A stretch of DNA of 64,000 nucleotides from Alviniconcha marisindica. Lineage: Eukaryota > Mollusca > Gastropoda > Provannidae. The notes below the pieces were generated by a model. The model searched no databases. It saw nothing but the letters and a program-made list of their open reading frames with translations, and was not told the origin of the DNA. Position numbers and translations under genes: made by a program. Shown here piece after piece: positions 1 through 64,000 of this stretch; position 1 is the stretch's first letter, and each line of letters starts with the position of its first letter. The stretch is from NCBI GenBank assembly GCA_018857735.1, contig JABMCL010001163.1, positions 342,501-406,500 on the forward strand, written 5' to 3'.

Positions 1-676
1 GATCAAGGGAGACAACTACAGGCCTGAGTTAGCCATGTCCAAAGTAGTAGCCATGTCCAAATGGCTTTTAACGTCCTGCCAGCCGCATTGGCACGAGTGA
101 CCAAAATAAACATTTCAGTTGCACACACGGAGAATCAGTGACCAGCTACTAAGGTTGTTGGCGTGAATAAAAAACAAAAAACAAAAAAGCGTTGGAGAAG
201 AAGGAAAAGAAGAATGAAACTAGTGACGGAACTGCGGCCGGAAAAGGAAAAGAAGAAGAAAAAAAGTAAGAAAGATTACGCGGGGCGGGGAGGGGGCCGG
301 CGGATGTGGGAAAAACATCGGCTATGACTGCCGATAATCACTAGTGCTGAATCGGCAAGATAGTAAACATATTAGAACCGTGAGAAGACAGAAAAACAGC
401 AACATTCGCAACTGGGAACAAGAAACTGAAAAGGAAGAAATATAAATTAAAATTTAAGTATTCTTCTCGACCAACCAGTATATCTCTCCCTCGACAAAAA
501 TGCGGAAATAGTTGTTTTTTTTTGGGGGTGGGGGTGGGGGCATCCGTTTTTCTCATGAAAGAAGACTTGAAACTAACTGCGCAGAGTTTCAGCAACCATA
601 ACTTTTGACTGGTGAGAAATTGTTTCCCTTGACATCTCTCGTGTGACGGAGAGCATTCTCAAATCACACGACAAAG
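1..676 (+). promoter_or_regulatory. 5' flank and probable promoter/5'UTR of UBR4
   Basis: No coding signal is seen. A G-rich stretch with a GGGGCGGGG box lies at 282-290, the kind of GC box that binds Sp1-type factors, and an A/G-rich tract precedes it at about 200-270. No TATA box is evident close to the gene. An in-frame TGA at 644-646 precedes the ATG at 677. The transcription start cannot be placed from sequence alone. Confidence 0.35.
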
Positions 677-792
677 ATGGCGTCCAACGCCGGACTTCCA
701 TGGTCCTTGGCAATAAAACCGTTACTTTCGACATCGTATCCACCTTTTCCGAAAAGCGACATTCCAGAATTTACGAAGGCAATCTTACGAAG
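677..792 (+). CDS. UBR4: UBR4 exon 1 (start codon)
   Basis: Codes residues 1-39. The ATG is chosen because the context is CAAAGATGG, an in-frame TGA lies at 644, and the protein soon reads [12 protein letters not shown], matching the start block of vertebrate UBR4. The donor is AG|GTAATT and the last codon is split 2+1 with exon 2, giving Ser. Confidence 0.9.
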
Positions 793-2355
793 GTAATTAT
801 TTGCATGCTTTATGTACTTGGATTTATGAAAAGGTTGTGTCGAGAAAAAATTCCGCCCCTCTGTCGGCAGAGTTGTTTCGATTTTGTTTGTCATTGCATC
901 TGTTTTGCTAATTTTATGACACATAAATAACTGTTAACGGTAACTATGACCCTGGGATTTTGCACAGATCGAAAATATTTGAAGGCAGGTTCCTATTACT
1001 GGTGTCCGAACTACATTTACTTTTTTAAATCATTGAGCACTGTTTGGAAATATTTCCACGAAACTTTTTTATTTTATTTTTCCACGAACTATTCCAAGGG
1101 TCTTCAGATGCGTGGCCACATTCAACCTGCTGATTATTCTGCCACGACACTTGGGATCGGGCAAGGAAAAATACTGACGTTTGAGTATTACGTTAGCACT
1201 CTTGGCGGAAATGTGTTCGGAATATTAACTGTTAGTGTTACTGCACTGTCTGGCAAGTTAAAGAAAAAAATGTTCTGCCCCCCCTAGAGAGGTTAGTCCT
1301 TGATGGTTGCTGGGGAGAAAGATGACTGGACACAGTGTATTAATTTTGTCTGGGAAGGCTGCTTGGAATGTTTTCTTTTATGCTGGGGGAGGGTGGGGTT
1401 CGGGATCAGAGGTAGAGCTGTCAAATGTTAAGTATCACTATCAATAATGACTTGACACAGCAATTACCCAGCTTTAACACATTTTAGTTTAATTACTATT
1501 CACAGTAAAAGTGTGATGACCGATCAAACTGCTTGTCATTGAATGGCCTCTATCCCGTCTGTTCTGTCTGGTACTAGTAGCTACTATGATGGGTCGGACA
1601 CAAATTAATGCTGATGGCATGTATTTCTTTTAACTGGGTGGTGCTGATCATTTGTATCTTTTGAATTGAGCACTGACTGTGCGGTCAAACTGATCATTTA
1701 GATATATGTAGACTTGTTTGAATGAGGAAATGAAGTTAAAAACTGCAGTCCAAGTGTGACCTCGTGGTAGATGTTGGGGCCTGCCTCGCTTTCTAGGACC
1801 AATTCTCTCCTCAAGATGATGAAACTGATCATCCTCTGAAATCATTAACAAAGAAATATATATAAACAAACAGGTAAAAAAGATTTATTTCAACATAAAC
1901 AGCACACTAACACTTAATACTCACCAATTAAATACACTTAATAGTCACCGATTAAATCATCAAATTCTGAAGTTTAGTTGTAAATAACACTTACTTGACT
2001 TTGTGTGAATCATGCAGTAATAACCTGAGAAATAAATAAATCAGAAAGGTACAAACAAAAGGAAGCAGACAAGAACTAATTTTCAGATATTTGACTACTA
2101 CTACCAGTCTCAGCTACTGAAACAATCCCAGAAGTAAAACCCCAACTGGAGTCGCTCTAGCCATTATTTGACAAACTTAAAAACAAAAAACTTCCCTACC
2201 TTAGATAAAAGACCTGGATTATTAAGGAAACTAACAAAAATTGGAGTCCCACTTCAATGACATTTAAAAATTGACATGCTCAAAACTATTTAATGTTGCT
2301 CTGTGAGTTATTTTATTTCCCCCACCCCCTCCCACCCCCACATTTGATGTGGCTC

Positions 2356-2415
<60 letters not shown>

Positions 2416-4520
2416 TTATTTCTTTCATTTTGTTTCCTGTTCAGTCTTTCTTATTGACTTAGTTACTTCTGTCTTGTTACCATAGTCTGTCTTGTCAATC
2501 ATGCTTGTAAAATGTTAAACAAACAAAAACCAAAAAACTTATCATTATTACTTCTCTTTTTTTTAAACCCCCCTTGTAATTATTATTATTATATACAAAG
2601 ATTGAAAGAATCATGTAATTTTGAGCCAGTGTGCCAGGTCTTCCATGTGCACAAAAGGTGGAAGAGAAAGAAGATGGGTGAAAAAGAAGAAATTAATTCT
2701 TCAGAAGCAAATACAGTTCCAAGCTCTCAGTATACCATTAATTTTGGCTGGTAGCTTGCTTTTATTTTGTTTTGTCTAGATGAGCAGATCTACTGTAAAA
2801 AACATATTGGTTCGTGACTGCATCGTCTGCTAGCTAAATCAGAGTTATTGTCCCTGACAAGAAAAACAAATATATTTAAAAAAATCATTCACTTGCTACA
2901 TTTCCTTTTAAAAAAATCACTGTTGAGAGCATACACCATACATCAGTTTTTTGTCAATTCGGATTTACAGGGAAATAAATTACTACTTTTACAGCAGTTT
3001 GCATTTTGGAGGAAATAATGAGGAGATAACTCTGTAATGTTGTTCAAACTATGACCAGACCACAATGAATTTGCTTCAGTTGCATTCAAAGAGATGTAAA
3101 CAGCGCAAAAATACAGTTATGGTTGTGTTGGAAACTCACTTAGTTATCGCTAAAATAAAAAACTTACCACGGTTTCTTTCCAATTCCTCCAGGGTGAGCA
3201 TCTTTTGCGCTGCTCGCGTAGTTGCAGATTTTAGCGATCGCGCAACTCGAGCAGACGACAAAATCTATGGGGTCTCCACTTTCCGTTGCATGGGAACTCT
3301 TACAAGAACTCGCTTCCGGATCAAACGATTCACCGTTTTAAAGAGCAAAAATTCGTCTTTCCAGTGATACCAAATTGAATATGGTGCATTCAAACTTTCT
3401 TGGTGTAAATTTACGGTAAAAATGAACGTATTTTTGAACTAAATTTTTGCTGCAGTCGAAAACGAAGAATTTTAACGAATTTTATAACGGATAAATCTAC
3501 GGGAATTCCTCTTTCTAAAAATATTAACTTCATATGTGTACGTTTTTCTTGTAAAAGTTCCCAATGGTTTTCCGAACGCAACCATTTTCTGACCTCGCTC
3601 ATCTGACTTCCGACGTCAGAACCACACTCGGTTTCCGACCGCTTGGTGTGTTCATTAAAACTTCTTCCAAACTCACAATACATCATTCACGCACAAAATA
3701 ATGGCATCAACAGGTCGTAAAAAGATTGTTTTTTGCCTGACAGTAGTTTTTATTGACAAACTGCACAAAACAAGGCAGATACAACAAGCTGAAAATGAGC
3801 AGTATTTGCCTCGCGACGGCCATGTTACCCAGCGCTAAAGAGAGGCTGGTCCTACCTACTGTCAGTCAGATGTTACGCTGGTTTAAAATGTCTAGCATGA
3901 TCACTGTACCTACAATAAAACAGTGAGTGTGACTTACACATAGTGTAACATACACGATACAGTATCACTTGATGTGCAACAGGGGGTGTTTTGTTGCACT
4001 AGATGGCAAACCTTGTTCCATCAGGGTTTTTTCCAGTGAAAAGGACACCACTGAACATGAAAAGAGTAGACCTTTTCAGTTTTACTCTTCCTGTTTGGGT
4101 TTTATTTGAAAAAGACGTTGAACACAGTAAGACCTTTATTTCTGCTGTTTTAGTTTTCAGTAAAAAAGACCCTGAACATGATGAAGACTTAACAACTTTA
4201 TTTTTCTTGTTTTGATTTTCAGTTTAAAAAAAAAGACATTGAACATGATGAGTAAACCACTGTATTTTACCCATTTGGGTTTTCAGTGAAAAGGACATCA
4301 TTGAACATGACGAGGAGTATGAGCCATTCTATTCCTCCTTCGTGGCATTGGCAGCTCACTTCCTCAGCACAGACTGCAATTCCTGTAAGTTATTCTAACT
4401 CTGGACTTTTACTTCTATTAAACTTAAAGTGATGGTTTTTCTCTGACATCTGTTATCACTATCAAGACCATGTGTGTGTGTATACATACATATATTACAT
4501 GTGCATGTGCATCTATATAA

Positions 4521-4569
<49 letters not shown>

Positions 4570-7500
4570 AGGGTTTGCTTGCATACATGTAGAAATGTGA
4601 ATACAGTGCACATGTTTGTTAATGGTTCCATTGTTAATTGCTATACTGACTGTATAGGCATGGGGATATATAATATACATATAAACTGAAACAGTGAGGA
4701 AGAATAAGTGATGATATCCTATCTAGATCTCTCTCTCTCTGTCTCTCTCTCTGTCTCTCTTTCTCTCTCTGTCTTGTTGCTTTACTTTTGAGCTTGAGTA
4801 TGATTATATGCAGTGGACACAACTAAAACATGATACTTGTTGATCTATCCTACTTTTTGTAGCCAAAATAGCAAAGAGATTGTGTTTGCTGGGGTAACTT
4901 GGTATATTTAATATTAATAATGGTGACAGTTGTACTAACACCTCAACCAATGGCAAACAACATGTTTTTGTCTCTGATGCTGGAACAGTGTCAAGGTCAA
5001 GCCTGGGTCAGTCAACGGCAGCCTGCAGAGTATTGCTGCGCTTCCTGTTGCTTCGAATGCAGTCACGGTCGGAGGGTTGTACCATTTCTCAGGTATGCAG
5101 TATGCATGTGCTTTTATGTGATTAATGTGAGGTGTGTGTGTATGCATGAAGGTCACTGCTGAAAAGCTTGTACATCTCGTTTTCTTCTCCTGTTAGACAC
5201 TTAAGAATGCAGGTATATGACGTCAAAATCTAAGAATGTTAAGCTTGCCAAATTTATTAGTTGTATTTTTGAGTTATTTTGATTAAGCCAATAATGAAAC
5301 ACAACGAAATAAGAAATATTTAATTTTTACGCCTTAGCCGTACATATTTATAACAACTTTGATTTGTGTTTGAGCATTTTTTCTTTCTTATATATATATA
5401 AAGTGTGGTAGTTATTTATTAGTAGAACTCATGTACTTGTTCATAATGAATGTCGTGTGCGAATGTAACTTCGCTTTCTAGCCCCCAGGGGCAAAAAGCT
5501 CAATAAAACCTTGAAAACCTTGAAACCTTGGTAATACAGTGGAATAATCTTCGGTGCCTACCCAAGTATGCAGGTAAAGCTGACCAGTATGATCTAGACA
5601 TCTCAGAATGCATGTGAAACATTGGAGCGTTCCCAACAGGAGGAAAGGGGGTTGTGGTAGGTGGGTCATGCTGGGAGGGGTGAAACTATGTGCAGGTAAT
5701 AGTGGTACGAGATTATTTTCTTTCTTGTATATTGCTGCTTCTCATACAGTACATGTACATTTTTGTGTGTGTGTATATTGTTAGTTGTCATATATATTAT
5801 GCATTACTTTCTTGAACATGTTTCCTTTGGTTGTTTTTTAACTTAATATTTAAAAATGTCGGAGAATGTTGTAAAGCATGGTGAGTTTGTGTATATTCTA
5901 CTTATTCATAGACTAGCGCTATATGAAATTTATCTCTTATTATTATCTGCTGATACTGGTAAAGAATGGAATCTTTTGTTGCATTGGCCTTGATTTAAGG
6001 AGAAAGTGAACCTGTTGGGGTGTTTGCTGTCAATGTCAGTGATCTTGTTTTGGAGAGTGCAATAAACCCTGGCATATTTTGTTGACAATAGTAACTGATG
6101 ATATTGATTCAGGGGCCACAGTTATGTTTGGTGTGATGGTTATGGTCTGCTGCAGAAGTAGCTGATATGCTGATTCAGGGGCCATTGTTAATGTTTGGAG
6201 TGATGCTCTGCTGCAGAAGTACCTGATGATGCTGATTCAGGGGCCGTGTTAATGTTTGGTGTGATGCTCTGCTGCAGAAGTACCTGATGATGCTGATTCA
6301 GGGGCTGTGTTAATGTTTGGTGTGATGCTCTGCTGCAGAAGTACCTGATGATGCTGATTCAGGGGCCGTGTTAATGTTTGGTGTGATGCTCTGCTGCAGA
6401 AGTACCTGATGATGCTGATTCAGGGGCCATGTTAATGTTTGGTGTGATGGTCTGCTGCAGAAGTACCTGATGATCCTGATTCAGGGGCCGTGAGAATGTT
6501 TTGTGTGATGCTCTGCTGCAGAAGTACCTGATGATGCTGATTCAGGGGCTGTGTTAATGTTTGGTGTGATGCTCTGCTGCAGAAGTACCTGATGATGCTG
6601 ATTCAGGGGCCATGTTAATGTTTGGTGTGATGCTCTGCTGCAGAAGTACCTGATGATGCTGATTCAGGGGCCATGTTAATGTTTGGTGTGATGCTGTGCT
6701 GCAGAAGTACCTGATGATGCTGATTCAGGGGCCATGTTAATGTTTGGTGTGATGCTGTGCTGCAGAAGTACCTGATGATGCTGATTCAGGGGCCATGTTA
6801 ATGTTTGGTGTGATGCTGTGCTGCAGAAGTACCTGATGATCCTGATTCGGGGGCTGTGCAAAGGAGGCGGCTGCCTGACCAAATCTGATGTGGTGACCTT
6901 CACCTCCATGATGAAAGCATCCAAACAGCCACCCATCATCCGGGGAGATGCTGACTCCTCAGGTAACCTGATTCCCTTTGTCTTTTTCGGGGACAGCGTC
7001 TTGTGCAGTGCAGAGGGAGCGTTTGCCTGCACTGTACATTGGTCCCTCTGTCTGGGACAATCTCCCTTTCTGTGTGTGACTTGCTCAGGCTTTGTCTTCC
7101 TTCAAGTCACAGCTCAGGACTCGTCTTGTCTCTGTCTTACTCATAACACTTCAAACTGTCTCCAGCCTGCCAGTAAATCTGTGTAGGTGTGTGCATGTAC
7201 GTGTGTGTGGGTGCCTGTACATATGTGTGTGTGTGTGGGTGCCTGTACATGTGTGTGTGTGGGGGGGGGGGGATGCTTGATGATGAATTAATATTGTGTG
7301 TTTTGATGTCAGTTGTTTTTTAGTATGAAATGTGCGCACCTAGGGCTCATTTGAGAAAGGGTGCTTAGTCTAAGACCCCATTATTATTATTTTTAACAGG
7401 ACGGACAGTGAGGGTTAGGATGGACAGCTCGGTGGTTAATGTAAATCTCTGGGAGTGGGGATAGCTCAGTGGCAGAGTGACAGACTTGTGATTGAAGGGT

Positions 7501-10500
7501 CTCAGGTCTGAGTCCTGGCAGGAGCGGCGGGAAAATTTTCTGCTCGAAGTTCAACTTTCTATGCTGACTCTCATTTCAGTATCTGATACACCCCATTGTT
7601 ACTGCATGTGCACGTAAAAGATCCCAGTCATTTTGCCAAAAGTGCAGTTGGCAGGTTACATTTAAACACACATGCATCCTTTGTATGTGGCTTCAGATAA
7701 AGTGACACTGTAAACTGGTGCATGGTTGTATGGTATACACAGAACTTGTGCTGAGACAGCACCAGTTTCATGTGGCACCAGCCATATTACAACTAAACAG
7801 TGCTGTAACCATTTTGGTGGATATTCAAAACACATTGAGTAAAGCTACAGTCACTGATTCAGAGTTGCATACAACCAGAGCTCAGAAGCAGAGAAAAGCA
7901 CTATAGTTGCCATTGTGAAGCGCTCAGGGGTTCAGCTTGAGATGAAAAGTTCAACATGTGTTCATATAAATATATAAGTAAATAAAATAATATCCATGTG
8001 GGCTCATCCTTGGCGTGCAGCCATCACTGGCTCAAGGAGTGTCTTAAATGAGTCCCCAGGTTTGTGGGCGAGTTTTCAGAGTTTGTCAGTTTCACAGGGA
8101 TGCTTTGTGCTGCAGACACGGCTGAGCCGACAGAACCGAAGGAGAAAGAGAAGGAGAAGGAGAAGGAAAAGAAGCTGCTGCGTTTGGACACCGGGAGCAA
8201 CCTCTTTGACCAGCTGACCTCTGTGCTGGACCAGGCGGCCCCTATCAGCATGAACAAACTGGACAGCAACCTTGACCCTGCCCCCATCAATGAGCGCGAC
8301 AGCAGAACCAGCAGCGGAGAGACCCCGGAGGAGATGCTGAGCTCCTTCGCCAGGAAGAACTGCAACTGCCTGCTGCAGCTGAACGGCTCCAACATCCTGC
8401 TGGACTCCTGCAGCCAGCTGGTCTTTCTGTCCAAGTACCAGCAGCGCTACAAGGAAGCCCTGGCCGGCACCGCTTTCGTCCTGCCTGGCACCCTGTCGGA
8501 GGCCTTGACCACCAGAAACACGTAAGTCACCCTGTCATGGCCACCAGAAAAAGATTTAGGGACCCTGTCTTGACCACCCCAAAAATGTCATGACCACAGA
8601 AACCGGTAGTTCTGTGTCCTTCCTAAACCTCTAGGAGTATTTAGCCACCAAAGGGAAACGTGGTGAACTGACCATCATGTGATGGCAGTGTTTGGTTTTG
8701 CCTGTGTTAGTTGCTAATCTGTCTTGATTCACATGGTGGTGATGCTTGCTTCTGTTAGGCACCAGTCCATTGTTTTGCCTGTGTTCGTTGCTAATCTATC
8801 TTGATTCACATAGTGGTGGTGTTTGCCTCTGTTAGGTATCAGTCCATTGTTTTGCCTGTGTTCGTTGCTAATCTATCTTGATTTACATAGTGGTGGTGTT
8901 TGCCTCTGTTAGGCACCAGTCCATTGTTTTGCCTGTGTTCGTTGCTAATCTATCTTGATTCACATAGTGGTGGTGTTTGCCTCTGTTAGGTGGTGTTTCC
9001 TGTGCCAGGTACCAGTCCATTGTTTTGCCTGTGTCAGCTGCTAATCTGTATTGATTTACATGGTGGTGGTGTTTGCCTGTGCCAGGTACCAGTCCATCAT
9101 TTTGTCTGTGTCAGCTGCTAATCTATATTGATTTACATGGTGGTGGTGTTTGCCTGTGCCAGCTACCAGTCCATCGTTTTGTCTGTGTCAGCTGCTAATC
9201 TGTCTTGATTTACATGAGGGTGGTGTTTGCCTGTGTTAGGTATCAGTCCCTTGTTTTGCCTGTGTTATCTTGATCCACATGGTGGTGGTATTTGCCTGTG
9301 CCAGGTACCAGTCCATCCTCAGTGATGTGACGGTGGTGTGGATGATCTTCTCACTGCCGGTGCTGGAGCCGCTGACCCCCAAACGCCTGGAGCAGATCAT
9401 TGCCTGGACCGTCAGCTGCCTGTACACAGCCGTCACTGTGGCCACCGCCGACACCATCATCAACATGGTCAAACCAGCCACCGCCGCCCAACCCGCCAGC
9501 AAGGACGAGGAGATTGAGGGCTACGGCCGTGCCATTGTGCAGAAGTCGGTAAGTGCAATGCAACAGAAGTTGGTGTGTGCCAGTCTGCAACACTTTTAGT
9601 GAGACAGAAGTTGGTGTGTGCGAGTCTGCAACAAGTGAGACAGAAGTTGGTATGTGCAAGTCTGTAGCACTCTGGCAGTTTTAGTGAGACAGAAGTTGGT
9701 ATGTGCAAGTCTGCAACACTCCTACAGTTTTAGTGTGACAGAAGTTTGTATGTGCAAATCTGCAACGTTTTTAGTGAGACAGAAGTTGGTATGTGCAAAT
9801 CTGCAACATTTTTAGTGAGACAGAAGTTGGTATGTGCAAGTCTGCAACACTTTTAGTGAGACAGAAGTTGGTATGTGCAAGTCTGCAACACTTAGTGCGA
9901 CAGAAGTTGGTATGTGCAAGTCTGCAACACTTTTAGTGCGACAGAATTTAGTATGTGCAAGTTGGCACCACTTTCACAGTTTTAGTGAGGCAAAAGTTGG
10001 TATGTGCAACACTTTTAGTGAGACTGTACAGATAACACTTCTGGTAAAGCATTCCGTTTATTTAGAACATAATACTTGATAAGGGAGACTGAAAAGAAAG
10101 TGGAAGATTTGAGACAGTGCTTGGTAAGGTGGGCTGTAAGTATGAGGTCCCAATGTGCTGCAAAACTGAAACAGTGGTCTACATTACATTACAAACAGTG
10201 GTCTACAGTGGGCTGGGAGTGGTTAGTATTATACTGGTTTGAGACTGGGGTTAACATTACAGTGGGCTGTAAATTTGAGACAGTGGTTGACATTACAGTG
10301 GGCTGTAAATTTCATGTTACAGTGGGCTGCAAGTTTGAGACAGTGGTTTACATGACTGGGCTACAAGTTTGAGACAGCGGTTGACATGAGGCTGCAAATT
10401 TGAGACTGGATGACATTCTAGTTGTCTGTAGATCTGCTGATGGTTACCCTTGTGCGCTTAGTGGCTCTGTAGACCATGACTCTAAAAATTGTCATAGAAT

Positions 10501-13500
10501 GTTTTGAAAAAACAGACACGGGTAAATGAGAACATGGCTGTAGACTGAAGAGGGACATTTTTGTTTGTCATTTTCAGCTGGAAGTGTTCAACGCTGTGTC
10601 TGTGGCTGTGCGCAACTCCACACGGGCAGGGGGGAATGTGAGTGCCACTGACTGTCTAATCTGGCTGTCTGCCTGCCTTCTTTCTGTGCTGTGTCGGACT
10701 GTCTTGCCTGTGTTCTGCAGGCTGGCTGTCTTGTCTGTGTGACTTGTCTCTGACTGTCATCTCAGTTTGACTGTCTTGTATGTGTGACGTGCCTGACTGT
10801 CTTGTTTGGACGTCTAGTCTGTCTTCTTTGCCTTGGCGTTTGTCTTGTCTGGATGACTTGTCATACTGTCTTATCTGACTGTCTTCTCATTTTGACTGTC
10901 ATGTATGTGTGACTCGTCTGACTGTCTTGTTTACATGACCAGTCTGTCTTCTTTGTCTTACCTGTCTTGTATGTGTGACTCATCTGACTGGCATGTTTGC
11001 ATGACTAGTCTGGCTTCTTTGTCTTGCCTGACCGTCTTGTCTGTCTCATTTGTCGTACTGTCTTGTCTGACTGTTGTCCCAGTTTGACTGTCTTGTCTGT
11101 ATGACTTGACAGACTGCCCTGTAGGTGGCTCAGACCCTCCACTGGCAGCATGGGTACTGGTCAAAGGGTATCATGCCTGTGATGATAGTGACCTTGTTTT
11201 GTGTGGCTGTAGATGGCTCAGAACCTTCACATACTGGGTGCTGGTCAAAGGGCATCATGCCTGTGATGATAGTGACCTTGTTTTGTGTGGCTGTAGATGG
11301 CTCAGAACCTCCACATGCCGGGTGCTGGTCAAAGGGCATCATGCCTGTGATGATAGTGACCTTGTTTTGTGTGGCTGTAGATGGTTCAGAACCTCCACAT
11401 GCCGGGTGCTGGTCAAAGGGCATCATGCCTGTGATGATAGTGACCTTGTTTTGTGTGGCTGTAGATGGCTCAGAACCTCCACATGCCGGGTGCTGGTCAA
11501 AGGGCACCATGCCTGTGATGATAGTGACCTTGTTTTGTGTGGCTGTAGATGGCTCAGAACCTCCACATGCTGGGTGCTGGTCAAAGGGCATCATGCCTGT
11601 GATGATAGTGACCTTGTTTCGTGTGGTTGTAGATGGCTCAGAACCTCCACATGCCGGGTGCTGGTGAAAGGGCACCATGTCTGTGATGATAGTGACCTTG
11701 TTTTGTGTGGCTGTAGGTGGCTCAGAACCTCCACATGCTGGGTGCTGGTGAAAGGGAATCATGTCTGTGATGATAGTGACCTTGTTTCGTGTGGTTGTAG
11801 ATGGCGCAGAACCTCCACATGCCGGGTGCTGGTCAAAGGGCATCATGTCTGTGATGATAGTGACCTTGTTTCGTGTGGTTGTAGATGGCTCAGAACCTCC
11901 ACATGCTGGGTGCTGGTGAAAGGGCACCATGCCTGTGATGATAGTGACCTTGTTTTGTGTGGTTGTAGATGGCTCAGAACCTCCACATGCCGGGTGCTGG
12001 TCAAAGGGCATCATGTCTGTGATGATAGTGACCTTGTTTTGTGTGTGTAGATGGCTCAGAACCTCCACATGCCGGGTGCTGGTCAAAGGGCATCATGTCC
12101 TGTGATGATAGTGACCTTGTTTTGTGTGGCTGTAGGTGGCTCAGAACCTCCACATGCTGGGTGCTGGTCAAAGGGCATCATGTCTGTGATGATAGTGACC
12201 TTGTTTTGTGTGGCTGTAGGTGGCTCAGAACCTCCACATGCTGGCAGCCTGGGTGCTGGTCAAAGGGCTGCAGGGCATCATGTGCCTACGCCGGCCATCA
12301 TTCTGGAGCGACGGGACTCGGGCAAGCGGCAGGCGGGAGACGGAGCCCTGCACAAAGCCAAAGACATGGTGCCTGCACCCAACAGACTGGCATCAGGCAA
12401 AAGGTGAATTGTAGCTACCTCCTCATTGTTTGTGTGGTCTGTGTCTTTTCTTCTCATTATGTGCCCTTTGTCTTTCTCCTCATTGTTTGTGTGACCTATG
12501 TCTTCATTCTGACTGTGATCTGTCTTTCTCCTCATTGTTTGTGTGACCTGTGTCTTCCTCCTCACTGTTCGTGTGATCTGCCTTTCTCCTCATTGTGTGA
12601 TCTCCACCTTTTTCCTCATTGTTTGTGTGATCTGTGTCTTTCTCTTCATTGTTTGTGTGATCTGTGTCTTCCTCCTCACTGTTTGTGTGTTCTTTGTCTT
12701 GTTTGTGTGACCTGTGAGTTCCTCCTCATTGTTTGATCTGTCTTTCTCCTCATTGTTTGTGTGACCTGCGGCTTTCTCCTCATTCTTTGTGTGATCTGTG
12801 TCTTCCTTTTCATTGTTTGTGTGATCAGTGTCTTCCATCCCATTTTTTCCTTGTAGTGGTTGCCAAAGGCTTTGATGTGGCATGCTGATCACAGCCCAGT
12901 TTCCACTTGCAGTGGTCAGGGTGGCTCAGGGATTGCATGTTGATCACTGCCCTGTTGTCCCTTGCAGTGGTCACCAAGGCTTCCGTGTTGGTCTGTTTCC
13001 CCTTGCAGTGGTCACCAAGGCTTCAGTGTTGTTGTGTCACCAAGGCTTCAGTGTTGGTCTGTTTCCCCTTGCAGTGGTCACCTAGACTACAGTGTTGGTC
13101 TGTTTTCCCTTGCAGTGGTCACCTAGACTACAGTGTTGGTCTGTTTTCCCTTGCAGTGGTCACCAAAGCTTCAGTGTTGGTCTGCTTCTGTGTTGGTCTG
13201 TTTCTTTTTGCAGTGGTCGCCAAGACTTCAGTGTTGATCTGTTTTTCCCTTGCAGTGGTTGCCAAGGCTACAGTCTTGGTCTCTTTCCCCTTGCAGTGGT
13301 CACCAAGGCTTCAGTATTGATCTGTTTCTCTTGCAGTGTTCACCAAGGCTTCCGTGTTGGTCTGTTTCCCCTTGCAGTGGTCACCAAGGCTTCTGTGTTG
13401 GTCTGTTTCTCTTTGCAGTGGTCACCAAGGCTTCATTGTTGGTCTGTTTTCCCTTGCAGTGGTCACCAAGGCTTCAGTGTTGGTCTGTTTTCCCTTTCAG

Positions 13501-16500
13501 TGGTCACCAAGGCTTCAGTGTTGGTCTGTTTTTCCTTGCAGTGGTCATCAAGGCTTCAGCGTGGCGGCAGTGGCTCTGGCATCCAGTGCAATCCAGCTGC
13601 TGACCTCATTGCTGGACGACCTGCAGATTGAGGGCAGCTTTGGAGAACTGGAGGTACCCACATGTTGTATTTGGAACTGTGGCTGTGATGCTGTCTTTTT
13701 TATTACTTATGATGGTTTGCAAGGTGTGCTGTGTGTGTGCATATGTGCGTGCGCTATGTGTGTACTTTGTGTGTGTGTGTGTGTGAGCACATGAGAGAAA
13801 GAGATAGAGAGATTCTGCAACTGATCTTCGTTTCGCAGTGGTGTTGCGTGTCATATGGAAGAGTTTATCAACTATTTTTATGTGACAGTCAATATAGAAT
13901 CAATACTCTACCTTTGCTTCTTTAGGCACCGTCAGGAGAAGTTCCACCAGGCCTTGACATCAAACTGCTGACGCCCCTGTCAGCATGGCAACGTGTTCGT
14001 GGACTGTTAGCCTCGGTGGGGCTTGTGGACCTCCTGTTCAACCTTGTCAGCGTCTCCTTCAGAAAGGTGAGAGCACGTGGTGTTCAGCCTTGTCAGTGTC
14101 TCTTTCAGAAAGGTGAGAGTACGTGGTGTTCAGCCTTGTCAGTGTCTCTTTCAGAAAGGTGAGAGCACGTGGTGTTCAGCCTGTCAGTGTCTCTTTCAGA
14201 AAGGTGAGAGCACGTGGTGTTCAGCCTTGTCAGCGTCTCCTTCAGAAAGGTGAGAGCACGTGGTGTTCAGCCTTGTCAGTGTCTCTTTCAGAAAGGTGAG
14301 AGTACATTGTTGGTGTTGGAGCTGGTCAGCGTCTCCTTCAGAAAGGTGAGAGCACATTGTTGGTGTTGAACCTTGTCAGCGCCTCTTTCAGAAAGGTGAG
14401 AGCACATTGTTGGTGTTGCAGCCTGGTCAGGTCTCCTTCAGAAAGGTGAGAGCACTTGTTGGTGTTGAACCTGTCAGCTCTTTCAGAAAGGTGAGAGTAC
14501 ATTGTTGGTGTTGGAGTTGGTCAGTGTCTCCTTCAGAAAGGTGAGAGCACATTGTTGGTGTTGAACCTTGTCAGCGCCTCTTTCAGAAAAGGTGAGATAA
14601 CATTGTTGGTGTTGAACCTTGGGCAGTGTCTCCTTCAGAAAGGTGAGAGCACTTGTTGGTGTTGAACCTTGTCAGCGCCTCTTTCAGAAAGGTGAGATAA
14701 CATTGTTGGTGTTGGAGTTGGTCAGTGTCTCCTTCAGAAAGGTGAGCACGTTGTTGGTGTTGAACCTTGTCAGCACCTCTTTCAGAAAGGTGAGATAACG
14801 TTGTTGGTGATCAACCTTGTCAGTGTCTCCTTCAGAAAGGTGAGAGCACTTTGTTGGTGTTGAACCTTGTCAGCGCCTCTTTCAGAAAGGTGAGATAACA
14901 TTGTTGGTGTTGGAGTTGGTCAGTGTCTCCTTCAGAAAGGTGAGAGCACGTTGTTGGTGTTGAACCTTGTCAGCACCTCTTTCAGAAAGGTGAGATAACG
15001 TTGTTGGTGATCAACCTTGTCAGTGTCTCCTTCTGAAAGGTGAGGGCACATTGTTGAACCTTGTCAGTGTCTCTTCAGAAAGGTGAGATTATGTTCTCCG
15101 TAAAAAGTGATGTTGGCCACTAACTTCCTGTGACACAGAAGCAAGTCAGTGAGCTGTTGGTCCAGGTAGCCTACCCTGGTGAAGTTAGCCACTAACTTCC
15201 TGTGACGCAGAAGCAAGTCAGTGAGCTGTTGGTCCAGGTAGCCTACCCTGGTGAAGTTAGCCACTAACTTCCTGTGATGCAGAAGCAAGTCAGTGAGCAG
15301 TTGGTCCAGGTAGCCTACCCTGGTGAAGTTAGCCACTAACTTCCTGTGATGCAGCAGCAAGTCAGTGAGCAGTTGGCCCAGGTAACCTACCGCAAAAAAA
15401 AGAGCTGCATTTGATGATGTGGCTGTTTGCAGGCGGTGGTGCTGAAGCGGGCCAAGCAAGGGTCAGAGACGGCAGAGACCAGCAGCAGCAGCACGTCCGA
15501 CTCCAACACCTTCTACGAGGATGACTTCAGCACCACAGAGGACAGCAGTGAAGAGGGTAGGTCTGCTTTGTACAAGCCTAGTGGAAAGATGTGTCAGTGT
15601 GATGGAGGGGAAAGAGATGTGTAGTGTGATGGAGGAGAAAGCAGACCTGTTTACCCCTACGGTTTCGTCGTAATTCCTACGGATTCAGACCTCAAATTCT
15701 GCTGTTACGCTGGTTGGGTAAAAAATTACAGTCATTGTCCGATTTTCCCTTTCCCACATTTTAAGCTGGAGTAAAACCGCAGGCACAGGATCGAAACTGT
15801 CAAAGGGCCAAAACCAAGTCATGACAGGAAATTACTTCCCTTGGAATACTGACTGCGCATGCTCATTGTTAAAACTCTGCTTCTGCCGCCATCTTTGAAG
15901 TGTGCTTTGGGAAGATGAGTAAAAGATGTGTTGAAGATTCGGGATTGACTACTCCCAAGAAAATTAAGGCGACCCAACATTATCGCCCAGAGTATCGTGA
16001 GAGGTGGTCATGTTTATTGCATTCGCGAAAAGGCAATTCGTTCACTTGACATCAACTTCACTTGTGCACATGGTGGTGGAAACGATTGCAAGAGGCACGT
16101 GAAGTCCATTCACCACAAAGATTATGAATCTTTTAAAGAAATCCCAGCCGTCTTGTTTAAAGTTTCTGGAAGCAAAGCGAGGTGAAGGCCAGCAGGACAT
16201 CATTAGAGCTGAAGCCATGATGTGCGACTTGTTAGTCGTCAAGACTTGTAATCATCACGATCCATGGATCTATTGGGTGTTTCTAATAATAGTTTAAACA
16301 AAATGCTGTTGCACTTGAACTTGAGGCTATTGTGCCTTCATTTGTTACAATCTTGGTTTGAGTAAAAATTAACTGTGAATACATCTGTCTAAAACATTGT
16401 GTGAGATATGAATATATAAGAGTGAAAAATGGAGTGTGTGTATTACTGACAGTCACCTTGGATTACTGACAACTTCTGCCCAAAGTACTGACAAGTGAAA

Positions 16501-19500
16501 AAAAGGGGTAAACAGGTCCTAGAAAGAGATGTGTCAGTGTGATGGAGGAGAAAGAGATGTGTCAGTGTGATGGAGGAGAAAGATGTGTCAGTGTGATGGA
16601 AGAGAAAGATGTGTGTCGGTGTGATGGAGGAGAAAGAGATATGTAGTGTGATGGAGGAGAAAGAGATGTGTAGTGTGATGGAGGGGAAAGATGTGTAGTG
16701 TGATGGAGGAGAAAGAGATGTGTCAGTGTGATGGAAGAGAAAGATGTGTCAGTGTGATGGAAGAGAAACATGTGTGTCAGTGTGATGGAGGAGAAAGAGA
16801 CATGCAGTGTGATGGAGGAGAAAGATGTGTAGTGTGATGGAGGAGAAAGAGATGTGTCAGTGTGATGGAGGAGAAAGATGTGTGTCAGTGCGATGGAGGA
16901 GAAAGCTGTGTCAGTGTGATGGAGGAGAAAGAGATGTGTGTCAGTGTGATGGAGGAGAAAGAGATGTGTAGTGTGATGGAGGAGAAAGAGATGTGTCTGT
17001 GTGATGGAGGAGAAAGGTGTGTGTCGGTGCGATGGAGGAGAAAGATGTGTCAGTGTAATGGAGGAGAAAGAGATGCACCAATGTGATGGAGGAGAAAGAG
17101 ATGTGTAGTGTTCTGGAGGGAAAAGGGATGTGTAGTGTGATGGAGGAGAAAGAGATGTGTTAGTGTAATGGAGGAGAAAGATGTGTGTCAGTGCGATGGA
17201 GGAGAAAGATGTGTCAGTGTAATGGAGGAGAAAGAGATGCGCCAGTGTGATGGAGGAGAAAGAGATGTGTAGTGTTCTGGAGGGAAAAGGGATGTGTAGT
17301 GTGATGGAGGAGAAAGAGATGTGTCAGTGTGATGGGGATAATCGGAAGGAGGGGAGAGGGGGGATCTGCCATTGAGGTGATATGGTGATATTTGTGTAAA
17401 GATTGTGTTGTGCGGTGACTGTGTTGTGTGGTGCTTGTGTTGTGCAGTGATTGCAATGTGCGGTGATTGTGGTGTGCAGTGATTGTGGTGTGTGGGATTG
17501 TGTTGTGTAGTATTGTGTTGTGCAGTGGTAGTGTTGTGTAGTATTGTGTTGTGTGGTGATTGTGTTGTACAGTGATTGTGTTGTTTAGTATTGTGTTGTG
17601 ATTGTGTTGTGTGGGATTGTATTGTGAGGTGATTGTGTTGTGCAGTGATTGTGTTGTGTTGTGTTGTGTGGTGATTGTGTGTGGCTGTGCTGTGTGGGAT
17701 CTTATTGTGAGGTGATTGTGCTGTGCTTTGATTGTGTTGTGTGGTGATTGTGCTGTGTGTGGCTGTGCAGTGTGGTGATTGTTCTGTGTGTGGCTGTGCA
17801 GTGTGGTGATTGTGCTGTGTGCAGCCGTGCTGTGTGGTGATTGTGCTGTATGGTGATTGTGCTGTGTGGTGATTGTGCTGTGTGGGGCTGTGCTGTGTGG
17901 TGATTGTGCTGTGTGGGGCTGTGCTGTGTGGTGATTGTGCTGTGTGGTGATTGTGCTGTGTGGGGCTGTGCTGTGTGGTGATTGTGCTGTGTGCGGCTGT
18001 GCTGTGTGGTGATTGTGCTGTGTGGTGATTATCAGATGATGACTCAGAGCCCATCCTGGGAGAGTGGCTAGAGGGCACGTTGTCACCGGAGGAGGACACA
18101 GAGCCACCCCCCACCTCCCCAGTGCCCCCTCGCCTGGAGGTGCAGGGCGACAGCAAGCGCAGCCGGCAGCCCTCCACTGACGAGCCACCCAGCCTTGTGC
18201 CTGACAAGCGTGAGCCTGATGGGGTGAGTGTATAGTTTGTAGTTTTGTGTTCTACATCGCCTCTGTGAGGAAACTGGGGTCACTTTCCTTGGAGAAAGCC
18301 AGCGGAGGTGAGGTCAACCTGGGGTTACTTGGAGAAAGCCAGGGAATGTCAGGTCAACCTGGGGTCACCTTTCCTTGGAGAAAGCCAGCAGAGGTCAGGT
18401 CAACCTCGGGTCACTTTCCTTGGAGAAAGCCAGTGGAGGTCGGGTCATCCTGGGGTCACTTTCCTTGGAGAAAGCCAGCGGAGGTTGGGTCACACTATCC
18501 AGGAAGCCCCGATGTAGGCAGACTTTTGACAGATCAGCTGATTTTGTTTGGATGACTTTTTTGTTATTGCTTTGCATGTTTTAAACATTTGCCTGGATAT
18601 AGTGCATGGGACCCACATTTTGGTCTCCATGGAAGGGCTTTGCGCCAAGCCCTCCACCCACAGATGGAAAGGGGAGGGGGAAGATGTAGTCTGGACCAGG
18701 GTTTAAACCCTGGGATCCACTTCTGGTCTCTGTGAAAGGGCTTTGGGCACAAGATGAACCAAGGTTTAAACCCTGGGACCCACTTCTGATCCCTGTGAAA
18801 AGGCTTTGGGCACAAGATGAACCAAAGTTTAAACCCTGGGACCCACTTCTGGTCTCTGTGAAAGGGCTTTGGGCACAAGATGAACCAAGGTTTAAACCCT
18901 GGGACCCACTTCTGGTCCCTGTGAAAGGGCTCTGGGTGCAAGATCCCACCATCTTCTGATGCAGAGAGGAGGGAAAGATTGCTCCTGCAATCTGGACCAC
19001 ACCATGTTTTTCACTATTTGATGGCTGAGTGATTTTAATTGTTTGATGCGTGAATGGTTTTTACTGTTTGATGTGTGGGTGGTTTTCACTATTTGATTGA
19101 TAAATGTTTTTCACTGTTTGATATGTGGATGGTTTTCACTGTTTGATGGATAAATAGTTTTCACCGTTTGATGTGTGGATGGTTTTCACTGTTTGATGGA
19201 TAAATAGTTTTCACTGTTTGATGTGTGGATGGTTTTCACTGTTTGATGGATAAATGGTTTTTACTGTTTCATGTGTGGATGGTTTTCACTGTCTGATGGA
19301 TAAACGGTTTTTACTGTTGGATGTTTGAATGGTTTTTCAGTTCATCGCCTTGGCCTCCAACGTGCTGAACTTCATGAATGTCTACCTCATCAACTCTTCC
19401 GATGCAAACCTGCGCAAGCTGCTGAAGTAAGTGCCGTGACGCTCATGCTGTCCAATGACAGTACATCATCATTTGTGAACCTGGGGCTTGTTTTACAGTA

Positions 19501-20037
19501 AATAACCCGCAGCTCAAAGCAGAATTTGGCTTGTCTCTGGCAAGGGAGTCCACAGATGTTGGGAGGGTGAGAGGGAATGGTCTGGAAATTATTTCAAAAC
19601 CGTTAGTATCTGTCTTTGCTGAGCTGCTGTAGAAGGTGGGGTTGTTACAGTGATGAAGTAGACCGGTGAGCTTGTGACGCCTGGTGAAGCAAGGCTGTGT
19701 TTTGTGCAGAAACACGCTGGGAGAGGATCACATACAGACGCTGGCTGGGCTGGTGCGGGACCTGGACCGGGAGATCTCTCGCAGTGGACACGGTGAGCGT
19801 GGTCAGAGCTTGCAGTGCTCTTGTTCCCAGTTTGAGATAAAGTGTGCAATAATGATAATAATGGACATTTGTAAAGCGCCTACCCTGCGGCTCAAAGCGC
19901 TGAACAAGCATAGTGTAACATGTACATCGAGATGGAAATGTTATCCGCAATAAAAGTGTATATAAGAAAAAAAGGAAAAAAAAGCTAACACATAATATAG
20001 ACAAGGGTTCAAGCGTAACTATGTAAAAGATGCACCA

Positions 20038-20127
<90 letters not shown>

Positions 20128-23100
20128 GATGTGTGGTGATTTCAGACAAAGTGTATGATGGCATTTGTGTTGACTGATGTGCACTTTGATGATTTCAGAC
20201 AAAGTGTATGATGACAATTGTGTTGACTGATGTATACATTGATGATTTCAGACAAAGTGTATGATGACATGTGTGTTGACTGATGTGTACATTGATGATT
20301 TCAGACAAAGTGTATGACGACATGTCAGTGTCGCTGGCCAAGTTCAACCACAGCCTCATTGCCACAGAGTGTGTGTCAGAGACTCTGCAGGTACACACAT
20401 CGTTTCTCACCACATCAGTGTAGGACACTTTGTTGTACACTTGTGTCAAGGAATCGCTTCTTTGTAGTACACTTACATCGAGGAACTGCGTCATTGTTGT
20501 ATGCTTCTGTCAAGGAACCGCATCATTGTTGTATACTTATGTCAGGGAATCACTTCTTTGTAGTACACTTACATCAAGGAACCACATCATTGTTGTATAC
20601 TTACGTCAGGGAATCACTTCTTTGTAGTACACTTACATCAAGGAACCACATCATTTTTGTATACTTACGTCAGGGAATCACTTCTTTGTAGTACACTTAC
20701 ATCAAGGAATGGCATCATTGTATGCTTCTGTCAAGGAACTACATCATTGTTGTGTGCTTATGTCAAGGAACCATGTCATTGTCGTATGCTTCTGTCAAGG
20801 AACTGCATCATTGTAGTGCTCTTATGTTAAAGAACCACATCTTGTAATTCACCTATGTCAAGTAACCGCATCATAGTGTGCTTATGTCAAAGGACCACAT
20901 CACTGTGGTGCACTTGTGTGAATGAATTGCATCATTGTAGTGTGCTTATTTCAAGGACCAACATTGTAGTAAACTTGTCAAGGAACCACATCACTGTGGT
21001 ACACTTATGTCAGGGAACTTCATCATTGTAGTGCAGATACATCTAGGAACCAGATTGTAGTGTGCTTATGTCAAGGAACCACATCAGTATAGTACACTTG
21101 TATTGAAATATGAAATGTCTATTTTTGCATCATTGTAGTGCACTTATATTGAGCAATGTATCTTTCCACAGGATTGCAGTGCACTTATATTAATAATTGT
21201 ATCTTTCCACGTCATTGTCGTATGCATATATTGAGGAATTTATCTTTCCACTTCATTGTAGTACACTTATATTGAGAAATTATCTTTCCACATCATCATG
21301 GTGTGACAGTACACTTATGTTGAGAAATATTCTTTCCGCAGTATACTCATGTCAAAGAAGGCATCTCTCCACCTCACTGTAGTGCGCTTGCGTCAAGGAA
21401 TAGGCCTGATTCACATATACTTTACTTTCTTCATTATTGTATCTACACATAATTATTTTAAAGGAACGAGTCTTTCTCAAAACTAGTTTTGTTTAAGGAG
21501 GCAGGCAGAACTAAAAGAGATCAATATAACAACTTGAACTTGATGATTTTCTTTCAAAATGCTCAGTTGGTTTCAATTAGTTTAGAATCCTACTTGCATT
21601 AGTGACAGTAAGTGGGACTGGATGTAAAAAAGCCTGTCAAGTGTCACAGCTGGCCCAGCAGCTAACTGTGGCCTCACTGATCTTGTTCCTTTGGGTAAGG
21701 TGAGCACATAGCTTTTGTACAAGATGTCAGTGAGGCCGTGCACCCGACAGAAGCGAGCTAGGGCACTTGTCATTGTTGTGCGCAGCAAGTCCTGCATGTT
21801 GTTGCTCGCAAAACTCACGTTAGAAATTAAACGTAAAATTAAAGGAGCATTTTGAAACAAAATGCTTTGAAGTTTTTATTTCGATCTCTTCAACCTGGGA
21901 CAAGACATGTTAGTTACAAGGCTAGTTCCTCAGAGAATGCATTTCTCTACATTATTGTCATACACACTTAAAGGATTGTGTTTTTCCATATCATTATATA
22001 TAATTATGCATTGTATTTAAACATTGTGTTTGTACTCTCTCTGTGTGATCTTTCTCTCCATTGGTGTTGTCCTGTGTGTTGTAGGATCAGCTCCTGCAGC
22101 AGCTTGGGGTGGGCACCGGCACCCCTCCCACTTCCACCACCCCCCAGCTGGAGGCCTGGCCACTGACAGTGCCACCCCACACCCTGGCCCTGCTGCTGGA
22201 GGTCTTGTTGCTACGGCAACAGCGGGAGCGGGAGAGCAAGGTGGTGCGGGCAGGGACAGACGCCACCATCCTGGCCATGTGGTCGCGCTTCCTCGCCTCC
22301 CTCAAGGCAGCCATCTTCAACTTTGACAACCGCTCCGAGCAGTTTGAAGGTAGCCTTTTCCATTCAATACACTTTAAAGGCAGCTTTTCTGCTTTCAGTG
22401 CCACTTTGACTCTCAGTTTTTCCATTCACTGCTACTTTAAAGGTAGCTTTCTGCTTTCAGTGCCACTTTGATGGTCAATTTTCTGTAGCTTTCTGCTTTC
22501 AGTGCCACTTTGAAAATCAGTTTTTCCTTTCACTGCTACTTTAAAGGTAGGTTTCTGCTTTCAGTGCCACTTTGATGGTCAATTTTTCCATTCATTGCCA
22601 CTTTAAAGGCAGATTTCTCCTTACATTGCCACTTGAAAGGTAGTGTTCTACCATTGTACTGCCCTTTGCACTGCATTTTTTCACTGCCTGCTGCATTGTA
22701 TTTCTTTGCTGCCTGTTGCAGATGTGAACGTGGAGCACATGCAGGTGATGATCTTCCTGTTCCACAGCCTGCAGCTGATGCAGAAGAAGTCTCTCCTGGT
22801 GCAGGTGGCCCAGATCATCATCACCGTGGCGGAGATGGACACCAAGTGAGTCTCTGCTCGGCTTGAAGGATGGCCCAGAACCCCTGGGTGCTGCCACTGT
22901 GGCTTGGTTTCTTGTGTGTCATGTCGTGTGCAACCATGGCTTGGTTTCTTGTGCGTCATGTCATGTGCAACCATGGCTTGGTTTCTTGTGCGTCATGTCA
23001 TGTGCAACCATAGCTTGATTTCTGCTGTGTCATGTCATGTGAAACCATGGTGTAGTTTCTTCGGTGTCATGTCCTGTGCAACCATGGCTTGGTTTCTGCT

Positions 23101-26100
23101 ATTTTGTGTCATGTGCAACCATGGTTTGGTTTTTGCGGTGACATGTCATCTGCAACCATGGCTTGGGTTTTTTTTGTGTCATGTAAAACCATGGGTTGGT
23201 TTCTTCTGTGTCATTTTTGGCCTGTGCAAAAACCCTGGCTGGTATTTTGCTGTGTCATGGGCCCGTGCAACCATTTTGGGTTTGGTGTTTTGCTGTGTCC
23301 CTTTTTTTCTTTAAGGTGCAACCATGGTTTGGATTCTGCTGTCACATCTTGTGCAGCCATGGTTTGGTTTCTGCTGTGTCACATGTACAACCATGGTTTG
23401 GTTTCTGCTGTCACATCATGTACAACCATGGTTTGGTTTCTGCTGTGTCACATCATGTACAACCATGGTTTGGTTTCTGCTGTGTCACATCATGTACAAC
23501 CATGGTTTGGTTTTTGCTGTGTCATGTTGTGTACAACCATGGTTTGGTTTCTGTGTCACAAATTGTCCATCGAAACCTTGGTTCCTACTGCATCATGCTT
23601 TGTGTTTACATTTTTGTTATGTGTTTTGTACAAGGTCATCTATAGATGAGTTGAAAGCGTGTTGTATAATTATTTGGATGCAATCCTAAATTTAATGCCT
23701 TAAGTAGTTAGTGTGTTTTTAAGGAAAGTGATTAATGCTCTTCCTATCTTGACAGAAATCTTAATTTTGCTGTTTTCTGAGACAGTGTTTGCATTAGATA
23801 CTTGAAACTTTTCATGGTGGTAATGTCTGTCAAGCTTCGCTCATTCATACCAGTTCCAGTGCCATTTGATCATTTTTGAGCTCACAGTCTAATGGTTTAA
23901 AAAAGTTAAAATCGGTATGTGTTACTGTTTTAGATATGAGTACAGCTGAGTGTGTGCACTTCTCTTTACTGTCTTCATCAACCAGACGTAGCCGTCATGG
24001 TTGTCTGGGCATTAAAAATCAATCCTGTATCTATCCATCATCTTGTTTTCTTCTCCCCTGCAGGCGCATGGAGGAGACGGTGCCACTGGCCTTGAGCCGT
24101 CTGATGCTGGTGCTGGAGTACCTGCTGCACCACCTGTACGACCCCCCACCTGCCCTCCTGGAGCAGGTGCAATGGAACCTCTTCACGGTGCACACCCTGC
24201 CCCAGGGCCGCTGCCAGCCCAGTGCCCCTCCCCCCACGCCCCACTACTTCCACTGCAGGGAGGTGGAGGACAACTTCCGCAAGAGCATCCTCTCCCTTGA
24301 TGCCGCTGAAGGTGGGTTGATGTACTCGTGTGTGTGTGTGGGGGGGGGGGGATGTACCTGTAGGTACATGTGTGCGTGTATGCTTAGAATAAAACCTCTC
24401 CGGACAAGATTTTGTGCTGAATATGTAGTTTAATTACTTTAGTTATGTTGTGAATAATGACGTTGTTGGTCTTGCCGTACCCTGCACACTGTAGATTTTG
24501 TAGATTTAACTTGAGAAAGGGTTTGCATATAAGACAAACAAATTTTTACCATGCATTTGCTTGTGACAGAGTTTGATCTGTAACCCCCTCCAGTTGACAG
24601 GATGTTAAAATCTGATGACAAACTAACTGTGCACTGTAGAGACTAAGGTTTATAGATTGTCCAGATGTTATTGTGCTCGTGGTGAGTTGAACGATATGCA
24701 GTGAAGAGACATTGACCGTTGCCTGTCTTTTCTCTGAAGAGAACAGCCAAGAGCTTTTTCGGTGAAGGTGATGATTAGCTCATCTGTACAAACAACTGCT
24801 TGGCAGGGGAAAAAGTCATAAAGATTGTTCATCGAACAGGTGTTCACCCAGCTGCTTGGCCTGTGTTTCAGTAGGGTCCCTGAAGCCGCGGTTCTACAAC
24901 TTGGGGCCAGCAGATGCCACTACCCAGGACCTGCCAAAGATTGATGGACTGGTACGTGCAACGTGCAGACACTCAGTTTGTCATTTGTTGGTTTGGTCAG
25001 TAACCATGTGCAATGTGCAGACACTCAGTTTGTCATTTGTTGGTCTGGTCAGTAATGATGTGCAATGTGCAGACACTCAGTTTGTCATTTGTTGGTCTGG
25101 TCAGTAACCATGTGCAATGTGCAGACACTCAGTTTGTCACTTGTTGGTCTGGTCAGTAACCATATGCAATGTGCAGACACTGTCATTTGTTGGTCACATC
25201 AGTAACCATGAGCAATGTGCAAACAGTTTGTCTTTTGTTGGTCAGGTCAGTAATTGTGTGCAACATGCAGACACTTAGTTTGTCATTTGTTAGTCTGGTC
25301 AGTAACCGTGTGCAATGTGCAGACATTCAGTTTGTCATTTGTTGGTCTGGTCAGTAACCATGGGCAACATGCAGACACTAGATTTGTCATTTGTTGATCA
25401 TGGCTTGCATGTATGAAGAGCAAATAGCCACCCTAATCACTTTTATCTTTTAAACAGTGATGACACTAAACAAATCAGAAAATGTGAAGTGCAGATAAGG
25501 CTATCTGACTGGCCTAAATGCATTTAAAATTGTAGACTCGTGTAAAGACACCCAGTGTAAAACCACCCTGTAAAGACAGTGACTGTGCTGTGCAGAATAG
25601 CAGCTATCTGCTGTCTAACCCTGACACCATGTGTAAAACCACCCAGTGTACACCCTCTGTGAAGATGCCCTGTGTAACCAGCTAGTGCAAAAACACCCTC
25701 TGTAAAGAAAGACCATGTGTAAAGACAGTGACTGTGTTTTGTGGGCTAGCAGCTGCCTGCTGTCTAACCACAACACCATGTGTAAAACCACCCAGTGTAA
25801 AGACACCCTGTGTAAACCACCCAGTGTAAAGACAGTGATGGTTTAGCAGGCCAGCAGCTGCCTGCTAACCTGAACACCCTGTGTAAAACCACCCAGTGCA
25901 CACCATCTGTAAAGACACCCTGTGTAAACCACCCAATGTAAAAACACCCTCTGTAAAGACCCTCTGTAAAGACAGTAACTAACTGTGTTTTGCAGGCCAG
26001 CAGCTGCCTGCTGTCTAACCTGAACACCCTGTGTAAAACCACCCAGTGTACACCCTCTGTAAAGATACCCTGTGTAAACCACCTAGTGTAAAAACACCCT

Positions 26101-28987
26101 CTGTAAAGACCCTGTGTAAAGACAGTGACTGTGCTTTGCAGGCCAGCAGCTGCCTGCTGTCTAACCTGAACACCCTGTGTAAAACCACCCAGTGTACACC
26201 CTCTGTAAAGATACCCTGTGTAAACCACCTAGTGTAAAAACACCCCCTGTAAAGACCCTGTGTAAAGACAGTGACTGTGCTTTGCAGGCCAGCAGCTGCC
26301 TGCTGTCTAACCTGAACACCCTGTGTAAAACCACCCAGTGTGCACCTTCTGTAAAGACACCCTGTGTCAACCACCTAGTGTAAAAACACCCTGTGTAAAA
26401 CCACCCAGTGTACACCTTCTGTAAAGACACCCTGTGTCAACCACCTAGTGTAAAAACACCCTGTGTAAAGACAGTGACTGTGTTTTGCAGGCCAGCAGCT
26501 GCCTGCTGTCTAACCCGGACACCCTGGACTACAACCAGCTGTACACCGCCTGCATCAAGCTGCTGATGGCAGGCTCTCGCTGCGACCTCACCAAGCACAA
26601 GCTGTCCCCACTGGTTAGAATCTCTTCACAAACACTCGACTGCTGCCGCTTTACACTCTAGTGCCATCTCTCCACAAACACTCAGTTGCAATCTCTCCAC
26701 AAACACTCAATTGCGATCTCTCCACAAACACTCAATTGCAATCTCTTCACAGACACTCTAGTGCTATCGCACTCTATTGCTATCACTTTACAGACACTCT
26801 AGTGCTATCACTTTACAGACACTCTATTGCTATCACTTTACAGACACTCTAGTGCTCTCACTTTACAGACACTCTAGTCCTATCTCTTCACACACACACT
26901 CTAGTTCTATGGCTTCTCAAACACTCTAGTGCTGTCTCTCCACAGACACTCCGTTGTGGTCTCTTCACATACAATCTCTTGTTACCTGGACATATAAACT
27001 CTCATTATGGTGGACACAGAACGTGCCGAGATGGCAGCAGTTTCTTGTGGCACCAACCATGCCAGCGCTGTAAGTACACCACTTCGGTGGATATTCAAAA
27101 AACGCGCTATAAAAAGCTATTCACTCATGTAGAATCACATGCGAGCGCAGTGAGTCTGCTTGAGAGCGGAGAATAGCGCTATATAAACGCGATCAATAAT
27201 AATTATCTGTTTACATACACTAATGCTACTTGTTCGCAGTGCAATCTATTGCTATCTGTCTATACACGCTCTAATGTGACCTGTCCACATATTTCCAGTT
27301 GCTGTTCACATACACTATTATTACCTGTCCACATGCACTCTAATGCTACCTGTCCACATGCACTCTACTTTCACATACAATCTATCACATACACTGTAAT
27401 GCTGTTGACATACACTGTAAATTGTGTAACACGACCTGTCACATACCCATTTATACTACCTGCTCACATACACTGATGTGCTATCATGACTTTATTGCCT
27501 TTCGATGTTCATAGTCAGACCCTTAGTTTTGGAAAACTTTCTGGAAAAAAAGAAGGAAAAGGGAAACAGAGTTTTTACAAATCTGTTATAAATTACACAG
27601 CAAAATAATATGACAATGGTTCGGTTCTGTTCATAATAATTAAAACGACAATATGCAAAGCACCCATTCCGTTGCGAGAGAGTGGCATTCCATGCTGCAC
27701 CTTGGTATGTTCACCACTGATGTTTTTTCCCAGGATGCCTCTGCCATGCATTACCACTTCCTGTTGGTGTGGCGCCTGCTGGCCTGCCTGCCCCCGTCTG
27801 TGGCCTACGTGGACACGCTGGCGGCGGGCACCATCTCCATGGGCAACGGCTACATCTTGCACACCCTGCGCTGGGTCCCGCGCCTGGCTCACAAGGTCTT
27901 CGCTCCCTGGCTGAAGGTCAGTGGCCATGGACTCAAGGTTAGGGTTAGGGGCTGACTGATTGATTGCTCTCATGTTGTGCTGTTCTTTGCTTCCCAACAG
28001 ACTCAGTGCACTCTACAGGGTTTGCTCTCTACAGGGTTGTGTTAACCAGTCGTTTATGGTATTTTACTGGATAAGATAAGCATGTACTGAAAGCAAAATC
28101 AGCAATTGGTCAGATGTACCGGCTGTTATTTTGTTTGAATGGTTCTAAACAATATTTTGGAGAGAAAAAAACTGTGAGTGAATGCACGTGGTGTGTGTGT
28201 ATGCGTGTGTGGGTGTGGGTGCGAAAAAACTGTGAGTATATGTGGTGTGTGTGTATGCATATGTGTGTGTGTGTGTGTGTTTTAGATGGGGAAGGCAGCT
28301 TTGTGTTTGCTAATACAGCTCTGGTAGTAGTGTGTCCAGTCATGTGATGTCTCTCTCTTCTAGCATCACAAGCGTTTACATTTTGATTTCTTACCATGGG
28401 TATGGGATTGCATTTACCTTAGGAGATAGGTCAGACAGAATGGAGCTTTGATGACGGCTTAGACCAAGGTGTTTGAGTTAGTGATGCTTCAAGGTAAAAT
28501 TGGTCCTGCTTTATGTCTATGCCGGGTGTTTGATGTGTATGGGGGGTACTGGTGGAGATGGTGTATGTATGTGTTTATTGTATATGTGTTTAAAAGATCA
28601 TAACAGTGATTAAGTTTCTGGTGTGTGTGTGTTTGAAAGATCATAATGATAAGTAAGCTTCTGGTGTGTATGTGTTTAAAAGATTGTTATAATGAGAAAG
28701 TTTCTGGTGTGTATGTGCTAAAAGGTTATTATAATAATTAAGTTTCAAGTGTGTTGAGTCCTGCTTTGATATACATGTGCACTCCCAGCACTAAACATGT
28801 TTAAAGAAAAGCAACAATATGAACAAACAAGCCAGGAAAATGGGTGGGGGTGGAGGGTAGGACTATAGGCAGAATATCAGTAACATACTCAGGCTTTACA
28901 AAAATACACAAGTTAATTTACGTTACATAGCTTGCTTCATGTTCCTTTGTCTCTTTTGCACACAGGCGTGCTCGCACACATGTACGC

Positions 28988-29026
<39 letters not shown>

Positions 29027-32000
29027 CACAGAATCTTGCCATCTCTCTGTCTCTCTCTGACCATGATACTGGTGAAGAACCTGTTTAATGGTGTGCCTCC
29101 CTGCTGATGACCAGGACTGTCTGATGAAGCAAGGCCTGACCAGCCAGGTGGCAGAGAGGAAGCTGGCGGCGGCCGCCAAAGCCACCAGCGACATCAGCTA
29201 CGACATCGCACTGGCCATGAAGTTCATCAAGGATCAGGTCAGCTCTGCCTTTTCCTCTCTGCTCTGCTGCTTCTTGTACTCAGCAATGATGCTTCATTCC
29301 TGTCTTGTTCTTTGTTCTCTGCGCCTTGTTCAATGTTCCTTGTTCCTGCTCTGTTCCTTGCTCTCTGCTGCTTGTTCCCTGCTCTCTTCCTTGTTCTAGG
29401 ATCTTTGTTCTCTGCTGCTTGTTCCCTGCTGTGTTCCGTGTTCTCTGCTGCTTGTTTCCTGCTGTGTTCCTTGTTCTCTGCAGTTTGTTCCCTGCTGTGT
29501 TCCTTGTTCTCTGCTGCTTGTTCCCTGCTATGTTCTTTGTTCTCTGCTGCTTGTTCCCTGCTCTGTTCCTTGTTCTATGATCTGTGTTCTTCATTCCTGC
29601 TGCTTGTTCTCTGCTCTGCTCCTTGTTCTCTGCTCTGCTCCGTGTTCTCTGTTCTGTATTCCTGTTCTGCCCCTTGTTCTCTCTAGAAATTTCATGTTTG
29701 CTGGTGACTCTCTACCCCGGAACAGGTATCCATTGACATTTGAGTGAGCTGTGGCTGGCGGGTACCCATTGATGGATGTGTGAACTGTGACTGACAGGTA
29801 CCCATTGATGGATGTGTGAATAGTGTCTGACAGGTAGCCATTGATGGATGTGTGAACAGTGTCTGAGAGGTACCCATTGATGGCTGTGTGAACAGTGTCT
29901 GAGATGCAGCCATTAACAGCTGAGTGAACGGTGACTGACAGGTTACAGTTGATAGCTGAGTGAACTGTAACTGACAGGTTACAGGTGATAGCTGAGTGAA
30001 CTGTGACTGACAGGTTACAGGTGATAGCTGAGTGAACTGCAACTGACAGGTTACCATTGACAGCTGAATGAACCATGAGTGACAAGTACCCATTGACACG
30101 ACTGACAGGTACCCATTGATGGCTGAGTGAACCATGACTAACAGAATACCTTTGACAGCTGAGTGAATCATGAGTGACAAGTACCAATTGACAGTTTGTT
30201 GAACCATGGCTGACAGGTACCCAGTGGCACCTTTATGAACCATGACTGACCCATTGACACCTTGATGAACCATGACTTATGGGTATGCATTGACACCTTC
30301 ATGAACCATGACTGATGGGTACCCATTGACACCTTTATGAACCATGACTGACAGGTACCCATTGGCACCTTTATGAACCATGACTGACAGGTACCCATTG
30401 ACACCTTTATGAACCATGACTGACAGGTACCCATTGACAGCTGAATGAACCGCGACTGAGAGATACTTGGTGACGGCTTGCAGAAATAGTTTCTGTTGCA
30501 TGCAGATAGAATTTGTGTGTGTTGATTCTGTTCTTTGTTATCAAGTGTGTGTGTTTGTGTTTGCAGATTGCGGTGCTGCCCTTGGTGGCTAACAAAGACC
30601 TGCTGCCAAGGAAGGAGCTGCCGGGTCTCTCCACCATCCTCATCCTTGACGCTGTTGTTGCCAAGGTTCAGGTTGCCCTTGACGCCACCTTTGCTGCCAC
30701 TTCGGTAAGACGGCTGGTGTGTTGTCTTGCTTTGCGCTGCATTGCATTACTTTGCACTGTGTTTTGTACATGAAGCGCAACACGTTTGTGGTGCAGCTCT
30801 GGGTCAGGGTGCGCGTATGAAACATGATCCCTGCAAACACCACTGTGTGTCTGCCTTGGGGATTCATAGCAGTGTGTGAGATGCCACGTAGGCCACAGAT
30901 GAATGTTGAACCATGTCAGGCTTTTCACCCACTGTTTTATAGTAGAAGCACTATTGTGGTTGAGAGTAAATAAGTAAGTAAATTGGTGTTTTACGCCCAG
31001 TCAACCAGTGTGGTTATATCAGGGTGCTGTGGTTGAGAAACACCAATGTATGTCTGTCTTGCGGAATCGTAATGATGTGTCAGATGTCAGATACATCACA
31101 GATAAATGACAGATGAAACCATGCTTTTCATTTTGTTGGCTGTTTGGAGCACTACCGGTGTTGGCCAAGCAGGTTCTTAGTTGTATTTTGGCAGCTTTGA
31201 AGGTGGCGAGTATGAGAGACGAAAATGTTTTGGCGCGATAGGGCTGTAGGAGTCTGAGAAATGAAAAGTAGAGCAAGAAGCAAAACACAGGAACATAATT
31301 ATCGAGAATGCTTTTTATGTTGCTGTTTGCATGAGATAGACTTTAAATGTATGTCTTCCTTGGCAGCTTTGAAGGTGGCGAGTATGAGAGACGAAAATGT
31401 TTTGGCGCAATAGGGCAATAGGGCTGTGGGAGTCTGAGAAATGAAAAGTAGAGCAAGAAGCAAAACACAGGAACATAATTATTGAGAATGCTTTTTATGT
31501 TGCTGTTTGCACAAGATAGACTTTAAATGTACGTCTTCCTTGGTCCTGTGATGCAGTTTGTTTGGTCCTGTGTGTTACAGTGGCACCGATTGGTCAGTCT
31601 CACTGCTGCCCTTGTCTAAGTCCGTTCCATGCCTAGTTTTAACTGTAGTTAGTAACAAGGATTTTGGCAATGAGGTTATAAGGAGCTAGAATTGTGGTAT
31701 TGGTGTGGTTGTACATGAGTTTGACCCAAACAAAAATTCACCTGTTGGTTTTGTTGCGTGCAGGGAGAGTCTGAACCCAGGAAAAATGCGGATCTGGCAG
31801 TGGACGTCACGCCTGCTGACCCCAGGAAAAACCCAGATTTGGTGGCGGACCTCATGCCAGCCATTTACAACCTCATTGAGGCCTACAGCATCTTTGTCAA
31901 GTAGGCAGCTAATACTTTTTTAAATTTTTATCTCCACTTCCCCCCCCCCTCCATTTTTTCATTGTTGTTGTTGAGCTTTTGTTTTTTGTCCTGACTGCGT

Positions 32001-34972
32001 GCATACATGCTTGCATATGTGTGCTTGTAAGGACTTGCAGCAGGAGTCAGACTGGTAAGTGAAATTCAGCTGGTCATTGAGGTCGGCTCAAAGGGGTATC
32101 TGTACACTCTGAAAACCCATGTACACTCCACCTTGTGTGTCAGAAGTTTGTTTTCAAAGGGGTATCTTTGCACTGTGAAAAGTCCTGTTTTCAAAGGGGT
32201 GTCTGTGCACTTTGAAAAGCCCTGTTTTCAAAGGGGTGTCTGTGCACTTTGAAAAGCTCTGTTTTCAAAGGGGTGTCTGTGCACTTTGAAAAGTCCTGTT
32301 TTCAAAGGGGTGTCTGTGCACTTTGAAAAGCCCTGTTTTCAAAGGGGTGTCTGTGCACTTTGAAAAGCCCTGTTTTCAAAGGGCTGTCTGTGCACCCTCA
32401 AAACCCCACATCTGCTCTTCACCCAGTCTGTCAGAAGTTTGCCCAGTGTTGCTCATTCACATTGACAGAGCAGAGATTGTGATCAACCACAGGTGGGTGG
32501 TAGTTTATTTCTCTCTCACTGGTAGATGTGGGGAACAAATTGGGGTGGGGGTGGTGGATGGAGGAAGATGACAGAATGTGAACATAAAAGTAGAGGCAAT
32601 CTACCTTGGAATCCATGAAAAAACACAAGTGTCTGAATATGGACTTAAGGTGGTGGTAATCATTAGTTAGTATCTTTTGAATCCATGAAAAAGCACTACA
32701 TTGTTTCAAGTGGATTGAAAACTCCAATTGTTCTGGTTGGGGTAGAATGACAGACAAAAATGTTTCGATTGGACATAAAGCCCAATGCAGGCAAATGTGT
32801 TTTGGCTGGACACAGTACCCAATGGAGCAGGCAGAGATGTTCAGACATAGTCCTTGGTACATCTGGCAAGGATATTCAGGCATTGTACCTGGTACATCTG
32901 GCAAAGATATTCAGACATTGTGCCTGGTACAGCTGGCAAAATAGCCTAGCATAGATATAATCCTGGACACAACCGGCAAATTCTGTACATTACCTGGTTG
33001 TGTAGGTCGTGTGTGCTGCTGGAGGTGTCGGAGTCGGATGACAAGACGATGACTCCTCAAAGACTGAAGGCCTACAGCCGTGTCCTGAGTTTCGGATCAA
33101 CACGCAGCAGCAAGATGGCTGGCTTTGGGGCCGTGATGATGTCACTGCTGCCCAGTCCTGTGAAGAACGCAGTTGAGAAGTGGAGCAGCTGTTCTGTCAA
33201 TGAGTTTCCGCCCATGTATGCCTGGGTGAGTTTGTGTGTGTGTGTGCGTGCGTGCGTGTGTCTGTGTGTACATGCATGTGTGAGTGTGTGTGTGTGTGAG
33301 AAATGTGTGATGTGATACACAGAGAGAAATGTGTGATATGTGTGTGTGAGAGAGAGATGAGTGATGTGTGTGTGTGATGTATGTGTGAGAGAGAGAGAAA
33401 TGAGGGATGTGTGTGTGTGTTTGAAAGAGAGAGAAATGAGGGATGTGTGTTTTGTGTGTGTATCCAAGTCAGGTAGTGCTGCTGGGAATGAGTTTCCTTT
33501 CATTTATACTATAGTGATTTGGTGTCAGTTGTGATGAGTGTTGGGTGTGTTGGTGGAGACTGGTGCATGTCTCTGTTGCTGGTCCTACTGAATGTTTATT
33601 TATGTGCTCTTTTCAGAGGAATGCTTTCGCCAACGACACTATTCCCTGTGAGAGCTACATGGACGCCATTCACAGCGCACACATGATCACACTCTCTGGT
33701 AAGACTGCTGAACCAACACACATGATCACACTCTGTGGTAAGATTGCCGAACAACACACATGATCATACTTTCTGGTAAGATTGCTGAACAGCATACATG
33801 ATCACACTCTGGTAAGATTGCTGAACAACACACCAACACACATGATCACACTCTGGTAAGATTGCTGAACCAACACATGATCACACTGGTAAGATTGCTG
33901 AACAACACACGTGATCACACTCTCTTTTAAGATTGCTGAACAACACACATGATCACACTCTTTGGTCAGATTGCTGAAAAAACCCAACACACATGATTTC
34001 ACACTCTGGTAAGATTGCTGAACAACACACATGATCACACTCTGGTAAGATTGCTGAACCAACACACATGATCACACTCTCTGGTAAGATTGCTGAACAA
34101 CGCACATGATCACACTCTCTGGTAAGATTGCTGAACAGCACACATGATCACACTCTGGTCAGATTGCTGAACCAACACACATGATCACACTGGTAAGATT
34201 GCTGAACAACGCACATGATCACACTCTGGTAAGATTGCTAAACCAACATAACAAAATCACACTGCTAGAACTGCTTTACAGACACACAGGATCACACTTT
34301 CTGGTAAGACCACGTAACACAGGATCATTCTGTGGTAAAACCACAACACAGGATTATTCTGTTGTAAGACTGCAATACGGGATCACACATGTTTGTGAGG
34401 GTCACATTTGTGAGTGCTGCGTCATGCTTGTGAGTCTTGTTTATGAGTGTGCCATGTCATGTTTGTGAGAGTTGTGTTTGTGAGTGTGCCATGTCATGTT
34501 TGTGAGAGTTGTGTTTGTGAGTGTGCCATGTCATGTTTGTGAGTGTGCAGTATTTGTGAGTATGTCATATTTGTATGTGATGTTTGTTTTCAGGCCAGCA
34601 GAGCTTCTGCATCAATGCTTCGATCCGTCATGTGTTGGGCTCTCTGGTCAATTTCAGCAACAATCTCTTGACGTGAGTAGACTGTAGCTGTGTGTTTGTG
34701 TGTGGTGTGTATGTGCGTATGTGCTTGTGGAGGAGAGAGAGGCATGTGTGTGCTGCTGGCTTTCATTACGCTGTAAACTTGCAGAGTGTGTGTAAAGGAG
34801 AGAGAGGCATGTGTGTGCTGTTTGCTTTCATTAGACTGTAATCATGCAGAATATGTGTGAAGGAGAGAGGTGTGTGCCATTGGCTTTCATTACACTGTAA
34901 ACTGGCAGTGTGTGTGTGGGCTGTTGGCTCCTCATTAGACTGTAAACTTGCAGTGTGTGTGTGTGTGTGTGT

Positions 34973-35016
<44 letters not shown>

Positions 35017-38000
35017 TGGCTCTCATTAGACTGTAAACTTGCAGTGTGTGTGCGTGTGTGTGTGTGCGTGTGTGTGTGTGTGCTGTTGGCTCTCATTAGA
35101 CTGTAAACTTGCAGTGTGTGTGTGTGTGCGTGTGTGTGTGTGTGCTGTTGGCTCTCATTAGACTGTAAACTTGCAGTGTGTGTGTGAAGGAGAGAGAGGT
35201 GTGTGTGCATGAAGGAAAGAAAGAGGTGCATGTATTTGCTGAGAGAGAGGTGTGTGTGCACTGTCTGTGTGCGTGACTGTGCCCTTTGCAACACATGTGT
35301 GTGTCTGTGTGTATGTATGTGTGTGTGTGTGAGAAAGAGAGAGTTGTGAAGAGGTGATGTTGCTGTAAAAAGAGTGATTTTGCTGCAGGTGGTGCCCTGA
35401 CAGCAGCGTGGGCAAGGTCCATGTCAAAGTCATGCTGCCCCTTCTCTTTGATGCCACCACCGAGCACCTGGTGGAATCGGTGAGTGTTCTCTAGAGGACT
35501 GATGTCTGTTGGAGGCGAAGTGGCCAAGGGGTTCTCACCCTGACATTCATTGGCTAGAGTTTGGCGCAAGAGAGGGTTGGGGGGGGGGGGGGGGGGGGGA
35601 GGGTTTTTTTTGGGGGGGGTCTGGCTCATCCCTGAGTCAGCACTTTACTTTGTCTCCTGGTCTGGCAGGAATACTGGACTGAGTGTCTAGTCCATCTCAT
35701 CTGTCGACATAAAGTGTGCTGCACTCGGAGGAGGGTTTAGTGATAATCACTTGATGGATGTAGTTTCCCCCCCCCCCCCCCGCCCCCACCTCCGTGGATC
35801 TTGGTTCCTGCCAGTACTTCTCTGGGGTCAACTTTGCATGTTATGTAGCGAATGAGCAACCACTTGAGGGAGGGGCTGTGATGACTACTATAGGGCTTTA
35901 GCAATCATGACTGCTTTGCGGATGAGTGAAGTGTTATTCCATGACGATTGCGTTTGACTGTAATGTTGCAACCAAGTGCTGTGTTCCCGAACAGGTGACC
36001 TTTGCCCTGGAGAAACTCATTGGACCCATGGACGGGGATGAGTTCAACCAGATGATGTACGAACATGGCGTTTCCGTCTGCCACGACATCATCGTCACCT
36101 ACTCGGATGCTGAGAGGTGGGTCATCCTTTGTGTAGACTAGGTGGGAAAATGTGCAGCGTGGGGAGATTTACTGACAGGGTCTTTGAAGTTGGTGTGGAA
36201 GTGATGGAGCAAGTCCTTGCTGCTGGAAGGAGAGGGGGCTTGTAACATCTTACTCATGACACCCTGATATAACCGTACCGGTTGACTGGGCGTAAAACAC
36301 CAACTTACTCATGACGTTCCTGCAGAAGTTCTGTGATAGGCTGTGGCCCTCACGCCAGGAGGCTGTGATCCTCATGCCCGGATTCTGTAGGCTACTTGTA
36401 AGAAAGTGTCTGTATACTTATCTGTCTGTATACATTTGTCATGCACTCATCAATGCCCTGAGTGCTCACATGATACATATTAACCTAAATATAATATTCT
36501 ATACACATGCAGAGCACAGTTCCTCCCAAACAACCCACACAAAGCACCATATGGAAAGACAAACAACCCTCCCCCCAACACACACACGGAAAAAAAAGGT
36601 TTTGTTTTAAAAGTGAGCTACGCGTATTTTGTACAGGTTCCCCCTGTTGGAATAATGGGCTGTGACCTCCAGGAAAGCTGGTTGTGATGGATACTCTCTT
36701 GCTGGTTACTAAATTTCCCCTCTTGTTACCTGTGAACTTGTGCTGATATTGTGATTGCTTACCAAATTCCCCCTGTTGTTACCTATGAACTGTCTTCAGA
36801 ATGTGCTCATGTTGTGCTTGCAGCGGTCTGGATGAGAAGATTCTGCAGGAGTGTGTCCGCTTCATGGACTCCATCCTGGACACCGCGCCCGGCGCACGTG
36901 CCCTCCATGCCTTCTACTCTTCCTCTGCTGGTAGGTCGGCTGTGTGTGTCTTCCTTGCCTTCTACTCTTCCTCTGCTGGTAGGTCGGCTGTGTGTGTCTT
37001 CCTTGCCTTCTACTCTTCCTCTGCTGGTAGGTCGGCTGTGTGTGTCTTCCTTGCCTTCTACTCTTCCTCTGCTGGTAGGTCGGCTGTGTGTGTCTTCCTT
37101 GCCTTCTACTCTTCCTCTGCTGGTAGGTCGGCTGTGTGTGTCTTCCTTGCCTTCTACTATTCCTCTGCTGGTAGGTCGGCTGTGTGTGTCTTCCTTGCCT
37201 TCTACTCTTCTTCAGTTGGTAGGTCAGCTGTGTGTGTCTTCCTTGCCTTCTACTCTTCCTCTGCTGGTAGGTCAGCTGGTTTTGTCTTCCTTGCCTTCTA
37301 CTCTTCCTCTGCTGGTAGGTCGGCTGTGTTGTCTTCCTTGCCTTCTACTCTTCCTCTGCTGGTAGGTCAGCTGTGTCTGTCTTCCTTGCCTTCTACTCTT
37401 CCTCTGCTGGTAGGTCAGCTGTGTCTGTCTTCCTTGCCTTCTACTCTTCCTCTGCTGGTAGGTCAGCTGGTGTCTCCTTGCTGTCTACTCTTCCTCTGCT
37501 GGTAGGTCAGCTGTGTCTTCCTTGCCTTCTACTCTTCCTCTGCTGGTAGGTCGGCTGGTTTTGTCTTCCTTGCCTTCTACTCTTCCTCTGCTGGTAGGTT
37601 GGCTGTGTCTGTCTTCCTTGCCTTCTACTCTTCCTCTGCTGGTAGGTCAGCTGTGTCTATCTTCCTTGCCTTCTACTCTTCCTCTGCTGGTAGGTCGGCT
37701 GGTTTTGTCTTCCTTGCCTTCTACTCTTCCACTGCTGGTAGGTTGGCTATGTCTGTCTTCCTTGCCTTCTACTCTTCCACTGCTGGTAGGTTGGCTGTGT
37801 CTGTCTTCCTTGCCTTCTACTCTTCCACTGCTGGTAGGTCAGCTGTGTCTTCCTTGCTGTCTACTCTTCCTCTGCTGGTGACCTACCTGACCTTGAGAGC
37901 TGTCAATAGCTGTGTTTTCTACATTCCTGTGAAAGTGATGGTAGGTCAACTGTCTGCCCATTTGGTCTGACATTTTTAGTGATGAGCTGTAAATTTGGAG

Positions 38001-38248
38001 GTTGTTCAAGTGGACATAATTGTTTGTTTTTCAGACCTGACCAGTCTTCTGTTGTCCGTCGCCCGTGAGGGAGTGAGCCCCACGTTCATCACCAAAGTGC
38101 TCAAACTCTTCAACAAACTCTTCCAGCTGGGTCAGTCTGCCAAAAACATCCACATGCTTTGAAACATGCACATGTGCATGCATGCATGCATTCACACAGA
38201 TATATGCACACACGCACACATACATGCACACACATGCATGCACGCACG

Positions 38249-38291
<43 letters not shown>

Positions 38292-41200
38292 ACGCGGGCA
38301 AAACAAAAACAATGCTTTTTTGGTTTCCCTTACATAGTCTGTTTTCCATTTCTGCTTTGATTTGCACAAGGAAAACCTGTACCTGTGCCCTGTCAGAATT
38401 AAAAACAGTACCCCTGTCCTCGGTTTTCAGCGGACAAGGAGAACAGTGACAAGAGCTATGGTGAGCTGTGCGGCTGTCTGTCCGGTCTGTCCACTGTGGA
38501 CCCTGTGGTCCTGCAGTCGCTGCTCTACAAGATCTTCAAACCACCCCAGGTACTTTTCCTAGATTACACACAGGGTTAGGAACAAACTCCAAGCACTGGT
38601 TTACGACATCCTTCCTTCAACCACTGCCATATTTAGTTACACCATAGGGTCCAGAAAACTGTCAGCTAATGAGCAGTTTTTTGTTGGTGCTCAAACAGTA
38701 GTAAGTTTGTTACAAACAACTCAAATTATATCAGACGTTTGTTTTATAACTGACCATGTTGCTTATGCCAGTTCAAATAAAACCAAAATTCATTTGAATC
38801 GAGATGGAACTCTTTTTTTACTTGGGGTGAATGCGCCTTATGTTTACATGCGTGCTAGGGCACTAGGTTGCTTCCACAGTCTTATCAGTACCTGAACCTT
38901 TCAGAGGGCGCTGACCGTGTCGGTGGACAGCTGCGCAGAGATAAAGAGTGCCCCTTCAGTGGTGTAACTAAATCTGGCAGAGTTTGGAGGAAGGTGCCGG
39001 AAAGCAATGCTTGGAGTGTGGGTTAGGAAGCATGTTAATTTGTTACAACTTTGTTAGTAAATTCAGTTCATTTGAGTTCAGGATGTTATCTGTGTACTTG
39101 GGAAAGCCCATATGCACTCCACCCTGTCTGTCGGAAGCTTTCCCGGTGTTGCCTTTGAAACAGTTTCAGTGTTCATCTGACAGTCTGAGTTCAGTTGAGT
39201 TCAGTTCAGGATGTTATCTATGTACTTGGGAAAGCCCATAAGCACTCCACCCTGTCTGTCAGAAGCTTCCCCGGTGTTGCCTTTGAAACGGTTTCAGTGT
39301 TCATTGGACAGTTTCAGTGTTTGTCTGATTAATGATATGCCTTTCTAGTCCTTTCAAGAAAGACTGTTGAGTGCTTCCTCTTTTTATGCTTCTCCCCTCC
39401 AATGTAATGTAATGCAGTCTAATGTGCAATGTACTTGGCATTATGCCAGGAGGTAAAGTCTCAAACTCCTCAACACTTTAGTTCTTCCAAGATGCAAGCT
39501 ACTACTTGTGGTGGTTATGTTACCCACAAGTCTATCTGCTTGGTCACTGCCCTTGACTGGCATATCTGGCACAATACATCCACATCCACAGGAGTCTATG
39601 AAGGGGGATGTAGAACACTGACTGATACATACCAGTCTGGGCTTCTCAGTCCACTTTTCTTTTACAAGCTGTATGGTATGAAAACAGCTGTTGTATACCA
39701 GTGAGAGCAGCTCTTTCAGCAAGCAGCTGGCTTCCCATTGGCTTCCTGTATGGGTGAGAAGTGTAGCACAACCTATCCCCCAGTGAGTTCCCTTCATACA
39801 GCTGCCTTTCTGTGGTGGTGAGAACCTTTCCTGTCCTCTAGTGTTCCCGTCATACAGCTGCCTTTCTTTGGTAGTGAGAAGTGTGGCACAGCCTACCCCC
39901 GAATGAGTTTGCCTTCTTTGAGAAGCTGCATAACCTTCAAAACCCTTTTCTCAATGTCTTTCTGAAATGTGCGTCATTGAACCAGTTGAATGAAGGAGTT
40001 AGCCTAAAAGCAGCAGTGATTTGGAAATTAGGATGACTGTTGATGTGTGCAGGAGGAGGAAGAGGAGAACACGGTGAAACAGAACAGATACCTGCTGCAG
40101 AGCCTCACACTCTACATTGTCAAGGAGTCCAGGTCAGTAGATGGGTGGGAGTCCAGGTCAGTTTAGGGATGGGAGTTGAGGAGTCTAGGTCAGTAGATGG
40201 GTGGGAGTCCAGGTCAGTTTAGGGATGGGAGTTGAGGAGTCTAGGTCAGTAGATGGGTGGGAGTCCAGGTCAGTTTAGGGATGGGAGTTAAGGAGTCTAG
40301 GTCAGTAGATGGGTGGGAGTCCAGGTCAGGGGAGTTGAGTCCAGGTCAGTAGATGGGTGGGAGTCCAGGAGTCCAGGTCAGTTTAAGGGTTGGAGTTGAG
40401 GAATCTAGGTTAGTAGAGGGGTGGGAGTTGAGGAGTCTAGGTCAGTAGAGGGGTGGGAGTTGAGGAGTCCAGGTCAGTAGAGGGGTGAGAGTTGAGAAGT
40501 CCAGGTCAGTAGATGGGTGGGCGTCCAGGAGTCCAGGTCAGTTTAGGGGTGGGAGTTGAGTCTAGGTCAGTAGATGGTGGGAGTCTGGGAGTCCAGGTCA
40601 GTTTAGGGATTGGAGTTGAGGAGTCCAGGTCAGTTTAGGGGTGGGAGTTGAGGAGTCAGGAGAGGGGTGGGAATCAAGGAGTTTATATAAGTAGAGGGGT
40701 GGGAGTCCAGTGTAGGTCAGTAGTGGGGTGGGAGTCCAGGCTGGCAGAAGGGTGGGGTGGGTGATGTCACTGGCATTATCATGGAGTCCAGGTCAGTGGA
40801 GGGGTGAGATGGGAAGGTCAGCAGGGGGCAGCTACATGCTGCACAGTGTCAGACTCCAGATCAGTTGAGGGGTGGGTGGGTGTTGCCCCTAGCATCATCC
40901 AGGAGTTGGGTCAGTAGAGGAGTGGAACAATGTTGCCGTGACAACGCTTTCTGCCCTCATTCCCATGGTTCCTGCTGTGATGACCTTTTTACCATTTTAG
41001 GTTTACTGGGGATGATGTTACCATGGCAGTGCTTAGTGCCCTCATCCCCATGGTTTCTGCAATGATGACCTCTGTCTCATTTAATAATAATAATAATAAT
41101 AGATTGTTTATGGTGCCCCCATCTCATAAGATTAAGAGCCCACGGCGTTTATAAAGATATAAGGATACACTCATTTCATCACACCACACACACACACACA

Positions 41201-41957
41201 CATACACTACAAATACATGCATTACTGGTGATGGATTGGTAAAATGACAGATCTGTATGCAGAGGAGAAGAGATAGGGTTTTCAGTTTTGACTTAAAAGA
41301 AGAGAGTGAAGATGAATGCCTTGTTGGGGATGATGTTGCCATGGCTGTGCTCAGCGCCCTCAGCCCCATGGTTTTTGTGACGATGACCGCTGTCTCATTT
41401 CAGCCTTGTTGGGGATGACGTCGCCATGGCAGTGCTCAACGCCCTCATCCCCATGGGAGTGCCGCTGCTGAAGGCTGGCGGAGGGGACCTGTCGGGGTTC
41501 CCCGAGCTGATGATGGTGATGCACACGCTGGCTGCCGCCGGCAATGGCACTGGCCACCTCCACCTCTTTCAGGCCACCACGGCTTGGCTTGACCTCTGGT
41601 CAGTGATGTTACCTGTCCTCAGTGCTGGTTACTGTCTGTGTTGGGTCAGTGTGTATACAAATACCCTGCTTGCCAGTTGCTTTGTGTGCAGGGGAGATGT
41701 TGTAATATGTTATTGTGTTATGTATTGGGGGGGGGGGGGGTATGTCCTGTTGTGTGAAGGGAAAGTGCTCTACTGCGTTGTATTTGGGGGTGGGGATGGG
41801 TTGTGTTATGTCATTGTGTTGTGTGCAGTAGAGGTACTGTATTATGTCATTGTGTTGCTTATAATAACGATAAAGAGGATTTCTAGAGCGCCCATCTACC
41901 ACATGAGGTGGGAGCACAGGGCGCTTTACAATAACATTAACAACACACACACACACA

Positions 41958-42032
<75 letters not shown>

Positions 42033-45000
42033 TCAGCGTTGGACGAGGGGATAGGCATGGTTGTAAAAAACAGTTTAGAAATAATTATTAAACAGGTGCT
42101 TATGGGGTGGGCGGTTGTATCATGTTCTTCTGTTGCGTGATGGGGAATTTTGTCTGGTGGGGGATGGGGAGGGGTGTATGATGTCATTGTGTTGTGTGCA
42201 GTAGAGGTGCTTTATTATGTCATTGTGTTGCCTGGGTGGGGGGTGGGGGGTTGTATTGTGTCCTGCTGTGTGAAACGAAATTGCTCTATTGTGTTATGGT
42301 GTGTGTTTTCTTTTGGCACAACTAAGCCGCATGTCTGTTCAGGCACCGTGGTCTTCTGCTTCTGGAAGTTATCAAAACAATATCAAAAGTCATCAAAAGA
42401 CAGCGTCATCATAATGGACAGCTTATCCCATTGAGCACAGCTCAAATTTGTTTGGTAGTAAGACATCATATGTCATGCTCAGAGTTTTTACCCCTCTCCT
42501 CCCACCTCCCCCATCCCTCCCAGTGGTTTTGTAAAGTTGGCATGCATTGAGGGAAATTATTGATGTGTTTTCAGAGTGCATAATTATGTTAATTTTTCCA
42601 TCTGAAAATATGCTTGAATGAAAGATTTTGTTGTCCTCCGAAATGCAGTGCTATTTTTGTTATAAGTGATACACATAATGTATGGCAATATGTAAAAAAA
42701 TCTTTACATGATTTATGGCAATATATTTATGTTTTGCAGCAAGGTTCATCTTTCGGAGAAGGAGGTCCAGGAGCACTTGGCACAGAGTGGAAAACCAAGC
42801 AATGTAAGTGGTGTGTGACAAGCATAAATCATGCGTGATGAGTGTAAGTGACATGTGTCAAGTGTATGTCATGTGTCTCAGCATGTGCAGTATGTACAAG
42901 TGATGTGTGATGAATGTAAGTCCTCTGTGGCCTATGTAAGTCAAGTGTGGTAAGTGTAGGTCTTGTGACATGTGTAAGTCATGTGTGATAAGTGTAAGTC
43001 ATGTGACAAGCGTAAGCCATGTTTGGCAGGTGTACATCATGTGTGACAAGTGTAAGTCGCATTTGGTGAGTGTAGGTCATGTGACAAGTGTAAGTCATGT
43101 GTGACAAGTGTAAGTCATGTGTGGTGAGTGTAAGTCATGTGTGACAAGTACAAGTCATGAACCTTGTTTCCCCTCACACAGCGGGGAGGTTTGTTCCATT
43201 TTCTGGCTGCTGCTAAGCACAGAAAGGGGTTGTGCAGAGTGACAGAGAGAGAGATTGCAGTTATGAAGGCAGCAGGCTCAGCGTCTTGTTCTGTCACTTA
43301 ACAAATAGGCTTACCCTGAAAATTGTGTTCTGTGTAGTGTTATATTAAAGAGGCATTCTCTCAACCTTTCCTGCGTTTGGATCTAGTTACGTTAGTTTAC
43401 TGACTGTGTGTCTAGCATTTTGACCGTGTGTTTCCTCGTTTTCAGCCTGGTCTGCTGGAGACGCTGTGCTGTCTGCTTTCCTACACCGGCCAGATTCTGG
43501 CTGCCTTGAAGAAAGGAGCGGACAGGTAACCACAGACACAGACGCACTGCCTGTCAGAGACACACAGACAAGTCACACTGTTGACACAGATTAACTCTGT
43601 GTTATTATTGTCTTCCAGTGTAACTTAGTTTATTTTCGGTGATCATCGTGTATGCCATTGTGTTGTGTGCAAGGAAGGTACTGTAGCATGTTGTTTGCCA
43701 GGGAAGTGTTGTATTATGTCATTGTGTTGTGTGCAGATGAGATGCTGTATTATGTCATTCTGTTGTGTACAGGGAGAGTGCTCTATTGTGCATTATGTAC
43801 AGGGAAGGTGCTGTGTTATGTCATTCTGTTGTGTACAGGGAGGGTGATGTATTATGTCATTATGTACCGGGAGGGTGCTGTGTTATGTCATTATGTACAG
43901 GGAGGGTGCTGTATTATGTCATTCTGTTGTGTGCATGGAGGGTGCTGTATTATTATGTACAGGGAGGGTGCTGTATTATGTCATTCTGTTGTGTATAGGG
44001 AGGGCGCTGTATTAAGTCATGTACAGGGAGGGTGCTGTATGATGCTATTATGTACAGGGGGGTGCTGTATTGTCATTGTGTGACATGCATGGGGGCTGCT
44101 GTATTATGTCATTGTGTGATGTGCAGGGGGGGTGCTGCATCACCCACGGTGGAGGTGGAGACGGCAGCCCCTGTGGACGGAGACAGTGACTGGGCGGAGG
44201 ACATGCCACAGGAAGAGGAGGACTCCGGGGGAGAGGACTCGGTGAGTTGTTCCCCAACCTTGACACTGCCCCTTCCTCCCTTCCTCCCTCCCTCCCTCCC
44301 CATCTTCCTCCCATTATCCCCCCCTCCCCCTTCCTCCTGCTGTAAATACTGTACATGCTGGTGCTGCACCTGTTTTTTCGCTGGAGGACTGTTTTGTGCA
44401 CAAACTTGTACTGTGGTCTTTGGCTAGCCATCTTCTTCTGCTTTCATTCAAGAAGCAGTGATGCGTCTTTTTTGAAGCAATCCATAATGTGGTCATTTAA
44501 AACGGTGTTTATTGGTCCTGAGATGACCCTGTGGCGTTAACAGGCCACTAAAATCATCCAAGAACTAACTGCCTTTGATTTGGTGGCTTGTTTTGAACTG
44601 GTATTGCATGAGGACCTTGTGTGGTTGACAGAATGCTAAGATCCAAGAACCAGCTAAGTCACTGAGCTTGCCGATCAGTTGCTGAAAAAGTGATGGCCTT
44701 TTTAGTTCAGATGTCATTGCCCTTCCAGCCAAAGATACAGCCCATTGTTGGAAAAAAATCTTGCTGTTTATCTTGCAGCTTTGCTTTGGTATGTTATGAA
44801 CAAATAAATTGCAGCATGTTGAAATAAAGCTGGCTGCAGTGTTTTAACAGGCTTGTTATGAACTGACTGATCGGTTGATTGATTGATTGATGGACTGATT
44901 GATTGATTGCAGGATGAGGAGTCACTGAACAACAAGCTGTGTACTTTCACCATCACCCAAAAGGAGTTCATGAACCAGCACTGGTGAGTAGTTTCCTGTA

Positions 45001-47165
45001 CACACATCCCACTGTGATATAGCTTGACTGACAGGTAATGTCATGCCCTGATGTTGAAGGTACCACTGTGATATAGCTTGACTGACAGGTAATGTCACAC
45101 CCTGATGTTGAAGGTACCACTGTGATATAGCTTGACTGACAGGTAATGTCACGCCCTGATGTTGAAGGTACCACTGTGATATAGCTTGACTGACAGGTAA
45201 TGTCACGCCCTGATGTTGAAGGTACCACTGTGATATAGCTTGACAGACAGGCAGTGTCACACCCTGATGTTGAAAGTACCACTGTGATATAGCTTGACTG
45301 ACAGGTAATGTCACGCCTTGATGTTGAAGGTCCCACTGTGATATAGCTTGACTGACAGGTAATGTCACGCCCTGATGTTGAAGGTACCACTGTGATATAG
45401 CTTGACTGACAGGTAATGTCACACGCTGATGTTGAAGGTACCACTGTGATATAGCTTGACTGACAGGTAATGTCATGCCCTGATGTTGAAGGTACCACTG
45501 TGATATAGCTTGACTGACAGGTAATGTCACACCCTGATGTTGAAGGTACCACTGTGATATAGCTTGACTGACAGGTAATATTATGCCCTGATGTTGAAGG
45601 TACCATGGTGATATAGCTTGTCTGACAGGTAATGTCATGCCCTGATGTTGTACCACTGTAATATAGCTTGACTGACAGGTAATGTCACACCCTGATGTTG
45701 AAGGTACCACTGTAATATAGCTTGACTGACAGGTAATGTCATGCCCTGATGTTGAAGGTACCACTGTGATATAGCTTGACTGACAGGTAATGTCACGCCC
45801 TGATGTTGAAGGTACCACTGTGATATAGCTTGACTGACAGGTAATGTCATGCCCTGATGTTGAAGGTTCCACTGTGATATAGCTTGACTGACAGGTAATG
45901 TCATGCTCTGATGTTGAGGGTACCATGGTGATAGAGCTTGACTGATGTTGACATGTGATATGGCTTGACTCACAGCTAATGTCAGGCCCTGATGTTGAAG
46001 GTACCACTGTAAAATAGCTTGACTGATGTTGACATGTAATATGGCTTTACTACTGACAAGTGATGTCAAGCCCTGATGTTGACAGGTACCACTGTGATAT
46101 AGCTTGACTGACAGGTCGTGTGAATCCCATATACTTGACATATCCCACTGTCATAGAGCTTGACTGATAGGTGATGTAAAACCCATATATGGACATGTCC
46201 CATTGTAATATAGCTTGACTGACAGGCAGTGTCCAAAACTGATGTTGACAGGTACTGCTGTGATATAGTTTGACTGACAGGTGATGTAAAACCCATATAT
46301 GGACGTGTCCCATTGTGATATAGCTTGACTGACAGGTGATGCAAAACCCATGTATGATATGACCCACCATGATGCAGCTTACTGACAGGTGATGTCAATC
46401 CTTGATGTTGACTGGTACCACTGTGATACAGCTTAGCTGGCAGGTGATGCTCAATCCTTGATGTTGACCGGTACCACTGTAATACAGCTTAACTGACAGG
46501 TGATGTCAATCCTTGATGTTGACGGTACCACTGTGATACAGCTTAACTGGCAGGTGATGTCATCCTTGATGTTGACTGGTACCACTGTGATACAGCTTAG
46601 CTGAGCAGGAAATGATGCTCAATCCTTGATGTTGAAACCCCGGTACCACTTGTAATACAGCTTAACTGGACAGGTGATGTTAATCCTTGATGTTGACCGG
46701 TACCACTGTGATACAGCTTAACTGGCAGGTGATGTCAATCCTTGATGTTGACTGGTACCACTGTGATACAGCTTAACTGACAGATGATGTCAATCCTTGA
46801 TGTTGACCGGTACCATTGTGATACAGCTTAACTGGCAGGTGATGTTGATCCTTGATGTTGACAGGTACCACTGTCACACGTGCAAGATGGTGGATGGTGT
46901 TGGAGTCTGCACGGTGTGTGCCAAGGTGTGCCACAAAGACCACGACCTCTCCTATGCCAAGTTTGGATCCTTCTTCTGTGATTGTGGTGCCAAGGAGGAT
47001 GGCTCTTGCAAAGTGAGGCTTTTGTGTTGGATGTGTGGTTGTGTGTGTGCATGCTTGTGTGGGTGTTTGTAAGTTAAGTGTGTATATGTGCAAATGTGTG
47101 TGTGGTGTGTGTGTGTATGCAGATGTGTGTGTGTGTATGTGTGAGTGTGTGTGTGTGTGATGCAG

Positions 47166-47213
<48 letters not shown>

Positions 47214-47218
47214 TGCAG

Positions 47219-47280
<62 letters not shown>

Positions 47281-50200
47281 TGCAGATGTGTGTGGTGAAT
47301 GCGTGTGTGAATGTGTGTGTGCATGTGGTGCATGTTTGGGTGTTGCTTTGACAAGCCCACACTCTCACGGTCACAGGCCTTGGTGAAGCGCACGGCCCAG
47401 AGCGGCATCGACACCTCAGGTGCTGCCATCGGCCAGTCGCCGTTCGCTGTTGACACCTTCCATCACCACTCTTCCCTGCGTCGCCGCCTCTCCTCCCCAG
47501 GCCCTGACGACAAGCCTGCCGAGGTGACCAAGACCCCGCAAGAAGCCAGCAAAGCTCAAGAGACACTTCTCAAACAAATTGAGGTGGGTGGAGCAGACAT
47601 TCTGGTGGGTGGTGTGGGCATTCTGGTGGGTGGAGCAGGCATTCTGGTGGGTGGTGTGGGCATTCTGGTGGGTGGAGCAGGCATTCTGGTGGGTGGAGCA
47701 GGCATTCTGGTGGGTGGTGTGGGCATTCTGGTGGGTGGAGCAGGCATTTTGGTGGGTGGAGCAGGCATTCTGGTGGGTGGAGCAGGCATTCTGGTGGGTG
47801 GAGCAGGCATTCTGGTGGGTGGAGCAGGCTTTCTGGTGGGTGGTGCGGGCATTCTGGTGGGTGGAGCAGGCATTCTGGTGGGTGGTGCGGGCATTCAGGT
47901 GGGTGGAGCAGGCATTTTGGTGGGTGGAGCGAGCATTCTGGTGGGTGGAGCAGACACTGATGGTTGGAGTTGGTGTTTTGGTTGGTAAACCTGAGCATTC
48001 TTGTTGTGGGTGGATTTGGCATTCTGATGGGTGTTCTGTTGGTGACTGTGGTGGCATTCTGGTGGTGGTTGGAGGTAGTGTTCTGATGGTGTGTGGGCAT
48101 TCTGGCGGTGGTCGGAGTTGGTGTTCTGATGGTGTGTGGGCGTTCTGGTGGTGGGTGTTTTGGGCATTCTGGTGGGTGGTGTGGGCATTCTGGTGATGGG
48201 TGGAGTTGGTGTTCTGATGGTGTGTGGGCGTTCTGGTGATGGGTGGTGTAGGTGTTCCACTGGGCAGAGTTGGCAATCTGGTGGGTGGAGCTGCTGGGGA
48301 CAAGGGGAAACTAAATATGGAGTCAGATGGGTGGAGTTCAAAGTAGTGAAGATTCAAGAGGGTGGAGTTTGGAGGTAGGATGGTTGGATCCAAGTTGTGA
48401 GAGTCTCTGGAGGTAGTTGAGCATAGAGGCAAAATGGGTGGAACCTGGAGATGAAGTGAGTAGATCTAAGTGGTGAAACCGGTAACATTTGGAAGCAATC
48501 AAACATAGAAGTAAAGTGGGTGGAACCTGAGTATTGAAGCCACACCCTTTTGCTTTGAGTGGTGAGACAGGTACAGTGTGGAAGTAGTCGAGCATGGTAA
48601 ATGGGTGGAACCTGGAGATGAAGTGAGTAGATCTAAATGGTGAGACAGGTAAAGTGTGGAAGCAGTCGAGCATGGAGGTAAAAATGGGTGGAACCTGAAG
48701 TGAAGTGAGCAGAGCTAAGTGATGAGACAGATGAAGTTTGGAAGCAATCTGTGTGTGTATAAAATAACATGATTTTTTTCTCTCTATCTTTTCCAGGGCT
48801 TCAAAGGAGAATTGCTCTCTCACATGGTAAGCTGTTTGTTTTTCACGTTGGCCACCCCCTTTTTCTTTTTGAAATAAAAGGTTGACAAAATAATTTTCAT
48901 TATTTATAAAGATCATCTGGAATATACACTGTACCTGACTGATGTTGTTCTTTGACTGGCAGTGCTGTGTATGATACACTTGTAACTTGTAAAGTGCTGC
49001 TTTCAATAATGGTACACTGTCTTAACCCTTTCACCCCCCAGCACTTATGTTTAAAATTACAGCACTTAACATGAAATAGAATCAAACAGAAGCATAAGCT
49101 TAAAAATATACAGAAGTGTAACGATATAATTGCCACATACTTGTTCTTCAGTGGCACCTTGTGCTTGGTGTCCTCACCCCCTACTATCACCTTAACCATT
49201 ACCATATAGGAAGGATAGGAGGTCACCCCTGCTGTCAGACAACTGTAGCTTGACTGACTGACTTTGGTTGGTGTGTTGACAGCAAGTCACCCCTGTCATC
49301 AGACAACTGAAGCATGACTGACTTTGGTTGGTGTGTTGACAGCAAGTCTCGCCCTGATATAACCGCACCGGTTGATTGGGCGTAAAACACCAACTTACTT
49401 ACTTGACAGCAAGTCACCCCTGCTGTCAGACAACAGAAGCATAACTGACTGACTTTGGTTGGTGTGTTGACAGCAAGTCACCCCTGTCATCAGACAACTG
49501 AAGCATGACTGACTTTGGTTGGTGTGTTGACAGCAAGTCACCACTGCTATCAGACAACTGAAACCTGACTGACTGACTTTGGTTGATGTGTTAACAGCAA
49601 GTCACCCCTGCCGTCAATGTCGGACAGCTGAAGCGGGACCGACTGACTTTGGTGGTGTGTTGACAGCAAGTCACACCTGCTGTCAGACGACTGAAGCGTG
49701 ACTGACTGACTTTGGTTGGTGTGTTGGCAGCAAGTCACCCCTGCTGTCAGACAACTGAAGCGTAACTGACTGACTTTGGTTGGTGTGTTGGCAGCAAGTC
49801 ACCCCTCTGTCAGATAACTGAAGCGTGACTGCCTGACTTTGGTTGGTGTGTTGGCAGCAAGTCACCCCTGCTGTCAGGCAACTGAAGCGTGACTGACTGA
49901 CTTTGGTTGGTGTGTTGGCAGCAAGTCACCCCTGCTGTCAGGCAGCTGAAGCATGGTTCGGTGACGGTGGTTGGTGTGTTGACAGGAGCAGTCCAACCTG
50001 GTGCAGACGGTGCTTGACATCCTGCAGTGGATCGTTCCCCCACTGACAGACAACTACCAGGACGCCTCCCCCATGGGGAGCACTGCCCGTGCCCAGAAGG
50101 CCCTGGCTGACCTTCACCTGCAGGCCAAGAAGATCGAAGTCACTGCCGACCAGCTCATGGTATGAATGAAGGGTAACAGGAAGTTTCGCTGAGGGTCAGG

Positions 50201-53200
50201 TTTGCCGAAGCTGGCGAAACTTCCAATTTTATGTGTTAGTGAATCTTCCGGAAAGTTTCACTGATGCCAGCAAAACTTCTAGTTTAATTTGTTGGTGAAT
50301 CTTAAAGAAAGTTTCACTGATGCCAGCAAAACTTCTAGTTTAGTTTGTTGGTGAATCTTCCATAAAATTTCACTGATGCCAGTAGAACATCTTGTTTAAT
50401 TTGTTGGTGAATCTTCCAGAAAGTTTCACTGATGCCAGCAAAATTTCCAATTTAATGTGTTGGTGAATCTTCCAGAAAGTTTCACGGATGCCAGCAAAAC
50501 CTATTTACAGTTTCAGTGAATTTTGCCTGGTGAAACTAAAATTTGCAATCATGTTTGTTTGTTGCTTGAATGGTTGGTTGGTAAAATCGCTGCTTGTCTG
50601 GGTGAATTTGCATTTCTAAGGTTCAAGTGATGCTTTTACCTCTGTATGCAGATGGAAAAGCTGAATGTTAGTGGAGACATTTGGTCAGGGTGAAGTTTGA
50701 TGCGTGATAGTGACACTGATTTAGTCAGGATAAATACCTTTTTAGCGTCATCTGGTATTTTGCTGACCCAGGGAAGTATTTAAAAGTTTTGTGATGTTTT
50801 CAAACTATTGGCAAAACATCCTAATGCTTCATGGGTCAGCAAAACTGGATGTTTCACTGATAACTTGAAAACATTGGCGAAACTTTGAATTTCTGTTGGC
50901 AAACATGAAGGCCAGTGAAACTTCCACTTCCATAATTGAGCTGAAGGGTTTGGGAGGGGTGGGGGGGGGAGGGGGGGGTTACATGTGTGGAGAGGTGTGA
51001 CGTCCGTAATTGAGCTGGGGGGGGGTTATAAGATGGAAAGCATGCAATGCAGTAAAAGAGGGGGCTTGACATGGTTGAAGGTGCCAAATGTGTGGATCAG
51101 GATGGCGTTACAACTGGAATGGTTTGGATGCACGAGCTTCAGCATTTCAAAAGTGTGAAACGCATACCTACAGTTATGTGAGTGTACAGCAATACCTCAC
51201 CCGACTATTGTTACATCATTGTTTTTCTTCTCAGAAACTGTGCATAGTAATGCATGTGCCCATGAACGTCTCCTCTTGAATATTCTGTCTGTGGCAGATA
51301 AAATTTTTTTACAAAGTGCACATATGCGCATGCACCTAAATACTTTGACTCTGTCAACCGAATAGATTTTTTTGTCCAAGACGGTGACGCTAGGCTCGCA
51401 AGAGGGTGCTTTCGAGAACGTGCGCATGAACTACAGCGGGGACCAGGGCCAGACGATCCGGCAGCTGGTGACGGCCCACATGCTGCGCCGCGTGGCCATG
51501 TGCGTGCTGTCCTCCCCGCAGGGCAAGCGGCAGCACCTGGCCGTCAGCCACGAGAAGGGCAAGATCACCATCCTGCAGCTCTCCGCCCTCCTCAAGCAGG
51601 CCGACTCCAGCAAGAAGAAGCTCACGCTCACGGTCAGCCTGGTTTTGACTTTACTGTGATGTTGATTTGCTCACGGTCAGCCTTTACTTTGATGTTGATT
51701 TGCTCACGGTCAGCCTTTACTTTGATGTTGATTCGCTCACGGTCAGCCAGTTTTTACTTTACTATGATGCTGGTTTGCTGACGGTCGGCCTGGTTTTTAC
51801 TTTACCCTGACGTTGGTTTGCTCATGGTTGGCCTGGCTTTTACTGTTTGTGTTAATGTTGGAGCATAGCAACCAGGGTAGGATTTGCGGTACATCTCATC
51901 AGTGTTTGACTGAGCTGATTGTTGTTTGATTTCTAGTGCCTGTCATCAGTATTCCAATTGGTGGTTGTTTGATTTCCAGTACCTGTCATCAGTATTTGAG
52001 CTGATGTTTGATTTCCAGCGCCTGTCATCAATATTTGATTGAATTGATTGTTTGATTTCCAGCACCTGTCTTCAGTGTTTGAATGATTGTTGTTTGATTT
52101 CCAGTGCCCGTCATCGGTATTTGAATTGATTGTTGTTTGATCTCCAGCACCTGTCATCAGCCCTTAATTGTTGTTTGATTTCCAGTGCCTGTCATCAGTA
52201 TTTGAATTGATTGTTGTTTGATTTCCAGCGCCTGTCTTCAGTATTTGAATTGATTGTTTGATTTCCAGCGCCTGTCATCAGTATTTGAATTGATTGTTGT
52301 TTGATTTCCAGCGCCTGTCATCAGCCCCCATCCCCTTCACTGTGCTGTCCATCACGGGCAATCCCTGCAACGAGGACTTCCTGGCTGTCTCTGGACTCAA
52401 GGTCAGTGTGGACTAGAAGCTTGCCAGGACCGCTTGACCCCATGCTGCAGATCAAACCTCACTCGTGCATGCAAATCATTTTCTGACTTAATCATTGGGG
52501 TGGATTATAAAGCAAACGTTTTAATATTAGGTTTTTATTTTGAGCTCATCTACTTGTGAAGAAGAGGAAAAAACTTTGAAGATGCTAGTTCCTTTAAGGC
52601 GTTAGGGAGAAAGTGATCAAGTTCCTTTAAGGCAATAGGGAGAAAGTGATCAAGTTTCTTTAAAGGCAGTAGGGAGAAAATGATCAAGTTCCTTTAAGAG
52701 AGCAAGGAGATGATGATGATGATGATGATAAGTGATGCTTAATGTCCTCAGATGTCAGTTGACATATTAGGGACAAGTTGTGACCAATGCCGAAGCACGG
52801 TTCAATAATTGTTTACATCCACAAAAACCAGAAGGCTCGTTTGGATGGACAGCTCAGGACGGCAACCTTGACTCTCACACAGCTCCTGAACTATGACAGA
52901 GCAAGGAGAAAGTGATTGTGTTCTTTTAAGGCAGCTGGGAGAAAATGATCAAGTTCTTTTAAGGCAGCTGGGAGAAAATGATCAAGTTCTTTTAAGGCAG
53001 CTGGGAGAAAATGATCAAGTTCTTTTAAGGCAGCTGGGAGAAAATGATCAAGTTTCTTTAAGGCAATCAGGAGAAATCGATCAAAGTTCTGTGCCATTAT
53101 GACCTGGAAGAGAGAATTTCTGCCATTCTTCCCCACCTCCTTTTTGCCTCCTCTGTCCTGCCTTCTTATCTGTCTCGTCTTGTGTGTTGTATTTTTCATT

Positions 53201-55757
53201 GTGTGCTGTAGAGTGCTTTGTGTGCGTGTCATTTCAGGACTGCCACGTGTTGACGTTCACGGGGTCCGGCACCGTGTCTGACCACCTGGTGCTCCACCCC
53301 TCACTGGCCACTGGCAACTTCATCATCAAGGTAACGCTGCCAGGGGTTTCAGGTCTCGCCTGAGGAATCGTTTGGTCTCTGATCTACCTTCACTAGTCAG
53401 ATTTTTATTTTCAGTGTGGGAAAAGGTTCTTTTGTACATTCATTGCGTCAGGATAGGGCAGGCTTTGTGGTTGTGTTGTGGACTTTATTGATAGGCTTCT
53501 GTTGTGTTGTAGACTTTATTGATGGGATTTTGACCAGTTTGTGGTTGTGGTGTAGACTTTATTGATAGGATTTTGTTGTGTTGTAGACATTATTGATGGG
53601 ATTTTGACCAGTTTGTGGTTGTGGTGTAGACTTTATTGATCAGTTTGTTTGTGGTTGTGTTGATCAGTTTGTGGTTGTGGTTGTGTTGCAGAGTCTATTG
53701 GTAGGGTTTTGACCAGTTTGTGGTTGTGTTGCAGACTTTATTGATATGATTTTGACCAGTTTGTGGTTGTGTTGCAGACTTTATTGGTAGGGTTTTGACC
53801 AGTTTGTGGTTGTGTTGCAGACTTTATTGATATGATTTTGATCAGTTTGTAGCTATGTTGCAGACTTTATTGACAGGATTTTGACCAGTTTGTGGTTGTG
53901 TTGCAGACTTTATTGATAGGATTTTGATCAGTTTGTGGCTATGTTGCAGACTTTATTGACAGGATTTTGACCAGTTTGTGGTTGTGTTGCAGACTTTATT
54001 GATCAGTTTGTGGTTGTGTTGCAGGCTTTATTGATAGGATTTTGATCAGTTTGTGGTTGTGTGCTAACAGAGTGATGGGTTGTATGTTTCAGGCTGTCTG
54101 GCTTCCTGGCTCACAGACTGAGCTGGCCATCGTCACAGCAGACTTTGTCAAGGCAAGCAGGACAGTTTTCTCTGTACCATGTTGTTCAGTGTGTGCATGT
54201 GTGTGTGTGTGTGCAGTGTGTGTGAATGTGTGTGCGTGTGTGTGTGTGTGTGTCTGTGTGTGTGTACATGCATGTGTGGGTGTTTATTTTTTCATTGCTC
54301 ATGTAGCTTTGATTTCCTTTTAACTGCAATGATTTTCAGTCAGCATGTTTGAGTTTATTTACTTACATTTTTAAAAATTATTTATTATTATGTTTCCTTC
54401 AGATCTACGACCTTGCTGTGGATGCCCTCAGCCCTCAGTATTACTTCTTGCTGCCGAGCGGCAAGATCCGTGATGCCACCTTCCTGTTTGGGGACGAGGG
54501 TCGGTTCATGGTGCTGATGGCATCCTCGGGCTACATCTACACCCAGGTGATGGAGGAGTCCAGCAGTGCCCAGCACGGCCCTTTCTACATCACCAACGTG
54601 CTGGAGGTGCGCCACTCCGATCTCAAGGTGAGCGCCAGCCTCTCTCTTGGTGTAAGGTGTAGACTGTGTCGCCCGTGGGTCTAGGAGTGTTGTGTAGACT
54701 TTGTGTGTCACCCTTGTGTTAAACTGTGTATGATGTAGACATGTTATGTAGACTTTGTGTGTCACCCTTGTGTTAAACTGTGTACAATGTAGACTTTGTA
54801 TGTCACCCTTGTGTTAAACTGTATGTGATGTAGACTTTGTGTGTCACCCTTGTGTTGAATTGTGTATGATGTAGACATGTAGACTTTGTATGTCACCCTT
54901 GTGTTAAACTGTGTGTGATGTAGACTTTGTGTGTCACCCTTGTGTTGAACTGTGTATGATGTAGACATGTAGACTTTGTATGTCACCCTTGTGTTAAACT
55001 GTGTGTGATGTAGACTTTGTGTGTCACCCTTGTGTTGAACTGTGTATGGTGTAGACTTTGTGTGCCCCCCTTGTGTTGAACTGTGTATGATGAAGGCTGT
55101 ATGTTGTCCTTGTGTTAAACTGTGTATGATGTATGTCACCTTTGTGTTAAACTGTATGATGTAGACATATATGTCACCCTTGTGTCTGACTGTATGATGT
55201 AGGTGTGTGTGTGTTACCCCTGAGTCTGATGGTGTGTATAATGTAGACATATATGCCACCCTTATGTCTGACAGTGTGTATGATGTAGACATGTATGCCA
55301 CCCTTGTGTCTGACAGTGTGGGGAGGGCAGACCATTGGCACTTTTAAAACCCTTTTGTGTCTGACAGTGTGTGTGATGTAAACATGCATGTCACCCTTGT
55401 GTCTGTGTAATGCAGACATGCCTGTCACCCTTGTGTCTGACAGTGTGTGTGATGTAGACATATGTGTCACCCTTGTGTCTGACAGTGTGTATGAGGTATG
55501 CTATTTGTCAACAGGACGTCAATGGGCAGGTGGCGGGTGGAGGGGTGTCTGTCTACTACTCCCACGCTCTTCAGCTGCTCTTCTTCAGCTACTCTCAAGG
55601 TATGTTCTCCTCTGTGGGTGCCTTTGTCATATCTGCTGTGGACTGGTCACATGCATTGTAAACCCCATTCCACACAGTGCACACACACTCATAAAGCCCA
55701 TTTCATACAGCCCATGCACATGCAGGCACGCACGCATGCATGCACGCATGCACGCAT

Positions 55758-55831
<74 letters not shown>

Positions 55832-55876
55832 CACATACAGCCATCCATACACATGCACCACACACACACACACAAC

Positions 55877-55954
<78 letters not shown>

Positions 55955-58900
55955 CACACACACACACACACAGCCGCATATATCGGTTGTCTAACTGATA
56001 CAAGTTAGATCCGACATGTATTAGTTGTCCAGCATGTGTGTCAGTCAGCTGGCTGATGCAAGTTAGATCCGACATGTATCCACTGTCCAGCTGATGCAAG
56101 TTAGATCTGACATGTAATAGTTGTCCGGCATGTATCAGTTGTCATGTATCAGTTATCACTCAAAAGTTTACCCTACTTGCTGACAGCGGTTAGGCTTTGT
56201 GTTAGCAGTTCTTTTCCTGCATTGAATCAGACATTGCCCTTTGTTGTTGCAGGGAAGAGTTTTTCAGCACCTGTGGCCAAGGACCTGTCCAAAGTGACCA
56301 ACCTGTTCCCCATCACCTTCAAGTGGTCAGTCAATATCACCACAAAAATCACTTCTTTTCATCTTCACAGTCCCCACAAAAAGTCACCTGTTTTCATCTT
56401 TAGTGTCACCACAAAAAAGCTTGTTTTTGTCTTCAGTGTTACCACATAAACACACCTGTTTTCATTTTCAGTGTCACCACAAAAACGCTCCTGTTTTCAT
56501 CTTCAGTGTCACCACAAAAACACACTTGTTTTTGTCTTCAGGGTCACCATGTAACACACCTGTTTTCTTTTTCAGTGTCGCCACCAAAACACACCTGTTT
56601 TCATCTTCAGTGTTACCACCAGAACACACCTGTTTTCATCTGCAGTGTCACCACCAGAACACACCTGTTTTCATCTGCAGAGTCACCACAAAAGCACACT
56701 TGTTTTTGTCTGCAGTGTCACCACATAAACACACCTGTTTTCATTGTCACTGTCACCACAAAAACACACCTGTTTTAATTCTCATTGTCATCACAAAAAT
56801 ACTTCGTGTTTTTACATCTGCATTTTTACATTTTTTTCAGGGAAAAAACTCCCCCCCCCAAAAAACTCGCCTGTTTTCACTTTCGGGTTTTTTTCACCGG
56901 CAAAAAAACTCACCTGTTTTCACTTTCAGAGTCACCACAAAAACTCACTTGTTTTCACTTTCAGAGTCACCACAAAAACTCACCTGTTTTCACTTTCAGT
57001 GTCACCACAAAAACTCGCCTGTTTTCACTTTCAGTGTCACCACAAAAACTCACCTGTTTTCACTTTCAGAGTCGCCACAAAAACTCATCTGTTTTCATTT
57101 TCAGTGTCACCGCAAAAACGCACATGTTTTCTTCGCTTTCAGCGTCACTGCAAAAACACACGTTTTTACGCCTTCTCGCTGACAGCGGTTAGGCGCCACT
57201 GACAACAAAGCGTCACCTTTTTTCATCCTCAGAGTCATCAGAAAAACTCCCTTGTTCTCATCTTGTTCATAAGCACCACCAAACATTTTGACCTCTCCTT
57301 TCATTGTTAGTTTTCTTTTAAATTAAGAAAGAAAAAAAAATGATGTGTATTCTGTTATGTGGGCACAAAGGGGGGCAAAGGGGTGAGTGCAGCTTTAACA
57401 GATAGATGATGAAACATTGTCTCCTTAGTTCCAATGGTGGGGGTAAAGGGGTGAGTACAGCTTTAACAGGTAAATGATGACAGGTTGTTGTCTTGGCAGT
57501 TCCAGCAGTGGGGGCAAAGGGGTGAGTGCAGCTTTAACAGGTGAATGATGACAGGCTGTTGTCTGCTGCAGTTCCAACGGAGGGGGCAAAGGGGTGAGTG
57601 CAGTTTTAACAGGTGAATGATGACAGGCTGTTGTCTGCTGCAGTTTCAACGGTGGGGGCAAAGGGGTGAATGCAGCTTTAACAGGTGAATGATGACAGGC
57701 TGTTGTTGCCAAGTTCGAACAGTGGGGGCAAAGGGGTGAGTGCAGTTTTAACAGGTGAATGATGACAGGCTGTTGTTGCCACAGTTCGAACAGTGGGGGC
57801 AAAGGGGTGAGTGCAGTTTTAACAGGTGAATGATGACAGGCTGTTGTCTGCTGCAGTTCCAACGGTGGGGGCAAAGGGGGCGGCGGGAGCCAGCCTCTGG
57901 TGCAGTGGTCGGAGGTGCCGGGCCACACTGGGCTTCTCTACTGCATGGCGCAGACCTCCAACAACCCCATCGTCCTCATGGTGCGCCCAGATGCCATCGT
58001 CATGCAGGAGATCAAGGTCATCCCTGCCAAGGCCAAGGTCAGTTGGATTATTTTTTTTTAAATTTTGGCTTGGTTTGCAACTGTTTAAAATACACAGAGC
58101 TTCCTGAACAAGTTGCAACATGCTATGTGATTTTGTTATGCTGCGTCATTGAAATCGAGGTCATCCGTGCCATGACCAAGGTCAGTTTGAATTTTGTTTC
58201 TTGGGCTTGGTTTGTGAGAGTTTCAAATACACAGAGCTTCCTGCACAAGTTGCATAGTCCTTTGGCAACATGCTCTGCGATTTTGTCGTGCCACGGTTTT
58301 GAATTTCATGTCAGTGTGCTGTGAGCTAACACTTGTTATGGTTTCACTTTTTGTTCAGATTCAAGATGTGGTGGCGATCAGACACTTGGCCTCCACTTCA
58401 GACCAGGTTAGTGTCAGTGTTAAGTAGCTGGTGTCCTTCGTGTCAGTGTTAGGTAGCTGGTGTCCTTGGTGTCAGTGCTATGTAGCTGGTGTCCTTGATG
58501 TCAGTGTTATGCAGCTGGTGTCCTTGATGTCAGTGTTATGTAACTTGTGTCTTTCATGTCAGTGTTGTGTAGCTGGTGTCCTTGTCAGTGCTATGTAACT
58601 TGTGTCTTTGGTGTCAGTGATCTGAAGTATGTCAGTGTTATGTAGTTTGTGTTCTTGGCATTAGTGTTGTATAGCTTGTGTCAGTGTCATGTAGCTTGTT
58701 CCATTCTTGGTATTGTTATGTAGTTTGGGTACTTCTTGGAGTAAGTGTTCTGTAGCTTGTGCCCTTGGTGTCTGTGGCACTTAGCTTGTGTCCTTCTCCT
58801 TGTTTCCTTCCTGGTGTCATTTTTATGCAGAGTGTGTATTTCTTGGTGTCATGGTTGTTTAGTTCGTGTTCTTGGTGTCAGTATTACATTGCTTGTGTCC

Positions 58901-61900
58901 TTGGTGTCATTGTCATATAGCTTGTGTCCTTGATGCCATTGTTATGCAGTGTGTGTCTTTGGTGTCAGTGTTACATAGCTTGTTCCCTTCTTTAGTGTCA
59001 GTTATGTGTAGCTTAATTGTGTCCTTGGTATCAGTGTTACATAGCTTCTGTCCTTGGTGTCATTGTCATATAGCTTGTGTCCTTGATGTCATCGTTATGC
59101 AGTGTGTGTCCTTGATGTCATTGTCATATAGCTTGTGTCCTTGATGTCATCGTTATGTAGTGTGCCCCTGATGTCAGTATTACTTAGCTTGTGTCAGTGG
59201 TACATAGCTTGTTCTCTTCTTAGTGTCAGTGTTGTGTAGCTTAATTGTGTCCTTGGTCTCAGTGTTGTATTGGGCTGCAGACAGACTGCTTTGCTAACGT
59301 GTGACGGTCTCAGTGTTATGCTGGGCAGCAACGCACCACCATGATCCTGCTGTGTGAGGACGGCAGTCTGCGTATCTACATGGCCAACGTGGACAACACC
59401 AACTACTGGATGTCGCCCTACCTGCAGCCGCAGAGTCCCATCGCCGCCCTCAAGCCTGTCAAAAAGAAGAAGCAAATCAAGTCAGGTGAGACTGACTGAC
59501 AGGGAAGGGGTTAAGGGGTGGGAAAGGGTTAAAGCAGCGAATGTTGCATGACTGTTGCCTCACCTTCAGTAGCTGTTACTTCACCTCGGTCAAGTCAAGT
59601 GAGCGTGACACAGGGAAGGAGTTAAGGGGTGGGAAAGGGTTAAAGCAGCAAACACTGCATGACTGTCACCTTACCTTCAATAGCTGTCCCTTCACCTTGG
59701 TCAAGTCAGGTGAGCGTGACGGACAGGGAAGGGGTTAAGGGCTGGGAAAGAGTTAAGGCAGCAAACTTTGTGTGACTAATGCCTCGCCTTTAGCTGCTGT
59801 CCCTTTGCCACCCCTAAACTGTGATTACTGGAAAAGCTTGTGTTGATGGGAAGTGTTTTGTCTTGTGTTGATGGGAAATGTTTGGCTGTGAAGTGTTTTG
59901 TGTTGATGGGAAATGTTTAGCTGTGAAGTATTTGGTCTTGTGTTGATGGGAAGTGTTTAGCTGTGAAGTGTTTTGTGTTGATGGGAAGTGTTTTTGTGCC
60001 TGCAGGTCGTCCAGTGGGAAGCGTCAGTTTTCCCATCGACTTCTTCGAGCACTGTCAGCAGAGCAACGACGTCGAGGTGGGTACCCTCAGCTCCACCTTA
60101 GCCATTCTGGCTCTCTAGCAAGCACTGTGGCCATGTTGCAGTTTAGCAGCATCATGTTGCTGTACCCCAACCCTCAAAAGGGATGGGAGGGGGTCCTGCC
60201 TTAAAATTCTTTTTGTGTTGTGTGGCTGTACATATTTAAGCATGTACTTTGATGAAGCTGGCTAGGTATTGGATGCTGAGTTGACTGAGTGCCTGCTATC
60301 ATTATAAAAACTGCTCCTGGTGGTCCACCTGTATTGATAAGCAGGGTTGTTAATGTTAGCATCTTTTGGTGAGGAAGTGAAAGAGGCCATTTGCACGTGT
60401 GTTGATGTGTGATGTTTCAGTTTGGTGCTAACGACATGCAGCAAGCGTGCAGTACACCTGTGTATTGATGTGTTTGGTGGTAGCAACATGCTGCAAATGT
60501 ACAGTATACATGTGTGTTGATGTGTGGTGTTTCAGTTCAGTGGTAGTGACATGCTGCGAGTGTACAGTATACATATATGTTGATGTGTGATGTTTCAGTT
60601 TGGCATTAAGAACATGCTGCAGGTGTACAGTACACGTGTGTTGATGTGTGATATTTCAGTTTGGAGGTAACAACATGCTGCAGGTGTACAGTATACATCT
60701 GTGTTGATGTGTGATGTTTCAGTTTGGCGGTAACGACGTACTGCAAGTGTACAATGTCCAGCAGGTGAAGCATCGCCTCAACACAACTGGCATGTACGTT
60801 GCCAGCTCCAAGGTATGGCCCCCTGCCCCCTCTTTTCTCTACTGGTTCTCTCTGTCCCCTACAGATTCTCCCTATCCCCCCTCCCCACCCCACCCCCCAT
60901 GCCCTCAGTCCCCTACAGATTCTCCCTGTCCTCCCTCCCCACCCCACCCCACCCCCCATGCCCTCTGTCCCCTACAGATTCTCCCTGTGCCCTCTCTCCC
61001 CTACAGATTCTTTCTGTTCTCTCTGTGCCCTCTGTGTCCTACAGATTCTCCCTGTGCCCTCTGTCCCCTACAGATTCTCCCTGTGCCCTCTGTCCCCTAC
61101 ATATTCTCCCTGTGCCCTCTGTCCCCTACAGATTCTCCCTGTGCCCTCTGTCCCCTACATATTCTCTCTGTGCCCTCTGTCCCCTACATATTCTCCCTGT
61201 GCCCTCTGTCCCCTACAGATTTTCCCTGTCTACAGTTTTGGGAGTGTTTTTATTCAAAACCTTTTTTCTTCATGAAATAGTGTTTAAATGTGGGTTCATC
61301 ATTGCTTGTGTCTGTGTCTGTGCGTGTACAGTCTGCCGGTTTCACCCTGGAGATCCAGAACACAAACGCAGCCAACGTGATGGTGGGGTTGAGGGTGCTG
61401 GTGGGGTCTCAGACCACAGACAAAGCCCCCTCCTACCTGGAGATTTTCGGTCGCACCACCCAGGTGAGCACAGTCCTTTGTCTGCCTATGGTGCTGTGGT
61501 TGAGGGTGCTGGGTGGAGTCTTGTACTACGAACAAAGCTCCGTCCTATCTGCAGGTCTTTGACTGCATCATCCAGGTAAGCCTAGTCCTTTGTCTGTGCT
61601 GGTGGGGTCTCTTACCACAGACACGGCCCCCTCCAACCTGGAGGTCTTTGGTCATATCCCCCAGGTAAGCACAGTCCTTTGTCTGTGCTGGTGGGGTCTC
61701 TTACCACACAGACACAGCCCCCTCCAACCTGGAGGTCTGGTCATATCCCCCAGGTAAGCACAGTCCTTTGTCTGTGCTGGTGGGGTCTCTTACCACAGAC
61801 ACAGCCCCCTCCAACCTGGAAGTCTTTGGTCATATCCCCCAGGTAAGCACAGTCCTTTGTCTGTCTGTCTCTCGGTCAGTCTGCCTGCATAACCCCAGCG

Positions 61901-62700: not shown

Positions 62701-63265
62701 GTGAGTAGTACTTGGTTGACTTTATCTGTTCACACCATTCCTCAGTTTACAGCCTTGATGTATTCACACATTTCATCTCTTCACTGCCTTGATCTGTTAA
62801 TACCTTTCGTCTGTTCACACCCTTGAACTATTGACAGCCTTGATATGTGCACACCCTCAATCTGTTGACAGCCTTGATCTGTTCACACCTGTCAGGTGTT
62901 CACACCCTTCATCTTCTCACCAACTTTATCGGTCCACATCCAAGCTGGGCAGTAGTGTAATGATGACATCCTTTGTGAACATTAAAGTAGTTTGGGCATC
63001 AGTGGCGTCCCATATAAATTCCAGTTACAGAATTCTTTGGGTGAGTCTGCATAGTCCTGTTTTATCTGTGTCATCCCAGTCTTTACAGTTTGTCTTTGTC
63101 AACCACCACCGCCACCATGCCCACCCCCCAGTGCTGTTTCAATTGTTATTTAAAATAATGGCCGGATGGATGGGAATCAATCACTAGACTGTAAGTTATA
63201 ATAAGGAAGTACCACTGATTTTTAAGCTACAGTAGTTGCTGAAAGGTGTATCGATGATTTTGTCA
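62701..63265 (+). other. Intron 56, 5' part
   Basis: Loose CTTGATCTGTTCACACC repeats at 62720-62940, then non-repetitive sequence. No gene seen. Confidence 0.65.
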
Positions 63266-63870
63266 CAGGTTGTTGGTCAGTTTGTCACGGGTTATTAGTC
63301 TTTTTGTGAAGGATGGCTGACCGCTTTGTCACGAGTAGTTGGTCTGTTTAATGTGGGTGGCTGGTCTTTTTGTTGAGGGTGGCTGACCGCTCTGTCACGA
63401 GTAGTTGGTCTGTTTAATGTGGGTGGCTGGTCTTTTTGTTGAGGGTGGCTGACCTCTCTGTCATGAGTAGTTGGTCTGTTTAATGTGGGTGGCTGGTCTT
63501 TTTGTTGAGGGTGGCTGACCGCTCTGTCACGAGTAGTTGGTCTGTTTAATGTGGGTGGCTGGTCTTTTTGTTGAGGGTGGCTGACCGCTTTGTCGTGAGT
63601 AGTTGGTCTGTTTAATGTGGGTGGCTGGTCTTTTTGTTGAGGGTGGCTGACCGCTCTGTCATGAGTAGTTGGTCTGTTTAATGTGGGTGGCTGGTCTTTT
63701 TGTTGAGGGTGGCTGACCGCTTTGTCGTGAGTAGTTGGTCTGTTTAATGTGGGTGGCTGGTCTTTTTGTTGAGGGTGGCTGACCGCTCTGTCATGAGTAG
63801 TTGGTCTGTTTAATGTGGGTGGCTGGTCTTTTTGTTGAGGGTGGCTGACCTCTTTGTCCTAAATAGTCTG
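63266..63870 (+). repeat. ~73-bp minisatellite, intron 56
   Basis: Eight very similar units of TGTCACGAGTAGTTGGTCTG, TTTAATGTGGGTGGCTGGTC, TTTTTGTTGAGGGTGGCTGA, CCGCTC. High identity between units suggests recent expansion. Confidence 0.95.
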
Positions 63871-64000
63871 TTTCGAGGCTTGACTACTAGAACATTGTAT
63901 CTTATTGGAAATAAGAAGGGAGGTAGTGGGATTACTTTTCATTGTTTTTAAGGGAGGCTTGGCTCTTTGCTACAAGTATAGCTTGACTATTTGCTGTGGG

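Follow-up and report, generated by a model that had tools for sequence, protein, structure and literature searches.

Tandem arrays carrying copies of exon–intron junctions in some twenty introns of a gastropod UBR4 gene

The UBR4 gene of Alviniconcha marisindica contains many intronic tandem arrays, a number of which include in their repeat unit a copy of the adjacent exon edge with its splice-site AG or GT. The question raised by this locus is whether exon–intron boundaries are duplicated by preference, or whether minisatellites born at random in introns cross them by chance. Junction-spanning arrays with AG or GT retained at both intron ends are already published as the 'mirages' of amphioxus (available part of PMC3087553); what stands out here is their density in one gene.

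The window, a single stretch of 64,000 nucleotides, holds the 5′ part of UBR4 on the forward strand (677..62700), and the gene runs on past its end. Identity was established by phmmer comparison of the predicted pieces with human UBR4 chains (best E-values 7.6e-119, 5.7e-126, 5.3e-279, 8.5e-31 and 2.5e-38), and the pieces that align fall within about residues 28 to 2404 of the human protein. The gene model for the window consists of 52 exons and 51 introns, rather than the 55 complete introns given in a preliminary description of this DNA, whose intron numbers differ from those used here and were mapped by position only. The coding frame is open across exons 9–52 and the phases are mismatched at exons 7/8 and 8/9. 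The start of exon 7 was set at 12220, with 12274 as the alternative; this choice rests partly on repeat-unit content and partly on the human sequence of that stretch. Five decoys (13460, 33737, 40156, 47940 and 61555–61575) misled gene prediction, which took them for exons or for the ends of exons.

After merging, the arrays identified by Tandem Repeats Finder (TRF) with a period of 10 or more and a score of 80 or more number 74 and occupy 41 of the 51 introns. About half of the UBR4 intron sequence consists of tandem arrays, which at a score of at least 100 cover 27,321 bp of the region from about 6000 to 62000. Seventeen of the 74 overlap an exon by 7 bp or more (16 when the score threshold is 100 or 150), and the other 57 do not straddle a junction. 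The median unit length is 37.5 bp overall, 50 bp in straddling arrays and 35 bp in the others; unit lengths that are multiples of three (8/17 straddling, 18/57 others) show no clear bias (P 0.26). The sense strand of the arrays is rich in G and T, with skews of 0.18 and 0.21 compared with 0.11 and 0.12 in the rest of the intron sequence. In nine arrays the identity of copies to their own consensus ranges from 0.70 to 1.00, with means of 0.920 at the centre, 0.926 on the junction side and 0.895 at the outer end. Among units of at least 20 bp, no consensus matched one from another intron at E 1e-3, which points to local duplication; a mobile element or introner family is not supported by this result. 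Whole-intron BLAST gave 17 rows, and among the matches listed (15 of 17) introns 32 and 34 have repeat units in common.

Copies of conserved exon edges were sought with two queries at each of the 102 junctions. The exon-edge query (28 exonic and 4 intronic bp, score at least 24) matched the junction's own intron at 20/102 junctions, compared with 1 for the reversed intron, 0 for the reverse complement and 0.0 expected from sampled other introns. The junction-spanning query (12 + 12 bp, score at least 22) found an own-intron copy at 22/102 junctions, with 1/102 in the reversed intron and 0/102 in one random other intron each; this score was adopted since a score of at least 18 gives higher control counts (24 vs 6 reversed and 2 in the other intron). 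The union of both tests comprises 24 junctions in 21 of the 51 introns, one of which, the intron 24 donor, is doubtful and has a TG-rich match. With controls of 0–1, this agrees with the earlier claim that units in about twenty introns copy the exon edge and its AG or GT. Neither test detected a junction copy in the remaining 30 of 51 introns.

The 24 junctions are 13 acceptors and 11 donors. Copies lie at one end only in 18 of the 21 introns and at both ends in introns 31, 40 and 51. The copies take in as little as 6 bp and as much as 60 bp or more of the exon, with no common breakpoint, and the junction-copying arrays have units of 21–146 bp. The extra copies lie on the intron side because coding forces that placement. 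Most arrays sit directly against the exon, as had been described; among the exceptions are the intron 51 acceptor and two junctions whose copies lie outside any TRF array (intron 31 acceptor, intron 46 donor). That arrays end at the genuine acceptor or start at the genuine donor is true by definition only, since a site counts as genuine if its use keeps the protein intact.

All of the features located lie on the forward strand. At acceptors, an array with a 61-bp unit in intron 2 (6090..6854) extends 28 bp into the exon starting at 6827, and a 77-bp unit (8695..9266) includes the acceptor edge of the exon starting at 9305. The intron 6 array (84-bp unit, 11119..12241) meets exon 7 if its start is taken as 12220. 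A 41-bp array (12952..13559) lies at the acceptor of the exon starting at 13542, with five GHQGF-coding copies upstream in the homology chain. Two others are a 53-bp array (20137..20323; exon at 20305) and an array with a 146-bp unit that contains the edge of the exon starting at 26491 (25540..26473). The intron 31 copy is a single diverged copy of the exon start (41318..41371; exon at 41404) without the upstream intron edge. The 36-bp array at 43699..44137 (exon at 44127) is of ambiguous origin, related units being present in intron 32. The array at the acceptor of the UBR-box exon starting at 46865 has 34 copies of a 54-bp unit (45009..46874), of which those nearest the exon are without AG. 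Further acceptor arrays have units of 43 bp (51916..52324; exon at 52312), 72 bp (57371..57879; exon at 57857) and 63 bp (60420..60753; exon at 60723, its edge within the copies). In intron 51 the edge of the exon starting at 62616 is carried by a 56-bp array (62236..62429) that is separated from this exon by 187 bp and by a second array.

At donors, a short array with a 33-bp unit in intron 4 (8504..8585; exon end 8521) is a weak case, detected by TRF only and with no intact decoy, and a 41-bp unit (9563..10024) includes the edge of the exon ending at 9548. Decoy strength equals that of the real donor in the 50-bp array at 14035..15088 (exon end 14066). The 31-bp array at 22343..22643 (exon end 22349) is also weak, with 7 exonic bp and a span score of 20. 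Arrays with 38-bp (33678..34263) and 48-bp (36904..37879) units lie at the donors of the exons ending at 33698 and 36930. At the donor of the exon ending at 40132, units of 24 to 56 bp (40123..40735) place the nearest decoy at +24 bp, in frame. The 21-bp array at 47583..47953 (exon end 47583), which involves about 6 exonic bp and has a decoy at +21 bp, is open in frame. Units of 33 and 43 bp (51649..51844) carry the donor edge of the exon ending at 51632. The intron 46 donor has a single edge copy (58144..58190; exon end 58037). Finally, a 111-bp array (59477..59805) lies at the donor of the exon ending at 59485, and units of 112 and 89 bp (61387..61864) copy about 70 bp of the exon ending at 61463.

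In total there are 282 extra splice-site copies at the 24 junctions, with AG or GT intact in 258, which bears out the hundreds of decoys proposed earlier. By the matrices of this analysis, 135 of the 258 intact decoys equal or exceed the genuine site in score; something beyond local strength, such as position, must therefore decide. When AG or GT was ranked among neighbouring pairs for upkeep in 19 arrays, the mean rank was 0.66 if upkeep was measured as identity to the genuine site (P 0.019) and 0.64 if it was measured by the majority base (P 0.039). Donor positions −1, 0, +1, +4 and +5 are all above 0.94 in the copies, and donor-side positions −9, −5, −4, +8, +12 and +13 are kept equally well. 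The AG of intron 36 is kept worse than its surroundings (0.863 vs 0.99) and no intact decoy lies closer than 613 bp, as if exon-near decoys were harmful there. The earlier alternative of tolerance or selection for redundant sites thus divides: the data support tolerance and point weakly to selection.

The number of straddling arrays expected by chance was obtained by random seeding that used the unit lengths observed and the length of intron actually free of repeats. At score 80 this null predicts 10.2–13.8 of 74; over nine settings, for which the unit length of five arrays was set by hand, the range is 8.9–20.9, with 8.9–13.8 in five and 14.9–20.9 in the other four. Seventeen straddling arrays are seen by array boundary and 20–23 by a hand tally of unit content (23 arrays, or 20 after dropping the donors of introns 4, 15 and 38), the content count being inflated by its greater sensitivity at exon edges. 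The earlier statement that the pattern is unexpected under random placement is therefore not supported for this gene's 74 arrays. When 32 bp of exon may be included, finding at least 17 arrays at score 80 has a P value of 0.01. With full-length non-array intron and an exonic part of at most 70% of the unit, 11.8 are expected and P is 0.0015 for at least 20, falling to 0.0005 or below in some settings; the enrichment result depends on the ancestral intron length assumed.

A strong junction enrichment from boundaries alone faded once the null included unit length and pre-expansion intron length. Array boundaries number 27 in the 6,079 bp formed by the first 60 intronic bp and 16 in 2,920 bp of exon edge (P 0.52), or 23 and 20 when four boundaries are moved by unit content (P 0.05); from a separate density table the near-junction bins alone are used, as its overall rate of 4.73 per kb is not comparable with them. 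A version with a fifth boundary moved (P 0.03) was set aside, as that array is not outermost in its intron. Boundary density thus gives no clear difference in favour of the boundary-duplicating mechanism suggested earlier, and the excess in some null settings keeps a preference open. Junctions may be preferred by up to about two-fold, and much of the pattern could be given by random repeat births in short introns.

The arrays are probably the product of ordinary short tandem duplications, largely or wholly indifferent to the position of junctions, in a very duplication-prone gene. Minisatellites would start by replication slippage or unequal exchange and, the units being long relative to the non-repeat intron, about one birth in four to eight would start across an exon edge. 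Intron-side copies would be harmless so long as the exon-nearest splice site is used, as conservation of the protein suggests, and splicing by exon definition, with short exons set among longer introns, would favour its use. Junction-born arrays would then grow like other minisatellites, with AG or GT carried along. Random births are supported by straddling counts of 17–23 against 8.9–20.9 expected, boundary densities that do not clearly differ, similar numbers of acceptors and donors, and a reach without fixed breakpoint. The longer units of straddling arrays are as random seeding predicts, but other models expect the same. The slightly better upkeep of AG or GT than of neighbouring pairs is not predicted by pure neutrality and counts against it.

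Junction-specific copying of exon–intron boundaries at about twice the random rate, for example by template switching or by repair at R-loops or splice-site sequences, would fit the 20–23 arrays counted by content against the five lower null settings, and G- and T-rich sense strands would favour R-loops. It is nevertheless unlikely, as the four other settings give 14.9–20.9, TRF boundaries are about equally dense just inside the intron, and the arrays concerned occur at acceptors and donors, differ widely in unit length and share no breakpoint. Equally doubtful is the wider proposition that boundaries are copied at about twice the random rate throughout whole genes in this lineage, outside lancelets, and that splicing picks among hundreds of equal sites by position alone. 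Selection for redundant sites, kept in reserve as spares or serving as a platform for splicing enhancers, would explain the mean rank of 0.66 and the high donor positions. Other donor-side positions are just as high, however, the copies of any one array are not independent of each other, 30 introns are without junction copies by either test, units have no clear multiple-of-three bias and the AG of intron 36 is poorly kept, so that such selection is improbable.

An assembly artefact from collapsed or mis-joined reads is suggested by the phase mismatches at exons 7/8 and 8/9 and by one amphioxus mirage that was misassembled in a draft (available part of PMC3087553), but is very improbable given that copies vary within the nine arrays, unit consensuses are distinct among introns, the window contains no N and the frame is open from exon 9 onwards. 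There is scarcely any likelihood that the arrays are relics of intron gain by internal duplication with a proto-splice site (Rogers model). Tandem genomic duplication is a documented route to new introns (PMC3443670, in the part available) and mirages have been proposed as a source of them (PMC3087553, likewise), yet 18 of the 21 introns have copies at one end only.

If boundaries were indeed copied at about twice the random rate, the gene would put exon definition and the growth of introns to a natural test. It offers some twenty natural experiments, with equal splice sites at set distances from the exon, and the rule that the site nearest to the exon wins is thereby directly testable. Introns can lengthen from their own edges, and gene predictors are at risk of being misled by the decoys.

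As described in the available part of PMC3087553, amphioxus mirages occur in Adh3 and in the globins BflGb6 and BflGb9, with further loci cited by titles that name retinol dehydrogenase and a presenilin gene. Their units are 10–72 bp in Adh3 and 150–160 bp in the globins, those of BflGb6 being 81–100% alike, and RT-PCR suggested regular splicing. Homogenised inner copies with the array ends left out, length polymorphism and somatic instability are further traits of the mirages, whose hosts there are all cephalochordates. Several tandem repeat elements are also described for amphioxus huntingtin scaffolds (PMC2206037, available part). As in the mirages so described, UBR4 units span the exon–intron boundary (24/102 junctions, one doubtful and two not tandem), copies occur at 5′ and 3′ intron ends, many but not all keep AG or GT, and the unit lengths fall inside about 10–160 bp. 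Unlike them, about twenty introns of one UBR4 gene are involved together. To judge by its title, Turri 1995 reports a minisatellite that supplies multiple splice donors to an interferon-induced transcript; there one array in one gene would supply repeated donors, whereas UBR4 has many arrays and putative decoys. The interferon-induced gene is human 6-16/IFI6. Tandem genomic duplication with AGGT, in the part of PMC3443670 available, resembles the present case in that a short duplication doubles a splice signal, but makes new introns out of exon sequence, whereas in UBR4 existing introns appear to have grown.

The 5' part of UBR4 lies on the + strand of the window, where the final model comprises 52 exons (677-62700) and 51 introns. 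The home-made gene finder used first called 47 exons; the model was then refined under the guidance of human UBR4 pieces taken from PDB alignments, and by manual fixing where decoy splice sites had been chosen. Across the aligned stretches 930 of 1830 residues are identical to human UBR4, and the median intron length is 1,059 bp (in the model prior to correction of exon 7). The reading is open in three blocks, formed by exons 1-7, exon 8 and exons 9-52; the phase mismatches at exons 7/8 and 8/9 (12220-13936) reflect either indels in the assembly or a fault in the model.

Tandem Repeats Finder (TRF; period at least 10, score at least 80) places 74 merged arrays in 41 of the 51 introns, a single one of which shares more than 40 bp with an exon. 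With the score cut-off raised to 100, the arrays occupy 27,321 bp within about 6000-62000, whereas the first 6 kb (1-6000), with intron 1, is almost without minisatellites. Repeats make up 4% of intron 1 (4,137 bp), and the GC content of the first 6 kb (0.36-0.40) is below that of most of the remainder of the window. The sense strand of the arrays of introns 2-51 is rich in G (skew 0.18; 55 of 74 arrays) and T (skew 0.21; 52 of 74). The respective skews are smaller elsewhere: 0.11 and 0.12 in other intron sequence, 0.02 and 0.05 in intron 1, and -0.04 and -0.05 in exons. A dispersed ~50-bp element recurs in both orientations at 92-96% identity in introns 22 (30972-31024), 28 (36260-36309) and 38 (49352-49404); it looks like a SINE fragment and is reminiscent of mollusc SINEs.

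The preliminary description held that about 20 introns carry repeat units containing the adjacent exon edge with its AG or GT, and this is borne out. When 28 exonic and 4 intronic bp were aligned to the junction's own intron (score at least 24), 20 of 102 junctions gave a match, 19 of these spanning the junction, as against 1 for the reversed intron, 0 for its reverse complement and 0.0 for sampled other introns. A junction-spanning query of 12+12 bp (score at least 22) matched at 22 of 102 junctions, against 1 for the reversed and 0 for another intron. Lowering this score to at least 16 gives 29, 11 and 3, respectively, so weak matches carry little meaning. Pooled, the two tests identify 24 junctions in 21 introns, all on the + strand: the acceptors of introns 2, 4, 6, 7, 13, 18, 31, 34, 36, 40, 45, 49 and 51, and the donors of introns 5, 9, 24, 25, 29, 31, 38, 40, 46, 48 and 51. 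The donor of intron 24 is doubtful, its match being TG-rich; the acceptor copies of intron 51 (62295-62429) are distant from the exon, and the donor of intron 38 involves just ~6 exonic bp. Support for two further donors, those of introns 4 and 15, is weak. The acceptor of intron 34 is ambiguous because the unit adjoining exon 35 (43699-44137) has relatives two introns upstream, in intron 32 (41678-41857 and 42166-42298), a sequence kinship that may represent either local spread of the unit or a common source. Several of the copied edges match human UBR4 (e.g. GHQGF, FGGND, YHCHTC), so that there the exon sequence is the older and the source of the copies in the intron. The existence of junction copies is far beyond chance.

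The number of junction-crossing arrays, also described as unexpected at random, is not clearly so. Under a null in which each array is born as one unit at a random place in its own intron, with other arrays reduced to one unit, 10.2-13.8 of 74 arrays are expected to straddle a junction (at least 7 bp into the exon), against 17 observed. The P value is 0.01 to 0.17 at score 80, depending on the permitted exon depth, and 0.0075 to 0.23 across all thresholds. A hand tally based on what the units contain puts the crossing arrays at between 20 (strict) and 23, against 8.9 to 20.9 expected across nine null settings, and at least 20 crossing arrays arise with a P ranging from 0 in 2,000 trials up to 0.67; intron length at the birth of the arrays is the chief uncertainty. 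At a depth of 7-35 bp within the exon edge there are 5.48 array boundaries per kb, and the two 30-bp bins nearest the junction on the intron side have 4.90 and 3.97 per kb (P 0.52, or 0.05 once four boundaries are moved by content). Together these values place junction enrichment between none and about two-fold, and this gene does not by itself establish a mechanism directed at splice junctions. The array geometry, ending at the genuine acceptor or starting at the genuine donor, had been read as a sign of such a mechanism, or of tolerance and selection for redundant splice sites. It is explained by the intact protein alone: arrays lie on the intron side only because only such copies leave the protein unchanged, and as it is by the unchanged protein that the genuine site is recognised, one-sidedness needs no special mechanism.

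The informative point is rather that junction-carrying arrays survive. For the decoys, 24 junctions were used, with the weak donors of introns 4 and 15 included and the donor of intron 24 and acceptor of intron 51 left out. Of 282 copies over the splice dinucleotide 258 are intact, in keeping with the retention of AG or GT noted earlier, and 135 of these equal or exceed the genuine site in score on splice-site matrices; copy counts vary with the aligner (27 matches in intron 9 versus 21.8 TRF copies). Identity is 0.957 at the dinucleotide, 0.919 at other intronic and 0.906 at exonic positions, and the dinucleotide's mean rank within each of 19 arrays is 0.66 (P 0.019; 0.64 by majority base, P 0.039), so decoys are generally not purged. 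Splicing at the closest intact decoy would extend the exon by 21-613 bp, and in 8 of 23 cases this would keep the reading frame. Use of any decoy would yield a longer version of a short exon, and an exon-defining spliceosome, pairing nearby sites, would probably pass the decoys over. Intron 36 is the exception to the general retention of decoys, its AG being less conserved than neighbouring positions. The AG is gone from the copies closest to the UBR-box exon (46250-46864) and the first intact decoy lies 613 bp upstream, as if decoys close to the exon were selected against. Directly after a donor, a 21-bp array (47583-47953) is in frame and open to 47940, and was called as exon by the home-made gene finder; read-through would add a 7-residue repeat.

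Minisatellites across exon-intron boundaries have already been published from amphioxus, where they were named mirages (PMC3087553). Searches of open papers, which cannot show absence, found no report of some 20 mirages in one gene. The junction-copy arrays of UBR4 are real, cleanly measurable and of this known kind, and their density in one gene is notable.
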